Under the pieces are notes generated by a model. It did not search any database, was not told the origin of the DNA, and saw nothing but the letters and a program-made list of their open reading frames with translations. Below are positions 1-64,000 of a DNA stretch of 64,000 nt, in pieces (positions within the stretch are counted from its first letter, which is position 1; every line of letters begins with the position of its first letter). Location of the stretch: the NCBI RefSeq assembly GCF_900302455.1, contig NZ_ONZG01000001.1:62001-126000 (forward strand), in the 5' to 3' direction. Made by a program: the position numbers and the translations under genes. This stretch comes from Falsiruegeria mediterranea M17. Its GTDB lineage: Bacteria; Pseudomonadota; Alphaproteobacteria; Rhodobacterales; Rhodobacteraceae.

Positions 1-1
1 G

Positions 2-157
2 TCGATCCCTGTCTCGCTCGCCATCGAGGCAGTGATGGATCGTGCCATCCCCGCCGGGGTTCACGCCGCCCCCAGCGACCCCAAGCTGGTGCAGGCCTGG
101 ATGGGTGAAATCGACAAACTGGCCCAGCATCTGCAGATCGTCGATCACAATTCATAA
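2..157 (+). CDS. C-terminal end of an unidentified protein, cut by window start
   Basis: An open frame enters from the left edge and stops with TAA at 155-157, giving 51 residues. The readable end includes IPVSLAIEAVMDRAIPAGVH and closes with QIVDHNS. The pattern of a helix followed by IPAGV and APSDP resembles the C-termini of saccharopine-dehydrogenase-like oxidoreductases, but the fragment is too short to assign. A good terminator hairpin follows directly, which supports this being a real gene end. Confidence 0.5.
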   Translation, partial: SIPVSLAIEAVMDRAIPAGVHAAPSDPKLVQAWMGEIDKLAQHLQIVDHNS

Positions 158-164
158 AGCATCT

Positions 165-195
165 CGGGCGGCGCAATGCCGCCCGCTTTGCCTTT
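165..195 (+). terminator. Rho-independent-type terminator
   Basis: A perfect 8-bp stem, CGGGCGGC (165-172) and GCCGCCCG (178-185), encloses a 5-nt loop and is followed by a weak T-rich stretch (CTTTGCCTTT). It begins 8 nt after the stop of the leading partial gene. Confidence 0.6.
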
Positions 196-215
196 GCCCC
201 TATGTCGCATACCCT

Positions 216-236
216 TTGCAGAACCGAACTCTGCAA
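216..236. promoter_or_regulatory. Palindromic candidate operator upstream of the AraC gene
   Basis: TTGCAGA (216-222) and TCTGCAA (230-236) form a perfect inverted repeat with a 7-nt spacer. It lies 20 nt before the preferred AraC start at 256, where an autoregulatory operator would sit. There is no T tract after it, so it is less likely to be a terminator. The binding protein is unknown. Confidence 0.4.
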
Positions 237-255
237 TAGACAAAACCCCGGCCCC

Positions 256-1134
256 ATGCCGCGACGCTATGCTGACATCTACCCCTCGCTGCCGTTTCTG
301 AACAGCGATGAGACCCGGCACATGTCGGCGGCCGCGCTGATGTCAGTGCGCTATTTCCAAGCCGAGCCGGACAGCATGCCGGAAGAGGTGTTTGCCGAAC
401 ACCAACGTGCTGCTCAACCTCTATTACACTTCGCACCGGGTTCAGAACCGCCGCGACGGTGTGCTGCGTGACTTCACATTCCACAAGAACGAGATCGTCG
501 TCACACCCGCCGGCATCCGCTCAGGTTGGCGGTGGTTCGGCACCTCAGACGTGATCGTGGTGACCTTGGACCCTGGCCAGGTCGAGGCCTTTGCCCATCG
601 AGAACTTGGTATCATCCTGGATCACCAGCAGCTGGTGGACCTTCCACAATTCAGTGACGCCGATCTGTGCAACGCCGGCATCATACTGCGCGATGCACTT
701 GAAACAGACGACCTGACGTCGGGCGTGATGTTCGAAGCGATGAGCCGGGTGTTTCTGGTCAAACTGTTGCAACGCTACGGTCAGCAACGCCCGAAGAGCT
801 GGCCGCCTCGGCCCGCTTTACCTCGGACCATTTCCGACGTGTTCTGGAACATATCCGCGCCCATCTGGACCGCACCATAACCGTTGATGATCTCGCAGGT
901 CAGGCAGGCATGAGCCCGTCGGATTTCGCCCGCGTATTCAAAGAAACCCTGGGGCAGACACCGATGCAATACGTGCTGGCCTATCGGATCGAACAGGCGG
1001 CCCAGATGATGCGCGACAAACACCTGCATTTGGGCGAGATTACCCTGGCCTGCGGTTTTGCCGATCAGGCGCATTTCTCGCGCAGCTTCAAACAGGTCAC
1101 CGGGCAGACACCACGACGGTTTCGCGCTGCCTGA
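256..1134 (+). pseudogene. AraC-family transcriptional regulator with two compensating frameshifts
   Basis: The coding sense moves from frame 1 to frame 2 near 397-403 (EVFAEH then NVLLNLYY; one extra base in the CACCAACG context). It returns to frame 1 near 783-793 (RYGQQ then PEELAASARF; one base short in a C run). Spliced conceptually, it gives about 292 residues: an N-terminal effector domain with NEIVVTPAGIRSGWRW, then a C-terminal AraC double helix-turn-helix (DDLAGQAGMSPSDFARVFKE, later GEITLACGFADQAHFSRSFK). There are no other stops in the joined frame. The +1/-1 pair in C-rich runs looks more like sequencing or assembly error than decay. If the indels are real, the protein is broken. 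An upstream in-frame ATG at 202 is an alternative start. Confidence 0.8.
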
Positions 1135-1163
1135 GCCGCCGCGCAGGATCATGCAAAAAACAA

Positions 1164-1190
1164 GTGGTTCGGTTCAATAACCCGAACCAC
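1164..1190. other. Inverted repeat between AraC gene and hydrolase
   Basis: GTGGTTCGG (1164-1172) and CCGAACCAC (1182-1190) form a perfect 9-bp stem with a 9-nt loop. On the minus strand it is followed by TTGTTTTTTG; on the plus strand it is preceded by an A tract. It could be the AraC terminator or an operator for the hydrolase gene that starts 64 bp downstream. Confidence 0.45.
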
Positions 1191-1254
1191 CCCCGCCGTA
1201 TCTCTTGTCTCATCAAGGGGCCCTGTCGCCCACACGAAGAGAGGAGATTTCGAC

Positions 1255-2196
1255 ATGACCAAACTTGCACTCACAACCGCCGCCGCACTGATGGCCTCGA
1301 CCGCTGCCTTTGCCCAAGTGGAAACCCGCAGCGTCACCTTTGAAAACGAAGGCGCCACCCTGTCGGGCACGCTCTACTGGCCCGAAGCTCACGATGGCTC
1401 GGCCCTGCCAACCGTTGTTGTCACCGGCGCCTGGACGTCGGTCGAAGAGCAGATGCCTTCGGTCTATGCCCGCGAGATGGTCCAACGCGGCTTTGCTGCC
1501 TTTACCTTTGACTTCCGCGGTTGGGGCAAATCGGGCGATCTGCCAAACAATGTGCGCTTTATCGAAAGCCCTGCCGCCAAGACATCGGACATCCGCGCCG
1601 CCTTTGAGTTCGTTTCGACCCTGCCCGAGGTCGAAGCGGCACGCATCAACGGTTTGGGCATCTGCGCCTCGGCTGGTTACATGGTCGACGCCGTATCCGG
1701 CAACGAACTGGTTGATCGCATTGGCCTGGTCGCCCCTTGGCTGCAAAACGCCGAGTTGGTCGAAGCCGTCTATGGCGGTAGCGAAAGTGTTGCGGTCCTG
1801 ATCAGCGTCTCGCAAGACGCCGAACGAGTGGGCGGTCAAGTCATCCCCGCAGCAGGGTCCGAGGGCGCGACAGGTGTCTTGATGCCCATCGGTGGCTACT
1901 ACTATGACTCAGACCGAGGCGCGATCCCGGCGTATGACAACAAGTGGAACAACGCAGGCTGGGAAAGTTGGCTGACCTATTACCCCGCCGATCACGCCGG
2001 CAACCTGAGCCAACCTCTGGCCATCGTGCACTCTGAAGCCGCCGCCATCCCGCAAGGTGTCAGGTCGTTTCTGGAACAATTCGCAGGCGATGCCACCCTT
2101 CAGATGCTCGAGGATGTGACCCAGTACGACTTCTACGACAACCCCGAAGACGTGACCCGCGCCGCCGAAACCATGGCCGATCACTTCAACGGCTGA
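1255..2196 (+). CDS. Exported alpha/beta hydrolase, dienelactone-hydrolase-like
   Basis: This is a 313-aa protein with an apparent signal peptide (MTKLALTTAAALMASTAAFA) and an alpha/beta hydrolase core. The segment FDFRGWGKSGD is the strand and loop typical of the family. The nucleophile elbow reads GLGICASAGY, where the nucleophile position may be Cys, as in dienelactone hydrolases, rather than Ser. A late histidine sits in AETMADHFNG. The start is supported by AGAGGAGA about 7 nt upstream. The next gene, a SnoaL-like secreted protein, follows on the same strand, so the two may be co-transcribed. The substrate is unknown. Confidence 0.8.
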   Translation: MTKLALTTAAALMASTAAFAQVETRSVTFENEGATLSGTLYWPEAHDGSALPTVVVTGAWTSVEEQMPSVYAREMVQRGFAAFTFDFRGWGKSGDLPNNVRFIESPAAKTSDIRAAFEFVSTLPEVEAARINGLGICASAGYMVDAVSGNELVDRIGLVAPWLQNAELVEAVYGGSESVAVLISVSQDAERVGGQVIPAAGSEGATGVLMPIGGYYYDSDRGAIPAYDNKWNNAGWESWLTYYPADHAGNLSQPLAIVHSEAAAIPQGVRSFLEQFAGDATLQMLEDVTQYDFYDNPEDVTRAAETMADHFNG

Positions 2197-2256
2197 GAAG
2201 ACAGCCGTGATCCAAAGGCCACCCGAGCCAGTTGCCTCTCAACAAGGAAACTCAAG

Positions 2257-2779
2257 ATGAAAATGCCACTCTCTGCCATGGCACTCTTGTCCGCCACATC
2301 CGCCGCCGCTCTTGCAGATCACCCCCTGCCCCCCTGTCAGCACCCCGGTCGAAGCCCAGAACCGTACCCTGGTCTCTTCGATTACGCTGGCTGCGGACCG
2401 CGGGGCCTATGACCTGGCTGAACAGGCATTCGCACCGCAGGTCGTGATCGACTACACCTCGGTTTGGGGCGGGGAGCCGGTCACCACGACCCCTGCGGAA
2501 CTGATGATCTCTTGGCAGGGAATTGTGCCTGGCTTTGACACCACCTGGCACGAACTTGGCCCGGTCACCATCTCGGTCGACGGCAACAACGCCAAGGCGC
2601 ATGCCTTTGTCGACGCCCGTCACTGGATCGGCGAAGATCTGTGGCGCCCCTTGGGCAGCTATCACTGGGATGTGGAACGCATCGACAACACATGGCGTGT
2701 CACCCGAATGGAGTTTGAAATGACCCAAGAGCTCGGCGACCGTGCATTGGCGGCCCAAGCAATGGACCGGGCCGAATAG
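2257..2779 (+). pseudogene. Secreted SnoaL/NTF2-like protein with a frameshift in a C run
   Basis: Translation from ATG 2257 gives a signal peptide (MKMPLSAMALLSATSAAALA) but runs out of frame after DHPLPP, where the DNA reads CACCCCCTGCCCCCCTG. Removing one C from the six-C run at about 2325-2330 joins it to a frame reading VSTPVEAQNRTLVSSITLAA and continuing to the stop at 2779. The joined product is about 173 residues with an NTF2/SnoaL-like fold (VVIDYTSVWGGEPV, HWDVERIDNTWRVTRMEF). The frameshift is either a homopolymer sequencing error, a recent mutation or a slippery phase-variation site. The downstream part alone (ATG 2312) would lack its signal peptide. Confidence 0.7.
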
Positions 2780-2798
2780 AGCGCCACTCACGCACTGC

Positions 2799-2833
2799 AA
2801 AAGCGCCTGTCAAAGTTCGGCGGGCGCTTTTTT
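2799..2833 (+). terminator. Rho-independent terminator
   Basis: AAAAGCGCC (2799-2807) pairs with GGCGCTTTT (2823-2831) and the run continues TTTTTT to 2833. It sits between the convergent SnoaL-like and DUF3775 genes and could work in both directions because the left arm starts with A residues. Confidence 0.75.
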
Positions 2834-2839
2834 GCGGGA

Positions 2840-3157
2840 TCACATCAGATCGTTTTCCACGTCTTCAGCCGACACCCCCAGGGCATCAAGGCCATTTTCC
2901 AGATGATCCGCCAAGTGCGGCGTGCCGATCAGATAGTCCGCACAGGGCGTCGAGGCCTCGGACCGGGCGGTCGCAATCGCCTCGGCCAGGTCTTCGGCAA
3001 AAAAGCTTTCTCGGCCGACCCACATGATCGCAACCAACTCCGCCTGTTCGTCTTCGCTCATTCGGTCGACAAAAGCGCGCAACTCGCCCTCGGCCCGGTT
3101 CAATTCACGCGCCATCATCGCCACCTGGGCCACCTTGCGTGTCGAAATCTCCAGCAT
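2840..3157 (-). CDS. DUF3775 family protein
   Basis: This is a 105-aa cytoplasmic protein of unknown function. Its core matches the DUF3775 pattern: RAFVDRMSEDEQAELVAIMW followed by VGRESF, and later YLIGTPHLADHLENGLDALG. I chose the ATG at 3157 (MLEISTRK) because AGGAGGA lies about 8 nt upstream on the minus strand; the open frame extends 25 residues further without a comparable ribosome site. It is convergent with the SnoaL-like gene and divergent from ada. The role is not known. Confidence 0.8.
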   Translation of the reverse strand: MLEISTRKVAQVAMMARELNRAEGELRAFVDRMSEDEQAELVAIMWVGRESFFAEDLAEAIATARSEASTPCADYLIGTPHLADHLENGLDALGVSAEDVENDLM

Positions 3158-3320
3158 CTTCTGATCCTCCTGTTCGCGTCTTGCCTGTGATCTTTCGCGG
3201 GCTGCCCGTGACCTGTCTTTGATCTTGCGCAAACCGCCACCCTGCCGATTTCACCAAAAAATGACATCGGCGCCTGAAAACCGGCGCCCAAAACGTTGGC
3301 AATCGCGCTAGGGTCTGGGC

Positions 3321-4391
3321 ATGAGACTCGACCTACCTGATGACGATACCCTGTATAAGGCGTTGCTGGCCCGCGATCCGGTCTGGGATGGGCGCGCCTT
3401 TGTTGGCGTGACCAGCACCGGCATCCTGTGCCGTCTGACCTGCCCCGCTCGGAAACCCAAGCGCGAAAACTGCGTGTTCTTCGGAACCATCGGCGGCGGG
3501 ATCGAAGCCGGGTTTCGCCCTTGCAAACGCTGCCATCCGATGCAACCCGCGGCACAGTCAGATCCGACGGTTCAGACCCTGATCAAGGCGCTTGAGGTTG
3601 ATCCCTCTCGCCGTTGGCGCGAGGGGGATCTGGTGGCAATGGGACACGATCCATCGACCGTCCGCCGTGCATTCAAGCGCCATTTTGGCATGACCTTTCT
3701 TGAAATGGCCCGCCAAACCCGGTTGCATACCGGGCTGACAACGCTTGCCCAAGACGGTCGGGTGATCGACGCGCAACTGGATGCAGGCTTTTCCTCGGGC
3801 GCCGCATTCCGAGCCGCCTTTGCTCGGCATCTGGGGCTGCCGCCCGGTGCATTTCGGTCAGATGCGTTGCTCAGGGCCGATTGGTTCCAGACGCCCCTAG
3901 GCCCCATGATCGCTGTCAGCGACGCCACGCATTTGCATCTGCTGGAATTCACCGACCGCAAGGCGCTACCGACCGAACTCAAGCGTCTGCACAAGGCCTG
4001 CAAAGGTTCGCTCGGCTTTGGTCGCCTGGCCCCCACGGACCAGATCGAGGCGCAGCTGGATGATTATTTCCAAGGGCGCTCCGCCCGGTTCAATGTGCCC
4101 TTGGCCTTGCATGGCACACCATTCACTTGTGCCGTCTGGGACATGTTGCAAACGCTACCCGCAGGCAGCATCCATTCGTATTCGGACATTGCCCGGAGAA
4201 TGGATCGCCCCGAATCCACGCGCGCCGTTGCCCGCGCCAATGGCGCCAACCAGATCGCCATCGTCATCCCCTGCCACCGTGTCATGGGGGCCGATGGCGC
4301 GCTCACCGGATATGGCGGTGGACTGTGGCGCAAACAGAAACTGATCGACCTGGAACGGCAATACGCCCCAACCGAAAGCATCCCCGCATGA
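3321..4391 (+). CDS. ada: Ada: methylphosphotriester/O6-methylguanine-DNA methyltransferase and activator
   Basis: This 356-aa protein has the full Ada layout. An N-terminal zinc domain has Cys37, Cys41, Cys68 and Cys71 (GILCRLTCPARK and FRPCKRCHPMQ), matching the spacing of E. coli Ada, with Cys37 as the phosphotriester acceptor. A central AraC-type DNA-binding region follows (STVRRAFKRHFGMTFLEMAR, residues about 105-180). The C-terminal methyltransferase domain has the acceptor Cys318 in IPCHRV. Ada repairs alkylated DNA and, once methylated, activates the adaptive response. Its stop overlaps the start of the next gene (ATGA), implying translational coupling to the PEP-mutase-like enzyme. 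Confidence 0.95.
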   Translation: MRLDLPDDDTLYKALLARDPVWDGRAFVGVTSTGILCRLTCPARKPKRENCVFFGTIGGGIEAGFRPCKRCHPMQPAAQSDPTVQTLIKALEVDPSRRWREGDLVAMGHDPSTVRRAFKRHFGMTFLEMARQTRLHTGLTTLAQDGRVIDAQLDAGFSSGAAFRAAFARHLGLPPGAFRSDALLRADWFQTPLGPMIAVSDATHLHLLEFTDRKALPTELKRLHKACKGSLGFGRLAPTDQIEAQLDDYFQGRSARFNVPLALHGTPFTCAVWDMLQTLPAGSIHSYSDIARRMDRPESTRAVARANGANQIAIVIPCHRVMGADGALTGYGGGLWRKQKLIDLERQYAPTESIPA

Positions 4392-5155
4392 CCCAATCCG
4401 ACACTGCCCGAACCTTTGCCGAACTGCACCGTCCCGGCACGCCGTTGATCCTCTATAACGCCTGGGACACTGGCAGCGCCAAGGCCATCGCAAAGGCAGG
4501 CGCGCCCGCGATTGCCACCGGCAGTTGGTCGCTCGCGCATGCACAAGGGTTCGACGACGGGCAGGACATGCCACTGGAATTTGCCTTGCACATCCTCGCC
4601 CGCATCACCGCATCTGTCGACCTGCCCGTAAGCTTCGACTTCGAAGCCGGTTATTCCGATGACCTTGGTACATTGGCCACAAACATGGAGCGCGTGATCG
4701 CCGCAGGCGCCGTCGGGATCAATTTCGAAGACCGCGTCATCGGTGGTGCCGGACTCTTGGCCGCCCCGATCCAGGCCGAACGGATCGCCGCCCTGCGTAA
4801 AGCCGCGAAATCTACAGGTGTGCCCATTTTCATCAACGCGCGATGCGACATCTTCTTTCAGGGTGCCAAACCTGACGCCCATCCCGCGTTGATGGCCGAA
4901 GCCATCGAACGCGCGCAGATTTATGCAGATGCCGGAGCGGATGGGCTCTTTGTCCCCGGTTTGGTCACACCCGAACTGATCAATGAGATCTGCGCAGCGA
5001 CATCTTTGCCTGTAAACATCATGCAAACCGGCAAGGCCCCGGATCACCAAACTCTCGCCGACCTTAGGGTGGCAAGGATCAGCCACGGCCCCTCCCCCTA
5101 CCTGACTGCCATGGCAGGCGTGACCGAGGCCGCTAAAGCCGCGCTTGCGCTCTAA
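4388..5155 (+). CDS. Isocitrate lyase/PEP mutase family enzyme
   Basis: This 255-aa TIM-barrel enzyme belongs to the ICL/PEP-mutase superfamily. Visible motifs are LILYNAWDTGSAKAIAKAG near the N-terminus, SFDFEAGYSDD for the metal-binding strand, GINFEDRV, and NARCDIFF. It lacks the KKCGH-type catalytic loop of true isocitrate or methylisocitrate lyases, so it more likely acts as a small C-C or P-C lyase or decarboxylase on a 2-oxo or 2-hydroxy acid; the substrate is unresolved. The start overlaps the ada stop by 4 nt. Why an alkylation-repair gene is coupled to this enzyme is unclear. Repeat copy A follows it. Confidence 0.75.
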   Translation: MTQSDTARTFAELHRPGTPLILYNAWDTGSAKAIAKAGAPAIATGSWSLAHAQGFDDGQDMPLEFALHILARITASVDLPVSFDFEAGYSDDLGTLATNMERVIAAGAVGINFEDRVIGGAGLLAAPIQAERIAALRKAAKSTGVPIFINARCDIFFQGAKPDAHPALMAEAIERAQIYADAGADGLFVPGLVTPELINEICAATSLPVNIMQTGKAPDHQTLADLRVARISHGPSPYLTAMAGVTEAAKAALAL

Positions 5156-5169
5156 AACAACACCGGCGC

Positions 5170-5275
5170 TCTGCGGGGCCGCGCCGCGCGCAGCGCGGCG
5201 CCCGGCCCAACGGGAGGAGGTGTTTCGTCAGAAACATCGACGACGGGCGGGAGCACCTCCCGCTTCGTGGGCACT
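5170..5275 (+). repeat. Structured intergenic repeat, copy A
   Basis: It lies between convergent genes. It starts with a perfect 9-bp hairpin (GCGCCGCGC 5181-5189, GCGCGGCGC 5193-5201), then GGCCCAACGGGAGGAGG (5204-5220). A second hairpin follows, TGTTTC-GTCA-GAAACA (5221-5236), and then TCGACGACGGGCGGGAG (5237-5253). The last block plus its preceding ACA is a 20-nt exact match to copy B. CACCTCC (5254-5260) can also pair back with GGAGGTG. Confidence 0.75.
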
Positions 5276-5290
5276 TCAGGCAAAGAGAAC

Positions 5291-6082
5291 CTAGGCAGCA
5301 GCGGCCTCTTCCAATGGCGGGGTGAAGCGATGGTGTTTAATCTGCTCACCGTTGATTTCAATAGCTTCCCCAGCCGGCACCTCGATCCACTTTTTCTGTT
5401 CATCGTCCAACGGCTCAGACGACACGATGATCCCGTGGGCACAGCGGCGGTGAAACAGGCTTGGCGCAAATGCATCCGAAGCATAGCGCGCCGCAAAGAG
5501 CCGCTGTCCATCGGACCAACATGCTGCAAACCGCATGAACGGCGACACACCTCGTCTGCGCGACAGCACCTCAACCCGGCCAACCGCGCGAGCCATCGCG
5601 CCAATCGGATCGATATCCAACCCTTCGCCCAGGGCAATCAAAAAGATCGCCTCGCTTTCGGTTGCGCCAAGACGATATTCGTAACAGTCAGGCGGGATCA
5701 TCCCGTCCAGCTCTTGTCGAATTCGCTCGTGTCCCCCCGCTTGGCCATTGTGCATGAAGCTCCAGCGTTTGTGCCCAAAGGGGTGGCAATTGTTGCGCGA
5801 CGTGGCCGTTCCTGTCGAGGCCCGCACATGCGCCAGAAACAGACGTGACCGCGTGTGATGCGCCAGTTGGCGAAGGTTCGCATCAGACCAGGCCGGGTTG
5901 GTGTCCTTATAGAAACAAGGGCTCTCACGCTCGCAATACCACGCCAAACCAAAACCATCCGCATTGATCGGCGTCTTGCCGATCATCGCATTGCGGCTTT
6001 GTTCGACCAGCGATTGTTCTTGGTTGAGGACCAGTTCATCAAAATAGCGCGGCGCACCTGTCCACGCGAGAAATCGGCACAT
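5291..6082 (-). CDS. Class II glutamine amidotransferase
   Basis: The protein is 263 aa when started at the ATG at 6082, so that Cys2 (MCRFLAW) becomes the N-terminal nucleophile after Met removal, as class II (Ntn) amidotransferases require. A longer open frame with 14 extra residues would bury this cysteine and is rejected. Other motifs are INADGFGLAWY, LFLAHVRASTG, HPFGHKRWSFMHNGQ and a later SEAIF. It resembles the stand-alone YafJ/EgtC-like family, whose members hydrolyse gamma-glutamyl amides. The exact substrate is not predictable. The gene is downstream of rmuC on the same strand with a 136-nt gap. Confidence 0.85.
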   Translation of the reverse strand: MCRFLAWTGAPRYFDELVLNQEQSLVEQSRNAMIGKTPINADGFGLAWYCERESPCFYKDTNPAWSDANLRQLAHHTRSRLFLAHVRASTGTATSRNNCHPFGHKRWSFMHNGQAGGHERIRQELDGMIPPDCYEYRLGATESEAIFLIALGEGLDIDPIGAMARAVGRVEVLSRRRGVSPFMRFAACWSDGQRLFAARYASDAFAPSLFHRRCAHGIIVSSEPLDDEQKKWIEVPAGEAIEINGEQIKHHRFTPPLEEAAAA

Positions 6083-6218
6083 TTGGGAATTCCGTTTGGG
6101 GCTGTCTTTGCACAGAGCATACACCCCAAGAAATGAGGTTTTTCACCAAACCCCTTGCCAAAAACTTGAACCTATCAATCATATGACCCCAAGAACGTCT
6201 TAGAGTCGGGTCAACTCC

Positions 6219-7457
6219 TCACTCACCTGGCTTGGTCAATGGAACAACTGACCCGGTGTCTTCAGGTGCCAACTCTTCGAAATCAAAATTGTCCAACCGC
6301 AGAGCCCGACGCCCCGCCTTGTCGGCGCTGATCTTGATGTCCGAGATATCTTTCGCCGCCTGCCCGAAATGCCGGTCCAGATTGGCCACCCGGTCGCCTA
6401 GACGTTCCACATCCTTGTGCAGCAATCCCAATTCTTTGCGGATTGCGCCCGCCTGTTCGCGCATCCGGGCATCTTTGAGAATTGCCCGCATGGTGTTGAG
6501 CGTCGCCATACAGGTCGTCGGCGAGACGATCCACACCCGCGCCGAAAATCCTTCGCGTACGATCTCGGGAAAGTTCGCGTGCAGTTCGGCATAGACCGCC
6601 TCTGACGGCAGGAACATCAAAGCGCCATCCGCGGTTTCGCCCTCGATGATGTATTTCTCGGAAATTGCCTTGATGTGGGTCCGCAGCGCCGTGCGGATCA
6701 TCCGCGCGGCCTCGTTCAATTCGCTTTGCGTCTCGGCCCGGCGCAACGCCTCGTAAGGCTCCAGTGGGAACTTGCTGTCGATCACGATGGGACCCGGCGG
6801 GTTGGGTAGGTGGATCAGACAGTCCGCTCGCTTGCCATTCGACAGCGTGTGCTGCAGGGCATAGCTGTCGGACGGCAGCGCCTTGGACACGATGTCATTC
6901 AGCTGAATTTCCCCAAACGCCCCGCGTGTTTGCTTGTTTGAAAGGATGTCCTGCAGACTCAGAACATCACCCGACAGTTTGGTGATGTTGTCCTGCGCCT
7001 TGTCGATTGTCTTGAGCCGTTCCTGCAACTGCGTCAGCGAAGTTGCGGTCTGTTTCGACGAGCCATGCAGGCTCTCTTTCATCCGCTCCTGCATCTCGGC
7101 CAAAGCGCGGGCCGAGCGCATGGCATTGTCCGCCAATCGATCGTTCATGTGCTGCTGCACATCCCCCAGGCGCGCCTCCATCGTCTGGATCACCTGCACC
7201 TGTGCATTGGCTTGCGTGTCCGACACATGCTGTAACCCGCCACGCAACTGCTCTTGGCCCGCGCCCAACTGCTGTACGTTTTGACCCAAGATCGCCATCT
7301 GCTGCGTCAACGGTTCCGCCATCCGGGCCGAGCGGTTGGCCGCTCGCAGGCTGAGAAACACCATCAAAGCGATAAGCAGCAAGATCGCGGCCGCACCAAG
7401 GGCCATCAGGACCATCGGGTCCTCCAGCGAATAGGTCTGTCCTGCAATCTCGATCAT
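6219..7457 (-). CDS. rmuC: RmuC family DNA recombination protein
   Basis: This 412-aa protein has an N-terminal transmembrane helix (MVLMALGAAAILLLIALMVF), a long predicted coiled coil (residues about 45-165, rich in Q, E and A), and the conserved RmuC domain (QTRGAFGEIQLNDIV, VIDSKFPLEPYEALRRA, FLPSEAVYAEL, VWIVSPTTCMATLNTMRAI). RmuC is thought to limit inversions at short repeats and carries a PD-(D/E)XK-like nuclease fold. It follows mutL on the same strand, fitting a genome-maintenance neighbourhood (ada, rmuC, mutL). Confidence 0.92.
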   Translation of the reverse strand: MIEIAGQTYSLEDPMVLMALGAAAILLLIALMVFLSLRAANRSARMAEPLTQQMAILGQNVQQLGAGQEQLRGGLQHVSDTQANAQVQVIQTMEARLGDVQQHMNDRLADNAMRSARALAEMQERMKESLHGSSKQTATSLTQLQERLKTIDKAQDNITKLSGDVLSLQDILSNKQTRGAFGEIQLNDIVSKALPSDSYALQHTLSNGKRADCLIHLPNPPGPIVIDSKFPLEPYEALRRAETQSELNEAARMIRTALRTHIKAISEKYIIEGETADGALMFLPSEAVYAELHANFPEIVREGFSARVWIVSPTTCMATLNTMRAILKDARMREQAGAIRKELGLLHKDVERLGDRVANLDRHFGQAAKDISDIKISADKAGRRALRLDNFDFEELAPEDTGSVVPLTKPGE

Positions 7458-7518
7458 CGTCGCCTCGCCTGTGTTCTCTTTTTGTTTTCCTGATCTCTAG
7501 CGAGGGGACCGGGGAAAA

Positions 7519-9399
7519 TCAACTGCGTCCGAACAGCCGTTCGATGTCTGCCAGCTTGAGCTCGACATAGGTCGGCCGCCCATGGTTACATTGGCCGGAA
7601 TGGGGCGTTGCTTCCATCTCGCGCAACAGCGCGTTCATCTCTTCACCGCGCATCCGGCGACCTGACCGGATCGAGCCATGACAGGCCACGCGGCTCAGAA
7701 TCGCCTCGATTCGGGCTTGCACCATCTGGCTTTCGCCCTGATCGGCCAACTCATCCAGAATATCCAGAATCATCGCCCGGGCGTTTACCTCGCCCAGGAT
7801 GGCCGGGGTTTCGCGCACAGCCACCGCATTGCCGCCGAATGCTTCAAGTGTCAAACCAAGTTTGCTCAAGTGATCCGCAACGTCGAGCAGTCTGGCGCGA
7901 TCGCCCTCGGACAGCTCAACAATCTCAGGGATCAGCAGCGCCTGTGCAGCGACCCCGTTTTCGGCCATCTGGGTTTTGAGTTTTTCATAAACCAGCCGCT
8001 CGTGCGCAGCGTGTTGATCCACGATCACCATGCCATCGGCGGTCTGCGCGATGATGTAGTTTTCGTGCACCTGCCCGCGCGCGGCCCCAAGCGGCAGTTG
8101 CTCCACTGGTGTCTCGGGAGTTTGGTCTTCGACTACGGCAGCGGGCTCGATCATCTGCCCAGAGTAGCTTTGCGACAGCTCGGCAAACCCTGGCGTTGGC
8201 ATCGGCTCGGGCGCTTGCGCGCGGTAAGCGGCGGTACGTGCCCCCATCGACGGTCGGTCCATCTGATAGATGCGCGCGGGACCGGGGTGCGGCGCAGTCT
8301 CGGGTCGCATCGCGCCCAGGGTGGCATTTGCCACGGTGGTCGACGCACGATGCCCAGCATCCGCCAAAGCGTGGCGCAGGGTCGAGATGATCAGCCCGCG
8401 CGCGATGCCAGGGTCGCGGAACCGAACCTCGGATTTGGCGGGGTGGACGTTCACGTCGACCAAAGTCGGGTCGCAATCCACGAACAGGGCCGCCGCCGGG
8501 TGACGATCCCGGCTAAGGAAATCGAAATAGGCCGCCCTGAGCGCGCCGGTCAGCATCTTGTCCCGCACGGGCCGCCCATTGACGAACAGGTACTGAGATA
8601 CGGCGGCGCCGCGGGAATACGTCGGCAGAGCTGCATAACCATACAGGCGAATGCCCTCACGTTCGGCTTCAATCCGCAAAGCGTTTTCAGCAAACTCACG
8701 CCCAATGACACGGGCCAGGCGCGCGTGCAGCGCATCAAACAGATCACCGCTTTCGGCATCGGCCCGGAACACGATCCGTCCTTCTCCGCCACCGGACACA
8801 TCGCGCAAGGTCAGCCCGATCGATGGCTCTGCCATCGCCAGCCGCTTGATCGTGTCGGTGATCGCTTGCGCTTCGGCCCGGTCGGTACGCATGAACTTGA
8901 GCCGCGCAGGGGTCGCAAAGAAGAGATCTCGCAGTTCGACTACAGTTCCAGATCGCAAGGCCGCCGGTTTGACTGGCTCGACCCTTCCACCTGCAACGCG
9001 GATCATCGCAGCCTCGTCCCCCGGAACCCGGCTGGTGATAGTCAGACGCCCCACGGCCCCCAGCGAAGGCAGCGCCTCGCCCCGGAACCCAAAGGTATGG
9101 ATGTCCAGCAGGTCCGAACCGTCGATTTTCGACGTTGCATGGCGGGACAAGGCCAGCGGCAGCTGCTCGGGCGAAATCCCGCAACCGTCATCCGTGACCC
9201 GGATCAGGGTCTTGCCCCCGTCGGCGATGTCCACGCTGATCCGTGAGGCACCTGCGTCGATGGCGTTCTCGACCAGCTCCTTGACGGCGGACGCGGGGCG
9301 TTCGACAACTTCGCCCGCTGCAATCCGGTTGATTGCCGCGTCGTCAAGTTGCCGGATAACCGGTCGAAAACCGCTGATATTGGGGTCCAGGCTTGCCAT
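7519..9399 (-). CDS. mutL: DNA mismatch repair protein MutL
   Basis: This 626-aa protein has the GHKL ATPase domain first: IAAGEVVERPASAVKELVEN with the catalytic Glu, then ENAIDAGA, DDGCGI and TFGFRGEALPS. A linker of about 100 residues leads to the C-terminal dimerisation domain. That domain carries DQHAAHERLVYE, which fits the DQHA(X)2E(X)4E endonuclease motif, plus ACHGSIRSG and QCNHGRPTY, so this is a nicking MutL, as expected where MutH is absent. The start at 9399 gives MASLDPNISG ahead of the conserved IRQLDD; an internal start closer to this block is possible. No gene is visible in the 272 bp between mutL and sitD. Confidence 0.95.
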   Translation of the reverse strand: MASLDPNISGFRPVIRQLDDAAINRIAAGEVVERPASAVKELVENAIDAGASRISVDIADGGKTLIRVTDDGCGISPEQLPLALSRHATSKIDGSDLLDIHTFGFRGEALPSLGAVGRLTITSRVPGDEAAMIRVAGGRVEPVKPAALRSGTVVELRDLFFATPARLKFMRTDRAEAQAITDTIKRLAMAEPSIGLTLRDVSGGGEGRIVFRADAESGDLFDALHARLARVIGREFAENALRIEAEREGIRLYGYAALPTYSRGAAVSQYLFVNGRPVRDKMLTGALRAAYFDFLSRDRHPAAALFVDCDPTLVDVNVHPAKSEVRFRDPGIARGLIISTLRHALADAGHRASTTVANATLGAMRPETAPHPGPARIYQMDRPSMGARTAAYRAQAPEPMPTPGFAELSQSYSGQMIEPAAVVEDQTPETPVEQLPLGAARGQVHENYIIAQTADGMVIVDQHAAHERLVYEKLKTQMAENGVAAQALLIPEIVELSEGDRARLLDVADHLSKLGLTLEAFGGNAVAVRETPAILGEVNARAMILDILDELADQGESQMVQARIEAILSRVACHGSIRSGRRMRGEEMNALLREMEATPHSGQCNHGRPTYVELKLADIERLFGRS

Positions 9400-9671
9400 A
9401 CCGCTAGACCTAGCATGGTCACACGCGATTCTGCCACCCGTTTACTGCTGAAAGCGAAAGACCCGGCGCGCCCATTTTGCGACGTTTGAAGACAATCAAC
9501 AAAACCTGTGGGCGGCACCGGGCCTTGAGTGAGTGGTGGTCATCTCAGGGCTGAAATTCGCCCTTGCCATAAATTGAAGCTGGGGACTTTGCCTGCTGTT
9601 TTTAACCCCCGCGTCACGCAGAGTTTACCAGTGGCTCACTTCGGCAACGGCTTGGCCCGGCCTCGCAACGC

Positions 9672-10601
9672 TCAGGCCTGTGCCGGGGCACCGGCTCGTT
9701 TTCGGCAAGGTCCGAACAATGCGGTAAGCGCAAGAATGACGCCCGAAACAGTCGCAATCATACCTGCTGCGCTGACTGCGTCTGCCGCACCCAACCACAG
9801 TGGACCATAGCCCGCAAAAACATACCCCACGATGGCCGAGGTTGTGGCGAACCCGATGCTCCAAGCGATCTGACGCTCCAACTGATTGGTCATCATCCGC
9901 GCAGCCGCGGGTGGGCAGATGAACATGGCGATCACGATGATCGACCCCACAGCGTCAAAGGCGGCAACCGCGGCAATGGCCGCAACCACGACCAGCGCCA
10001 ATCCCAGAACATTGGTGCGGATGCCCATGGTCCGGGCAAACCCCTCATCAAAGGTCGAGATCTTGAGAGGTCGCCAGAACAGCCAAATGAAGGCGATAAC
10101 CCCGATCAGAGTCGCGGCGATCCGGCCCAGTTCCACGGGCAACCCTGCCAAAGCCTGTGCATCCAGAAGCGAAGACCAGCCGACAGCATCCAGCCAGATC
10201 AGGCTTTCCAAATTGCCATAAAGCGCATGTTCCACGTCCAGATGCACTGACGAGGTGTCTGTTTGTTCCAAAAGCAGAACGCCGCCCGCAAACATGGTGG
10301 TGAACACCACGCCCATGGCCGCACCTGGTTCGATCCGGCCCAGACGGCGGATGGCTTCGATCATCACAACGGCCAATAAGGCGGCTCCGGCGGCACCCAA
10401 CATCATCGGCCAGGCCGAGATCACTCCGGTCAGCAGAAAGGCCACGACAATGCCCGGAAGAACCACATGGCTAATGGCATCGCCAATCAGGGCCTGTTTG
10501 CGCAGCACCAGAAAGTTGCCTGGCAAGGCACAGGCAACAGCCGCAAAGATCCCGATCAACAGGGGTGTCAGAGACAGCGGGACAAATTCTTCGCCGCTCA
10601 T
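9672..10601 (-). CDS. sitD: Metal (Mn/Zn/Fe) ABC transporter permease SitD
   Basis: This 309-aa integral membrane protein of the ABC-3 family has about 8-9 hydrophobic helices. The family signature is visible in LVLRKQALIGDAISHVVLPG near the N-terminus and MFICPPAAARMMTNQLERQI in the cytoplasmic coupling region. It is the last gene of sitABCD: its ATG overlaps the sitC stop by 4 nt, so the two permeases are translationally coupled and presumably heterodimerise. The substrate is inferred as manganese from the operator type and from the role of sit operons in this bacterial group. Confidence 0.9.
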   Translation of the reverse strand: MSGEEFVPLSLTPLLIGIFAAVACALPGNFLVLRKQALIGDAISHVVLPGIVVAFLLTGVISAWPMMLGAAGAALLAVVMIEAIRRLGRIEPGAAMGVVFTTMFAGGVLLLEQTDTSSVHLDVEHALYGNLESLIWLDAVGWSSLLDAQALAGLPVELGRIAATLIGVIAFIWLFWRPLKISTFDEGFARTMGIRTNVLGLALVVVAAIAAVAAFDAVGSIIVIAMFICPPAAARMMTNQLERQIAWSIGFATTSAIVGYVFAGYGPLWLGAADAVSAAGMIATVSGVILALTALFGPCRKRAGAPAQA

Positions 10602-11803
10602 GCGGGCACCTCCTGCGGGCCACCGATGCGGCGGTCGATGTCGACGATCTGGTCCTTGGTCAGGACCGTTTCGATGTCGCGCAGCCCATCGTAAAGCGCC
10701 GCCGCAGCCTCATGCGACTGGTCGGCGCGCACAACTTCCCATCGCTTCTCGTCACGCAGGGCCTTGGCGGCGCGAGCGCGGCCGAGCTCGGTCGCGACCC
10801 CGTCGGCGCGGGCGAAACCGGCACGCGAGAGCAGACGCAGCGTAAGGCGCTCATAGATCGGTTGCCCTTGGGCCAGAGCCAGAAGCCCCTGGCGCAGGTG
10901 CACCCGGCGCTGGAACCGCAGATGCCCCAGGATCGCCGCCAGAACGCCCCGATTGGGCGCCAACAGCATCGACAGCGCAAAGAGCGCAAAACTCACCAAG
11001 ACAATGATGGGACCGGTTGGCAGATTGGGGGCTGAGGCCGAGATCGCAGCGCCGACAAAGCCGGACACGCCACCCGCCAGACCGCTGAGCAGAACCACGC
11101 GGTCCGAGCGTTCTGTCCAGAAACGTGCCGTCACGGGCGGGATGATCAGCAGTGCCACGATCAGGATCAGACCAACGATTTTCAGCCCCACGACCGTGAC
11201 GGCCATCACCAACCCCATCATCGCAAGATCGATGCGTGCCACGGGCAGACCGCGTGCGGCGGCATATTCGGGGTCAAACGACACCAACGTCATCGGGCGG
11301 CGCAAGAGCAGGATCAACAGCAGCGTCGCGCCGCCGCCCACCGCGATGATCATCGCATCGGCCCACAGCATGCCCGCGGTCGAGCCCAGCAAGAACCCCT
11401 CGAGCCCCGCTTGCCGCCCAACGCCCATGGTTTGGATCACGGTTAGCAATACGACGCCAAAGCCAAAGAACACCGACAGGACAGAACCGATGGCTGCATC
11501 CTCGGCCAATCGGGTGTGGCGCGTCAGCCAGTTAAGGCACAAGAGCCCAACCCAAGCCGACAGGGCAGAGCCGAGCAAAAGGCCGATCAGGTTGCGGCCG
11601 TCCCCGCCCAGCGCAACCATCACCATGAAGGCGATGCAGACACCTGGCAAAGTTGCATGACTGATCGCATCGCTGACAAGGGCGCGTTTTCGCAGGAACA
11701 AAAAGGTGCCAGTTACACCGGCAGACACGCCTAACAGGGCCGCGCCAATGGCAACCAAGGTGGCGTTGTAGCCAAGCTGTAAAAGCAAAGCATCGCTGAG
11801 CAT
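10598..11803 (-). CDS. sitC: Metal ABC transporter permease SitC with DtxR-like C-terminal extension
   Basis: At 401 aa this is about 110 residues longer than a plain ABC-3 permease. Residues 1-290 are the permease (FLRKRALVSDAISHATLPGV, LLIIPPVTARFWTERSDRVV). After the last helix comes a soluble tail with winged-helix character (LTLRLLSRAGFARADGVATE), followed by ALRDEKRWEVVRADQSHEAA and a stretch ending DIETVLTKDQIVDIDRRIGG. The tail resembles the DNA-binding and dimerisation parts of DtxR/MntR regulators. Similar fusions occur in some metal permeases; whether the tail senses metal or has only a structural role is unknown. It overlaps sitD and lies 19 nt after sitB. Confidence 0.88.
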   Translation of the reverse strand: MLSDALLLQLGYNATLVAIGAALLGVSAGVTGTFLFLRKRALVSDAISHATLPGVCIAFMVMVALGGDGRNLIGLLLGSALSAWVGLLCLNWLTRHTRLAEDAAIGSVLSVFFGFGVVLLTVIQTMGVGRQAGLEGFLLGSTAGMLWADAMIIAVGGGATLLLILLLRRPMTLVSFDPEYAAARGLPVARIDLAMMGLVMAVTVVGLKIVGLILIVALLIIPPVTARFWTERSDRVVLLSGLAGGVSGFVGAAISASAPNLPTGPIIVLVSFALFALSMLLAPNRGVLAAILGHLRFQRRVHLRQGLLALAQGQPIYERLTLRLLSRAGFARADGVATELGRARAAKALRDEKRWEVVRADQSHEAAAALYDGLRDIETVLTKDQIVDIDRRIGGPQEVPA

Positions 11804-11822
11804 AACGATTGCGTCCGTCTAT

Positions 11823-12626
11823 CTAGCCGGCCGCGCGCGACAGTTGGTCGATCTGCGCGGTTGCCAGGCGACCGCCATAAGCGGCCTGAAGCGTTTCAGC
11901 GGTAAAGGCCACGTCCACCGGTCCTTCGGCCACTTTGCGAGTGTTGATCAGGAACACGTGGTCAAAATAGTCGGTCACCGTTGCGAGGTCGTGATGCACC
12001 ACAACCACTGTTTTCCCGGCGTCCTTGAGCGATTTCAGCACTGCGATGATCGCCTTTTCGGTTGCAGCGTCAACACCGGCAAAAGGCTCATCCAGCAGAT
12101 ACAGGTCCGCATCCTGCGCCAGCGAGCGAGCGAGGAAGACGCGCTGCTGCTGCCCGCCAGACAGTTGACCAATCTGGCGGTCGGCAAAATCGCGCATACC
12201 CACACGGTTCAGGCAATCCATCGCCTTGGCCTTGTGTCGTCCGCGAAGACGGCCCAGCAGACCAAGCTCGCGGTATAGCCCCATAAGAACAACGTCGATC
12301 ACGCGGGTCGGAAAATCCCAATCAACGCTTGCGCGCTGCGGGACATAGGCGACGCGGGCGCGCTGATCCTCGAGCGGTTTTCCAAAAGCTGTGACCTGCC
12401 CCGACAGCGGTTTGACGATACCCAGTGCGGCCTTGAGCATGGTCGACTTGCCCGCGCCATTTGGACCAATAACCGCAGTCATTGCACCAGCTTGAACGGT
12501 CATATCCACCGAGAACACGGCTGGTTTCTGACCATAAGAGACAGTCAGTCCCCGGATCGCTAGTGGGCTTTCAGCCAAAGCTTCGTTGGTGTTTGCAATA
12601 CCGTTGCTGCTTGCCAGTTCCAACAT
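11823..12626 (-). CDS. sitB: Metal ABC transporter ATP-binding protein SitB
   Basis: This 267-aa ATPase has Walker A GPNGAGKST, Q-loop VPQRASVDWDFPTRV (the WDFP element is typical of manganese/zinc importers), signature LSGGQQQR, Walker B DLYLLDEPF and switch histidine VVVHHDL. It energises the SitC/SitD permease. The start is separated from the sitA stop by 3 nt, so the genes are one operon. The first ~20 residues (MLELASSNGIANTNEALAES) are poorly conserved, so a later start is conceivable. Confidence 0.93.
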   Translation of the reverse strand: MLELASSNGIANTNEALAESPLAIRGLTVSYGQKPAVFSVDMTVQAGAMTAVIGPNGAGKSTMLKAALGIVKPLSGQVTAFGKPLEDQRARVAYVPQRASVDWDFPTRVIDVVLMGLYRELGLLGRLRGRHKAKAMDCLNRVGMRDFADRQIGQLSGGQQQRVFLARSLAQDADLYLLDEPFAGVDAATEKAIIAVLKSLKDAGKTVVVVHHDLATVTDYFDHVFLINTRKVAEGPVDVAFTAETLQAAYGGRLATAQIDQLSRAAG

Positions 12627-12629
12627 CGC

Positions 12630-13583
12630 TCAGAACCCCGCCGACAGCTTGCCGTCCATGCCGCGCGCAGGCACTTCTGCGCCCAATGCCCCGGCAATGA
12701 CCGTGATGTTGTGATCGAGCATGCCGATGTAGGTTCCCTCATAGGTGCCCTCTTCGCCCATAGCATCGCTAAAGAGTTCGCCACCGACGTGCACTTTGTG
12801 CCCCTTCGCCGCGGCCCCTTCGATCAGGGCGCGAATGGACCGATCAGAGACCGAGCTTTCGACAAAGACGGCAGTGATCTGGCGATCAACCAACAGGTCC
12901 ACCAGTTCACCGATGCGGTTCAGGCCCGCCTCGGACTGGGTCGAGATGCCTTGGATACCCAAAACCTCATACCCATAGCTGCCACCGAAATAGCCAAAGG
13001 CATCATGCGCCGTCAGCAAAACGCGGTTGGTTTCGGGCACTTGAATCAGGGTTTCGGCCGCGTAAGCGGACAGGCGGTCCAGATCGGCCAGATGCTTTTC
13101 AGCGTTGGCCGCGAAGACTTCCGCCGCCTCAGGACGTACGTCGGTCAAGGCTTTTTGCACTTCGATCACCACATCTCGCCACAGGTCCGGGGTCATCCAC
13201 ACATGCGGGTCAAATTTGTCGGCATAGTCGTCATGGGCACGCAGTTTCGATTTGTCCAAGCCCTCGGCCACAGCCACAACGGTGCGCTTGCGTTCGAGAT
13301 CGTGAAAGAAACCTTCCATCTGCGCCTCAAGGTACAGCCCATGCCACAGGATCAGATCGGCGCGGGTCATGGCCACGATGTCGCTGCGGGTCTGGCGATA
13401 GGCATGCGGGTCAACGCCCGGCCCCATCAGGCCCTTCACCTCAACCTCATCCCCGCCGACTTGGCGGGCTGCATCCGCGATCATGCCCGTTGTGGCCACC
13501 ACCTTGAGCGGGTCCTGCGCCCAGGCCGTGAACGGCAGGGCCAGCAGTACACCAGCAATCAGCAAAGAGCGTCGCAGAATCAT
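12630..13583 (-). CDS. sitA: Metal ABC transporter substrate-binding protein SitA
   Basis: This 317-aa periplasmic cluster-9 (ZnuA/TroA-like) binding protein has signal peptide MILRRSLLIAGVLLALPFTA with cleavage near AWA. Likely metal ligands are the histidines in GVDPHAYR, FDPHVW and LLTAHDAFGYFGGSYGYEV, plus an acidic residue near the C-terminus. There is no long His-rich loop of the kind seen in many ZnuA proteins, which favours manganese. I chose ATG 13583 (AGAGG about 6 nt upstream) over a 14-residue longer frame that lacks a ribosome site and would spoil the signal peptide. It is the first gene of sitABCD. Confidence 0.92.
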   Translation of the reverse strand: MILRRSLLIAGVLLALPFTAWAQDPLKVVATTGMIADAARQVGGDEVEVKGLMGPGVDPHAYRQTRSDIVAMTRADLILWHGLYLEAQMEGFFHDLERKRTVVAVAEGLDKSKLRAHDDYADKFDPHVWMTPDLWRDVVIEVQKALTDVRPEAAEVFAANAEKHLADLDRLSAYAAETLIQVPETNRVLLTAHDAFGYFGGSYGYEVLGIQGISTQSEAGLNRIGELVDLLVDRQITAVFVESSVSDRSIRALIEGAAAKGHKVHVGGELFSDAMGEEGTYEGTYIGMLDHNITVIAGALGAEVPARGMDGKLSAGF

Positions 13584-13614
13584 GTCGAACCTCTGGTTTG
13601 TACGTCCAACATAA

Positions 13615-13663
13615 ATTGAGAACAATTCGCAAGTAAGTCAATGCTATTGAGAATTATTCGCAA
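13615..13663 (-). promoter_or_regulatory. Tandem Fur/Mur-like operators of the sit operon
   Basis: Two near-identical 18-mers, ATTGAGAACAATTCGCAA (13615-13632) and ATTGAGAATTATTCGCAA (13646-13663), are spaced 31 bp apart, about three helical turns. They lie 32-80 bp upstream of sitA. The imperfect palindrome around GAATTATTC resembles Fur-superfamily boxes, and alphaproteobacterial Mur sites in front of sit/mnt genes look similar. The inference is repression by Mur when manganese is plentiful. The far site lies only 8 bp beyond the stop codon of the LysR gene. Confidence 0.7.
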
Positions 13664-13671
13664 TAAAGTCT

Positions 13672-14565
13672 TTAGTTGCCTCTAAAATAAGGGGTTTGGT
13701 TCAAGGTTCCTGCTATCAGATCATCCAAAAGAGCAAAAACAAGCCGACGCAATGACTTGGAATAAAGCCGATCCTCGGGCCAGGTCAGCCAATATCCGTC
13801 CCGCGTCTTCAACTTTTGATCCGATGTTTGCACAAGATTTCCCGTGGTCAGATCAGGTTGCGCCAGGGGCAAAGAGCCTAAGACAACGCCCAGACCTTCG
13901 CGGGCGGCGCGTAGACCGTGCACCATGGAATCAACGCTCAGGCTCGCGCCGCCGGGCACCGTGCCGCCTGTCTCACGGCTCCAATCCTGCCAACCCGGGC
14001 GTTCGCCGCGCACCTCGATCCGGGGCAAGTCTTGTCCCTGTGCGTCAGGCGCGAGCATAGGCACCAAAACCTCTTGTTCGATCAATCGTGCCTTGCGCCC
14101 CGCCCAAGCTCCGCGTCCATAGCGCAGTTGCAGCCAGGTGCGTTCCTCGTCAAACTCGGATCGTTTGGCGACAGAGTCCGTGACCAGTCGCACGTTGGGG
14201 TACTGCGACCAGAACGCCCCAACGCGTGGCAGAATCAGCGTGTCGATGTGCGAACTCAACGCCGCCAGCCGGAGTTCTTTTGGAGCTGTTCCAAACAAGT
14301 CTTCGGTGTTGCGTTCCAACGCAGTCAGGCTGTCCTGCACCAGCGGCAGATAGCTTTCACCATCGGTGGTCAGCGACACGCCGCGTGCCTCGCGAACAAA
14401 CAGGCTGCGGCCCAGCCACGCCTCGAGGTTACCCATCCGTTGACTGACGGCGGCCTGCGAGATCCCGAATTCGCGGGCAGCGGCGGAAAACCCGCCCAAT
14501 CGCCCGGCGGCCTCGAACACGCGCAGCCAGTCCAACGGCGGCAATCCGACCTTTTTGTCATCCAT
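13672..14565 (-). CDS. LysR-family transcriptional regulator next to tmpAB
   Basis: This 297-aa LysR regulator has an N-terminal winged helix (LDWLRVFEAAGRLGGFSAAA, then GISQAAVSQRMGNLEAWLGR) of the GcvA-like type and a C-terminal substrate-binding domain. The ATG at 14565 has GGA about 8 nt upstream; a TTG four codons earlier is too close to its AGGG. The gene is divergent from tmpA with about 100 bp between starts, the classical arrangement for a LysR protein controlling its neighbour in response to the substrate. The effector is probably the phosphonate or its product, which is inference. Confidence 0.88.
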   Translation of the reverse strand: MDDKKVGLPPLDWLRVFEAAGRLGGFSAAAREFGISQAAVSQRMGNLEAWLGRSLFVREARGVSLTTDGESYLPLVQDSLTALERNTEDLFGTAPKELRLAALSSHIDTLILPRVGAFWSQYPNVRLVTDSVAKRSEFDEERTWLQLRYGRGAWAGRKARLIEQEVLVPMLAPDAQGQDLPRIEVRGERPGWQDWSRETGGTVPGGASLSVDSMVHGLRAAREGLGVVLGSLPLAQPDLTTGNLVQTSDQKLKTRDGYWLTWPEDRLYSKSLRRLVFALLDDLIAGTLNQTPYFRGN

Positions 14566-14583
14566 AAGATTTTCCAACCCTGA

Positions 14584-16384
<1,801 letters not shown>

Positions 16385-16388
<4 letters not shown>

Positions 16389-17053
16389 GCGCGCCCGAAT
16401 ATATCTTCGAGGTCAGTTCCAAACCCTCTCTGCCATGGCATGAGGTGCCTTTGATTCGGGCCACCGACGCGTCTGTGAAAGATTATGGCTGTCTGGTCGA
16501 TGACCCCGACACCTTCGAGATTAAGATTGTGCGCTGGCCACAGCAGGGCTGGCGTCCGATTGATGACGGCACAGGGGATGAGGCCGGCTGGGTCGAGGGC
16601 ACGTTCAAATGCGACTGGCACGGTGATGTGCTCTATGGCGAGAACGAGGCGGTCAAAGGCCACTATGTTCTCGGCTGGTCCGCGGATCCGCAACAGGCCA
16701 AGACCGAAGAGCAGACCGCGCCGCGCGATCAGGTGTTGTTGTGGCATATGAACTACCACCCTGACGGGGGGCAAATGTTCTGGCCGCTGGACAACAAGCC
16801 GTTCATCGTGCCCGTCGCCTTTCCCGGTGACAACCTGACACCGGACAAGGTGGTGGCGTTCTGGTGTGACGGATCGCGCGGGCTCTATATCCATCCTGGC
16901 ATCTGGCACGAGGGGATTTTCCCGGTCGAAGACAACCAGCGTTTCCTAGATCGCCAAGGCAAGGTGCACGCCCGCGTCAGCGCCGACATCGGCAAAGAGT
17001 TCGGTGTCTACCTGTCCTGCCCGCTGCGCGCGGACAAGATGAAAGACCTCTGA
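16385..17053 (+). CDS. Ureidoglycolate-lyase-like (AllA superfamily) protein in the tmp operon
   Basis: This 222-aa cupin-fold protein resembles ureidoglycolate lyase (AllA). Recognisable parts are EVSSKPSLPWHEVPLIRATD near the N-terminus and RGLYIHPGIWHEGIFPVEDN, where the HPGxWH segment matches the AllA active-site region. It starts with GTG overlapping the tmpB stop (GTGA). No purine-degradation genes are nearby, so its work is probably tied to the phosphonate route, for example on an intermediate or a related amide or acid. The function in this operon is not established. Confidence 0.7.
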
Positions 17054-17073
17054 TCCAAGGGCCGTGCGCGCCG

Positions 17074-17889
17074 TCAGGCGATGGCGCGTACGAAATGGAT
17101 TTGGGCGGGGACGCGAACCGTGTCGCCCTGGGCCATCTCAGCGAAACCGGCAACAAGTTTTGATCGAACAGCGTCGCGATGTGCCTGCGTTAGCGTGCCC
17201 GCTGCTTTTTCCACGCCCATGCGCATGCCAGCAGCCCCGATTATCGAATGCGTCTTGCCCACATCCTCGGGCGTGCCGCGCGGTGTCAGGTGCAGATCCT
17301 GTGTGTCGATGTCCACGGACCACCCTGCGCCGGATAAGATCCGGTTGATCTTGTTGGGATCACTCAATGACATCGGCCCCGGCACGTCGGGATCAAAACC
17401 CGGGCCCGGCCCGAACACCTCGGCTGCGATGCGACCCGGCATGCTGAACCAGGGGTTGGCCTTGGGTGGTCCCCAGCAGGCAAAGTTCAGCGCTGCGCCG
17501 GGCTTCAACGCCGTGCGCATGTGGGCAAAGGCTTGATCCGGGTCGGCAAAGAACATCACGCCAAACAGTGAGATGGCCGCATCGAACCCTTCACCAGCAA
17601 ATGGATAGCTCGCCGCATCCCCGATCAGAAGTTCCACATTGTTCGGTGCCCGGGCGATGGCGCGTTCGGCAAAGGGCGGCGCGATCTCGATCCCTGTCAC
17701 GCGGCCCGTTGGCCCGACAGCCCCGGCCGCGTGCAACAGGGAAATGCCAGCGCCGGGGCCAATATCGAGCACTGATTGCCCCGCGCTTAGACCCGCCCGA
17801 GCCATCAACCCCTCCAACACCGGAGCGTGGGCTGCGTCGGTTTCCGCCTCGACCCTTAACCAAGGCTCCGCAATTGCCTTCCAATCCAT
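17074..17889 (-). CDS. SAM-dependent methyltransferase
   Basis: This 271-aa class I methyltransferase has motif I in VLDIGPGAGISLLHAAGAVG, an acidic residue after the second strand (VTGIEIAP), and IGDAASYPFAGEGFDAAISL for motifs II-III. This is the UbiE-like/Methyltransf_11 pattern; the substrate cannot be read from the sequence. It converges on the tmp operon with a 20-nt gap and lies downstream of dapB on the same strand with an 86-nt gap. Confidence 0.8.
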   Translation of the reverse strand: MDWKAIAEPWLRVEAETDAAHAPVLEGLMARAGLSAGQSVLDIGPGAGISLLHAAGAVGPTGRVTGIEIAPPFAERAIARAPNNVELLIGDAASYPFAGEGFDAAISLFGVMFFADPDQAFAHMRTALKPGAALNFACWGPPKANPWFSMPGRIAAEVFGPGPGFDPDVPGPMSLSDPNKINRILSGAGWSVDIDTQDLHLTPRGTPEDVGKTHSIIGAAGMRMGVEKAAGTLTQAHRDAVRSKLVAGFAEMAQGDTVRVPAQIHFVRAIA

Positions 17890-17975
17890 CTTAGCTCAAC
17901 CTCTGGCGTGGTGCGTTCAGGTATCAGCCTGACACTTACACACGCCGAAGGCAACTGTCCGGACGGACAGGCTGA

Positions 17976-18785
17976 TCACAGACCCAGAACGTCAACCATA
18001 TCATATTCGCCGGGTGCCTTGCCTTGCCCCCAAAGCGCCGCCTTGAGCGCCCCGCGGGCAAAAATTGCGCGATCAGTGGCCAGGTGACGCAGAACGATGC
18101 GTTCGCCAGGGGCGGCAAAGAGCACGTCATGCTCGCCCACGATGTCACCTCCGCGAACGGCGTGAAAGCCGATGTCGCCCCGCTTGCGCGCGCCGGTGAT
18201 GCCATCCCGCGCCCGGTCTGACACGTCGTTCAGATCAACGCCACGCCCTTCGGCGGCGGCCTCGCCCAGCATTAGGGCCGTGCCCGAGGGTGCATCGACT
18301 TTGTGGTGGTGGTGCGCCTCGATCACTTCGATGTCGAAATCTTCGTCCAGGGCGGCGGCGACTTTTTTGGTCAGCTGCACCAGCAGGTTCACACCCAGAC
18401 TCATGTTGCCTGCCCGCACAATGACGGCGTGACGGGACGCCGGTTCAAGCCGAGCAATCTGCTCATCCGACATACCTGTGGTGCCAATCACATGCACACA
18501 GCGCGCCTGTGCGGCCAAGGCAGCAAACTCCAATGTCGCTTCGGGGGCTGTGAAATCGATGACAGCCTGCGCATGGGAAAACGCCTCCAATGCGTCGTCG
18601 GTGACGATAACGCCTAGGGGTTGGCCACCCATGGCCTCACCCACGTCGCGACCCACCCAATCGTGCCCCTTGCGCTCAACCGCGCCCACCAGTTTCGCCG
18701 CATCGCTGTCCAGCACGGTTTTCATCAGCATCTGGCCCATGCGACCTGATGCTCCGGTAATGACGATCCCTGGTGTGTGGGTCAT
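17976..18785 (-). CDS. dapB: 4-hydroxy-tetrahydrodipicolinate reductase DapB
   Basis: This 269-aa lysine and diaminopimelate biosynthesis enzyme uses NAD(P)H to reduce the product of DapA. The Rossmann motif is GASGRMGQM at residues about 9-17. The catalytic region [20 protein letters not shown] gives the paired histidines, Lys and the substrate loop. [17 protein letters not shown] near the C-terminus is family-typical. I chose ATG 18785 ([17 protein letters not shown] upstream) over a frame extended by 9 residues. It is divergent from rbfA. Confidence 0.94.
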
Positions 18786-18872
18786 GGCACGATTCCCTTT
18801 TTGTCGGCTCATTGCCTCCTACCCGCTTCACGCCCGCTTGGCAAAGCCCGGCTTTGGCCTTAGATCGGAGAT

Positions 18873-19268
18873 ATGGCCAAGAACAAATTCCACGACGGGC
18901 CAGGCCCGTCCCAACGTCAGCTGCGCGTCGGCGAACTTATCCGCCGCACCTTGTCCGAGGTGCTGGCACGCGGCGACGTGCATGATCCCGACCTCAACCG
19001 CATGTCGATCACTGTCGGCGAGGTCCGCACATCACCCGATCTCAAGATCGCGACCGCCTATGTTCTGCCCCTGGGTGGCAAAGGCCAGGACGAGGTGCTC
19101 AAATTGCTGGCCCGAAACAAGGGTGAGCTACGTCGTGTGATCGGCAAGAAGGTGGGGCTCAAGTTCTCGCCCGACTTGCGGTTCCGCTTGGACGAGACAT
19201 TCGACCAGATGGACGACACCCGACGCATGTTCGAACAGGACGCGGTGCGCCGCGATCTGGACGAGTGA
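18873..19268 (+). CDS. rbfA: 30S ribosome-binding factor RbfA
   Basis: This 131-aa KH-like ribosome maturation factor assists late 16S rRNA 5'-end processing and 30S assembly. Typical segments are [40 protein letters not shown] and a C-terminal [15 protein letters not shown]. It is coupled to the following gene by a GTGA overlap, and truB follows 830 bp downstream, the usual rbfA-truB neighbourhood. Confidence 0.94.
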
Positions 19269-20002
19269 TCCGGGCGCTGCTGATCGGATTGGCCGCTGTG
19301 GTGGCCGCACCGGCGGCGGCGCTGGAATGTCAGGACCTGTCCCATGACGGCAACCGGTATTCCATCTGCGAGGTCGATCTGACCACCGACGAGCTGCGCT
19401 TGTTCCTGCGCGATGAGCAGGGCGAGGTTCTGGGTCAGTTTTCCGCCGTCGATTCCGAGCTAAAGGGCGAAGGCAAGCAACTGACCTTTGCCATGAACGC
19501 GGGCATGTATCACTCGGACCGTTCCCCTGTTGGTCATTACGTCGAGGACGGCACCGAAGAGATGCGGGTTGTGTCCAATGCAGGCCCGGGAAACTTTGGC
19601 CTGTTGCCAAACGGTGTGCTTTGCATCGAACCGAGCAAGGCACGCGTATTTGAGACGCTGGCGTTTCAGGCCGCCGAGCCGGATTGCCGTTTCGCCACCC
19701 AATCCGGGCCAATGCTGGTGATCGACGGTGCCCTTCATCCCCGGTTTCTTCCCGACAGCACTTCGCGCTATTTGCGCAACGGCGTGGGAACCAGCGCGGA
19801 CGGTAAGCGCGCCGTCTTTGCCATATCGAAAAACGCCGTCACCTTTCACGAGTTTGGCTCGCTGTTTCGCGACGTGCTCAAGACCCCAAATGCGCTCTAT
19901 TTCGACGGCAATATCTCGCGTCTCTACGCACCGCAATTGAACCGAGCCGACGCCGGGTTCTCAATGGGTCCGATCGTGGGCGTCGTCGCCCCGCACGAGT
20001 GA
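19265..20002 (+). CDS. Exported phosphodiester glycosidase-like protein (NAGPA/DUF2233)
   Basis: This 245-aa protein starts with GTG overlapping the rbfA stop and begins with a signal peptide ([20 protein letters not shown]). The NAGPA-like fold is indicated by [47 protein letters not shown] and [15 protein letters not shown]. Family members remove sugar phosphodiester caps; the bacterial substrate is unknown. The coupling to rbfA recurs in this bacterial group as far as I recall, but a functional link is not obvious. Confidence 0.82.
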
Positions 20003-20097
20003 ACCTGTTGGGCTGACGCAACCTTGCAAAAATGCGAGTTTGACAGGGCGCGGCCAATCCGTTAGGTCGCGCGCCTCAAACATGTTCGAGGGGCATC

Positions 20098-21012
20098 ATG
20101 GCACGCAAACGCAAGGGTCGCGACATTTCCGGTTGGCTGGTGGTCGACAAGCCTGCAGGCATGACGTCGACCGCCGTGGTCAACAAGGTCCGTTGGGCGA
20201 TGGACGCCAAGAAGGCGGGCCATGCAGGCACCCTGGACCCCGAAGCCACCGGCGTGCTGGCCGTTGCCCTGGGCGAAGCAACCAAAACCGTTCCCTACAT
20301 CACGGACGCTTTGAAGGCCTATACTTTCACCGTGCGTTTGGGTCAGGCCACCAACACCGATGATGCCGAAGGCGAAGTGATCGCATCGTCCGATGCGCGC
20401 CCCAGCGATGACGACATCAAAGAGGCGTTGCAGCCCTTTCTGGGTGACATCATGCAAGTGCCGCCCAAATTCTCGGCCGTCAAAATCGACGGGCAGCGTG
20501 CCTATAAACTCGCCCGTGACGGGGATGAGGATTTCGAACTGTCTGCCCGCCCCCTCTGGGTCGAGGAACTGATCCTGGTGGATCGCCCCGACGCCGATCA
20601 CGTGCTGCTGGAGATGACCTGCGGCAAAGGCGGCTATGTCCGCTCGATCGCGCGTGACCTGGGTGCGGCTTTGGGTTGTCACGGTCACGTCAAGGAGCTG
20701 CGCCGCATCTGGTCTGGCCCGTTCGAGGCGCAAGACGGCATCACACTTGAGCAGATCAACGAATTGGCCAAAACCCCGGCACTGGACGAATTCCTCCACC
20801 CGCTGGAACAAGGCCTGGCAGAGCTGCCCGAGCTGAAATGCACCCCCGAAGGTGCCGCCCGTCTGCGCAACGGCAACCCCGGCATGGTGCTGGCATCTGA
20901 CGTGGAATACGGCGACGAGGCCTGGGCTTCGCTCGATGGTCAGGCAGTTGCGGTTGGCACTTACAAGTCGGGTGAATTGCACCCCAGTCGGGTTTTTGTT
21001 CAGCCAAAATGA
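20098..21012 (+). CDS. truB: tRNA pseudouridine(55) synthase TruB
   Basis: This 304-aa enzyme makes pseudouridine 55 in the T-loop of tRNAs. It opens with [20 protein letters not shown] and has the catalytic Asp in [12 protein letters not shown]. Other family blocks are [20 protein letters not shown] and [20 protein letters not shown]. The C-terminal PUA-like region follows to residue 304. The upstream GAGGGGCATC gives a reasonable ribosome site. Confidence 0.95.
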
Positions 21013-21053
21013 AGCCAGTGGCCTGAGCGATCATGACGTGCTAGCCAACGCTC

Positions 21054-21575
21054 ATGATCACGCGCACTCATACCAAGGGCGACGCGCCCTCGACCGCCGT
21101 TTATTCCGATTGCGAACGCTATCGCTACAGCCTGACCCGGGTCTGGGATCCCGCGGGCGGCAAGGTGCTGTTCGTGATGCTGAACCCCTCAACCGCGACC
21201 GAGGTACAGAACGACCCCACCGTGGAACGCTGCGAACGCAGGGCACGCGCCTTGGGGTTTGGCGCGTTCCAGGTGACCAACATCTTTGCCTGGCGCGACA
21301 CCGACCCGCGCAAGATGCGCGCCGCGGCTGATCCGGTTGGCCCCGAGAATGACGCGACCATTCTGGCTGGTGTCGGCTGGGCCGATCAGGTGGTCGCCGC
21401 CTGGGGCACGCATGGCGAACATCTGGACCGAGGGTCCGCTGTTGAACACCTGCTGCGCGGCACTGAGCACCCAGTGTTCCACCTTGGCTTGACCAAGGCC
21501 GGGCATCCGAAACACCCGCTATATATTTCCTACTCGCAGAAACCGGAACGCTGGTTTCCCGCGGGCGCGCGTTAA
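21054..21575 (+). CDS. DUF1643 family protein
   Basis: This 173-aa protein matches the DUF1643 pattern: YRYSLTRVWDPAGGKVLFVM, then LNPSTATEVQNDPTVERCER, FGAFQVTNIFAWRDTDPRKM and a C-terminal HPLYISYSQKPERW. The function of the family is unknown. It stands 41 nt after truB on the same strand and could be co-transcribed. No transmembrane or signal segment is visible. Confidence 0.85.
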   Translation: MITRTHTKGDAPSTAVYSDCERYRYSLTRVWDPAGGKVLFVMLNPSTATEVQNDPTVERCERRARALGFGAFQVTNIFAWRDTDPRKMRAAADPVGPENDATILAGVGWADQVVAAWGTHGEHLDRGSAVEHLLRGTEHPVFHLGLTKAGHPKHPLYISYSQKPERWFPAGAR

Positions 21576-21658
21576 CCATTCCCGCAATCCTATTTTGACC
21601 CGCCTCGGCTTCCGTGACTAAATGACAGCAGTGGGTGACGTGTGCTTGGAGTTCTAAT

Positions 21659-22675
21659 ATGTTGGCACTAGCAGGATTACTGGGCCTGGTGGCAGCCGGT
21701 AGCGTCGTGTTTCTTGCAGATGAAACTGCCAATGAAACCGAGGCGAATGACGATATTCGCCCTGATGACGACCTCGTTGACAATGACCCGACTCACCCTG
21801 AAAACCAGCAAATCGCGCCACAAGAAGTCAGCCTTCAAGACAACCAGGACGACGATACCGACGACACAGGTTTGGTGCTGGCCGGGACCGATGACGACAA
21901 CGCCATCGACGGTGGCGACGGCAGTGACCAGATCAATGGCTACGATGGCGACGACACCGTATCGGGCGGGTTGGGCGACGACATACTTCATGGCGCCGAC
22001 GGGGATGATGTCATGGAAGGCGGAGCGGATAATGATGTGCTGCATGGCGAAGACGGCGCCGACATCATGAACGGCGGCGATGGTAATGACGAGCTTTTCG
22101 GCCATTTTGGCTCGGATCAGATGCGGGGCGGCGACGGAAACGACACGCTCTATGGCGGTCAGGATGCCGATTCTCTGGCCGGGGATGACGGTGACGACGC
22201 CCTGCATGGCGGCTATGGCAACGACACGCTGATTGGTGGCGCAGGCGAAGACACGCTGTTTGGTGGCCGAGGCAATGACCTGATCAACGGGCAGGACGAC
22301 GACGGATCAGAAAGCGGGCCGGATTATCTGAACGGTGGCGAAGGCAATGACACCATCGTCGCGGGTGAAGGCGACATTGTGACCGCCGGGTCCGGTGCGG
22401 ATCAGATCATCCTTGGCGACTGGATCCTGGATGGAGAGGCCGCTGACATCATGGATTTCGACCCCACTCAGGATCGCCTGCTTATCAGCTGGGACCTGCA
22501 AGGTGATCCCGATCCGCAGATCGAGGTGCAGCCAGACCCGAACAACGCCAATCTCAACCGTGTGACGGTCAACGGCGAAGAGGTCGCGCTGCTGCGCGGC
22601 GACGCTGAAGTCCTGGCATCGGACATCCTGATTGTGGACCAAAGCGAAGTGAGCGCGTTCAGCCTCGCCAGTTGA
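21659..22675 (+). CDS. Membrane-anchored RTX (hemolysin-type) calcium-binding protein
   Basis: This 338-aa, very acidic protein begins with one hydrophobic helix (MLALAGLLGLVAAGSVVFLA), then an Asp/Glu/Asn-rich linker of about 55 residues, then roughly a dozen GGxGxDxLx nonapeptides (for example GGLGDDILHGADGDDVMEGG and GGYGNDTLIGGAGEDTLFGG). A C-terminal beta-domain of about 100 residues contains MDFDPTQDRLLISWDL. RTX repeats fold as calcium-filled beta-rolls outside the cell. No adjacent type I secretion genes are present. Start 21659 has TTGGAG upstream; a GTG eight codons earlier is less likely. Confidence 0.85.
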   Translation: MLALAGLLGLVAAGSVVFLADETANETEANDDIRPDDDLVDNDPTHPENQQIAPQEVSLQDNQDDDTDDTGLVLAGTDDDNAIDGGDGSDQINGYDGDDTVSGGLGDDILHGADGDDVMEGGADNDVLHGEDGADIMNGGDGNDELFGHFGSDQMRGGDGNDTLYGGQDADSLAGDDGDDALHGGYGNDTLIGGAGEDTLFGGRGNDLINGQDDDGSESGPDYLNGGEGNDTIVAGEGDIVTAGSGADQIILGDWILDGEAADIMDFDPTQDRLLISWDLQGDPDPQIEVQPDPNNANLNRVTVNGEEVALLRGDAEVLASDILIVDQSEVSAFSLAS

Positions 22676-22738
22676 TCCCTTGGCGGTTCCAAACCAGGGG
22701 TGCTGGTTCCGGGCCCTGCACAACGCATCACAAACCTT

Positions 22739-22767
22739 TTGCCAATTCCACCAAAACCGCCTATATC
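22739..22767 (+). promoter_or_regulatory. Candidate sigma70 promoter of rpsO
   Basis: TTGCCA (22739-22744) and TATATC (22762-22767) are separated by 17 nt. This would give an rpsO leader of about 110 nt, long enough for the S15 autoregulatory structure known from other bacteria, which I cannot confirm by eye. Confidence 0.45.
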
Positions 22768-22885
22768 CGCGCATCTGTCGGGGATTCGGCCATTTGGCTG
22801 GGTTTACGACAGACATCTCCACGGGCCTGTGCTGGACGACATCCCGGCCTGCGCCATCCACTCTAACCTTGTAAAGGAGACCCCG

Positions 22886-23155
22886 ATGTCGATCACTGCT
22901 GCAGAAAAAGCACGCGTCATGACCGAGTTCGCAACCAAAGAAGGCGACACAGGTTCGCCCGAAGTTCAGGTTGCTGTTCTGAGCTCGCGCATCTCGACTC
23001 TGACTGAACACTTCAAGACCCACAAAAAAGACAACCACGGCCGCCGTGGTCTGCTCAAGATGGTTGCTCAGCGCCGCAAGCTGCTGGACTACCTGAAAGG
23101 CAAGGATGAGGCCCGTTACCAGGACCTGATCAAACGCCTGGGTCTGCGCCGCTAA
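22886..23155 (+). CDS. rpsO: 30S ribosomal protein S15
   Basis: This 89-aa protein has the exact usual length of S15. Recognisable segments are [39 protein letters not shown] and the C-terminal [20 protein letters not shown]. It binds 16S rRNA helices 20-22 early in 30S assembly. The start is fixed by AAAGGAGA 6 nt upstream of ATG 22886; the longer open frame upstream is spurious. A strong terminator follows, so rpsO is transcriptionally separated from the AsmA-like gene. Confidence 0.97.
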
Positions 23156-23204
23156 CCGCGGGGCATCGACGAAAACCGGTTCAACCTGGATTTTGTCAGT
23201 ATTT

Positions 23205-23234
23205 GGCGCTCGCCACCCGGCGGGCGCCTTTTTT
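23205..23234 (+). terminator. Rho-independent terminator of rpsO
   Basis: GGCGCTCGCC (23205-23214) pairs with GGCGGGCGCC (23219-23228) through one T-G wobble pair and a 4-nt loop, followed by TTTTTT. It lies 50 nt after the rpsO stop. Confidence 0.88.
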
Positions 23235-23325
23235 GTTGAAACCTTCACAACTCCACACATGATAAATTGCGCATAGGTCGGCCTGTGATACAGTCCGTCA
23301 CATAGATCTTTCGCCGGAGTTTATC

Positions 23326-26019
23326 GTGTCATCCCTTTTCAAAAAGCTGGCCCTGTTCCTTTTGGGCCTTGTGGTGTTGTGCGTCGTTGGCCTGTGGCTG
23401 CTGTTGTCCTCATCGCTGTTAGCAGGCCCTCGGGGCGCCCTCGTGGCCCGCGCACTGCAGGACAAGTTGGGACAAGACGTTGCCATAAATGGCGGCGTGA
23501 CGGTCGATCTGGGGTCCGTCCTGCACATCACCGCGCAGGACGTAGTGCTTCTCAACGACGCCAATCCCGACAGCAATCTGGCGGATCTCGTGAGCCTCGA
23601 CTTCGATCTGGCGGCACGGGATCTGATGCAAGGTCGGGTCACCTTGTCCAATCTGACCGCCACGGGGGCCCGTGTCACAGTTGTCGTAGATGAAAACGGG
23701 CACAGTGGTTGGACAAACGCGATATCGGATGCGCCTGCCAACACCGAGGTCACCAACCCGCAGGGCAGCGTTTCCTTCAACCCACTGAGCTTGCTGTCCG
23801 GTCAAGGGATTCAGCTGTCCGACAGCAGTGTTCTGTATCAGGACGCGCGAAACGGCCTGGACCTTGATGTTCAGATGAGCACGTTTGGCCTGACCCAAGA
23901 AACACCATCGGCGCCCTTGACCCTATCGGGCAGCGGTGCACTGAACGGTGAGACTTTCGACTTGGACGGCACATTTGCCAAAGGGGATCCGTTTTCCGCC
24001 AATATCCGTTTTGACCAGATGCGCGTCGACCTGTCTGGGGATCCCACGGACGGTGGATATGTCACCTCGATCAACGCCGAGATCCAAGAGCTGGGGCAGT
24101 TGCTGGATGCTCTGAAGTTGCAAAAGCCGATCTCGGGCAACGGCAAGATCAGCGCCAAGATGCATACCTCGGACGGACCAGCGCGGGTAACGGATGTGAA
24201 CGTTGCAGTGGCATTGGACACCGGTCAAAGCCTGACGGTGACAGGCGAGTTGGGGGAAATGGGAAATGCAGCCGATGTCTCGCTCGACACCCGCATTCGC
24301 CTCTATCCCGATGACGCCTTGCCGCCCCCCGCAACACTGCGGCGTGACTTGAAACTGGTGGGGGTCGACATGACCCTTGAGGCGCAACCAAACGGCATCC
24401 CGAAACGAGGTATGGTGATCGCCACCAATGGTTTTGTTCTGGACACAACCGGCGAAGGCCCGCCCCCGGTTGAGGTCTCTGGCATCTCACGCACGCCCGA
24501 CGGGTTGCTGCGCCTCGGCAACGCTGTCCTGCGGATTGGCCCTCCTGATGCACCGTTTCTGGTTGTCGAAGGTGCCGTCGAGGATGCGCTGCGACTGGAG
24601 GGGATCGACTTTGGCGCCGACCTGTTGATTTCGGCCTCAAGTCTGATTGCGCCCGAGGGGTTTGCGGCGGCTGGTGATCTGGGCAAGTTGGTGGGCGGTT
24701 TTCGCCTGAAGGGCAACGCGAAGGTTCTGTCGCTGAGCGAGCTTCAGGCCAAATCGCAAGGCTCCGACCTGTGGCATCTGGATGTAACCGGCTCGGTGCA
24801 CAATGCGCTCAAATTCGAGGATGTCGATCTGCATGTTAAGGTCGATGTCCCCTCAGGCGCCAAGCTGCTCGAAACGCTGGAGTTGAAACCAATCGACACA
24901 GGCCAGGTGCAGCTGGCCATCGACTTGACCAGCCAGGACACGGCCTGGGAAACCGCGATGGCCGTAGACGTGGGCGACTCGGAACTGGATCTGGCGATGT
25001 CCTTGGACATGGCCGACCCGCACCCGGTGGTGCGCGGCACGGTTGAAAGCGATCTGATCCGGATCAATCACCTACGCGATATCGCCGCCTCGGCGCTCCA
25101 GCTATCAAAGCTCAACCCACAGGCTGAGAGCGCAGAAGAGCCTGCCGAAACAAATGAGATCCAACCGCTCGTGCTGAGCGAGGAAGAGCCCGCAAGCGGA
25201 CCGTTGCGGGATGTGACGCTGGAACCGCTCGGCCGAACCATCCTGCTGTCTGGCATGGACCTGAGCGTGCAGATCGATCTGCGAAAACTTGAAGGCGACG
25301 CAGGCACCACCAGCCTGCAAAGCGCGTTTGAATTCGCCGAAGGCAAAGCCCAGTTGGGGCCGGTCGATTTCAGCTATGGCGGCGGTCATTTCAACATCAC
25401 AGGCCTGATGGACATGAAGGAAGATCCCGACACCCTAAGGGTTGAGGGGTCCACTGACGGATGGGACTTTGGCGAGATCATGCAAGCGATCAACTTCAAG
25501 AAGCCCGCCAGCGGAGTGGTCAACGGCGAGTTCAAGCTGCAAGGGCACCACAAATCGGTGAAAGATTTCCTGGCCACAATGCAGGGCTCGGCCTTTGTCT
25601 CGATGCGCAACGGGACCATCGACACGCAATTGCTGGATATTGCCGGTCTGGGCGTTCTGCCCTGGCTTTTCTCGAAGGAGCGCGGCAAAACCGCCCCCAT
25701 CGTCTGTGCCCGCGCTCCGCTGTACTTCTCGAACGGGCAGGTTTCGACCAAGCAGATCGTGGTGGAAACCGATCAGGTGCAAGTGGTGGTCTTTGGCAAC
25801 GTGAATCTGAAAGGCAAGACGCTGGACATTACCGGGCAGCCTCGGCGCATTGGCAAGCCGCTGTCGCGCAGTCCTTGGCCCTTCACACTCAAGGGATCGC
25901 TGAACGACCCAAAGGTCAAGGTCAAGGATGGTCCCCGCCGCCTAAAACGCTCGGACGGGGCATCGAAAATGCCGGAGAACCGCAAGCTCTGCGTGCCCGA
26001 TATCTTGCAGTTGCAGTAG
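23326..26019 (+). CDS. AsmA family protein (inner-membrane-anchored lipid transport-like)
   Basis: This 897-aa protein has a single N-terminal transmembrane helix (LALFLLGLVVLCVVGLWLLL) and a long periplasmic region of AsmA type. The N-terminal AsmA domain reads QDVAINGGVTVDLGSVLHIT. The C-terminal AsmA_2-like domain has SGVVNGEFKLQGHHKSVKDF and MQGSAFVSMRNGTIDTQLLD. AsmA-like proteins share features with the VPS13-like bridge proteins that move phospholipids to the outer membrane. The start is GTG at 23326 with GGAG upstream. It sits between rpsO and pnp, which often flank each other directly. Confidence 0.85.
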   Translation: MSSLFKKLALFLLGLVVLCVVGLWLLLSSSLLAGPRGALVARALQDKLGQDVAINGGVTVDLGSVLHITAQDVVLLNDANPDSNLADLVSLDFDLAARDLMQGRVTLSNLTATGARVTVVVDENGHSGWTNAISDAPANTEVTNPQGSVSFNPLSLLSGQGIQLSDSSVLYQDARNGLDLDVQMSTFGLTQETPSAPLTLSGSGALNGETFDLDGTFAKGDPFSANIRFDQMRVDLSGDPTDGGYVTSINAEIQELGQLLDALKLQKPISGNGKISAKMHTSDGPARVTDVNVAVALDTGQSLTVTGELGEMGNAADVSLDTRIRLYPDDALPPPATLRRDLKLVGVDMTLEAQPNGIPKRGMVIATNGFVLDTTGEGPPPVEVSGISRTPDGLLRLGNAVLRIGPPDAPFLVVEGAVEDALRLEGIDFGADLLISASSLIAPEGFAAAGDLGKLVGGFRLKGNAKVLSLSELQAKSQGSDLWHLDVTGSVHNALKFEDVDLHVKVDVPSGAKLLETLELKPIDTGQVQLAIDLTSQDTAWETAMAVDVGDSELDLAMSLDMADPHPVVRGTVESDLIRINHLRDIAASALQLSKLNPQAESAEEPAETNEIQPLVLSEEEPASGPLRDVTLEPLGRTILLSGMDLSVQIDLRKLEGDAGTTSLQSAFEFAEGKAQLGPVDFSYGGGHFNITGLMDMKEDPDTLRVEGSTDGWDFGEIMQAINFKKPASGVVNGEFKLQGHHKSVKDFLATMQGSAFVSMRNGTIDTQLLDIAGLGVLPWLFSKERGKTAPIVCARAPLYFSNGQVSTKQIVVETDQVQVVVFGNVNLKGKTLDITGQPRRIGKPLSRSPWPFTLKGSLNDPKVKVKDGPRRLKRSDGASKMPENRKLCVPDILQLQ

Positions 26020-26215
26020 CGTGTCGCCACAGAACCAAGTGCGCACCGCCCCATTTCCGGGACGGTGACGGATATTCAGCCAGAACCCTGGTCAGTCCCC
26101 TTTCAATTGGGGGCAAACTGATGTAAGGGCGGCAGCATCTGAGACGTGGTGCACGGACCCTGGCACCGTGAAGGAAGATAACAGGGGTCGGCGGCAATGG
26201 GGCCGTCATGCAATC

Positions 26216-26250
26216 GGGAGACGCGGGAGGGCCCGCGAGTGCTCCCTTTT
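26216..26250 (+). promoter_or_regulatory. Hairpin with T tract immediately upstream of pnp
   Basis: GGGAG (26216-26220) and CTCCC (26242-26246) close a structure whose inner stem is CGCGGG (26222-26227) with CCCGCG (26232-26237), followed by TTTT. It ends 12 nt before the pnp ATG, so it may be an RNase III/PNPase autoregulatory hairpin or an attenuator rather than a simple terminator of the AsmA-like gene. Confidence 0.6.
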
Positions 26251-26262
26251 AGGATACGCTAG

Positions 26263-28404
26263 ATGTTTAACGTAACAACGAAATCCATGCAGTGGGGCGA
26301 AGAGACGCTCACACTGGAAACCGGCAAGGTTGCCCGTCAGGCCGACGGCTCGGTCATCGCCACTTTGGGCGAAACCAGCGTCATGGCCAACGTGACCTTT
26401 GCCCGTCAGCAAAAGCCCGGCCAGGACTTTTTCCCGCTGACCGTTCACTACCAAGAGAAATACTATGCCGCCGGTAAAGTTCCGGGTGGCTTCTTCAAGC
26501 GCGAGGCGCGCCCGACCGAGAAAGAGACGTTGACCGCGCGTCTGATCGACCGCCCGATCCGCCCGCTGTTTGTGCCCGGCTTCAAAAACGAAGTTCTGGT
26601 GATGTGCACCGTGCTGAGCCACGACCTGGTCAACGACCCGGACATGGTTGCAATGATCGCCGCCTCGGCTGCGCTGACCCTGTCGGGCGCTCCGTTCATG
26701 GGCCCGATCGCCGGTGCGCGGGTTGGTTTCGAGGACGGTGAATACGTTCTGAACCCGACCGTCGATGACATGCAGGACCTGCGCCTGAACCCCGAACAGC
26801 GTCTGGACCTGGTTGTTGCCGGCACCAAAGACGCCGTGATGATGGTCGAATCCGAAGCCTACGAACTGACCGAAGCTGAAATGCTGGGCGCCGTCAAATT
26901 CGCGCACGAGCAGATCCAACCGGTTATCGACCTGATCATCTCGCTGGCCGAAGAAGCTGCAAACGAGCCGTTCGACTTTACACCCCCGGATTACTCGGAG
27001 CTGTACGACGCGGTCAAAGCTGCTGGCGAAACCGAAATGCGCGCCGCATTTGCGATTAGCGACAAGCAAGAGCGCACCGCCGCTGTTGCCGCCGCTCGCG
27101 AAACAATCAAGGCAGCCCTGACCGAAGAGCAACTGGAAGACGCGAACCTGGGTTCGGCGCTGAAAAAGCTCGAAGCAGGCATCCTGCGCGGTGACGTTGT
27201 CAAAACTGGCAAACGTATCGACGGTCGCCGGACCGACGAAATCCGCGACATCGTGTCGGAAACCGGTCTGCTGCCGCGTACGCACGGTTCGGCCCTGTTC
27301 ACCCGTGGCGAAACCCAAGGTCTGGTTGTAACCACCCTGGGCACCGGCGATGATGAGCAGTTCATCGACGCCCTGCACGGCAACTTCAAATCGAACTTCC
27401 TGCTGCACTACAACTTCCCTCCCTATTCGGTTGGCGAAGTGGGTCGCGTGGGCCCTCCGGGTCGCCGCGAAATCGGTCACGGTAAACTGGCATGGCGCGC
27501 CCTTCAGGCCGTTCTGCCCGCAGCAACCGATTTCCCCTATACCGTCCGCGTTGTGTCGGAAATCACCGAATCCAACGGCTCCAGCTCGATGGCGTCGGTC
27601 TGTGGTGGCTCGCTGTCCATGATGGACGCAGGCGTTCCGCTGAAAGCACCGGTTGCTGGTGTGGCAATGGGTCTGATCCTGGAAGACGACGGTTCGTATG
27701 CGATCCTGTCCGACATCCTGGGCGACGAAGACCACCTGGGCGACATGGACTTCAAAGTGGCGGGTACCGAAAACGGCATCACCTCGCTGCAGATGGACAT
27801 CAAGGTTGCAGGCATCACGCCCGAGATCATGGAAAAAGCCCTGGCACAAGCCAAAGACGGCCGTATCCACATCCTGGGTGAAATGTCCAAGGCGCTGTCC
27901 GAGACCAACGAATTCTCGGTCCACGCTCCGCGCATCGAAACCATGCAGATCCCCACCGACAAGATCCGTGAAGTAATCGGTTCGGGTGGTAAAGTGATCC
28001 GCGAGATCGTCGAAGTGTCGGGTGCCAAGGTCGACATCAACGACGAAGGCATCATCAAGATCGCATCGCCCAACGGCGAAGCCATCAAGAAGGCCTACGA
28101 CATGATCCACTCGATCGTGGCAGAGCCCGAAGAAGGCGCGATCTACACCGGTAAAGTCGTCAAGATCGTCGACTTCGGTGCCTTCGTGAACTTCTTTGGC
28201 AAGCGCGACGGTCTGGTGCACGTGTCGCAGATCGAAAACCGCCGCCTGAACCACCCTTCGGACGTTTTGAAGGAAGGTCAGGAAGTGAAAGTCAAGCTTC
28301 TGGGCTTTGACGATCGCGGCAAGGTTCGCCTGTCGATGAAAATCGTCGATCAGGAAACCGGCGAAGAGATCGCACCTGAGAAAAAAGAAAAGAAAGAGGA
28401 CTGA
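26263..28404 (+). CDS. pnp: Polyribonucleotide nucleotidyltransferase (PNPase)
   Basis: This 713-aa phosphorolytic 3'-5' exoribonuclease is a degradosome component. Two RNase PH-like domains are separated by a helical domain. The first has [20 protein letters not shown] and the second has [23 protein letters not shown] domain follows ([20 protein letters not shown]), then an S1 domain ([20 protein letters not shown]). It ends in a lysine/glutamate-rich tail. The codon use is strongly biased, as expected for a highly expressed gene. Confidence 0.97.
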
Positions 28405-28425
28405 TCCCAGTCCAATCTCTTTCAG

Positions 28426-28455
28426 AAGGCCCTGACCAAGTGTCGGGGCCTTTTT
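28426..28455 (+). terminator. Rho-independent terminator of pnp
   Basis: AAGGCCCTGAC (28426-28436) pairs with GTCGGGGCCTT (28442-28452), with one T-G wobble and a 5-nt loop, followed by TTTTT. It starts 22 nt after the pnp stop. Confidence 0.88.
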
Positions 28456-28527
28456 CGTTGGTTCAGTGCAAATCGTTACGTGGGGTTTCGGCTGCTTTGG
28501 CGCTCGTTCGCCTGCTAGCATTTTGTC

Positions 28528-29403
28528 ATGCAAACCGATCCTCAGGTATCTCCGATCCGATACACTGCCCGGTGTGCCGATGATGTTGGCATCGCCTGTT
28601 ATCGCTTTGCCAATCCCGGCGGCGTTCCAGTCATCGTGGTGCATGGCACCTTTTCCAGTCACGAGGGGTGCACCGGCTTGGCCCGCCAGCTGGCCGACGA
28701 TGGCATGGATGTCTGGTCCATGGACTGGCGCGGGCGGGGCGGCAGCGAGATGCCGGACGGGCCCTTTGATTTTGATACCGTTGCACAAGTCGACATTCCG
28801 GCGGTTCTGAAGCTGGTTCAGACCGAGACCGGCAAACGCTCGGCCTTTTTTGTCACACATTCCGGCGGCGGGTTGATTGTGGGCATGTGGGCGGCCCGAA
28901 ACCCCGAACTGGCCAATGATAGCGTCCATGGCCTTGTCACAATGGCCGCCCAAGCGCATCTGGCTGCAGAACGCCCCCAGCACCGCCAACGCATTGCCGA
29001 GATGGCGCAGTATCTGGAAACGATCGACATCATCCCGCCACGCCAGTTGGGTGTCGGGTCAGAACCGGAAAGCGCAGCGCTGATGCGGCAATGGTGTCGT
29101 TGGAACCTCGACGGCGCGTTTCTGGGATCAGACGGCTTTGACTATCTGCCCGCCTTGACGGCGCTGAATTTCCCCCTGCTGTGCCTGATCGCAGGCGGTG
29201 ACCACTTTGTAGCCCCCCGCGCAGGATGCGAGAGTTTTGCCAATGCCTTTGGCAGCACTGACCACACCGTCCGCCATTGCAGCCAGGAACACGGTTTCGC
29301 CGAGGATTATGAGCACGGCCGCATCCTGGCCTCGACCCCTGCACGGAAAGAGATCTGGCCGCTGATCGCAGCTTGGGTCCGCCAGCGGGCCAAAACCGCA
29401 TAA
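28528..29403 (+). CDS. Alpha/beta hydrolase
   Basis: This 291-aa cytoplasmic hydrolase has the oxyanion-hole strand VPVIVVHGTFSSHEG, the conserved DWRGRGGSEMPDGP loop, and the nucleophile elbow FVTHSGGGLIVGMWA (Ser in THSGG). A late Asp and His appear in LIAGGDHFVAPR and SQEHGFAEDY. The substrate is unknown. The gene stands alone after the pnp terminator and before a PepSY protein on the same strand. Confidence 0.8.
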   Translation: MQTDPQVSPIRYTARCADDVGIACYRFANPGGVPVIVVHGTFSSHEGCTGLARQLADDGMDVWSMDWRGRGGSEMPDGPFDFDTVAQVDIPAVLKLVQTETGKRSAFFVTHSGGGLIVGMWAARNPELANDSVHGLVTMAAQAHLAAERPQHRQRIAEMAQYLETIDIIPPRQLGVGSEPESAALMRQWCRWNLDGAFLGSDGFDYLPALTALNFPLLCLIAGGDHFVAPRAGCESFANAFGSTDHTVRHCSQEHGFAEDYEHGRILASTPARKEIWPLIAAWVRQRAKTA

Positions 29404-29504
29404 ACCCTGGTGCAATAGCGGCCAAATCAACCAAAAACCAATCGCAGCCTCGGCCATCGACTCCCAACTCGGTGCCATCATCAACACCGAAAAGGAGAGA
29501 CCCA

Positions 29505-29777
29505 ATGACCACTATCAAAACCCTGGCCCTGATCACCGCAATGCTGGCGGCCCCTGCCATCGCTATGGCCAACTTCAACATCGGTGATACCTTGGGCACC
29601 GAAGTGGCTGCGATCCGCGCCATGCTCGAAGAGCAAGGGTATCAAGTGCAAGAGATCGAGTTCGAAGACGACGAGATCGAGGTTGAAGTCCTCAAGGATG
29701 GTGTGGAAACTGAGTTGGTGCTGAACCAGGCTGACGGTTCGGTAGTCGAGATCGAGATGGAAAAAGAGGACGACTGA
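29505..29777 (+). CDS. Small exported PepSY-domain protein
   Basis: This 90-aa protein has signal peptide MTTIKTLALITAMLAAPAIA, then a compact PepSY-like domain (GTEVAAIRAMLEEQGYQVQE and EIEVEVLKDGVETELVLNQA) and an acidic C-terminus. Start 29505 follows AAAGGAGAGA; the longer open frame upstream is noise. PepSY proteins are thought to bind or inhibit proteases or sense peptides. The membrane-anchored LuxR regulator 23 nt downstream is probably co-transcribed. Confidence 0.82.
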   Translation: MTTIKTLALITAMLAAPAIAMANFNIGDTLGTEVAAIRAMLEEQGYQVQEIEFEDDEIEVEVLKDGVETELVLNQADGSVVEIEMEKEDD

Positions 29778-29800
29778 GCGCGTCTCGGAAAGGGAGCCAC

Positions 29801-30310
29801 TTGAAGAATTCCGGCAAGGCTTGGTTGTGGCTCGTGTTGGTGGTGCAGGCTGTCTGCGCCGCCTTCTTTGTCATCGATGGACTGTTCGATTGGACCGGGA
29901 TGCCCGAGCCCTTGGGCTTTCGCGATCTTCATGCCTTCGAAATGGTGCTGAGCCTTGCTCTGCTTGCAGGAATCACCGCAACAGCGATGCAGATCCGCGC
30001 GCAGGACCAACGCGAGGTTCGAATGCAGAGGCAGCTCGACATGGCATCTGGCGCGTTCGAGCAACTCATCCAAGATCACTTTGACCAATGGCAACTCAGC
30101 AAGGCCGAGCGCGAGGTCGCCATGCTGGCGCTCAAAGGGCTGTCGGTTGCCGATATTGCCGCGCTGCGCCAGACGAAGGACGGCACGATCAAGGCGCAAT
30201 GCGCCGCCGTCTATCGCAAGGCCGGTGTGTCGGGTCGGATGCAATTGCTCAGCTATTTCGTCGAAGAGCTGATTGCCGAGCCCGTTTTGGACAAACCAAG
30301 TCAGATTTGA
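29801..30310 (+). CDS. Membrane-anchored LuxR-type HTH regulator
   Basis: This 169-aa protein starts with TTG preceded by AAAGGGAG. It has two hydrophobic helices, at residues about 7-27 (AWLWLVLVVQAVCAAFFVID) and 46-63, then a cytoplasmic linker of about 35 residues. A LuxR/GerE DNA-binding domain ends the protein (QLSKAEREVAMLALKGLSVA, then DIAALRQTKDGTIKAQCAAV). There is no receiver or autoinducer domain. With the PepSY partner it could form a small envelope-to-DNA signalling pair, which is inference. Confidence 0.8.
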   Translation: MKNSGKAWLWLVLVVQAVCAAFFVIDGLFDWTGMPEPLGFRDLHAFEMVLSLALLAGITATAMQIRAQDQREVRMQRQLDMASGAFEQLIQDHFDQWQLSKAEREVAMLALKGLSVADIAALRQTKDGTIKAQCAAVYRKAGVSGRMQLLSYFVEELIAEPVLDKPSQI

Positions 30311-30487
30311 CGCTCGCACCCATGTGACAGCGCATCCCTTGGCAATCATGGGATTTTTCCCCATCCAATTTTATTCATTCACCGAGGCAGAAATATCTGT
30401 GAACAGACGTGACGGCTGCACCCCTTTCAATCACGCGAATGACAGGCAAATGGTCCCACATCAAATGCCTGAACAAAGGATCACCCG

Positions 30488-31177
30488 ATGCGTCCCCCTC
30501 CACTTATTGCCGCCGCCGCCCTGGTACTGTCAGCGACCACCCTTTCCGCACAAGCCCTGCCCGATGGGTACTACGTCCAGGGGTTCCTGGGATACAATCA
30601 ACTTCAGGACACCAACCTGTCCGGCACTATCGGCGGCGCACCGCAATCGGTGTTTGGCGACTTTGATGGGGGCTACGGCATCGGGATCGCCGTCGGTCGC
30701 GAAATCCCGCAGTGGAGCAATTCGAACGTCGGCACCCGGGTCGAGCTGGAACTGTCTTATCGCAACAACGATGTTGAAACCCTGAATTTCACCGGCAATG
30801 GACCCGGCAACGAGGTCAACACCAGCGGCGACATCTCGTCGAGCTCGCTCTTTGCCAATGTTCTGTTCGACTTCAAGCAACAAGGTGCCTTTACCCCGTT
30901 TGTGGGCTTTGGTCTGGGCGCGCAGCGGACCAGCTATGATCTGGTCTATGGCCCCGGCGTTGCGATCCGCGACAGCGATACCAGCTTTGCCGCCCAAGCG
31001 ATTGCCGGTGTCAGCTATGATCTCAACAGCAACACGGCTTTGACCGTAGACGCCCGATATTCCCGCGCCTTTGGCGCGTCGAGCAGCAGGCTCAATCCCG
31101 CAGGCGTATCCACCGGTAACGTCGAGGATGATCTGGACAACTTCAGCGTCAACTTGGGCGTCCGCTTCAAGTTCTGA
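30488..31177 (+). CDS. Outer-membrane beta-barrel protein
   Basis: This 229-aa protein has a signal peptide (MRPPPLIAAAALVLSATTLS, cleavage near AQA). Alternating-residue strands follow, characteristic of an OmpA/OmpW-like 8-stranded barrel (YYVQGFLGYNQL, GTRVELELSYRNN, TPFVGFGLGAQRTSYD), and the C-terminal strand ends in NFSVNLGVRFKF with the terminal Phe recognised by BamA. AAAGGATC precedes ATG 30488. The function is probably structural or adhesive; no peptidoglycan-binding domain is present. Confidence 0.82.
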   Translation: MRPPPLIAAAALVLSATTLSAQALPDGYYVQGFLGYNQLQDTNLSGTIGGAPQSVFGDFDGGYGIGIAVGREIPQWSNSNVGTRVELELSYRNNDVETLNFTGNGPGNEVNTSGDISSSSLFANVLFDFKQQGAFTPFVGFGLGAQRTSYDLVYGPGVAIRDSDTSFAAQAIAGVSYDLNSNTALTVDARYSRAFGASSSRLNPAGVSTGNVEDDLDNFSVNLGVRFKF

Positions 31178-31182
31178 GCCGC

Positions 31183-31218
31183 GAAAGCGAAATCAGCCCC
31201 CACCCCAGTTTCGCTTTC
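31183..31218 (+). terminator. Inverted repeat after the beta-barrel gene, probable terminator
   Basis: GAAAGCGAAA (31183-31192) and TTTCGCTTTC (31209-31218) form a perfect 10-bp stem with a 16-nt loop, starting 5 nt after the stop codon. There is no long T tract, so termination efficiency is uncertain. Confidence 0.5.
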
Positions 31219-31250
31219 CCCGCATGACCCGGCGCTGTATGCATCGGGTC

Positions 31251-31967
31251 ATGCGATCATTTGTCATTCACATGTCTTCCAGCACCGCACGCCGTCCCAA
31301 CGCCGAGACACTGGTTGAGCAGCTGCCAGATGCCGAGTTGATCGAGGCTGTGAACGGTCGCGACCCAGCCGAGATCGCAGACGTGCAATGCCATCCCGGC
31401 AACCTGTTCAAACCGCATTATCCCTTTGCCCTGCGCCCCGCTGAAATCGGCGTGTTCCAAAGCCATCGCCGCATCTGGCGCAAGTTGGTTGACGACAAGA
31501 TCGACCTCGCCATCATTACTGAGGATGATCTGGCGATCGACCCGGATCGCTTTTCCCAGACGCTGGACCTGCTGCAGGACCACGCGACGGTCGACAGTTA
31601 CATTCGCCTGCCTGTGAAACAACGCGAGCGACCGGCCCAGGTGGTTGCAGAAAAGGGCGACTTGAAACTGATCCTGCCTAAGGTCATCGGCCTGCAATGC
31701 ATTTGCCAGGTTGTCGGCCGCGAAGCTGCGCGTCGGCTGTTGGCCGTGACCGATCAGATCGACCGACCAGTGGACACGCTGTTGCAGATGCATTGGGTCA
31801 CAGGGCAACCAGTTCACGCCGTTTTGGGCGCAGGCAATCGCGAGGTCGCGAGCCAAATCGGCGGATCGACGATCCAGACAAAAATACGCCCCAGCGGCAA
31901 GCTGGGGCGCGAATGCAAGCGCGGTGTCTATCGGGCGCAACTGGCGCTGCGCCCGCAAAAACCCTGA
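31251..31967 (+). CDS. Glycosyltransferase family 25 protein
   Basis: This 238-aa protein is of the LPS glycosyltransferase GT25 type. MRSFVIHMSSSTARRPNAET is the nucleotide-sugar-binding opening, PAEIGVFQSHRRIWRKLVDD is the family-typical block, and IITEDDLAIDP holds the acidic metal-binding ED(D) motif. The predicted role is adding a hexose to LPS or another surface glycan. Start 31251 is chosen because the family begins with this FVIH strand; the longer open frame is a run-in from the upstream region. The stop directly abuts the stop of the convergent peroxiredoxin gene. Confidence 0.8.
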   Translation: MRSFVIHMSSSTARRPNAETLVEQLPDAELIEAVNGRDPAEIADVQCHPGNLFKPHYPFALRPAEIGVFQSHRRIWRKLVDDKIDLAIITEDDLAIDPDRFSQTLDLLQDHATVDSYIRLPVKQRERPAQVVAEKGDLKLILPKVIGLQCICQVVGREAARRLLAVTDQIDRPVDTLLQMHWVTGQPVHAVLGAGNREVASQIGGSTIQTKIRPSGKLGRECKRGVYRAQLALRPQKP

Positions 31968-32618
31968 TTATTCCGGTGCTTTGGTTTTGCGCAGGTAAGG
32001 GAAGATCGTCTCGAACTCGCCGAACTTCTCCTTGGCCTCTTCATTGCTGACGGCCGGCGGGATGATCACATCTTCGCCCGGCACCCAGTTGGCGGGTGTT
32101 GCTACCCCCTTGGACGACATCTGCAACCCGTCGAGGGCGCGCAGGATCTCGGCAAAGTTGCGACCCACGGTCATCGGGTAGGTCATCGACAGTTTCAGCT
32201 GTTTGTCAGGTCCGATGATGAAAACCGATCGCACCGTGGCGCTATCGGCCGGGGTGCGTCCGTCGGGCAGATAGGCCTCGGCAGGCAGCATGTCGAAGGC
32301 TTTGGACACAGCCAGGCCATCGTCTGCGATAATCGGGAAACCGGCTGCCGCATTACCGTATTTCTCAATGTCGCCCTTCCACTTCTTGTGGTCCTCGACA
32401 CCGTCAACGGATACGCCGATCACTTTTGTGCCGCGCGCTGCCCATTCGTCGGCCAGCTGTGCCACGGCCGAAAACTCGGTTGTGCAAACGGGGGTGAAGT
32501 CTTTGGGGTGCGAAAACAGAATCGCCCAGCTGTCGCCAATCCAGTCGTGGAACTGAATGGTGCCGTGATCGGTCTCTGCAGTGAAATTCGGAACAGTATC
32601 GTTAATACGCAAACCCAT
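31968..32618 (-). CDS. 1-Cys peroxiredoxin (Prx6 type)
   Basis: This 216-aa thiol peroxidase is the usual length for the Prx6 group. The peroxidatic Cys45 is in HPKDFTPVCTTEFS. The C-terminal half has RSVFIIGPDKQLKLSMTYPM and TVGRNFAEILRALDGLQ, typical of the 1-Cys class. No resolving cysteine is evident. It detoxifies hydrogen and organic peroxides in the cytoplasm. Divergent from the aldehyde dehydrogenase, it shares a 276-bp region that holds two palindromes. Confidence 0.92.
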   Translation of the reverse strand: MGLRINDTVPNFTAETDHGTIQFHDWIGDSWAILFSHPKDFTPVCTTEFSAVAQLADEWAARGTKVIGVSVDGVEDHKKWKGDIEKYGNAAAGFPIIADDGLAVSKAFDMLPAEAYLPDGRTPADSATVRSVFIIGPDKQLKLSMTYPMTVGRNFAEILRALDGLQMSSKGVATPANWVPGEDVIIPPAVSNEEAKEKFGEFETIFPYLRKTKAPE

Positions 32619-32780
32619 GGCTCATCTCCTTTGGTATGAAAATCCGGGTCGGATCGTCCTGACCCGCCCAACTTAGTGTTTCTGCCGCAAGGTTACAGGG
32701 GCAAAGTGACGAAGGGGAAACAAATCCTGCTTGCAAAGACCGGCACGATGCGCAGCGTTGACAGCGGAGGAGCTTCACGC

Positions 32781-32802
32781 GAATAATTTGATCAAATTAT
32801 TC
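32781..32802. promoter_or_regulatory. Perfect 22-bp AT-rich palindrome
   Basis: The half-site GAATAATTTGA is followed directly by its exact reverse complement, with no spacer. The local A+T richness stands out against the surrounding G+C-rich DNA. It is 163 bp upstream of the peroxiredoxin start and 93 bp upstream of the aldehyde dehydrogenase start, so it could regulate either. The binding protein is unknown. Confidence 0.6.
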
Positions 32803-32850
32803 AAAATCCCCTTGCTCGGAACCAGGGGTGGTGACACATTGGCCACAAAT

Positions 32851-32866
32851 TCGACCAATCGGTCGA
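32851..32866. promoter_or_regulatory. TetR-type candidate operator before the aldehyde dehydrogenase
   Basis: TCGACC (32851-32856) and GGTCGA (32861-32866) form a perfect inverted repeat with a 4-nt spacer, 28 bp before ATG 32895. The shape resembles TetR-family operators. No TetR gene is adjacent in the window. Confidence 0.5.
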
Positions 32867-32894
32867 CTTATTGGCAGGATCAGGAGAGTCAGAC

Positions 32895-34334
32895 ATGATC
32901 GAAAAACGCGACTTTTATATCAACGGCGCATGGGTCGCCCCAGCCGCCACCAACGACTTTGAAGTCATCAATCCCTCCACTGAAGAGCCCTGCGCAGTGA
33001 TCTCTTTGGGGGGACAGGCTGACACGGACGCAGCCGTGGCCGCGGCCAAAGCCGCCCTGCCCGGCTGGATGGCAACACCGGTCGAAGAGCGTATTGCTCT
33101 GGTCGAAAAGCTGGCCGAAGTTTATCAATCCCGCACTGAAAACTTGGCTCAAGCCATGTCCGCCGAAATGGGTGCACCGATCGACATGTCCCGCACGCAG
33201 CAGGTTGGCGCAGGTGCATGGCATTTGATGAACTTCATCAAGGCAGCCAAAAGGTTTGAGTTCGAAAAACCGCTCGGCGATCACGCCCCCAACGACCGCA
33301 TCATTCATGAGGCTGTTGGCGTCGCGGCCCTGATCACCCCGTGGAACTGGCCGATGAACCAGATCACGCTCAAGGTCGGCGCGGCAGCTGTTGCAGGGTG
33401 CACCATGGTTCTGAAACCATCCGAGCAAAGCCCGCTGAACGCGATGATCTTTGCCGAGATGATGGACGAGGCCGGGTTCCCTGCCGGTGTCTTCAACCTG
33501 GTGAACGGCGACGGTGTCGGCGTCGGCTCGCAACTGTCGGGTCATCCGGACGTAGATATGGTCAGCTTCACCGGCTCAACTCGTGCCGGCACCGCGATTT
33601 CCAAGAACGCCGCCGACACGCTCAAGAAGGTGCACCTGGAACTGGGCGGCAAGGGCGCCAACGTTGTCTTTGACGACGCCGACGAAAAGGCGATCAAGCG
33701 TGGTGTTTTGCACATGATGAACAACACCGGCCAAAGCTGTAACGCCCCCAGCCGGATGCTGGTGCAGCGCGGTGTCTATGATCAGGCCGTCGAAACCGCC
33801 GGTCAGGTCGCGCAGATGGTGTCCGTCGGCAACGCTTTGGAAGAAGGTCGCCATATCGGCCCCGTCGTCAACGAGCTGCAGTGGAACAAGATCCAGGACC
33901 TGATCCAGAAGGGCATCGACGAAGGCGCCAAGCTGGTGGCTGGTGGCACTGGTCGCCCGGACGGCCTGAACAAGGGTTACTATGTGAAACCCACCGTCTT
34001 TGCCGACGCCAACAACCAGATGACCATCGCGCGCGAGGAGATCTTTGGCCCGGTTCTGACCATGATCCCCTTCGACACCGAAGAGGAAGCGGTCGAGATT
34101 GCCAACGACACGCCTTATGGCCTGACCAACTATGTCCAGACGCAAGATCCTCAGCGCCTGAACCGCATGGCACGCACCCTGCGTTCGGGCATGGTGGAAA
34201 TGAACGGCACCAGCCGTGGCGCAGGCTCACCCTTTGGCGGCATGAAGCAGTCGGGCAACGGCCGCGAAGGCGGCGTTTGGGGGCTCGAGGACTTTTTGGA
34301 AGTCAAAGCCGTCAGCGGTTGGGCGGCTGAGTAA
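32895..34334 (+). CDS. NAD(P)-dependent aldehyde dehydrogenase
   Basis: This 479-aa ALDH superfamily enzyme has the cofactor-binding block ALITPWNWPMNQITLKVGAA, the catalytic Glu region VHLELGGKGANVVFDDAD, the catalytic Cys in NNTGQSCNAPSR, and EEIFGPVLTM plus SPFGGMKQSGNGREGG near the C-terminus. Substrate specificity cannot be assigned. Start 32895 follows AGGAGAG; eight extra upstream codons are open but lack such a site. A strong terminator follows the gene, so it appears to be a single-gene unit behind two palindromic operators. Confidence 0.9.
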   Translation: MIEKRDFYINGAWVAPAATNDFEVINPSTEEPCAVISLGGQADTDAAVAAAKAALPGWMATPVEERIALVEKLAEVYQSRTENLAQAMSAEMGAPIDMSRTQQVGAGAWHLMNFIKAAKRFEFEKPLGDHAPNDRIIHEAVGVAALITPWNWPMNQITLKVGAAAVAGCTMVLKPSEQSPLNAMIFAEMMDEAGFPAGVFNLVNGDGVGVGSQLSGHPDVDMVSFTGSTRAGTAISKNAADTLKKVHLELGGKGANVVFDDADEKAIKRGVLHMMNNTGQSCNAPSRMLVQRGVYDQAVETAGQVAQMVSVGNALEEGRHIGPVVNELQWNKIQDLIQKGIDEGAKLVAGGTGRPDGLNKGYYVKPTVFADANNQMTIAREEIFGPVLTMIPFDTEEEAVEIANDTPYGLTNYVQTQDPQRLNRMARTLRSGMVEMNGTSRGAGSPFGGMKQSGNGREGGVWGLEDFLEVKAVSGWAAE

Positions 34335-34357
34335 GCACCCGATGCTTTGAAAATGCG

Positions 34358-34392
34358 CGGGCCGGGCAGTTCCAATCTGCCCGGCCCGTTTT
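34358..34392 (+). terminator. Strong Rho-independent terminator
   Basis: CGGGCCGGGCAG (34358-34369) pairs perfectly with CTGCCCGGCCCG (34377-34388) over 12 bp with a 7-nt loop, followed by TTTT. It separates the aldehyde dehydrogenase from the convergent gene. Confidence 0.9.
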
Positions 34393-34397
34393 CCTTG

Positions 34398-34832
34398 TCA
34401 TTCCGGCATCACGACCAGTTGCGGCTGACCGTCCGACGTCTTGCGCGTCGAACGCCCATCCCACCCGATCTCACCGCTGACCCGCTGGCGATAAGACGAG
34501 AAACTGTCGAACGTCACCACATCCACGGGCTGATCGAAATGCAAGGTCACGCGGCGATGCGATCCGTCCCCCATCGTGGATAGCGCGCGCACTTCTCCCC
34601 GGAACGGTTGTCCCAGATACGTACCGCGCACGCGGTCGCCGACCCGCAGCAACATCCGGTTTCCCGCCATCGCATGCAGGGTGTTCCAATCCCGCACGCC
34701 ATGCTGGGTGGCCACCAGCTCCAGCGCATCACTATGGCTGAGCTGCACACCGGTGCCGCGCAGTTTTTCCCTCAGGCGTTTGGCCTGGGCTTTGAACTCC
34801 GACACCGGAGCAATATTTTGAACAGTCGTCAT
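34398..34832 (-). CDS. Small protein with glyoxalase-associated helical domain
   Basis: This 144-aa cytoplasmic protein starts at ATG 34832 (an ATG one codon earlier is equally possible). The N-terminal half contains FKAQAKRLREKLRGTGVQLS and SDALELVATQHGVRDWNTLH, a pattern seen in the small domain attached to glyoxalase-superfamily proteins (Glyoxalase_8-like). The C-terminal half (RVGDRVRGTYLGQPFRGEVR, HRRVTLHFDQPVDVVTFDSF) looks like a small beta-barrel. No vicinal-oxygen-chelate metal site is visible, so a glyoxalase activity is doubtful. The function is unknown. The open frame extending to 35009 is not supported. Confidence 0.7.
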   Translation of the reverse strand: MTTVQNIAPVSEFKAQAKRLREKLRGTGVQLSHSDALELVATQHGVRDWNTLHAMAGNRMLLRVGDRVRGTYLGQPFRGEVRALSTMGDGSHRRVTLHFDQPVDVVTFDSFSSYRQRVSGEIGWDGRSTRKTSDGQPQLVVMPE

Positions 34833-35086
34833 CATTTGCCTCGTTTCTTTCAAACGGACACGCGAAAACATGGACGGGGCTCGCATTGCCATCCGGGCGC
34901 GCCGTGAAAGGGGCGTCAGATGTATCAAATCGGGTTTCACCAAAGCCAAATGGCCGCGAGCGGCAGGGGACCCGAACCTAAGCCGGTGAAATAGGAAGCC
35001 CAGACCCACATGTCAACGGTATGGCTGGCCATGCCCGGCAGGAGCGCCTAAACAGACACAGACGCCTTCATCACGGACCGCTCGTA

Positions 35087-35932
35087 ATGATCATCACTCG
35101 CCTGCACGGCCGCCTCGGCAATCAGATGTTCCAATATGCCGCCGCCGCCGGATTGGCCGCGCGGGTTGGAACACGGGTGGCCCTGGATGCTCGCGGTGCC
35201 ATTTTGCGCGGCGAAGGCGTGCTGACACGTGTGTTTGATTTGCCGTTGGTCGATCCCGGGCCTTTGCCTCCGTTAAAGTCCAAGGCCCCGCTGCGCTATG
35301 CGCTATGGCGCAAATTCGGTAGCGCCCCCAAGTTCCAACGCGAACGAAGCCTGGGCTACAACGCTGAAATCGAGGGGTGGGCAGACGGCAGTTACCTGCA
35401 TGGGTATTGGCAAAGCGAGAAGTATTTTGGGCGGATTTCACAAGATATTCGGTCAGCGTTTTCCTTTCCCGAATTCTCAAACACGCAGAACGCCGAAATG
35501 GCGGCACGCATTGGCGAAGAACAGGCCATCTCGCTCCACGTCCGACGAGGAGACTATGTCAGCCTGAATGCGCATGTGCTCTGCGATCAGAATTATTACG
35601 AGGCGGCATTGGCTCGCGTTCTGGAAGGGACAGAAGGCACGCCAACTGTTTTTGTCTTCTCGGACGACCCGCAATGGGCCAAGGACAATCTGCCACTGCC
35701 GGTCAAAAAGGTGGTGGTGGACTTCAACGGGCCAGAGACAGATTTCGAGGACATGCGCTTGATGAGCCTGTGTCGCCACAACATCATTGGCAACTCGTCG
35801 TTCAGTTGGTGGGCCGCCTGGCTGAACCAGACCCCTGGCAAACAGGTCGCAGGGCCGTCCAAATGGTTCGGCGATCCAAACCTGTCCAATCCCGATATCC
35901 TACCCCCGGACTGGCACCGGATTGAGGCATAA
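35087..35932 (+). CDS. Glycosyltransferase family 11 (alpha-1,2-fucosyltransferase-like)
   Basis: This 281-aa GT11 protein has the N-terminal motif RLHGRLGNQMFQYAAAAGLA and the nucleotide-sugar-binding motif HVRRGDYV at the middle. Later blocks are TPTVFVFSDDPQWAKDNL and CRHNIIGNSSFSWWAAWLN, both characteristic of bacterial GT11 enzymes. It probably transfers L-fucose or a related deoxysugar onto LPS or capsule. No sugar-nucleotide synthesis genes are nearby. Start 35087 is chosen because the conserved domain begins at once; the ribosome site is weak. Repeat copy C follows the gene. Confidence 0.85.
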   Translation: MIITRLHGRLGNQMFQYAAAAGLAARVGTRVALDARGAILRGEGVLTRVFDLPLVDPGPLPPLKSKAPLRYALWRKFGSAPKFQRERSLGYNAEIEGWADGSYLHGYWQSEKYFGRISQDIRSAFSFPEFSNTQNAEMAARIGEEQAISLHVRRGDYVSLNAHVLCDQNYYEAALARVLEGTEGTPTVFVFSDDPQWAKDNLPLPVKKVVVDFNGPETDFEDMRLMSLCRHNIIGNSSFSWWAAWLNQTPGKQVAGPSKWFGDPNLSNPDILPPDWHRIEA

Positions 35933-35982
35933 GCCCGCCAACATCAAATTGAAATTGCGAGCGTCACAGCTTCGTTCCCGGT

Positions 35983-36066
35983 GCCCTCCCGCCCGCCTTA
36001 CGTGCATCAAAGATGCCCTCCTCCCGTTGGCCAGAAAGAAGTCGTGCGCCTCGCTACGCTCGGCGG
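35983..36066 (-). repeat. Structured intergenic repeat, copy C (minus strand)
   Basis: Reading the minus strand: CCGCCGAGCGTAGCGAGGC (36066-36048), then GGCCAACGGGAGGAGG (36032-36017), then a hairpin GCATC-TTT-GATGC (36016-36004), then GGCGGGCGGGAGGGC (35997-35983). The first block differs by one base from copy B. The second is like copy A with one C fewer. The hairpin has wholly different bases yet stays self-complementary. It lies between convergent genes. Confidence 0.7.
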
Positions 36067-36129
36067 TTGGCGCTTGTCGCGAACCGAGTGCCCCAAGCGA
36101 TGCCGCGCCGGGAGCACCCCCGGACTGGA

Positions 36130-36777
36130 TCAGAACGGCGCCTTGGCGCGGAACTTCATCGATAGGCCGCCTTCGGGATGCTTCAGGCGCAGCTCTTCCG
36201 AATGCAGCATCAGACGGGGGAAGTCGCGCGCGGGACCTTCGGCATAGAACGGATCGCCCAGGATCGGGTGGCCCAATGCCAGCATGTGCACGCGCAGCTG
36301 GTGGGACCGCCCGGTCTTTGGGCTCAGCTTCACCCGTGTGGTTTGACCCTCGTACTTGGCAACCCGCCAATCCGTCACAGCCTGCTTACCGGTCTCGTGG
36401 CACACCATCTGACGTGGTCGATTTGGCCAATCGACGATCAGCGGCAGATCCACGGTGCCCGTTTTCGGCTCAAGCCGGCCCCAAACCCGCGCCACATAAA
36501 TCTTGCGTGTCTGACGTTTTTCAAACTGCATCCCCAGGTGCCGCTGCGCATGCGGCGTCTGGGCAAAGATCATCACGCCCGATGTGTCCCGATCCAGACG
36601 ATGCACCAGCAGCGCCTGCGGAAATGCCGCCTGCACGCGGCTCAGCAGGCAATCAGCCAGATGCTCCCCTCTCCCGGGCACGGACAAAAGGCCCGAGGGT
36701 TTGTCGACCACGATCACCTGCGCATCTTCGTGCAACACGTTCAGCGGGTCGGTGGGGGGATTGTAATCATCGCTCAT
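36130..36777 (-). CDS. RluA-family pseudouridine synthase
   Basis: This 215-aa protein has the catalytic Asp in LLVHRLDRDTSGVMIFAQT and the family blocks VIVVDKPSGLLSVPGR, KIYVARVWG, GRSHQLRVHMLALGHPILGD and LMLHSEELRL. It has no S4 domain. Size and sequence are consistent with RluA, which modifies 23S U746 and tRNA U32, but the exact target is not certain. Start 36777 gives MSDDYNPPTDPLNVLHEDAQ; the frame extending to 37389 overlaps the divergent NTF2-like gene and is spurious. Confidence 0.87.
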   Translation of the reverse strand: MSDDYNPPTDPLNVLHEDAQVIVVDKPSGLLSVPGRGEHLADCLLSRVQAAFPQALLVHRLDRDTSGVMIFAQTPHAQRHLGMQFEKRQTRKIYVARVWGRLEPKTGTVDLPLIVDWPNRPRQMVCHETGKQAVTDWRVAKYEGQTTRVKLSPKTGRSHQLRVHMLALGHPILGDPFYAEGPARDFPRLMLHSEELRLKHPEGGLSMKFRAKAPF

Positions 36778-36873
36778 GCCCGCGTCCCTACCCCAGAGCG
36801 CTGCCTCCCGCAACGTCGCCCTTGCAGCCATGTCCACGATGCCGGACCTTTGCGGAAAGAGCGAGGAGACATC

Positions 36874-37284
36874 ATGCACCCGACAATCACCAAGATGCAG
36901 GAAGTCGTGGCCAAAGGCGACGAAAGCCTGATCCACGAGCTGCTGGCAGACGACGTCAGCTTCATGCCGCCCACCTACTACAAGACCTGGAAGGGGCGCG
37001 AACCGGTTGCCGCTGTGCTGGGCCATGTGGGGCAGGTGTTTTCCGATTTTCGCTATCGGCGCGTGATGGGCGACGGCAAGGACTGGGCGCTGGAGTTTCA
37101 ATGCAAGGTTGGTGATCTGGACGCTGTTGGCGTCGACCTGATCACGCTGAACGACGATGGGTTGATCGAAACCTTCGAGGTGGTGATGCGCCCCTACAAG
37201 ACCATTGGCGCGCTGCGTGATGCGATGAACGCTCGGGTCATGACCGACGCCCGCTTCCTCAAGTTCCGCGAGGCACTGTCCTGA
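36874..37284 (+). CDS. SnoaL/NTF2-like small protein
   Basis: This 136-aa protein has the NTF2-like fold pattern: an N-terminal helix (MHPTITKMQEVVAKGDESLI), HELLADDVSFMPPTYYKTWK, then alternating strands (DWALEFQCKVGDLDAVGVDL and DDGLIETFEVVMRPYK). The cone-shaped pocket of this fold serves many enzymes and binding proteins, so the role is not predictable. GAGGAGA precedes ATG 36874. A GDSL-type hydrolase follows within 20 nt and is probably translated from the same message. Confidence 0.78.
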   Translation: MHPTITKMQEVVAKGDESLIHELLADDVSFMPPTYYKTWKGREPVAAVLGHVGQVFSDFRYRRVMGDGKDWALEFQCKVGDLDAVGVDLITLNDDGLIETFEVVMRPYKTIGALRDAMNARVMTDARFLKFREALS

Positions 37285-37301
37285 TCGCAATCGATCAAAT
37301 A

Positions 37302-37988
37302 TTGCGTGTGCCGCTGGTTCCGGTGCTGGCGGCGCAGGCGATTGGTGTGCGACGCAGGGCGCAATTGCTGGACGAGCCTTCAGGTCCACGCGCAGGGCGT
37401 ATCGGCACCGGCCCCACCCTAAGGCTGTTGATCACAGGCGACAGCTCGGCCGCCGGAGTTGGCGTGGACCAGCAGGCCCAAGCGCTCAGTGGTCAGTTGG
37501 TCGGCCTTTTGAGCAAGGCCTTCACGGTTGACTGGCGCCTAGAGGCCACGACTGGCCACACAACACGGGACGCGATCCAGAATTTGTCGCGGCTTGAGGA
37601 ATCGTTCGACGTGGTCGTCACCGCGCTTGGCGTCAACGATGTCACGCGATGTGTGACCCGCAATCAGTTCATCAATCGGCAATCGGACCTGATGGGCTTG
37701 CTTACCAATCAGCTCGGCGCCTCACAGGTACTGGCCACAGGTGTGCCGCAAATGGACCTCTTCCCTGCCTTGCCTAACCCACTGGCCTGGGTGTTGGGCG
37801 AGCAGGCCCGGCGGTTGGACACAGGTCTTGCCCATGTCGCGAGCCAGTTCCCGCACGTACACCACTTCAAATTGGCCATTCCGCCCGAACCTGCTTATGC
37901 GGCACAGGATGGCTACCATCCCAGTGCCTTGGCCTATCGGATCTGGGCGCAAATGCTCGCAGATGAGGTTTTTGTCCGGTTCGGTTAA
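37302..37988 (+). CDS. SGNH/GDSL-type hydrolase
   Basis: This protein is about 228 aa. Block I is LRLLITGDSSAAGVGVDQQA with the nucleophile Ser in GDSS, block III is VVTALGVNDVTRCV (Asn of the GxND motif), and block V is QDGYHPSALAYRIWA with the Asp-His pair. It is a likely esterase or lipase of unknown substrate. The open frame uses TTG at 37302; codons back to a CTG at 37281 are also open, and no clear ribosome site decides the start. The stop overlaps the convergent rarD stop by 4 nt. Confidence 0.8.
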   Translation: MRVPLVPVLAAQAIGVRRRAQLLDEPSGPRAGRIGTGPTLRLLITGDSSAAGVGVDQQAQALSGQLVGLLSKAFTVDWRLEATTGHTTRDAIQNLSRLEESFDVVVTALGVNDVTRCVTRNQFINRQSDLMGLLTNQLGASQVLATGVPQMDLFPALPNPLAWVLGEQARRLDTGLAHVASQFPHVHHFKLAIPPEPAYAAQDGYHPSALAYRIWAQMLADEVFVRFG

Positions 37989-38890
37989 GCCGCGCGACGC
38001 ATGCTGCGGATCATCGACAGCGAGTAGATCACCAAACCGGCCCAGATCAGCGGAAAGGCAATCATGCGGCCGCGGTCGACCTCTTCCCCGAACACAAACA
38101 CGGCGTTGATGAAGATCATTGAGGGCGCGATGTACTGCAGGATGCCCACGGTAGACAAACGCAACAGCTTGGCCCCGTTGGCATAAAGGATCAGCGGCAC
38201 GGCCGTCACCACACCGCACCCGATCAGCAAAGCCGTGTCAGAGATATTGCCTCCAAAACTCGAAACGCCTTGAGAGCCCAGATACGCCAGATACCCAAGC
38301 GCCGGGATGGTCAGGATCAGCACCTCAAGCAGGAACCCCTGATTGGGTCCAATGGGCAGAGACTTCTTGAAGAAGGCGTAAAACCCCCAGCTCAGCGTCA
38401 GGCTGATGGCGACCCAAGGCAGTTTGCCGGATTCAAAGATCAACACAAGAACACCCGCCCCGGCAAAGGCAATCGCCACCAATTGCGCGCGTGTCAGCCC
38501 CTCGCGCAACAGCAAAGCCCCCAGAGCAATGCTGAAGAGCGGGTTGATGTAATAGCCAAGTGCTGCATCCAGCGTGTTTTCATTGGCAATCGCCCAAACG
38601 TAAATCCCCCAATTGATCGAAATCAGCGCCGCCGTCACACAGCCCATGGCCAGCATCCGCGGCGTGCGCAAGGCGACCTGCAAGTCCTTGGTGCGCCCCA
38701 ACAGGATCAACAAAACTCCGGCCAGGGGCACCGACCAGATGACCCGATGCGCTACAACCTCGGCCGCTGGAATATGCGACACGGCTTTCAGGTAGAGAGG
38801 CAAAAACCCCCACAGCACATAGGCCGAGATCGCAAAGGCCAGGCCCTGCGGCGTGTCAACGTTCTGAGCGGGTTCGGCTGGGGTGGACAT
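37985..38890 (-). CDS. rarD: RarD, EamA-family permease
   Basis: This 301-aa membrane protein has about ten transmembrane helices in two EamA repeats. The RarD subgroup signature is GLAFAISAYVLWGFLPLYLK at the start and INWGIYVWAIANENTLDAAL in helix 4. Others are LGYYINPLFSIALGALLL and GILQYIAPSMIFINAVFVFG. RarD was named from chloramphenicol sensitivity work; the transported substrate is unknown. It is convergent with the SGNH hydrolase gene. Confidence 0.9.
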   Translation of the reverse strand: MSTPAEPAQNVDTPQGLAFAISAYVLWGFLPLYLKAVSHIPAAEVVAHRVIWSVPLAGVLLILLGRTKDLQVALRTPRMLAMGCVTAALISINWGIYVWAIANENTLDAALGYYINPLFSIALGALLLREGLTRAQLVAIAFAGAGVLVLIFESGKLPWVAISLTLSWGFYAFFKKSLPIGPNQGFLLEVLILTIPALGYLAYLGSQGVSSFGGNISDTALLIGCGVVTAVPLILYANGAKLLRLSTVGILQYIAPSMIFINAVFVFGEEVDRGRMIAFPLIWAGLVIYSLSMIRSMRRAA

Positions 38891-38992
38891 GAACGGGTCT
38901 CCGAATGATACCCAATGTCCTTAGGTCACCGGCCCCGGTTTAGGGAATGGAATTCGACCGGATGATTCATCAAGATTTGTGAAACCTCCATC

Positions 38993-39187
38993 TCAAAAAT
39001 CGATGGCGAGGCCCTTTTTCTCCCAATCGCCATAGCGCACAGGTTCGGGCCCATCGCGCCCACCCAGTTCTTTGGGCATGGCCTTGACCTTGTCTTCGGC
39101 GGCCTTTCGGCGTTCTGCGGCCTCAGCCAACGCACGCTGCGCGGCGGGGGGCAGATCTTTGTTCTGGTCGGCAGGCGTCTCGGTCAT
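38993..39187 (-). CDS. DUF1674/SdhAF4-like succinate dehydrogenase assembly factor
   Basis: This 64-aa protein has the diagnostic C-terminal motif GGRDGPEPVRYGDWEKKGLA ending in IDF, and an N-terminal helix rich in Ala, Glu and Lys. SdhAF4 proteins help load or protect the flavinylated SdhA subunit during assembly of respiratory complex II. No sdh genes are in this window. It is divergent from rsmB with 90 bp between starts. Confidence 0.88.
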   Translation of the reverse strand: MTETPADQNKDLPPAAQRALAEAAERRKAAEDKVKAMPKELGGRDGPEPVRYGDWEKKGLAIDF

Positions 39188-39277
39188 GAACGGGTTCCTT
39201 TGTCGTACATCCGTGATATACGCGCGCGTCGACCCAAGGCAAGGTGGCCAAAGGTCTCAACACGCAGGAGCCGTTCC

Positions 39278-40543
39278 ATGTCAGACCCAGCAACCAGCGC
39301 CCGCCGCAGCGCCATCTACCTGCTTGATCAGGTCTTGGGCGAACAGCGCTTGTTGGCCGAATGCCTGTCTGCCGGTGCTTTGGACAAACTGGCGCCCGAA
39401 GATCGCGCGCGGGCACAGCGGCTGGCGGTCGAAACGCTGCGTGGATTGGAACGTGCTGATCGCCTGCTGCAAAAACACCTGCAAAAGAAGCCACCGCTGT
39501 CGGTGCACAACGCACTACGCATTGGCACCGTTGAGCTGTGTCAGGGCGAAGCGGCCCATGGCGTGGTGAACTCGATGGTCGACATCGTGTCCCGCAACCG
39601 CCGCTACGGTCGGCTCAAGGGGTTGGTGAATGCGGTTCTGCGCAAGATCGCCGCCGAAGGCCCCGAGGCATGGCCCGCATTGCGTGCGCCGCGCCTGCCA
39701 AAATGGCTGCGCAGCCCCTTGGCACAAGCCTGGGGGAACGAGGCGATGCTGCAGATCGAACTGGCGCATCTGTCAGGCGCACCGCTGGACTTGACCCTGA
39801 AGCCCGGCGTTGATCCTGCGCTTTTGGGTGGAGAGGTTCTGCCCACGGGATCGGTGCGCCTGCGCGATGCGAAACAGGTCTCGACCCTGCCCGGCTTTGA
39901 CGCTGGCGATTGGTGGGTCCAAGACGTGGCCGCCGCCCTACCAGTCAAGGTTCTGGACCCGCAAAAAGGCGAAGAGATCCTCGACCTGTGCGCCGCACCA
40001 GGCGGTAAGACCATGCAGATTGCGGCCGCCGGGGCCAAGGTCACAGCGCTGGACATCAGCGCAAACCGGATGGAGCGGGTACAGGAAAACCTGAACCGCA
40101 CCGGATTGTCGGCCAACCTGATCACCGGCGATGCGTTGGAGCACCAAGGCAGCTATGACGCGATCCTGCTGGATGCGCCCTGCTCGGCCACAGGCACGAT
40201 TCGCCGCCACCCCGATTTGCCGCACGCCAAGGACGGCACGCAGTTTGGCGAGTTGATCGAGCTTCAGGGGCGGATGTTGGCCCATGCCTGGAACCTTTTG
40301 AAACCTGGCGGGCGGTTGGTGTTCTGTACCTGCTCGCTGCTTCCGGATGAGGGCGAGGTTCAGGTGGAAGAGGCACTGGAGATGTTTCCCGATATGGAAA
40401 CCGATCGTGCCGCGCTGAACCGTTCCGGCATCAATGCGGCATGGCACACGGAAGAAGGCGGTTTGCGCCTGCGCCCGGACTATTGGCCTGAGCTTGGTGG
40501 CATGGACGGATTTTATGTGGCCTGTTTGCGCAAGTCTTCATGA
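39278..40543 (+). CDS. rsmB: 16S rRNA (cytosine-C5) methyltransferase RsmB
   Basis: This 421-aa protein has an N-terminal NusB-like RNA-binding domain (residues about 8-135; AIYLLDQVLGEQRLLAECLS) and a C-terminal methyltransferase domain. SAM-binding motif is DLCAAPGGKTMQIAAAG, the catalytic Cys is in LLDAPCSATGTIRRHPD, and the second conserved Cys is in VFCTCSLLPDEGE. RsmB makes m5C967 in 16S rRNA. Start 39278 follows CAGGAG, and 26 extra residues upstream are rejected. The heparinase-like gene follows 82 nt later. Confidence 0.92.
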   Translation: MSDPATSARRSAIYLLDQVLGEQRLLAECLSAGALDKLAPEDRARAQRLAVETLRGLERADRLLQKHLQKKPPLSVHNALRIGTVELCQGEAAHGVVNSMVDIVSRNRRYGRLKGLVNAVLRKIAAEGPEAWPALRAPRLPKWLRSPLAQAWGNEAMLQIELAHLSGAPLDLTLKPGVDPALLGGEVLPTGSVRLRDAKQVSTLPGFDAGDWWVQDVAAALPVKVLDPQKGEEILDLCAAPGGKTMQIAAAGAKVTALDISANRMERVQENLNRTGLSANLITGDALEHQGSYDAILLDAPCSATGTIRRHPDLPHAKDGTQFGELIELQGRMLAHAWNLLKPGGRLVFCTCSLLPDEGEVQVEEALEMFPDMETDRAALNRSGINAAWHTEEGGLRLRPDYWPELGGMDGFYVACLRKSS

Positions 40544-40625
40544 GCCTTGTTATTCATCGGTGACTTGAACGGATTGTGCCGCTATCCTCTGCCTCAAACG
40601 CCAAAGAGCGTAAGAGGCAGCTTCG

Positions 40626-42365
40626 ATGTTCAGTCCAGATTCCATGGCCAGTCGACGCACGCGGTTCCTGAACCGTCTGTACGCACGTCTGAGCCAGCGG
40701 CGAAAATCGCTTACCGGTTTTGTCTCACAGCCCGAACCGCGCACCATCGGCTCGTTTGCGCGCGGCCGTCAGTTGGTGGCGGGCAACCTGCTCTTTGCCG
40801 GGTATCTGGTGGAATCCAAAGAAAGCGGATTGTGGGAGGTCAAAGCCCCCAACGCCGCCTTCGATGCCGAGCGTCACGGGTTTGCCTGGCTGGATGATCT
40901 GGCCGCCGTAGGGGATTTCGCCGCGCGCGAAAAAGCCCAAAAATGGCTGTGGGGCTGGATCAAGGTGCATGGCGACGGGCGCGGTCCCGGCTGGACACCG
41001 GAACTGGCGGGCCGCCGCCTAATCCGCTGGATCAACCACGCGCTGTTCCTGTTGCGGGGGATGGAACCCGCGCAAAGCGATGCGTTCTTTTTGTCTTTGG
41101 CGCAGCAAACCTGGTTCCTGTCGAAACGCTGGCCCGCCGCAACGCCCGGCCTGCCCCGGTTCGAAGCACTCACCGGATTGATCTACTCAGGCCTAGCGCT
41201 GGAAGGGAGCGAAGAACTGGCCGACCCAGCGGTGCGTGCATTGGCGATGGACTGCCAAACTCAGATCGACGAGCAAGGCGGGTTGCCCACGCGCAACCCC
41301 GAAGAACTGCTTGAAGTCTTCACCCTGCTCACATGGGCCTCTGCCGCCCTGCATGAAGCCGGACGTGGCAATCCGCCTGAGCATTCCGCCGCCATTGCGC
41401 GGATCACGCCAACGCTGCGCACCCTGCGCCACGCCGATGGCGGCCTGGCCCGGTTTCATGGTGGCGGTCGTGGTCTGGAAGGGCGATTGGATCACGCTTT
41501 GGCTGCCAGCCCCGTCAAACCGATGCACTCCGAAGGGCTGGCCATGGGCTATGCCCGCCTGTCAGCCCACCGCACCAGCGTGGTGATCGACGCCAGCCCA
41601 CCGCCTTCGGGCGCGGCGTCGTTCAACGCGCATGCATCGACACTGGCATTTGAACTCACTTCGGGGCGTCGTCCGTTGATCGTCAACTGCGGCTCAGGAG
41701 AGACCTTTGGCATTGATTGGCGCCGCGCTGGTCGGGCCACGCCGTCACACTCGACGCTGTGTCTGGATGGCTATTCCAGCGCCCGCCTGGCCGATCCGAT
41801 CAAAGGCACCGCTTACGAGGCTTTGGTCGACGCCCCCAAACATGTTCCCATCGAAATGTCCGAAGCCCCCGATGGCATCCGGTTTCAGGGCGGGCACGAC
41901 GGCTATGCCGCTGTCTTTGGCCTGACCCATGCCCGAACGCTGGAACTGACGCTCGACGGTCGTGGCATGGTTGGCGAAGACATGTTGTTCGCTCTTGAAG
42001 ACGACGCCAAGCGCAAGTTCAACAAGGCGATGGATGCAACGGTGCTGGCTGGAATAGGATTCGATATCCGCTTGCACTTGCATCCCGACGTCGACGCGGC
42101 AGTGGATTTGGGCGGTGCGGCCGTGTCGATGGCGCTCAAGAGCGGAGAGATCTGGGTTTTCCGTCATGACGGTCAATTTAAATTATCACTGGAACCAAGT
42201 GTTTACCTAGAAAAGAACCGTCTGAAGCCGCGCGCGACAAAACAGATCGTTCTATCCGGGCGCGCAATGGAGTATGCGACGCGCATCCGGTGGTCGCTGA
42301 GCAAGGCGCAGGACACTGCGGTTGCCATTCGCGATCTGAACCGGGACGAACCCGAATTCGACTGA
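40626..42365 (+). CDS. Heparinase II/III family protein
   Basis: This 579-aa protein has an N-terminal (alpha/alpha) toroid region (residues about 1-300; RRLIRWINHALFLLRGMEPA) and a C-terminal heparinase II/III beta-sandwich (RPLIVNCGSGETFGIDWRRA and GRATPSHSTLCLDGYSSARL). No signal peptide is seen, so a cytoplasmic or unconventional location is implied. The family cleaves acidic polysaccharides by beta-elimination; the substrate here is unknown. The gene ends 21 nt before purH, and this rsmB-heparinase-purH order looks like an operon. Confidence 0.85.
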   Translation: MFSPDSMASRRTRFLNRLYARLSQRRKSLTGFVSQPEPRTIGSFARGRQLVAGNLLFAGYLVESKESGLWEVKAPNAAFDAERHGFAWLDDLAAVGDFAAREKAQKWLWGWIKVHGDGRGPGWTPELAGRRLIRWINHALFLLRGMEPAQSDAFFLSLAQQTWFLSKRWPAATPGLPRFEALTGLIYSGLALEGSEELADPAVRALAMDCQTQIDEQGGLPTRNPEELLEVFTLLTWASAALHEAGRGNPPEHSAAIARITPTLRTLRHADGGLARFHGGGRGLEGRLDHALAASPVKPMHSEGLAMGYARLSAHRTSVVIDASPPPSGAASFNAHASTLAFELTSGRRPLIVNCGSGETFGIDWRRAGRATPSHSTLCLDGYSSARLADPIKGTAYEALVDAPKHVPIEMSEAPDGIRFQGGHDGYAAVFGLTHARTLELTLDGRGMVGEDMLFALEDDAKRKFNKAMDATVLAGIGFDIRLHLHPDVDAAVDLGGAAVSMALKSGEIWVFRHDGQFKLSLEPSVYLEKNRLKPRATKQIVLSGRAMEYATRIRWSLSKAQDTAVAIRDLNRDEPEFD

Positions 42366-42386
42366 TCACGACAAGGATCCAAGCCC

Positions 42387-43976
42387 ATGACCGACCTTCA
42401 TCCCGTGCGCCGCGCGCTGCTTTCCGTTTCCGATAAGACCGGATTGATCGAGCTCGGCCAGGCACTGACCGCACGTGGGGTCGAGCTGCTGTCGACCGGC
42501 GGCACCGCCAAGGCGCTGCGCGAGGCAGGGCTGGAGGTCAAGGACGTGTCTGATGTGACCGGCTTCCCCGAGATGATGGACGGTCGCGTCAAGACCCTGC
42601 ACCCGATGGTGCATGGCGGTCTGCTGGCCCTGCGTGACAACGATGCCCACGTTGCTGCGATGAACGAACATGGCATCGGCGCCATCGACCTGCTGGTGGT
42701 AAACCTCTACCCGTTCGAGGCGGCCTTGGCCCGTGGCGCCGGTTATGACGAAATGATCGAGAACATCGATATCGGCGGCCCGGCGATGATCCGCGCGGCG
42801 TCGAAGAACCACCTGTTCGTAAACGTGGTGACCGACGTTGAAGATTACGACGCGCTGCTGACCGAACTGGACGCCAACGACGGTCAGACGTCCTATGCGT
42901 TCCGCCAGCGTCTGTCGCAGATCGCCTATGCCCGCACGGCGGCCTATGACGCAGCCGTGTCGACCTGGATGGCCGGCGCCATTGGCGAAGAAACTCCACG
43001 CCGCCGCGCCTTTGCAGGCGAGGTCAAACAGACCCTGCGCTATGGCGAAAACAGCCACCAGAAGGCCGCGTTCTACACCGATGGCTCGAACCGTCCGGGC
43101 GTTGCGACTGCCGTGCAGCTGCAGGGCAAGGAGCTGTCTTACAACAACATCAACGACACCGACGCCGCCTATGAGCTGGTGGCTGAGTTTGACCCGGCCG
43201 AAAGCGCCGCGGTTGCCATCATCAAACACGCCAACCCCTGCGGCGTAGCCAAGGGCGCGAGCCTGGTCGAGGCCTATCAGAAGGCCTTTGACTGCGACCG
43301 CACCTCAGCCTTTGGTGGGATTGTCGCGCTGAACCAGCCGCTGGATGCCGCAACCGCTGCAAAGATCGTCGAGATCTTTACCGAGGTCGTGATTGCACCG
43401 GGCGCATCGGACGAAGCGAAAGAGATTTTCGCCGCCAAGAAAAACCTACGCCTGCTGCTGACCGACGCCCTGCCCGACCCGCGCGCGCCCATCACCGCTT
43501 ACAAGCAGGTTGCAGGCGGTGTTCTGGTTCAGGACAAGGACGTTGGCTATGTGGGACTGGATGACCTGAAAGTCGTGACCAAGAAGGCGCCCACGGACGA
43601 GCAGCTGCAAGATCTGCTCTTTGCCTGGAAAGTTGCAAAACACGTCAAATCAAACGCCATCGTCTACGTCAAGGACAACGCCACCGTGGGCGTTGGTGCA
43701 GGTCAGATGAGCCGTTTGGACAGTGCCAACGTGGCCGCTGCCAAAGCCGGGCGCATGGCCGCCGAACTGGGCCTGGACGAGAGCCTTGCCAAAGGCTCGG
43801 CAGTGGCCTCGGACGCATTCTTCCCCTTTGCTGACGGCTTGCTCGAGGCGGCTGCCGCAGGTGGCACTTGCGTGATCCAGCCGGGCGGTTCGATGCGCGA
43901 TGACGAAGTAATCGCGGCTGCGGACGAGGCCGGTCTGGCCATGGTCTTTACCGGCATGCGCCACTTCCGCCACTGA
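42387..43976 (+). CDS. purH: Bifunctional AICAR transformylase/IMP cyclohydrolase PurH
   Basis: This 529-aa enzyme performs the last two steps of IMP synthesis. The N-terminal cyclohydrolase domain contains [20 protein letters not shown] and [20 protein letters not shown]. The C-terminal transformylase has [36 protein letters not shown] (catalytic Lys-His) and [13 protein letters not shown]. The length is standard. The stop overlaps the lspA start by one base (TGATG), coupling the two. Confidence 0.96.
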
Positions 43977-44467
43977 TGCGCTATGGTCCCCTCATATGGG
44001 CCGCCTTCTGGGCCTTTCTGCTCGACCAGATCAGCAAGTATCTGGTCGTGCATGTCATGCGAGTGGCTGATCAACCCGGTGGCATTGACGTGCTGCCGCC
44101 ACTGCTGACGTTCAAGTATGGCGAAAACCGCGGCATCAACTTTGGCCTGTTTCAGGGCGACAGCTCGGCCTCGGTCTGGATCCTGATCGGATTGTCCGTC
44201 GCCATCTGTCTGGGCGTGTTTCTTTGGCTGGCGCGCTCAAATCCCAATCGCTGGATGCTGATGAGCGGAGGCCTGCTGATCGGTGGGGCTTTGGGCAACG
44301 TGGTGGACCGTCTGCTTTATGGCTATGTGCTCGATTTCCTGAACATGTCCTGCTGCGGCATCAACAATCCTTTTGTGTTCAACGTTGCCGACGTTTTCAT
44401 CTTTGCGGGCGCCGCCGGGCTAATCTTGCTGGACAGCAAGAACACGCCAACAAAAAAGGCCCCGTGA
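43976..44467 (+). CDS. lspA: Lipoprotein signal peptidase LspA
   Basis: This 163-aa inner-membrane aspartyl protease has four transmembrane helices. Conserved elements are [10 protein letters not shown] near the N-terminus, [33 protein letters not shown] (first catalytic Asp) and [18 protein letters not shown] (second catalytic Asp). It removes signal peptides from prolipoproteins. It is followed 50 nt later by a lipoprotein gene (bamF), a natural client. Confidence 0.94.
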
Positions 44468-44517
44468 CGGCGCGCGCCAAATGCGTTAAAAGCCTCTCAA
44501 ACAGGCAGGAGACAACC

Positions 44518-45036
44518 ATGCGGACGCCGCTTGGAATGATTGCATTGATCGCTGTTGTGGCTGCATCGGGATGCAGCCGGGGCGACGGTTTGAAAGACAT
44601 CCGGTCCACAGGGGATGGACCGGACGAGTTTGCAGTCATGCCTGTGAAACCCCTGACCGCACCTTCGGACTATGCCGTCCTGCCTGCCCCGACTCCGGGC
44701 GGTGCAAATCTTACCGATCCGAATCCAACGGCTGATGCCGTCGTGGCCCTTGGTGGTCGGGCATCTGCGCTTGAAGATACCGGCGTTCCATCGTCAGACA
44801 GCGCCCTGGTTGCAGCAACCAGCCGATATGGCGTGCCTGCGAATACACGCACTTCTCTGGCGCAAGAAGACGCTGAGTTCCGCAAACGTCAAGGCCGCTG
44901 GACCCGTATCAAGCTGTTCCCGGTGGATCGTTACGAGCAAGTCTACCGCAAGGAATCGCTGGACCCGTACCAACAGACTGACCAATTCCGCAATTCCGGT
45001 TTTGGCACGCCTTCGTCACCACCTGCGGGTGAATGA
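44518..45036 (+). CDS. bamF: BamF-like lipoprotein (DUF3035)
   Basis: This 172-aa lipoprotein has lipobox AASGC with Cys19 as the lipidated residue. The DUF3035 signature GPDEFAVMPVKPLTAPSDYA and LPAPTPGGANLTDPNPTADA is present. In alphaproteobacteria DUF3035 proteins have been identified as the BamF subunit of the beta-barrel assembly machine at the outer membrane. It sits between lspA, which would process it, and two M16 proteases. AGGAGA precedes ATG 44518. Confidence 0.85.
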   Translation: MRTPLGMIALIAVVAASGCSRGDGLKDIRSTGDGPDEFAVMPVKPLTAPSDYAVLPAPTPGGANLTDPNPTADAVVALGGRASALEDTGVPSSDSALVAATSRYGVPANTRTSLAQEDAEFRKRQGRWTRIKLFPVDRYEQVYRKESLDPYQQTDQFRNSGFGTPSSPPAGE

Positions 45037-45051
45037 TGCTGTGATCACGGA

Positions 45052-45088
45052 CTGACGCGGGAATGAAGTTTTCTTAATTTTGCGTCAG
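45052..45088. other. Inverted repeat between bamF and the M16 operon
   Basis: CTGACGC (45052-45058) and GCGTCAG (45082-45088) are exact complements with a 23-nt T-rich spacer. It could be a bamF terminator or an operator for the downstream promoter; no T tract follows on the plus strand. Confidence 0.4.
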
Positions 45089-45094
45089 CCCTCC

Positions 45095-45122
45095 TTGAAC
45101 ATGGAGCGTCCTGTCGTAGGTT
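45095..45122 (+). promoter_or_regulatory. Candidate sigma70 promoter of the M16 protease pair
   Basis: TTGAAC (45095-45100) and TAGGTT (45117-45122) have a 16-nt spacer and lie 28 bp before ATG 45151. The -35 box is good and the -10 box moderate. Confidence 0.35.
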
Positions 45123-45150
45123 GACACACAACCGTCACGGAGGACGCCTG

Positions 45151-46494
45151 ATGATCCGAGCATTTGCTTTGGCCGTCGCAGTCTGTTCCGCCGCGCCCCT
45201 GTGGGCCGAGCAAGAGCAACGCGAAGAAGTAACAACCTTTACCCTGGACAACGGCATGGATGTCGTCGTGATCGAAGATCACCGCGCTCCGGTTGTTCAG
45301 CACATGGTCTGGTATCGCGCCGGATCAGCCGATGAACCCGTCGGAGTTTCCGGCGTAGCCCATTTCCTGGAACATCTGCTGTTCAAGGCCACCGACACTC
45401 TGGAATCGGGTGAATTTTCCGCCACAGTTGCCGCCAACGGCGGACGCGACAACGCATTTACATCGTATGACTACACCGCCTACTTTCAACGTGTGGCCGC
45501 CGACCGGCTTGAGCTGATGATGCAGATGGAAAGCGACCGGATGCGCAACATTCGCCTAACAGAGCGCGACATCGCCACCGAGCGCGACGTGATTCTGGAA
45601 GAGCGCAATCAACGCACCGACAGCAACCCGCGTTCATTGTTTGGCGAACAACTCAACGCCTCGCAGTACCTCAACCACCGCTATGGTGTGCCCATCATCG
45701 GTTGGCGACACGAGATGGAAGAGCTGGACATGGAGGACGCATTGTCTTTCTACCAGACCTACTATTCACCCAACAACGCCATCCTAATCGTTTCGGGCGA
45801 CGTGGAGCCGGACGAGGTCAAGCAATTGGCTGACAAATACTATGGCGTCATTCCGGCCAACCCGGATTTGCCAGAACGCACCCGCAGCCAGGAACCACCC
45901 CAAACTGCCGCCCGCCGCATCGTCTATGAAGACGCCCGCGTCGCGCAGCCTTATGTCCATCGCTCTTACCTGGCGCCCGAACGTGATCCAGGCGAGCAGG
46001 AAGACGCAGCCGCTCTGTTCATGTTGGCGCAGCTTCTGGGAGGCGGAACGACATCGTACCTGAACGAAAAACTGCAATTCGACACGCAGACGGTGGTCTA
46101 TGTCGGCGCTTTCTACAATGGCACGTCGCTGGACGACACGACCTTTGACCTGATCGTTGTGCCCAGCGAAGGCGTGACGCTGCAAGAGGCAGAAGATGCC
46201 ATGGACGCCACCATTGCCGAGTTCATCGCCGAAGGTGTCGACGCAGGCGACCTGGATCGAATCAAGATGCAGCTTCGCGCCTCGCAGATCTATGCGCGTG
46301 ACAATGTGGACGGGATTGCCAATCGCTATGGTCAAGCGTTGACCTCAGGCCTGACGGTCGAGGATGTGCAGGCTTGGCCCGAAATCCTGCAGGCCGTCAC
46401 TGATGAGCAGATCATCGCGGCCGCAAAATCCGTGATCCAACCTGAAACATCCGTAACCGGCTGGCTGATGCGCGAGCAGGAGGTGACCCAATGA
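45151..46494 (+). CDS. M16 zinc metalloprotease, catalytic subunit
   Basis: This 447-aa periplasmic protein has signal peptide MIRAFALAVAVCSAAPLWAE. The inverted zinc motif HxxEH is His71-Phe-Leu-Glu74-His75 in VAHFLEHLLFKATDTLESGE, with the further Glu ligand in ERDVILEERNQR. The second M16 domain has RVAQPYVHRSYLAPERDPGE and AQLLGGGTTSYLNEKL. Such proteases work as pairs with a non-catalytic partner, encoded immediately downstream (ATGA overlap). Start 45151 follows GGAGG. Confidence 0.9.
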   Translation: MIRAFALAVAVCSAAPLWAEQEQREEVTTFTLDNGMDVVVIEDHRAPVVQHMVWYRAGSADEPVGVSGVAHFLEHLLFKATDTLESGEFSATVAANGGRDNAFTSYDYTAYFQRVAADRLELMMQMESDRMRNIRLTERDIATERDVILEERNQRTDSNPRSLFGEQLNASQYLNHRYGVPIIGWRHEMEELDMEDALSFYQTYYSPNNAILIVSGDVEPDEVKQLADKYYGVIPANPDLPERTRSQEPPQTAARRIVYEDARVAQPYVHRSYLAPERDPGEQEDAAALFMLAQLLGGGTTSYLNEKLQFDTQTVVYVGAFYNGTSLDDTTFDLIVVPSEGVTLQEAEDAMDATIAEFIAEGVDAGDLDRIKMQLRASQIYARDNVDGIANRYGQALTSGLTVEDVQAWPEILQAVTDEQIIAAAKSVIQPETSVTGWLMREQEVTQ

Positions 46495-47801
46495 AACTGT
46501 TCCTGAGTACCCTCGCTGCCGTATTCTTGGCCCTGCCCGTCTGGGCCGAGGTCAAAATTCAAGAGGTGACATCACCCGGCGGCATCGACGCCTGGCTGGT
46601 CGAAGAGCACTCGATCCCCTTTACCGCGCTTGAAATCCGCTTTCGCGGCGGCACATCGCTGGACGCTCCAGGCAAGCGTGGGGTGACCAACCTGATGATG
46701 GGTCTGATCGAAGAAGGCGCGGGTGATCTGGACGCACGAGCCTATGCCCGCAAGCTGGAATCTCTCGCGGCCTCGTTCTCCTACAATGCCGATGATGACT
46801 CGGTGTCGATCTCGGCCCGTTTTCTGACCGAGAACCGGGACGAGGTGATCGATCTGCTGCGCACAACACTCCACCAGCCGCGATTTGATCAGGACGCCAT
46901 CGACCGTGTGCGGGCCCAAGTCGTCTCGGGGTTGAAATCCGACGCCGAGGACCCGAACACAATCGCGGGCGAAGCCTTTTCGACGATGGCGTTTGGTGAC
47001 CATCCCTACGCCACAGATGGCAAGGGAACAGTGGACAGCGTGTCCGCCCTGACCCGAGACGATATCGTTGCGGCACACAAGAATATTCTGGCGTTGGATC
47101 GCATCTATGTTGGGGCCGTCGGCGACATCACTGCCGAAGAGTTGGGCGCGTTGCTGGATGAGTTGTTGGCCGATCTGCCCGCCGCCGGCGCACCGATCCC
47201 CGGCAAGGCAGATGTGACAATCGACGGCGGTGTGACCGTGGTCGACTTCAACACCCCACAATCCGTGGCACTGTTCGGTCACAGTGGCATCGACCGCGAT
47301 GACGAGGACTTCTTTGCGGCTTACATCCTGAACCACATCCTGGGGGCAGGATCTTTTGAAAGCCGCCTGATGTCGGAAGTCCGTGAAAAACGCGGCCTTA
47401 CCTATGGTGTTTATTCCTATCTCGTGCCCAAGGATCTGGCCTCGATTTATCTGGGCAGCGTGGCGTCAGGCAACGCGCGTATCGCCGAAGCCATTGACGT
47501 GATCCGCGCCGAATGGACCCGCATGGCCAAGGAGGGCGTCACCGAGAAAGAACTTCAGGACGCCAAAACCTATCTGACCGGCGCCTACCCGCTGCGGTTT
47601 GATGGCAACGGCCAGATTGCGGGGATCATGGTCGGCATGCAGATGCAGGATCTGCCCATCGACTATATCGCCACCCGCAACGACAAGGTGAATGCCGTAA
47701 CGATTGAAGACATCAAGCGGGTCGCAGGCGAGTTGCTGAAACCCGATGAGCTGCACTTTGTGGTGGTTGGCAAGCCCGAAGGGTTGGAGACAACCAACTA
47801 G
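46491..47801 (+). CDS. M16 family protein, non-catalytic partner
   Basis: This 436-aa periplasmic M16-fold protein has signal peptide MKLFLSTLAAVFLALPVWAE. Where the catalytic copy has HxxEH, this one reads GVTNLMMGLIEEGAG, so the zinc ligands are absent. The C-terminal domain retains the substrate-arch features (HILGAGSFESRLMSEVREKR). By analogy with mitochondrial processing peptidase and bacterial paired M16 proteases it should form the heterodimer partner. Its start overlaps the catalytic gene's stop by 4 nt, favouring equal synthesis. Repeat copy B follows. Confidence 0.9.
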   Translation: MKLFLSTLAAVFLALPVWAEVKIQEVTSPGGIDAWLVEEHSIPFTALEIRFRGGTSLDAPGKRGVTNLMMGLIEEGAGDLDARAYARKLESLAASFSYNADDDSVSISARFLTENRDEVIDLLRTTLHQPRFDQDAIDRVRAQVVSGLKSDAEDPNTIAGEAFSTMAFGDHPYATDGKGTVDSVSALTRDDIVAAHKNILALDRIYVGAVGDITAEELGALLDELLADLPAAGAPIPGKADVTIDGGVTVVDFNTPQSVALFGHSGIDRDDEDFFAAYILNHILGAGSFESRLMSEVREKRGLTYGVYSYLVPKDLASIYLGSVASGNARIAEAIDVIRAEWTRMAKEGVTEKELQDAKTYLTGAYPLRFDGNGQIAGIMVGMQMQDLPIDYIATRNDKVNAVTIEDIKRVAGELLKPDELHFVVVGKPEGLETTN

Positions 47802-47877
47802 GCACCTAACCGCTCGGGGGCGCTCCCGCACCCGAGCGATCCCGACTTTGTCGGCACCGCTAACGGCTTTGGGCGGA

Positions 47878-47990
47878 GCGCCGGGCAATGCCCGGCGCGG
47901 CCTCACCAAGACGCACCCGCCGAGCGCAGCGAGGCACAGCCCAACTGGAGGACATGTCCCGCAAGGGACATCGACGACGGGCGGGAGAGC
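47878..47990 (+). repeat. Structured intergenic repeat, copy B
   Basis: Hairpin GCGCCGGGC-AAT-GCCCGGCGC (47878-47898) is followed by a spacer, CCGCCGAGCGCAGCGAGGC, then GCCCAACTGGAGGAC. The second hairpin is TGTCCC-GCAA-GGGACA (47955-47970), ahead of TCGACGACGGGCGGGAG (47971-47987). It fills most of the gap between the convergent M16 and SDR genes. The 3' block matches copy A exactly and the middle block matches copy C. Confidence 0.78.
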
Positions 47991-48010
47991 TCCCTTTCCG
48001 GACGGTGATC

Positions 48011-48826
48011 TTAGCTGCCGCCCTTGGACATCGACCGCAGCATTTGCCCGATCATCTGCCCCGGTCGACCAGACCCGCGCTGATACAGCGCGCCATCGAC
48101 GGCCAGAACCGTCCCACTGATGTACCCCGCCAGATCCGACCCGAGAAACAGGCAGGCGTTGGCCACATCCTGAGGCTGACCCCAACGGCCCAAAGGCACA
48201 TCGCGTTTGAACTTCTCTTCGGCGTCCGGTGTGGGCGCAAGGCGCTTGGCGCCTTCGGTCCCTTCGATGAACCCCGGCACGACCGAGTTCACGCGGATCC
48301 CCTCCAGCCCCCATTCCATCGACAGGGTACGGGTGATCTGGTCCACACCTGCCTTTGCCGCGCAGACGTGGCTCTGCCCCTCATACGGCAGATAGGACTG
48401 CGGAGCCGAAATGTTGATGATGCTTGCACCAGGACGACGCAGGAATTCATAGGCGCCTTTCATCACGTGGATGGTGCCCATCAGATCGATGTCGATCACG
48501 GTTTTAAAGGCATTGATAGACATCTCGGCGGCAAGAGCCGGAAAGTTGCCGGCCGCCCCCGACACCAACACGTCGAAGTCGCCAAATGCGTCATGAAACC
48601 CTTTGAGGCCTGCCGCCACAGCTTCGGCATCGCGCACGTCAAATGCAGCGCCAACTGCCTCCTGCGCGCCCGCAGCTTTCAGCGCCGCAACCGTGTCGTC
48701 TACCTTTTCCTGCGACCGGCTGGCGACGGCCAGCTTTGCGCCCGAGGCCGCAAAAGCCTCGGCGATGCCACGGTTGATCCCGCTGGTGCCACCGATGACG
48801 ACGACCGTCTTACCTGCAAAGTCCAT
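48011..48826 (-). CDS. SDR-family 2,4-dienoyl-CoA reductase-like enzyme
   Basis: This 271-aa short-chain dehydrogenase has the cofactor motif VVVIGGTSGINRGIAEAFAA and the NAG-equivalent LVSGAAGNFPAL. Around the active site it reads NISAPQSYLPYEGQSHVCAA followed by K; the usual YxxxK tyrosine is replaced (VCAAK), as in peroxisomal-type 2,4-dienoyl-CoA reductases, which lack this Tyr. IRVNSVVPGFIEGTEGAKRL also matches that subgroup. Predicted role: NADPH-dependent reduction of unsaturated acyl-CoA. Start 48826 follows GGGGAGACT; the longer frame overlaps the upstream ALDH gene. Confidence 0.8.
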   Translation of the reverse strand: MDFAGKTVVVIGGTSGINRGIAEAFAASGAKLAVASRSQEKVDDTVAALKAAGAQEAVGAAFDVRDAEAVAAGLKGFHDAFGDFDVLVSGAAGNFPALAAEMSINAFKTVIDIDLMGTIHVMKGAYEFLRRPGASIINISAPQSYLPYEGQSHVCAAKAGVDQITRTLSMEWGLEGIRVNSVVPGFIEGTEGAKRLAPTPDAEEKFKRDVPLGRWGQPQDVANACLFLGSDLAGYISGTVLAVDGALYQRGSGRPGQMIGQMLRSMSKGGS

Positions 48827-48855
48827 GTAGAGTCTCCCCGTTTTTACGGGGTGCC

Positions 48856-51189
48856 CTACTCGCCGTAAGGCACCCAGATGTTCTTGATCTCGGTCGCAGC
48901 CTGAAGGAACTTGCGGCTGTGGTCCACGCTCCAATCGGTTGCCGTGGCGTTATTCACCCAGGTCCGTTTCAGGTTGCCCGCTGCCGCCTGTTCGATCTGC
49001 ACAGACACATCGCTGGACGAGAACGACCAGACTGCATCGACGTTCAGATGCGAGGCCAGGGGTTTCGCCAATTCGGCATGGCTGCCGGTCAGGATGTTCA
49101 CGACACCCGCAGGCACGTCCGAGGTTTCCAGGATCTGATAAAAGTCGGTCGCCGCCAGCGGGTACGGCTCGCTTGCGGCCAGAACCACCCGGTTGCCCAT
49201 GGCAATCGCCGGGGCCATGACCGAGACCAGACCCAGCAAAGGTGCCTCATCCGCGCACAGCGCGCCGATCACGCCGGTGGGTTCTTTCATCGCCAATGCA
49301 ACACCTCGGATCGGGACGCCGTGCACCTGACCGTCGTATTTGTCAGCCCAGGCCGCCGCGGTGAACAAGCGCTGGATCGAGGTCTCGACCTCTTTCGCGC
49401 CTGTCTTTTTGCCGGTCAGCGTGTCAATACGATGGGCAAACTCACCCGCACGGGCCGAGAGGTTTTCGCCAATGTAATACAGGATCTGCGCCCGAAGATG
49501 GCCGTTGGCCTTGGCCCACCCCTTGGCGCCCGCTGCTGCCTCAACCGCGTTGCGCACGTCCTTGCGGTTGGCCAGACCCACGTGACCCAACAAGCCCGAT
49601 TTGCCCCAGATCGGCTTGGAGTAACCGCTGTCTGGACGCGCTTGTTTGCCCCCCACATACATCTTGGCAGTGCGGTCGATTGCGTCAACCGGCGCGCCTT
49701 CGCCTGCCGTAGCTTCAACCTTGGCCAGTGGCTTGGTTTTGCCTTTGGGCTTGGTATAGGCGCTCAGGCCCTCCCAGCCACCTTCGCGGCCAAACCCGCT
49801 CTCACGCACACCACCAAAGCCAGCCGCCGCGTCAAAGAGGTTCGTGGCATTCACCCAGACAACACCCGCAACCAGCTTGGGTGCGATGTCGAGGGCGAGG
49901 TTCACGTTCTCGGTCCAGACCGTGGCTGCCAGACCATAACGCGTGTTGTTGGCCAGCTCGACCGCCTCAGCAGGCGTGCGGAAGGTCGACGAGACCAGCA
50001 CTGGGCCAAAGATCTCTTCCTGCATCAGCGGGTCGCTGGTTTCCAGACCGGTGATCAGGGTCGGTGGGAAGTAGCAGCCGTTTTCCGGCATGTCGCAAGC
50101 AGCTTGATAGAGCTCACCGGCGGTGTTGTTGTCGACCATGCCCTTGATCGTCTGCAACTGAACCGGGTCCACCACCGCACCCACATCAATGCATTTGTCG
50201 AGCGGATTACCGATGCGCAGCCCGTCCATGCGCGCGCGCAGTTTGGTGTGGAAACGATCTGCGATCCCCTCTTGTACCAACAGGCGCGATCCGGCGCAGC
50301 AGACCTGACCCTGGTTGAACCAGATGGCGTCAACCAGACCCTCGATCGCTGAATCAATGTCGGCGTCGTCAAAGACGATGTAGGCGGATTTGCCGCCCAG
50401 TTCCAAAGTCAGTTCTTTACCGGAACCTGCGGTCGCCTCGCGAATGCGACGACCCACCGAGGTCGAGCCGGTAAAGGCGATCTTGTCCACGTCAGAGGCC
50501 ACGATCATTTCGCCCACGGCACCGTCACCAGTGACGATGTTGACCACGCCCTTGGGCAGGCCAGCCTGTGTGCAGATGTCGGCAAACAGCAGAGCGGTCA
50601 GCGAGGTGTATTCGGCAGGCTTCAGAACCACAGTGTTTCCCATGGCCAGTGCGGGCGCGATTTTCCAAGCCAGCATCAGCAGAGGGAAATTCCACGGAAT
50701 GATCTGACCGCAAACACCCAAAGCTTCCGCATCAGGCAGCTCGCTTTCCTTCAACTGCGCCATGCCCGCGTGATAGTAGAAATGCCGCTGTGCCAACGGG
50801 ATATCGATGTCGCGGCTCTCGCGGATCGGCTTGCCGTTGTCCATCGACTCCAGCACGGCAAACAGGCGCGAATGTTTCTGCAGCAGACGCGCAATCGCAT
50901 AGAGGTAACGCGCCCGGCCTGCACCGCCCAGACCTTCCCACTTGGGTTGGGCTTTACGGGCGGCATCAACAGCAGCATCCACATCCGCCTGAGACGCTTG
51001 GCTCAGTGTTGCCAAAACCTCTCCCGTCGCGGGATTGCGGCTTTCGAACCCGTCACCAGGTTTGGTGAAAGCCCCATTGATGAAGTGACCAAACCGGTCA
51101 CCCTGATCCACCAGCCAAGCCAGAGCCTCGGCGGCACTTTCGGGGGCGGGGCCATAATCCATGGTCTCAAAGATCTCTTTTACAGTCAT
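48856..51189 (-). CDS. Two-domain aldehyde dehydrogenase, ALDH16 type
   Basis: This 777-aa protein consists of two ALDH folds in tandem. The first (residues about 20-480) is complete, with GQIIPWNFPLLMLAWKIAPA, LELGGKSAYIVFDDAD and the catalytic Cys in NQGQVCCAGSR. The second (about 515-777) has ALDH-like blocks (PTGVIGALCADEAPLLGL, PAIAMGNRVVLAASEPYPLA) but is shorter and has no catalytic Cys motif. This matches the bacterial ALDH16 architecture. With deoC just upstream, the likely substrate is the acetaldehyde released from 2-deoxyribose 5-phosphate, which is inference. Confidence 0.88.
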   Translation of the reverse strand: MTVKEIFETMDYGPAPESAAEALAWLVDQGDRFGHFINGAFTKPGDGFESRNPATGEVLATLSQASQADVDAAVDAARKAQPKWEGLGGAGRARYLYAIARLLQKHSRLFAVLESMDNGKPIRESRDIDIPLAQRHFYYHAGMAQLKESELPDAEALGVCGQIIPWNFPLLMLAWKIAPALAMGNTVVLKPAEYTSLTALLFADICTQAGLPKGVVNIVTGDGAVGEMIVASDVDKIAFTGSTSVGRRIREATAGSGKELTLELGGKSAYIVFDDADIDSAIEGLVDAIWFNQGQVCCAGSRLLVQEGIADRFHTKLRARMDGLRIGNPLDKCIDVGAVVDPVQLQTIKGMVDNNTAGELYQAACDMPENGCYFPPTLITGLETSDPLMQEEIFGPVLVSSTFRTPAEAVELANNTRYGLAATVWTENVNLALDIAPKLVAGVVWVNATNLFDAAAGFGGVRESGFGREGGWEGLSAYTKPKGKTKPLAKVEATAGEGAPVDAIDRTAKMYVGGKQARPDSGYSKPIWGKSGLLGHVGLANRKDVRNAVEAAAGAKGWAKANGHLRAQILYYIGENLSARAGEFAHRIDTLTGKKTGAKEVETSIQRLFTAAAWADKYDGQVHGVPIRGVALAMKEPTGVIGALCADEAPLLGLVSVMAPAIAMGNRVVLAASEPYPLAATDFYQILETSDVPAGVVNILTGSHAELAKPLASHLNVDAVWSFSSSDVSVQIEQAAAGNLKRTWVNNATATDWSVDHSRKFLQAATEIKNIWVPYGE

Positions 51190-51200
51190 GGTTTTCTCTC

Positions 51201-51452
51201 TCAACTCGCCGCTCGCCCTGGTTCGCACCAGAATCTTGTCTTTACCGAGGGTTGATTCTGAAACAAATCGGCAGCCAGCCAACAGTTTTCGAAGTTGTAC
51301 TTTTCGCCATTTAAGCTGTCGAATGTCGCTATGTGAACTTTCTTGATGTCTGGAACCAAGGAGCTACGGTACAGCGAGTATACTTCCTCGGACGCAATCG
51401 ACACAGTTCCGATGAAAATCAGACAGACAGCAAAGGCAATTCGACCACACAT
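51201..51452 (-). CDS. Small exported protein of unknown function
   Basis: This 83-aa protein has a plausible signal peptide (MCGRIAFAVCLIFIGTVSIA). The mature part contains KKVHIATFDSLNGEKYNFEN, then CWLAADLFQNQPSVKTRFWC near the end, giving two cysteines able to form a disulphide. The gene fits exactly between the deoC stop (51456) and the ALDH16 start (51189), on the same strand, with 3- and 11-nt gaps. This spacing and the coding-like composition support a real gene. It is more A+T-rich than its neighbours. The function is unknown. Confidence 0.68.
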   Translation of the reverse strand: MCGRIAFAVCLIFIGTVSIASEEVYSLYRSSLVPDIKKVHIATFDSLNGEKYNFENCWLAADLFQNQPSVKTRFWCEPGRAAS

Positions 51453-51455
51453 TGT

Positions 51456-52463
51456 TCACCCCATGGAGTGACGGTAACCGGCGGAGTATGCCCCGGTGAC
51501 ATGGTGTTCCAACTGACGTTCAATGTCGCCCAGCAGGGAGGAAGCGCCAAAACGGAACAGGTCAGGTTGCAGCCAGCGATCGCCCAGCTCGTCCTTGATC
51601 AGCGACAGATAGGTCACCGCGTCCTTGGCCTTGGAAATACCACCGGCGGGTTTGTAACCGACACGGTATCCGGTGCGATCATAGTAGTCGCGGATCGCGC
51701 GGATCATCACCAGCGTAACTGGCAATGTGGCGTTGACGCTTTCCTTGCCGGTCGAGGTCTTGATGAAATCGGCCCCTGCCATCATGCACACCAGCGAGGC
51801 GCGCGCGACGTTGCGCAGGCTGCCCAACTCTCCAGTGGCCAGGATCGCTTTGACATGAGCATCGCCACAGGCCGCGCGAAAGGCCTTCATCTCGTCATAG
51901 AGGGCTTGCCAATCGCCCGACAGCACGTGCCGACGCGAGATCACAATGTCGATCTCCTCGGCGCCTGCCTTCACGCTCTCTTCGATCTCGGCGACGCGCA
52001 GGTGGAAGGGCGAAAGGCCCGCCGGGAAACCGGTGGAAACCGCTGCAACCGGGATGCCAGTGCCTTTCAAAGCGTCCACGGCCGTTTCGATCATGTCGTG
52101 ATAGACACAGACAGCGCCGGTGGTGATCGCGGGCATATCCATCGCATCCAGCAGCGCACCCGACACAGGCTGGCGCGCCTTGGCGCACAGGCGGCGCACG
52201 CGGCCGACTGTGTCATCGCCTGACAGCGTCGTCAGGTCGATCATGGTGATCGCCTTGAGCAGCCAGGCCGCTTGATAATCCTTTTTCACCGATCGGCGTC
52301 CGGGCAATGTCGCGGCCCGGCGCTCGATGGCCGATGTATTGGCCTGCACGGCCCGCACCCAATCCAGGTCCAGCTCGGTGCCTGGGTTTCGGGGTTCCGT
52401 GACAAGCGGCAGATGCGCGGTGCGCACGGGTGTCTCAGCGCTTTGGGTGCTCTGCGATTCCAT
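51456..52463 (-). CDS. deoC: Deoxyribose-phosphate aldolase DeoC
   Basis: This 335-aa class I aldolase cleaves 2-deoxyribose 5-phosphate to glyceraldehyde 3-phosphate and acetaldehyde. Visible motifs are MIDLTTLSGDDTVGRVRRLC, IPVAAVSTGFPAGLSPFHLR, EIDIVISRRHVLSGDW and the Schiff-base Lys in GADFIKTSTGKESVNATLP. It is longer than E. coli DeoC because of an N-terminal extension of about 80 residues. Start 52463 (MESQSTQS) has GAGG 9 nt upstream; an ATG three codons earlier is the alternative. It leads the deoC-small protein-ALDH16 operon. Confidence 0.92.
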   Translation of the reverse strand: MESQSTQSAETPVRTAHLPLVTEPRNPGTELDLDWVRAVQANTSAIERRAATLPGRRSVKKDYQAAWLLKAITMIDLTTLSGDDTVGRVRRLCAKARQPVSGALLDAMDMPAITTGAVCVYHDMIETAVDALKGTGIPVAAVSTGFPAGLSPFHLRVAEIEESVKAGAEEIDIVISRRHVLSGDWQALYDEMKAFRAACGDAHVKAILATGELGSLRNVARASLVCMMAGADFIKTSTGKESVNATLPVTLVMIRAIRDYYDRTGYRVGYKPAGGISKAKDAVTYLSLIKDELGDRWLQPDLFRFGASSLLGDIERQLEHHVTGAYSAGYRHSMG

Positions 52464-52578
52464 CTGATGCATCCTCTGAGGAGTTAGAGGCGCAAAATCG
52501 CATGGGTGCGGCATATTGGCAAGCGACGCGCCGGGTTTGACGGGGCGTTTTTTGACCAAATGGCAAAATTTTTTGGAC

Positions 52579-52597
52579 GGGGCGAGTGTTTCGCCCC
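52579..52597 (-). terminator. Hairpin after the FAD/GcvT dehydrogenase gene
   Basis: GGGGCGA (52579-52585) and TCGCCCC (52591-52597) form a perfect 7-bp stem with a 5-nt loop, starting 28 nt past the minus-strand stop at 52625. The minus strand continues GTCCAAAAAATTTTG, so the T tract is short and displaced. Confidence 0.45.
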
Positions 52598-52624
52598 ATC
52601 CATGTGGTTTCCAGATCCGTCAGA

Positions 52625-55075
52625 TCAGGCTTTGACCCGCTCAGACTTGGGATCGTACATCGGCTTGAGCGAGGCTTCGGCCTTCACTCGCGTTCCCATG
52701 ACGTCGATCTCATAGGTCGAAGCCAGAACCTCGGCGGCGGTTTCGCCTTCGCAGGGCACGTAGCCCAGACCAACGGCGGCACCCAGGTGGTGACCGTAAG
52801 AACCGGAGCTGAGGTAGCCCACAATCTCGCCATCCCGGATCACTGGCTCGTTGTGATAGAGCAGCGGCTCGGCATCGGTCAGTTTGAACTGAAGCAGGCG
52901 GTTCTTGAGACCTTCTTCTTTCTTGCGCAGCACAGCATCGCGACCGATGAAGTCGGGCTTGTCGGTCTTGACTGCAAAGCCCAGACCCGCCTCGAGCACG
53001 TGATCTTCAGAGGTGATATCGTGGCCAAAGTGACGGAACCCCTTTTCGATACGGCACGTGTCCATCATGTGCATGCCGCAGAGTTTCAGGCCAAGGTCCT
53101 GACCCGCTTCGTGCAGCACCTCAAAAGCATGGCCTGCCATGTCGGAGGAGACATAAATCTCCCAACCCAGCTCACCCACATAAGTTACGCGGTGCACGCG
53201 GGCCAGGCCCATGCCCAGCTCGATCTCTTGCGCGGTGCCAAACGGGTTCACCTCGTTCGAGAAGTCGTTGGGCGACACCATCTGCAACAGCTTACGCGCA
53301 TTGGGGCCCATGACCGCCAGAACGCCTTCGCCAGCCGTCACATCGGTGATCACCACGTTGAAGTTGCCCTGATGACGGCGCATCCAGGTTTCATCCGCCA
53401 GACGGGTCGCTGCCGGTGTGACCACCAGATAGGCGGTTTCCGACATGCGGGTGACGGTCACATCCGCCTCAATCCCGGCGCGGCTGTTCAGGAACTGGGT
53501 ATAGACGATCTTGCCCACTGGCACATCGTACTGGCCACCGCCTATGTAGTTCATGAAGGCGCACGCATCGGGGCCCTCGACGCGGATTTTCCCAAAGGAC
53601 GACATGTCATACATGCCCACATTGGTGCGGATCGCGTTGTGCTCTTCAGCTACGTTGTCAAAGAAGTTCTGGCGCTTCCAGCTGTATTCATACTCGGGCG
53701 TCTGACCCTGACGCGCGAACCAGTTGGCACGTTCCCATCCAGCCAACTCACCGAACACCGCGCCGTTTTCCTTCAGGTGGTGATGGAACGGGGTGCGGCG
53801 CACGCCACGGGCGGTTGCCTTTTGGCGGAACGGGAAGTGGTCGGCATAGAGCAGACCCAGCGTCTCTTTCGAGCGTTCGAACAGATACTGTTTGTTGCCC
53901 TGGAACGGCTGCATGCGGCTGATGTCCACATCGCCCAGGTCGAACGGTTTTTCGCCGCTGTCCATCCATTCGGCCAGCGCATGACCCGCGCCACCGGCGG
54001 ATTGAATACCGATCGAGTTGAAGCCTGCTGCGACCCAGACGTTGTCCATCTCGGGCGCCAGACCCAAGTGATACGCGTCATCTGGGGTGAAGCTTTCGGG
54101 ACCGTTGAAGAACGTGTGAATACCCGCCTCTGCCAGCATCGGCATCCGCTCGCAGGCGGCTTCGAGGATCGGCTCGAAGTGATCGAAGTCTTCGGGCAGC
54201 TGGTCGAATTCAAAGGTATCGGGGATACCTTTCATCGCCCAAGGCTTGGCATTGGGTTCAAAGGCGCCAAGCAGGATCTTGCCTGCGTCTTCTTTGTAGT
54301 ACGCGCATTCATCCGGCACCCGCAGAACCGGCAGTTGAGTCAGACCGTCGATGCTTTCGGTCACGATGTAAAAGTGCTCGCACGCGTGCAGTGGTACGTT
54401 GGTGTTGGACATCCGACCAACTTCGTGGCCCCACATGCCCGCACAGTTCACGATCATGTCGCATTCGATGTAGCCGCTTTCCGACCCATCGTCCGACTGC
54501 CAATCAACGCCAGTGACCTTGCGGCCATCACGCGCGATGTTGGTGACCTTGGTGCGTTCCTTGACGACGCCACCACGCTGACGCGCGCCCTTGGCCAGGG
54601 CGAGCGCGATGTTGGCGGGGTCGCCCTGACCGTCAAGCGGCAGGTGCACAGCGCCTTTGACATCTTCGACGTTCAGGTGGGGATAGAGTTCGGCCACGCG
54701 TTCATTCGAGATCTCGTGCACCTCGACACCAAAGGCGCGGGCCATGGCCGCCTGACGGTAAATCTCTTCCTTGCGCTCTTCGGTCAGGGCCACAGTGATC
54801 GAACCGCAGCGTTTGAAGCCGGTGGCAACGCCGGTCTCTTCCTCCAGTGTTCCGTAGAGTTCCTGGCTGTATTTCGCGAGCTTTGTCATATTCGCCGTCG
54901 CGCGCAGCTGCGCAATCAAACCGGCTGCATGCCAGGTGGTGCCGCTGGTCAACTGCTTACGCTCCAGCAGGACAACGTCGCTCCAGCCTTTTTTGGTCAG
55001 GTGATAGGCCACCGAGCAGCCAATGACACCGCCGCCGATGATGACCACGCGGGCCTTGTTGGGAAGATCGGCCAT
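52625..55075 (-). CDS. FAD-dependent dimethylglycine/sarcosine dehydrogenase-like protein with GcvT domains (paralog 1)
   Basis: This 816-aa protein has an N-terminal DAO-type FAD domain (KARVVIIGGGVIGCSVAYHL) with TSGTTWHAAG, whose His is the covalent FAD attachment site in dimethylglycine dehydrogenase. The C-terminal half is folate-binding GcvT (FGKIRVEGPDACAFMNYIGG, RVTYVGELGWEIYVSSDMAG, CRIEKGFRHFGHDITSEDHV) and a final beta-barrel (YLSSGSYGHHLGAAVGLGYV). Such enzymes oxidatively demethylate dimethylglycine or sarcosine and pass the one-carbon unit to tetrahydrofolate. The GlxA-type AraC regulator is immediately upstream. It is paralogous to the 815-aa protein at 58833-61280. Confidence 0.87.
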   Translation of the reverse strand: MADLPNKARVVIIGGGVIGCSVAYHLTKKGWSDVVLLERKQLTSGTTWHAAGLIAQLRATANMTKLAKYSQELYGTLEEETGVATGFKRCGSITVALTEERKEEIYRQAAMARAFGVEVHEISNERVAELYPHLNVEDVKGAVHLPLDGQGDPANIALALAKGARQRGGVVKERTKVTNIARDGRKVTGVDWQSDDGSESGYIECDMIVNCAGMWGHEVGRMSNTNVPLHACEHFYIVTESIDGLTQLPVLRVPDECAYYKEDAGKILLGAFEPNAKPWAMKGIPDTFEFDQLPEDFDHFEPILEAACERMPMLAEAGIHTFFNGPESFTPDDAYHLGLAPEMDNVWVAAGFNSIGIQSAGGAGHALAEWMDSGEKPFDLGDVDISRMQPFQGNKQYLFERSKETLGLLYADHFPFRQKATARGVRRTPFHHHLKENGAVFGELAGWERANWFARQGQTPEYEYSWKRQNFFDNVAEEHNAIRTNVGMYDMSSFGKIRVEGPDACAFMNYIGGGQYDVPVGKIVYTQFLNSRAGIEADVTVTRMSETAYLVVTPAATRLADETWMRRHQGNFNVVITDVTAGEGVLAVMGPNARKLLQMVSPNDFSNEVNPFGTAQEIELGMGLARVHRVTYVGELGWEIYVSSDMAGHAFEVLHEAGQDLGLKLCGMHMMDTCRIEKGFRHFGHDITSEDHVLEAGLGFAVKTDKPDFIGRDAVLRKKEEGLKNRLLQFKLTDAEPLLYHNEPVIRDGEIVGYLSSGSYGHHLGAAVGLGYVPCEGETAAEVLASTYEIDVMGTRVKAEASLKPMYDPKSERVKA

Positions 55076-55093
55076 GTTTTTCTCCGCCTCAGA

Positions 55094-55175
55094 ATTAGAG
55101 CGTGCCGACGTCTAATCGGAAACAGAAGAACGCTGCCTCTCGCTTACGCTCGAACGCGTTGTCTGTTGCGTTCTT
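55094..55175 (-). promoter_or_regulatory. Promoter-region palindromes upstream of FAD/GcvT paralog 1
   Basis: ATTAGA (55094-55099) and TCTAAT (55111-55116) form a palindrome with an 11-nt spacer, 18 bp before the start codon. Farther up, AAGAACGC (55126-55133) and GCGTTCTT (55168-55175) form an inverted repeat with a 34-nt spacer. These are candidate binding sites, perhaps for the adjacent GlxA/AraC regulator. Confidence 0.4.
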
Positions 55176-55279
55176 GGATCTGACCAAACGCGGCTCGCTG
55201 TAGATGCGCAAGATTGGCACATCGAGGCGACGAAAAATCCACAAAAAGCGTCAGGGAATCCGCCAAAATCACCCGCAAA

Positions 55280-56263
55280 TTACCCGGGCAATGAACGGCG
55301 CTGACGACGCAGAACAAAGGGCGTTATGCCGTAGAAGCTTTTGTAAACCGCAGAAAACCCGTTGGGAAAACCACAAGCCAGGCCGATTTCACGCACGCTC
55401 ATAGTGGTATTCAGCAGCAGGTTGTTTGCTTTGGCCAACCTCATTTCCCGATAGAAGGTGTTCGGTGTCGCCCCCAAGTAGGTCTTGAATTTCCGTTCCA
55501 ACGAGCGATTCGACAGGCCCAGCGCGGCGACGATTTCATTGATCGGAACGGGATCTTCAACATTGGCCTGCATGATCTTGATGCATTGATCCAGTTTGTC
55601 GTCGCCCGTGGTCGTTGTCTTGACGCCCGAAAATGGCTGCTGCGAGCCAAAGTCGCGAATCTTCTCGTGCAGCAGGATGTCCGCCACCGTCATCCGCGCC
55701 GCGCCCGAGATATGCCTCCCGATCACCTCGAGAGTCACGTCCACTGTCGCGCCCATGCCGGCACAAGTCACGACCGGGCCATTTTCTGTTGCAATTGAAA
55801 AATTTGCGTCGAAGGCACCTGTCCGCTCGCGTAGGAAAGCCGAGTTTTCCCAATGGGTGGTGTGGGATTCCACCTCGCCGTTGTCGTGGATGTAACGGCT
55901 GGCGGCCTCGGCCAACAGGAACACTTGCGCGCCGCGATAGGTGTAGTCGGATACCTTTCGACCCAAGGCCAGATCGGGACAGTCCGGGTCAGCGTTGCCG
56001 ATGACAAAGACATAGTCCGCATTGGGTTGGTTGGTCATCCGCTCGGTCGACACAATCGCGCCCGAGCTGCTTTCGATCATCCCGCCCGACAGCGAACGAT
56101 AGGTCCAGGCAAAGGGTGGCGTCGGGCAGACACGATTGGCCAAACGGATGACGTCAACGACACCCGCCAGCTCGGTCAGGACAAAACCATTCGCCACGAC
56201 AATATCAAATTGCCATTGGCGGTTGGTGTCCGACACCAGATGCAGTTTGTTTTTTCCACCCAT
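55280..56263 (-). CDS. GlxA-family transcriptional regulator (DJ-1/PfpI-like sensor plus AraC HTH)
   Basis: This 327-aa protein has an N-terminal class I amidotransferase-like sensor domain (residues about 18-190; FDIVVANGFVLTELAGVVDV, YRGAQVFLLAEAASRYIHDN, VVTCAGMGATVDVTLEVIGR) and a C-terminal AraC domain (DPVPINEIVAALGLSNRSLE and VREIGLACGFPNGFSAVYKS). Regulators of this architecture (GbdR, CdhR, SouR) control glycine betaine, carnitine and sarcosine catabolism in Pseudomonas, which matches the neighbouring genes. GGGAGG precedes ATG 56263. Predicted effector: betaine or dimethylglycine. Confidence 0.87.
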   Translation of the reverse strand: MGGKNKLHLVSDTNRQWQFDIVVANGFVLTELAGVVDVIRLANRVCPTPPFAWTYRSLSGGMIESSSGAIVSTERMTNQPNADYVFVIGNADPDCPDLALGRKVSDYTYRGAQVFLLAEAASRYIHDNGEVESHTTHWENSAFLRERTGAFDANFSIATENGPVVTCAGMGATVDVTLEVIGRHISGAARMTVADILLHEKIRDFGSQQPFSGVKTTTTGDDKLDQCIKIMQANVEDPVPINEIVAALGLSNRSLERKFKTYLGATPNTFYREMRLAKANNLLLNTTMSVREIGLACGFPNGFSAVYKSFYGITPFVLRRQRRSLPG

Positions 56264-56375
56264 GTCGCCGCCTCCCTTTGGCGATTTGAGAGCAGTGGCC
56301 TCACAAATACCTTGCCGCGCTTCGCGCTTTCAGGACATTTGCGATCCGCTTCCCTCAGACGAATTTCAAAGCGTT

Positions 56376-57266
56376 CTAAACGATACGATGCCCCGCATCC
56401 CGCAATTGGCGTGCCAATTCTGCAATGTGCGCAGGCCCCACTTCGCAACAGCCACCGACAATCGACGCCCCCTGCGCGACCCATCCCATAGCGTGTTCTG
56501 CGTAAGCCTCAGGTCCAAGGTCGGCTCGCTGCTCCAGCGCATCAACGGTTGGGGCATCTTTCAAGAACCCCTCGCTGATGCGGGTAAAACCATTTGCATA
56601 GCCCCCAAAAGGGCGGCCAAAGCCCTTGACGATATCCAGCGCGGCGGGCAGCGCCTCAGGGCGGGAGCAATTGATAAGCACCGCCTCCGGATCAAACCGC
56701 TCGACCAGCGCTGCCATATCTGCCAACGGCTCACCCGAGCGCAAATGGGAACCGTCATCATCCATGACCGACAAGGACAACCAAACCGGTTTTTCCGTAC
56801 CTTCAACGCCACGCAGGGCACCTTCGGCCTCTTGCAGAGAGCACACAGTTTCCAACAGGAACAGGTCCACGCGGTCCTTCATCATGTCCGCCAGTTCGCC
56901 GAATTTTTCTGCAGCGTCATCAGGATCAGGTTTCAAGTCCGGTCGGTAAGACGCCAACAACGGCCCCAGAGAGGCTGCAATTCGCCCGCTGCCCTGTCGG
57001 GCGCGCTCGGCCTGGGACAGAGCGGTTTCGATCAGATCGGGCAGCTGGTCTTCCATGTCGACACGCACCAAGCGCGAGCGATGAACGGCGTAGGTGTTGG
57101 TCGTGGCGACCGTGGCACCCACGTCGAAATAAGATTTGTGCACATCGCCCACCAGTTCAGGATGGTCGATCATAACGCGGGTGGACCAGAGTGGCGTCGC
57201 CCGGTCACCACTGCGCTTGACCAGCTCTTGCCCGATCGAGCCATCCAGAAGAGTAATATCAGCCAT
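56376..57266 (-). CDS. Homocysteine S-methyltransferase family, betaine-homocysteine-type
   Basis: This 296-aa zinc methyltransferase barrel opens with ITLLDGSIGQELVKRSGD, and the zinc cysteines are in VLINCSRPEALP and the C-terminal GGCCEVGPAHIAELA. It transfers a methyl group from betaine or a related methyl donor to homocysteine to make methionine. The donor is not certain, but the neighbouring demethylases make betaine or dimethylglycine reasonable. Only 11 nt separate it from the preceding dehydrogenase gene (57278), so it belongs to that operon. Confidence 0.85.
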   Translation of the reverse strand: MADITLLDGSIGQELVKRSGDRATPLWSTRVMIDHPELVGDVHKSYFDVGATVATTNTYAVHRSRLVRVDMEDQLPDLIETALSQAERARQGSGRIAASLGPLLASYRPDLKPDPDDAAEKFGELADMMKDRVDLFLLETVCSLQEAEGALRGVEGTEKPVWLSLSVMDDDGSHLRSGEPLADMAALVERFDPEAVLINCSRPEALPAALDIVKGFGRPFGGYANGFTRISEGFLKDAPTVDALEQRADLGPEAYAEHAMGWVAQGASIVGGCCEVGPAHIAELARQLRDAGHRIV

Positions 57267-57277
57267 TCTCAGTCTCC

Positions 57278-58348
57278 TTAGGGGATCAGCACCAGTTTAC
57301 CCGGCAGTGTCTTGCTTTCAAAATCTGCCTGGGCCTGCGCGATATCGCGAAGCGGATAGGTTTTCGAGATCAAGGGTCGAATTTTTCCGGCATTCATCAG
57401 GCCGACCAATCGGCCAAAAACCTCTGCCGGTTGATAGGTGCAGCCATGGATCGTGATGTCACGCAGGTAAATCTCGCGCAGATCGGCCTGCACCATCGGC
57501 CCTGCGATGGCACCAGAGCAGGCATAGTGCCCGCCGGGCTTCAAGGCCAGGATCAAATCGGCCCAAGCCGTTCCACCCACCACATCAATGACCACATCAT
57601 AGGTGTCATGTGGAACAGGCGCACCACGATCGATCGTGTTTGATGCCCCCTGCCCCAGAACAATCTCGGCCTTGGATGCGCTGGTCACACCCGTCACCGT
57701 GGCGCCACGCAGCGCCGCCAGTTGAACGGCTGCCAGCCCAACACCACCCGACGCCCCGGTGATTAGCACCTGATGTCCTGCAGTTACGCCCGCGCGGGTC
57801 AACAGGTTCTCGGCCGTTCCAAAAGCGCATGGAATGGCAGCAATTTCCTGATCTGACAGAGGCGAGGTTGAAACGTCATAAAGGTCATCCGCCTCAACCA
57901 GGCAATACTGCGCAAATGCGCCATCCATCTCGGACCCCAAAGCAATGAAGCCTTGCGGATGTCCCGGACGCGGGCGCGGCAGGTTGATTGGACAGGTGAC
58001 GCGTTGACCCGGCTCAAAACCGGCATCCTCTCCAACAGCCACCACATGGCCGCACAGATCACCGCCCTGAATGCGAGGAAACGCCAGTGCGCCGCCCCAT
58101 CCGCCAGCATCGACGTCCTGATCCACATCCGAGGTGGCCCCGACCACATCCGACGAATACCAGCCCACGCGCGTATTGATATCCGTATTGTTCACGCCTG
58201 CTGCGGCGACGCGCACCAGAACTTTACCAGGTCCGGGCGTTGGCACGGGGATATCCGTACGCCATTCCAGCACCTCTGGCCCGCCGTGGCCGGTCAGATA
58301 CACGCCTTGCATTGTCGCGGGCAAATTCAACGACTCAGTCCTTGTCAT
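57278..58348 (-). CDS. Zinc-free MDR alcohol dehydrogenase/quinone-reductase-like protein
   Basis: This 356-aa medium-chain dehydrogenase has an N-terminal GroES-like domain (QGVYLTGHGGPEVLEWRTDI and VRVAAAGVNNTDINTRVGWY) and the Rossmann motif VLITGASGGVGLAAVQLAAL. It lacks the structural-zinc cysteine cluster and the catalytic zinc ligands, so it is closer to NADPH:quinone reductases. Its role in the betaine-type cluster is unknown; it could handle a reactive aldehyde or enone. The start at 58348 overlaps the cupin gene by 14 nt; a frame to 58387 is longer but less likely. Confidence 0.8.
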   Translation of the reverse strand: MTRTESLNLPATMQGVYLTGHGGPEVLEWRTDIPVPTPGPGKVLVRVAAAGVNNTDINTRVGWYSSDVVGATSDVDQDVDAGGWGGALAFPRIQGGDLCGHVVAVGEDAGFEPGQRVTCPINLPRPRPGHPQGFIALGSEMDGAFAQYCLVEADDLYDVSTSPLSDQEIAAIPCAFGTAENLLTRAGVTAGHQVLITGASGGVGLAAVQLAALRGATVTGVTSASKAEIVLGQGASNTIDRGAPVPHDTYDVVIDVVGGTAWADLILALKPGGHYACSGAIAGPMVQADLREIYLRDITIHGCTYQPAEVFGRLVGLMNAGKIRPLISKTYPLRDIAQAQADFESKTLPGKLVLIP

Positions 58349-58811
58349 CAGGGTGAACTGGGACCGGACCCAACTGGACGATGTCATACTTGGCGTTCAG
58401 GGCGGCCATCTTTGCCTCATCAGCAAAATCGGCCTCGGTCATTGTCGCCAACTCGGCCAAAAACAGATCAAACCCCGATGGTTGAAAGATCATCAACATC
58501 CGGGCCGGTTCGCCGTGAGCTACCCGGCACGCATGCGGCACGCCCGGTGGCACGTGCAGCGTCGCCCCTGCCCCACACCGATGCCAATCGCCATCGACGT
58601 AGAAATCGATCTCGCCCTCCAGCACATAGAAAGTCTCGGCGTGGGTGTCGTGACGGTGCAACCCCAAAGCAAAGGTAGCCTTGAGGTTGTCTTCCATCAA
58701 TGTGTACGCCCCACCCGATTGCTCGGACGAGACTTTGACAAAGGTATGGTCATTCTCCCAGTCATAGTTCGGGCCTTCTCCGGCCCGGTTCAGAGTGTAA
58801 TGTTCGGCCAT
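58335..58811 (-). CDS. Small cupin-domain protein
   Basis: This 158-aa single-domain cupin has metal-binding motif 1 in LHRHDTHAETFYVLEGEIDF (His, His, Glu) and motif 2 in HVPPGVPHACRV. Such proteins can be dioxygenases, isomerases or binding proteins, so function is not assigned. It starts 21 nt after the FAD/GcvT gene stop and overlaps the next gene, so it is inside the same operon. Confidence 0.8.
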   Translation of the reverse strand: MAEHYTLNRAGEGPNYDWENDHTFVKVSSEQSGGAYTLMEDNLKATFALGLHRHDTHAETFYVLEGEIDFYVDGDWHRCGAGATLHVPPGVPHACRVAHGEPARMLMIFQPSGFDLFLAELATMTEADFADEAKMAALNAKYDIVQLGPVPVHPDDKD

Positions 58812-58832
58812 ACCTTGTCCTTTCTCAGAGCA

Positions 58833-61280
58833 TCATGCGCGCAGACGCTCGTTTGCGGGATCCCACAGCGGTTGGTCTTCTTGTACCACGGCGCGACACT
58901 TCTGACCGTAGATTTCGACCTCCAGCTCGGTGCCCGGCTGAGCCAACTCAGCGCGAACCATGCCCAGCGCGATGGACTTGCCAACGCGGTAGCCCCAGCC
59001 GCCACTGGTGGTTTCGCCAACGATCTCATCGCCCGACCAGACGCATGACATATAGGGCGCATCAGCATCCCCGGCCTCAACCGTCAGTGTGACAAAGGAC
59101 TTCTTCACGCCCTGCTGCTTTTCGTTCTGGATTGCAGCCTTGCCGGGGAAATCCTGCGGTTTGTCGAGTTTGACGAACCGGCCCAGACCACCTTCGAGCA
59201 GTGAGTAATCGGTGCTCAGATCACCTTTCCACGCACGGTACCCTTTTTCCAGACGCAAGCTGTTCAGCGCGTACATGCCGAATGGCTTGGCACCCGCCTC
59301 CAGGATGGCTTCGTAGATTGCGGGCATGTCTTCGACCAAGGCGTGGACTTCCCAGCCCAGCTCACCCGCGAACGACACGCGCACCAGATGCGCGGGACGG
59401 CCCGCCACGGTGGCAGCCTGATGGGTCAGCCAACCGGTCGAAAGATCAGCGTCCGACATGCCAGCCAGCAGATCGCGCGATTTCGGTCCGGTCACGATCA
59501 GGGTGTCGCGGGTGGTGGTGACGTCAACAACCGACACACCGACGGGCATTGCATTCACCAGCAGGTCGCGGTCATGCCACTGTGCGGTTGCGGCGGTGAT
59601 CATCACGAACTCGTCCTCGCCCAGACGCATGCACGACATCTCGGTCAGGATGCGGCCGCGGCTGTCCGAGACATAGACCAGATTGATCCGGCCCACTTTG
59701 GGCAGACCACCGGTGACCAGACCGCGCAGCGCCTCGGCAGCGCCTTCGCCGCTCAGATAGAACCGCGAGAAGCCCGGCAGGTCGAGCACGCCCACGCCAT
59801 CGCGCACGGCTTCACACTCTTCCTTGATGCGCTGCTCCCACGGACCCGAGCGGCCCCAGGTGTGCGTTGCTTCCAACGAAGTGTCGTCGCCCGGCTGCGC
59901 GAACCAGTTGGCACGTTCCCAGCCGTTGTAAGCGCCCATGACGCCACCGAGCTCTTTGACCTTGGCGTGAACCGGCGACAGCTTTTTGTCGCGCGCTGCT
60001 GGCCATTCGTGGTGAGGGAAGTGCATGGCGTATTCGTTGCCGTAAACTTCCATACCCTTTTGGTTGCAATAGTCCTGATCGGTGTAGTCGGTGTAGCGGC
60101 GTGGGTCGACCGCCCACATGTCCCATTCGGTGTGACCGTCAACGATCCATTCCGCCAGCACCTTGCCAGCACCACCACCCTGAGCAATGCCGAACGTGAA
60201 GGTGTGCGCCTCAAACGCGTTTTTGACGCCTGGCATTGGGCCGATCATCGGCAGACCATCGGGCGCATAGGGGATCGGGCCGTTGATGACGCTGCTGACA
60301 CCGGAAGTCTGCATCAGCGGAACCCGCTCCATCGCGTCGGTCACGATGTCCTCGATCCGGTCCAGATCTTCCTGCCACAGCTGGAAGCTGAAATCCTCGG
60401 GCATCTTGTCGTCGGCGGTCAGCCAATGACCTTTGCAGTTCGGCTCATACGGGCCCAAGTTGTAGCCGTGCTTTTCCTGACGCAGGTAGTACGACACATC
60501 CACGTCACGGATCAGGGGCAGCTTGCCGCCGTGTTCCTTGGACCAGGCCTCGACCTCGGGGATCTGCTCGGTCAGCAGGTATTGGTGCTCCATCACCATT
60601 GACGGAACAGTACGGCCACCGAAGGGCAGGAACCATTCGCCAATACGCTGTGCATAGTAACCGGCTGCGTTGACCACATAATCGCAATCGATGTCGCCCT
60701 TTTCGGTGTGCACGGTCCAGGTGCCATCATCGTGCTGCGTCACACCAGTTGCCGGGCAGAAGCGGATGATCTTTTGACCCATGTCGCGCGCGCCTTTGGC
60801 CAGCGCCTGGGTGACCTGCGCCGGGTCGATGTCACCGTCGGACGGATCCCACAAAACACCTGCCAGGTCATGTGTTTCCAGGAACGGATAACGCTCTTTC
60901 GCCTCTTCCAGCGTCCACATCTCCATCTCGATGCCCTGATAGCGGCCCATCGACATGGCGCGTTCGAATTCCTGCATCCGCTCTTTGGTGTGCGCCAGAC
61001 GGATCGAACCCGACTGGTGATAGTTCATCGGGTAATCAACCTCTTCGGCCAGCCCCGAATAGAGCTCGGTCGAATAGCGCTGCATGTTCATGATCGACCA
61101 CGAGGTCGAGAACGTGGGCACGTTGCCCGCAGCATGCCAGGTGGACCCGGCCGTCAACTCGTTCTTTTCGAGCAGAACGCAGTCGGTCCAGCCTTTTTTG
61201 GCCAGATGATACAGCGACGAACAGCCAACAACGCCGCCGCCGATGATGACCACACGGGCCTTGGTTGGGAAATCAGACAT
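58833..61280 (-). CDS. FAD-dependent dimethylglycine/sarcosine dehydrogenase-like protein with GcvT domains (paralog 2)
   Basis: This 815-aa protein has the same architecture as the paralog at 52625-55075. It has FAD domain KARVVIIGGGVVGCSSLYHL, covalent-FAD-type TAGSTWHAAG, middle segment QGGGAGKVLAEWIVDGHTEW, then GcvT region (VSFAGELGWEVHALVEDMPA and NSLRLEKGYRAWKGDLSTDY). The barrel domain reads VGETTSGGWGYRVGKSIALG. The FAD domains of the two paralogs align closely but the mid-regions differ, suggesting different methylated amines as substrates. Start 61280 follows GAGG. It lies between the GFA and cupin genes. Confidence 0.87.
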   Translation of the reverse strand: MSDFPTKARVVIIGGGVVGCSSLYHLAKKGWTDCVLLEKNELTAGSTWHAAGNVPTFSTSWSIMNMQRYSTELYSGLAEEVDYPMNYHQSGSIRLAHTKERMQEFERAMSMGRYQGIEMEMWTLEEAKERYPFLETHDLAGVLWDPSDGDIDPAQVTQALAKGARDMGQKIIRFCPATGVTQHDDGTWTVHTEKGDIDCDYVVNAAGYYAQRIGEWFLPFGGRTVPSMVMEHQYLLTEQIPEVEAWSKEHGGKLPLIRDVDVSYYLRQEKHGYNLGPYEPNCKGHWLTADDKMPEDFSFQLWQEDLDRIEDIVTDAMERVPLMQTSGVSSVINGPIPYAPDGLPMIGPMPGVKNAFEAHTFTFGIAQGGGAGKVLAEWIVDGHTEWDMWAVDPRRYTDYTDQDYCNQKGMEVYGNEYAMHFPHHEWPAARDKKLSPVHAKVKELGGVMGAYNGWERANWFAQPGDDTSLEATHTWGRSGPWEQRIKEECEAVRDGVGVLDLPGFSRFYLSGEGAAEALRGLVTGGLPKVGRINLVYVSDSRGRILTEMSCMRLGEDEFVMITAATAQWHDRDLLVNAMPVGVSVVDVTTTRDTLIVTGPKSRDLLAGMSDADLSTGWLTHQAATVAGRPAHLVRVSFAGELGWEVHALVEDMPAIYEAILEAGAKPFGMYALNSLRLEKGYRAWKGDLSTDYSLLEGGLGRFVKLDKPQDFPGKAAIQNEKQQGVKKSFVTLTVEAGDADAPYMSCVWSGDEIVGETTSGGWGYRVGKSIALGMVRAELAQPGTELEVEIYGQKCRAVVQEDQPLWDPANERLRA

Positions 61281-61292
61281 GATGCTCCTCAT

Positions 61293-61664
61293 TCAGTCCT
61301 TTTGCGGCAAACCGTCCGCAATGTCGTAATAATCGCCTTTGGAGGCGGTGAAGATGTGCTTGGACAGTTTCAGGCCCGTAGGCCCATCCACTGCGCCAAG
61401 CGCAAAGCTTGTTGTGTCTTCGTCGTGGGCCTTCCAGAACAGGAACGACCCGCAACGCGGGCAACTGCCGCGTTTGGCCAGATCGCTGGCGTGGTACCAG
61501 CTGACATCTCCGGTGATCGTCAGTTCGGTGTCGAGCACATAGGCCGACGACCAGATGCCACCCGATTGCTTGCGGCACTGTCCGCAGTGGCACATCGAGG
61601 TACCCTGCGGCGTGGCCTCGGTTTCAAAGCAGATATCTCCGCACAGGCACGATCCTTTGATCAT
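61293..61664 (-). CDS. GFA (glutathione-dependent formaldehyde-activating-like) family protein
   Basis: This 123-aa Mss4-fold zinc protein has cysteines in GSCLCGDICFE, MCHCGQCRKQSG and RGSCPRCGSFLF. GFA family members were named for accelerating formaldehyde adduct formation with glutathione, though other roles are known. Beside two oxidative demethylases, which release formaldehyde when folate is limiting, a detoxification role is plausible. Its ATG overlaps the LysE-type exporter stop by 4 nt, and the FAD/GcvT gene follows 12 nt later. Confidence 0.85.
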   Translation of the reverse strand: MIKGSCLCGDICFETEATPQGTSMCHCGQCRKQSGGIWSSAYVLDTELTITGDVSWYHASDLAKRGSCPRCGSFLFWKAHDEDTTSFALGAVDGPTGLKLSKHIFTASKGDYYDIADGLPQKD

Positions 61665-62290
61665 CGGGTTCCCCCTGTTTGCGGCATGCCGCTGGCCCCC
61701 AGTAGCACCCCATAGATGATAAAACAGACGGCCATGACGCGGCGCACCGTGGTGTTGAACACGGCCCCCAACGCGGCCCGCCCCATGATTGCCCCCAACA
61801 CGGTGAAACCTGTGTAACTGAGTGCCGTGAGCGCCAGAGCAGTCGGCATGATCACTGTCATCTGGCCCCAGATCGGCACCTCCGGTTGAACAAACTGCGA
61901 GAACGCCGCCAGATAGCCAGCAACGCTCTTTGGGTTGATCGTCGCCACGGCCAAAGCGTGCAGATAGACCTGCCGCGCCGGGCGCACTTCGGTCGGTGCA
62001 GGTTTGGTGGCATTGATCCAGCCGCGAATGCCCAGGTAGATCAGGAACCCGGCCCCAATCAGCTTGGCCACAAAAAAGGCGGTCGGAGAGGTGGCGATCA
62101 AGGCAGTGACCCCAAGTGCAGAGAGGACCAGAAACGCACAGGCCTGCGTGAGGATCGCCAGCACTCCGACCATGGCCCGCGCAAACGGCAGGCTCATCCC
62201 GTTGGAAATGCAATTCACCGCGTTTGGTCCTGGCGTGGTCACAAAGACCAGCCAGAACAACGCGAATATGGTCCAGGCCTCAAAGCTCAT
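61661..62290 (-). CDS. LysE/RhtB family translocator
   Basis: This 209-aa exporter has about six transmembrane helices. The family opening is FEAWTIFALFWLVFVTTPGP and NAVNCISNGMSLPFARAMVG, with helix 6 at the C-terminus. It probably exports an amino acid or a methylated derivative such as sarcosine; the substrate is not determinable. The start overlaps the stop of the XRE-cupin regulator gene by one base, and it overlaps the GFA gene by 4 nt, so these four genes form one operon. Confidence 0.85.
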   Translation of the reverse strand: MSFEAWTIFALFWLVFVTTPGPNAVNCISNGMSLPFARAMVGVLAILTQACAFLVLSALGVTALIATSPTAFFVAKLIGAGFLIYLGIRGWINATKPAPTEVRPARQVYLHALAVATINPKSVAGYLAAFSQFVQPEVPIWGQMTVIMPTALALTALSYTGFTVLGAIMGRAALGAVFNTTVRRVMAVCFIIYGVLLGASGMPQTGGTR

Positions 62291-62859
62291 CAGTACACCG
62301 GTGGCGCGATGACCCAGACGGCCACGGCAGGCTCGTCATAGGGGTTGGACCATTGGTAAGGCTCGTGTTTGATCCGAAAGCTATCGCCCGGACCAACTGT
62401 AAAGGTGCGGTCGCCGATCATCAGGTCCAGACGGCCTGACACCATGTACCCCACTTCCTGTGTTGGACGGTTGGCCGGTTTCTGCATTCTGGACTTTGGA
62501 CGAAAGGTGGAATGCACCATTTCGAAATCATCGGTCAGATCGGGGGAAAGCAACTCTTCTATCAGACCCTCTTCGCCTGCCCCCATAGGACGACGGGTGC
62601 CCGCACGCACGATGTAGCCCTGCTCGCTAGCAGGGGCCGCAGAGTGCGCAAAGAGCATCGACATCGGCACGCCAAGACATTCGGCAATCTGACGCAGATC
62701 GGAAATCGACGGGTCCGACATGTCGCGCTCAACCTGGCTGAACCAGCCAACAGACCGCCCCAGCTGCCCGGCGATATCGGTAAGGGTCAGCCCCCGCGCC
62801 TTGCGAAGCGCACGAATATCCGCACCCAAAGTGGCGCTTTGCGGGGCCTGACTGTTCAC
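62290..62859 (-). CDS. XRE-cupin transcriptional regulator
   Basis: This 189-aa protein has an N-terminal XRE helix-turn-helix (RALRKARGLTLTDIAGQLGR, then SVGWFSQVERDMSDPSISDL) and a C-terminal cupin sensor domain (NRPTQEVGYMVSGRLDLMIG and VGPGDSFRIKHEPYQWSN). It is likely the repressor or activator of the exporter-GFA-dehydrogenase operon that it heads, with the cupin binding the amine or amino-acid signal. The GTG at 62859 has GGAG 6 nt upstream; a TTG one codon earlier is the alternative. It is divergent from the DUF1294 gene. Confidence 0.85.
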   Translation of the reverse strand: MNSQAPQSATLGADIRALRKARGLTLTDIAGQLGRSVGWFSQVERDMSDPSISDLRQIAECLGVPMSMLFAHSAAPASEQGYIVRAGTRRPMGAGEEGLIEELLSPDLTDDFEMVHSTFRPKSRMQKPANRPTQEVGYMVSGRLDLMIGDRTFTVGPGDSFRIKHEPYQWSNPYDEPAVAVWVIAPPVY

Positions 62860-62871
62860 CAATCGCTCCTC

Positions 62872-62948
62872 TCACGGTCCGTGAAAATTATTTCTCGTTT
62901 TTCACGATCACCCGAATCAATGAAAAATCCAAGTGTTTTTTCACGGGG
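62872..62948. promoter_or_regulatory. Operator array upstream of the XRE-cupin gene
   Basis: TCACGGTCCGTGA (62872-62884) is a perfect palindrome about a central T, with AAAA attached on one side. Two further TTTTTCACG half-sites lie at about 62898-62906 and 62935-62945. All share CGTGAAAA. The palindrome is next to the ribosome site of the XRE-cupin gene, which suggests autoregulation. Confidence 0.55.
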
Positions 62949-62987
62949 ATTGAAACTTTCTGATTGCTGCCTCATGTGTGCGGGCAC

Positions 62988-63275
62988 ATGGAACAGAACT
63001 CACTCCTCTGGAACGCCATCATTTATGTCTGGGCCGTCAATGGCTTGACCCTGGTGCTTTTTGCCTGGGACAAGCTGTGCGCGCGTTGGAAGTGGCGCCG
63101 CGTTCCAGAACACTTTCTGCTGTGGTTGGCGGTTTTGGGCGGCTCTCCGGCGGCGTATCTGGCGCGCTGGCTGTTCCGACACAAAACAAAAAAGCGGCCA
63201 TTTTCACGATGGCTGCTTTCGATTCTGTTGTTTCAGATCACTGCGGGCGTGATTTTAGCGGGCAAATACCTGTGA
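62988..63275 (+). CDS. DUF1294 membrane protein
   Basis: This is a 95-aa protein when started at ATG 62988 (MEQNSLLWNAIIYVWAVNGL); an ATG eight codons earlier is possible. The DUF1294 pattern is clear: FAWDKLCARWKWRRVPEHFL, LGGSPAAYLARWLFRHKTKK, and a final hydrophobic helix. It has two to three transmembrane segments. The function is unknown. The 3' end overlaps the convergent GAF-type gene by 21 nt. Confidence 0.8.
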   Translation: MEQNSLLWNAIIYVWAVNGLTLVLFAWDKLCARWKWRRVPEHFLLWLAVLGGSPAAYLARWLFRHKTKKRPFSRWLLSILLFQITAGVILAGKYL

Positions 63276-63707
63276 CAGGATGGATGTCAGGGCATCCGCA
63301 TCTTCCTGGGTGAAGGCATCCGGTTGATCGCTGTCGATATCAAAGACGGCAATCACCTCGCCCTTGGCATTGAGGACTGGCAGCACCAGTTCGGACCGGG
63401 TCGAGGTGGCACATGCAATGTGGCCTGGAAATGCCTCAACATCCGGAACCAGCTGAACCTCGCCCGTCCGCGCGGCCGCCCCGCAGACACCCCGTGCAAA
63501 CGGGATGACCAGGCACCCGTGACCGCCTTGATACGGGCCGATCTTGAGTAACTCGGGCTCGGTCACGCGGTAAAAACCGGTCCAATCGAACCGATCGTCC
63601 GAATGGTGCACCTCGCATGTCACCGTGGCCATCAGGGCAACTTCGTCTGTTTCACCCTCAGTCAATGAGGCGATTGTAGTGGCCAGAGTGTCATAATTCG
63701 CGCGCAT
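63255..63707 (-). CDS. Free methionine-(R)-sulfoxide reductase (GAF-type fRMsr)
   Basis: This 150-aa single GAF domain has the conserved fRMsr cysteines: GVCGAAARTGEVQLVPDVEA contains the first, and FPGHIACATSTRSELVLPVL the catalytic one. RFDWTGFYRV and IAVFDIDSDQPDAF are also family-typical. It reduces free L-methionine-(R)-S-oxide, not protein-bound residues. The gene is downstream of the thiolase gene and of a hairpin-rich repeat that probably terminates it. Confidence 0.87.
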   Translation of the reverse strand: MRANYDTLATTIASLTEGETDEVALMATVTCEVHHSDDRFDWTGFYRVTEPELLKIGPYQGGHGCLVIPFARGVCGAAARTGEVQLVPDVEAFPGHIACATSTRSELVLPVLNAKGEVIAVFDIDSDQPDAFTQEDADALTSILSQVFAR

Positions 63708-63720
63708 GTCGTGCTCCGCT

Positions 63721-63785
63721 TTTGAAGGGGGTCGGGGGCCGTTGCCCCCTCTTGAGCCAAAGGCTCAATTCACCCCCGCCGTATT
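63721..63785 (-). repeat. Hairpin-rich intergenic repeat before fRMsr
   Basis: GGGGGC-CGTT-GCCCCC (63734-63749) and TTGAGCC-AAA-GGCTCAA (63752-63768) are two perfect hairpins, followed by CACCCCCGCCGTAT (63771-63784). The last 14-mer occurs also at 1188-1201. GGGGGC hairpins with CCCCCG and GTATTT blocks are frequent between genes in this bacterial group as I recall, but I cannot quantify that here. Confidence 0.6.
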
Positions 63786-63802
63786 TGAAACGAGAAGAAG
63801 CG

Positions 63803-64000
<198 letters not shown>

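Follow-up and report, generated by a model that had tools for sequence, protein, structure and literature searches.

About 140 gene-end repeats in Falsiruegeria mediterranea look like a new family within a known class of bacterial repeats

Three copies of a structured repeat lie in the window, by which we mean the whole 64,000-nucleotide stretch analysed here (positions 62,001 to 126,000 of contig NZ_ONZG01000001.1 of Falsiruegeria mediterranea M17). By Pfam matches all three gaps are convergent: copy A lies between PEP mutase and GATase genes, copy B between those for a glycosyltransferase 11 and an RNA pseudouridylate synthase, and copy C between those for a peptidase M16 and a short-chain dehydrogenase (Table 1). 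The core of copy A (5201-5261) scores 81.9 bits with the covariance model (E 7.1e-16), and copy B is the most degenerate of the three. The folds of copy A (5170) and copy C (47877) beat all 200 shuffles (z -4.0 and -2.8), whilst that of copy B (35978) is weak (z -1.9, with 10 of 200 shuffles equally good). An earlier sequence-only reading had described three structured copies, and every string and hairpin that it quoted is found in the sequence. The blocks it reported as shared also exist, but its copy letters were out of step with coordinate order: ACATCGACGACGGGCGGGAG links the copy at 5170 with that at 47878, and the copies at 5170 and 35983 have the GGCC(C)AACGGGAGGAGG block in common. Copy C, which it placed at 47878-47990, is present there but begins near 47816, with a left unit. 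The Rfam comparison that it proposed gave no match for the whole window at the gathering score, and seven loci searched at E up to 1 returned mir-4776 alone (E about 0.1, far under its cut-off). A 211-nt query around copy C had no match in a plasmid collection.

Table 1. Coordinates of the repeat copies in the window and of their parts.
Feature	Position	Strand	Description
Copy A, single unit	5165..5263	+	left end GGCGCTCTGCGG, hairpin 1, core 5201-5261, terminal GCGGGAG-CAC-CTCCCGC
Hairpin 1, copy A	5181..5201	+	GCGCCGCGC-GCA-GCGCGGCGC
Hairpin 2, copy A	5219..5238	+	GGTGTTTC-GTCA-GAAACATC
Copy B	35978..36121	-	remnant left end GGGGGTGCTCCCGG, spacer, middle hairpin, core
Middle hairpin, copy B	36048..36066	-	CCGCCGAGCGTAGCGAGGC
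Core unit, copy B	35978..36036	-	hairpin GCATC-TTT-GATGC; 44.7 bits, E 1.6e-7
Copy C, two-unit	47816..47998	+	left unit, spacer hairpin 47878-47898, middle hairpin 47917-47935, core
Left unit, copy C	47816..47874	-	diverged, opposite orientation; GGGGGCGCTCCCGC to CTTTGGGC
Core (right unit), copy C	47935..47995	+	76.0 bits, E 1.5e-14

The three copies in the window belong to a set of at least 139 in the genome (covariance model, E 0.001), a lower bound in that the model scored 150 of 2175 first-look candidates. A pattern search gave 131 matches genome-wide, counting copies with GGAGGAGG twice, against 1 for a reversed control; together with the 139 covariance-model matches this excludes chance genome-wide. 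This genome and three further ones from its genus carry 117-151 pattern matches each. A unit runs from a GC-rich hairpin through GGCCCAACGGGAGGA and a variable stem-loop to GACGACGGGCGGGAG, with GGAG and GGCGGGAG as invariant blocks. About half of the copies (67/139, by pattern) have a second, diverged unit in the opposite orientation, and in these two-unit copies the GGGAG ends point outward; types were assigned by patterns, which leave 34 of the 139 as 'other'. Among other-genus loci, nine inverted unit pairs within 400 nt were counted by eye, all minus-then-plus, four of them depending on weak partners (E 0.002-0.008); the input was 97 other-genus loci and the window, with six G-handle loci excluded. 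Among the 92 copies that have a 61-nt core and 6 or more pairs, 86 carry a GNNA tetraloop; other subtypes have 3-nt loops.

The stem covaries strongly. Across 127 of the 139 own copies (100 of 112 loci given), 85.8% of cells are paired against 70.1% after shuffling, with covariation scores of 0.592 and 0.298; across 113 rows, three from the window and the remainder from other genera, the values are 92.1% against 58.0% and 0.766 against 0.206. Both relatedness and the fitting of the alignments to the model inflate these counts, and the loci L131-L235 were retrieved by exact pattern, so that several of their columns are fixed. In the model the stem comprises 8 pairs, with wobbles and mismatches tolerated, and the pair flanking the stem (13-53, n=127) is G-C in 111 copies, A-T in 7 and non-standard in 8. 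Wobble is asymmetric: G.T occurs 114 times and A.C 8 times, and on one strand G.T is far over A.C in convergent and in both tandem settings, whatever the transcription of the neighbours. A terminal stem that would close the element through its outer ends was considered and discarded: in 57 copies the ends form 265 Watson-Crick pairs against a mean of 275 (sd 9.8) with ends swapped between copies, so pairing within a copy is no better than between copies and there is no covariation. The terminal sequences resemble inverted repeats, each being conserved on its own rather than through pairing.

Genome-wide, 88 of the 139 copies lie between convergent genes, 48 in tandem and 2 in divergent gaps, and a single copy overlaps a weak ORF of about 40 codons. 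These counts are approximate in that the gene caller labels at least copy B tandem where Pfam makes it convergent. The proposed confinement to convergent gaps therefore describes the window (3/3) but not the genome. The weaker form of the claim, enrichment, stands: among gaps of at least 100 nt in 0.8 Mb of the sister species G001 and in the window, pattern hits (the three window copies included) occupy 19/46 convergent, 8/180 tandem and 1/96 divergent gaps. The sequence-only reading had set its claim of a structure under selection against a search finding no further copies, or copies spread equally over gap types without covariation; at least 139 copies were found, with a preference for convergent gaps and strong covariation in own and other-genus copies. 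The right end lies within 20 nt of the facing stop codon in 70/116 copies. No replication-strand bias was seen by local GC skew, judged on copies with skew beyond 0.01 in scattered stretches (47 vs 57 of 105 copies).

Most genomes of the order are without a match. The family was found in 57 of 292 genomes of the order, in Rhodobacteraceae only, and in the class sample in the own genome alone. A Ruegeria pomeroyi strain carries at least one copy (L205). Where the family occurs, its position is inherited across species, and partly across genera, while the hairpin sequences turn over. In G001, 19 of 20 sites are kept (own copies with both flanks in 0.8 Mb), and these 20 rows are the unbiased test of position, the other same-genus loci having been selected for holding the element. 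The same 0.8 Mb has 31 pattern hits, 24 at own copies, 1 at a variant-unit gap and six short ones that could not be placed. Of 45 orthologous pairs, 7 are without a pattern match; changes in stem pairs between orthologues were both-sided in 12 cases, one-sided in 27 and pair-breaking in 15, counts from which 10 of the 38 other orthologous pairs were excluded for differing in length. Genes adjacent to own copies have homologues beside other-genus elements more often than other genes do (23/267 vs 5/374, p 1.3e-5, identity >=60%), with the same-genus loci L217, L219, L225 and L235 removed beforehand and some control genes lying one gene away from the same sites.

The 3′ end of an acyl-CoA dehydrogenase gene in another genus offers a direct test for repeats of this class, with an element kept in many species, natural losses and one terminator substitute. 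The element is present in 21/30 species by pattern and in 23/30 overall, the latter including L320 and L326, which were read by eye, and 7/30 species are without it. The 16 species in which hairpin 2 was measured have 11 different arm pairs; the other 14 loci were left out for lacking the element or having a different loop or stop pattern. At four of these loci (L325, L326, L327 and L329) a TTTTT run, read in the sense direction, comes after hairpin 1, which is imperfect in three of them, and in L324 a classical terminator occupies the same place.

That the element is REP-like, as the sequence-only reading suggested, is borne out: these are gene-end repeats with the general features of REPs, namely many short, palindromic, extragenic copies. 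The same reading could recall no described family, and here a close relative exists. The element is best read as a family within the REP class whose nearest described relatives are the CGTC REPs of alphaproteobacteria, which lack a transposase (Di Nocera, De Gregorio and Rocco 2013, PMC3733652). That super-family is likewise mostly alphaproteobacterial and has no known mover and no settled function, its authors leaving open the question of extinction. The likenesses are a hairpin with a one-sided CGTC motif (here in 126/139 copies), paired units with the motif outward, location near 3′ ends, of convergent as well as unidirectional genes, the lack of a dedicated transposase (here judged by PF01797 and NF047646), and complementary stem variants with GT pairs (PMC3733652); outward tags predominate here too. 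The published repeats have an unpaired CGTC (TGTC, CCTC) at one stem end, a stem of 8-9 bp whose positions 1 and 2 are A-T and T-A, and a loop of 4-5 nt (PMC3733652). Here, in contrast, CGTC is mostly split from the Watson-Crick stem by bases that can form G.A pairs, directly adjoining the best stem in 9/138 copies as scored. The stem does not follow the published one: uninterrupted stems (n=138) are of 8-9 bp in 16 copies, 6-7 bp in 78 and shorter in 44, and the first pairs are AT..AT in 6/138. The loop is of 4-5 nt in 62/138 as scored. The units exceed the published ones in length and have an additional hairpin as well as GGCCCAAC and GCGGGAG blocks, and stem starts and tails fit the published consensus poorly. 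Neisseria dRS3 and Rickettsia RPE-4/RPE-6, also classed as CGTC repeats, differ in having 8-9 bp stems, no second hairpin and other hosts (PMC3733652). The extended unit, the deep positional conservation with compensatory change and the one-strand wobble asymmetry appear to be new.

The GTAG REPs and REPINs with a RAYT (GTAG families in PMC3733652) are likewise extragenic inverted pairs of palindromes at gene ends, with subfamilies having alternative stems. Membership there was rejected on both counts, the RAYT gene and the GTAG tag: in the cores read by eye the stem is preceded by GGAG or a variant of it and not by GTAG, and the own genome has no Y1 transposase or RAYT match to PF01797 or NF047646, searches whose controls matched in 5 and 6 of 14 genomes. 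Papers containing the sequence strings are unrelated by title and abstract, a keyword search of the main text of a Ruegeria pomeroyi sRNA paper (PMC4809877) gave nothing on the element, and neither Rhodobacter nor Ruegeria is mentioned in the text passages searched of the RepRanger paper (PMC12306157).

We consider it probable that this is an old Rhodobacteraceae REP family kept as a 3′-end structure limiting read-through. Transposition of the copies would have ceased; directly behind the stop codon, a folded structure rich in GC would limit read-through and antisense transcription between neighbours and may shield the mRNA 3′ end, and recombination among copies would swap hairpin sequences while the site stays. 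Limiting read-through and shielding mRNA 3′ ends are roles proposed for other REPs. The 3′-end role is put forward from sequence, and the one-strand wobble asymmetry, which an mRNA role does not predict, counts against it, as does the similar frequency of simple intrinsic terminators at gene ends with and without the element (5/38 vs 35/210 convergent, 2/8 vs 89/574 tandem), which gives no sign that the element replaces terminators. The departures from CGTC REPs and the seven acyl-CoA dehydrogenase sites without an element also count against the reading as a whole. Less probably, the constraint may fall on single-stranded DNA, bound by a putative cellular protein recognising stacked G.A pairs at a fixed site with exchangeable hairpins. 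Position and invariant blocks would be inherited between species and genera, entire stems would be exchanged for those of other subtypes present elsewhere in the genome, and one single strand would be constrained (G.T kept, A.C avoided) irrespective of transcription.

A selfish, REPIN-like element, formerly or still mobile and moved by a putative enzyme acting on single-stranded DNA, is a further possibility about which we are doubtful; gene ends would then only mark places where insertion is harmless. The individually kept terminal sequences, the outward GGGAG ends, the one-strand G.T excess in all settings and the GNNA loops suit it, as do the patchy distribution and the presence of all 139 matches on 15 contigs, with none in the remaining 0.76 Mb. 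It is opposed by the missing Y1/RAYT match in the own genome and the presence of Y1 in only 4/22 element genomes of the family sample, and by positions that are stable between species. No clean empty site was seen: two sites examined closely retain part of the element, and the G001 gap corresponding to C24:226991 holds about 1 kb of other sequence.

Compared with a REP family kept at 3′ ends, a bidirectional intrinsic terminator, one option of the sequence-only reading, is unlikely, and its canonical form is unsupported in this genome. The convergent setting, the hairpins followed by TTTTT, the classical terminator in L324 and slight excesses of T (0.30-0.45) 9-13 nt past the right end and of A (0.30-0.42) 11-13 nt ahead of the left end all point towards termination. 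However, this T excess is far under a U-tract, a T-tract was seen directly after the hairpin only in the four orthologues of another genus, and no terminator-like site was found around copy C; the outer ends show no covariation, a terminator would not require the strong conservation outside the stems, and terminator content is similar at gene ends with and without the element. A DNA-level site absorbing supercoils between convergent genes, by binding gyrase or a nucleoid protein, is very unlikely: gyrase does target REPs in E. coli (PMC3733652), and the occupancy of long convergent gaps and the invariant blocks agree with such a site, but a double-stranded site needs neither hairpin covariation nor loop conservation, and the element was not found in most genomes of the order. 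Most improbable is a 3′-UTR-derived small RNA or strand-specific mRNA element, the processed RNA of the sequence-only reading, for which covariation, GNNA tetraloops and G.U pairs speak and against which stand the lack of an Rfam match and of a clear orientation preference in tandem gaps (27 vs 21; 20 vs 10 among copies not scored as two-unit).

The covariance models allow the family to be annotated across a large group of marine bacteria. Two further resemblances were dropped: RYYYAAC in the element resembles the integron attC motif, but by eye has no GTTRRRY partner on the same strand, and CCTCC suggested anti-Shine-Dalgarno 'CcsR/cuckoo' sRNAs, but lies beside a stem and not in a loop. The order CGTC-ATTCC-TGAC-GGAAT in L325 recalls the Neisseria dRS3 sequence.

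Each of the three copies in the window, A, B and C (table), is indeed present and lies between convergent genes, as the sequence-only reading had proposed for a structured repeat with covarying stems. The window corresponds to positions 62001-126000 of contig C11. The three copies belong to a much larger family. In the M17 genome (5.28 Mb, 49 contigs) the pattern GGAGG..GGCGGGAG gave 131 matches, with GGAGGAGG-bearing copies counted twice, compared to 1 for the reversed control; the three congeners compared gave 123, 151 and 117. A covariance model, R1, built on 23 copies (alignment A2), detected at least 139 copies with E-values no higher than 0.001, a lower bound that reflects the scoring of only 150 of 2175 first-look candidates. 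The family probably exceeds 139, since a diverged further unit in locus L345 was scored weakly by a second model, R2.

The unit runs from a GC-rich hairpin 1 through GGCCCAACGGGAGGA to hairpin 2, and then through GACGACGGGCGGGAG to YGCYYC. Hairpin 2 occurs in several subtypes (TGTTTC, TGTCCC, TTTTTC, GCATC and others), with a GNNA loop in 86 of the 92 copies whose core measures 61 nt and in which 6 or more of the 8 pairs form. Two tandem G.A motifs, with a Watson-Crick pair between them, could arise on the strand between GGGAGGA and GACGACGG. Across 127 M17 copies, pair 13–53 is G-C in 111, A-T in 7, G-T in 1 and non-standard in 8, and pair 16–50 is G-C in 124; in other genera the latter was seen by eye as T-A (GATGA..GAAGA in loci L244 and L259, with L238 similar) or A-T (L241, L261 and L262). 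By pattern, 67 of the 139 copies have a second, diverged left unit in the opposite orientation, so that the GGGAG ends point outward, and all 9 inverted pairs of units found within 400 nt in other genera share this arrangement, 4 of them resting on weak partners. Terminal inverted-repeat-like sequences showed no within-copy covariation (57 copies).

The structure of the element is conserved. Paired cells made up 85.8% in the 127 copies compared to 70.1% after shuffling, with a covariation score of 0.592 against 0.298 (0 of 500 shuffles as high), and 92.1% compared to 58.0% in a set of 113 rows, 3 from the window and the remainder from other genera, with scores of 0.766 and 0.206; these covariation counts are inflated by related rows, and the alignments had been fitted to the model. 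Slid controls reached at most 0.243 and 0.111, respectively. Folded singly, A and C beat all shuffles and B was weak. Wobble pairing was asymmetric, with 114 G.T and 8 A.C pairs on the strand as written (105 copies). The ratio was 61:3 in convergent, 18:3 in tandem-opposite and 18:1 in tandem-same settings (90 of 92 copies), and 16:0 at one orthologous site in 16 species.

Gene context was taken from a home-made gene caller, which miscalled copy B as tandem. On this basis 88 of the 139 copies lie in convergent gaps, 2 in divergent gaps and 1 over a weak ORF; tandem gaps account for the other 48, of which 27 are reversed and 21 have the same sense. In a set comprising the window and 0.8 Mb of the sister-species genome (G001), the pattern matched in 19 of 124 convergent, 8 of 582 tandem and 1 of 122 divergent gaps, or 19 of 46, 8 of 180 and 1 of 96 for gaps of at least 100 nt. 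In 70 of 116 cases, no more than 20 nt separated the right end of the element from the facing stop codon. The 139 matches fall on 15 contigs, while the remaining contigs (0.76 Mb) have 0 compared to 19.9 expected, as if certain replicons were without the element. Contigs C19 (2 copies, 8.2 expected) and C14 (4, 9.9 expected) are also copy-poor.

Positions are inherited. Flanks are 76–94% identical between M17 and G001, and the element was kept at 19 of the 20 sites with both flanks in G001. One two-unit G001 element corresponds to a single variant unit in M17, with pair-keeping changes. The orthologue was the best core match in 14 of 38 orthologous pairs, which pool unbiased and ascertained sites, and in 21 when hairpin 1 was included. 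Sites thus persist while hairpins turn over, which suggests exchange among copies. Named loci with syntenic flanks came from a Tropicibacter sp. (83–95% over most matches).

Positions of individual copies and variants (G000, M17 genome; C, contig; L, extracted locus)
Feature	Position	Strand	Observation
Copy A	window 5170
Copy B	window 35983	minus
Copy C	window 47878
Exception among 20 sites	C24:226991		element not kept in G001
Flagged site	C31:199993		pattern flags absence in G001; alignment shows element present
Altered site	C31:188800		in G001, left unit kept, right-unit hairpin lost between GGGAG repeats
Diverged unit	L345:10533-10590		CTCCCGCCCCCGCTGCATGCCCTGACGGG..GGTTGGGCC; R2 score 17.2 bits
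Variant unit, M17	L336 ~1850-1930 (G000:C13)		16-bp hairpin TGACCCCACTTCTGGC-AAA-.. replacing G.A motif
Variant unit, sister species	G001:C1 ~263466		same variant; pair-keeping differences between the two species

Inheritance extends in part across genera. At 60% identity, 23 of 267 genes beside M17 copies had a homologue adjoining an element in another genus, compared to 5 of 374 other genes. At the 3′ end of an acyl-CoA dehydrogenase gene (P0001), the element lay no further than about 20 nt from the stop codon in 23 of 30 species of another genus, g44 (21 by pattern, loci L320 and L326 by eye). We take g44 to be Ruegeria or a near relative, because named Ruegeria loci (L138, L222 and L233) have the same site. 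In 4 of the 30 species a sense-direction TTTTT comes after hairpin 1, which is imperfect in 3 of them. Locus L324 has a classical, bidirectional-looking terminator, AAAAAAAGACCTCTT..AAGAGGTCTTTTT, in the element's place, beside an element relic, CGTCCCGCCCG.

In searches run with strict filters, the element was present in 22 of 149 genomes of a family sample (R1) and in 57 of 292 genomes and 22 of 113 genera (R2), all 57 from the family of M17; the 16 g44 genomes among the matches listed each had only 1 to 11 copies. M17 was the sole match in a class sample of 289 genomes. No match to Y1 transposase (PF01797) or RAYT (NF047646) was found in M17. Among the 149 genomes of the family sample, a Y1 match occurred in 15 and the element in 22, with both in 4 (G010, G018, G091 and G096).

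REPs have been divided into GTAG and CGTC super-families, the latter mostly alphaproteobacterial, with dimers mainly tag-outward and apparently without a dedicated transposase; between convergent genes, REPs mostly lie within 20 bp of both 3′ ends in the genomes shown (PMC3733652). Our family shares the broad features in that account, and 126 of its 139 copies have CGTC on the expected side, but it departs from the published stem and tail details. Further literature searches listed no paper on the family. We therefore file it as REP in general and CGTC-REP-like, rather than as a proven CGTC REP.

The location, the structure and the conservation of position are shown by these data. We read this as an old REP-class family retained as a folded 3′-end element. 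Its effect on transcripts would be to limit read-through between neighbouring genes. Two observations count against this: terminator content at gene ends is independent of element presence, and the G.T/A.C asymmetry does not track transcription; a function in single-stranded DNA form is thus possible.

Type III copies, such as L036 and L021, have a separate conserved leader, CTGCGCGGCC..GGCCTTGCGTCCTGCGGACGGCAGG, upstream of the core, which could form two hairpins closed by CTGC/GCAG and is also present in loci from other genera.
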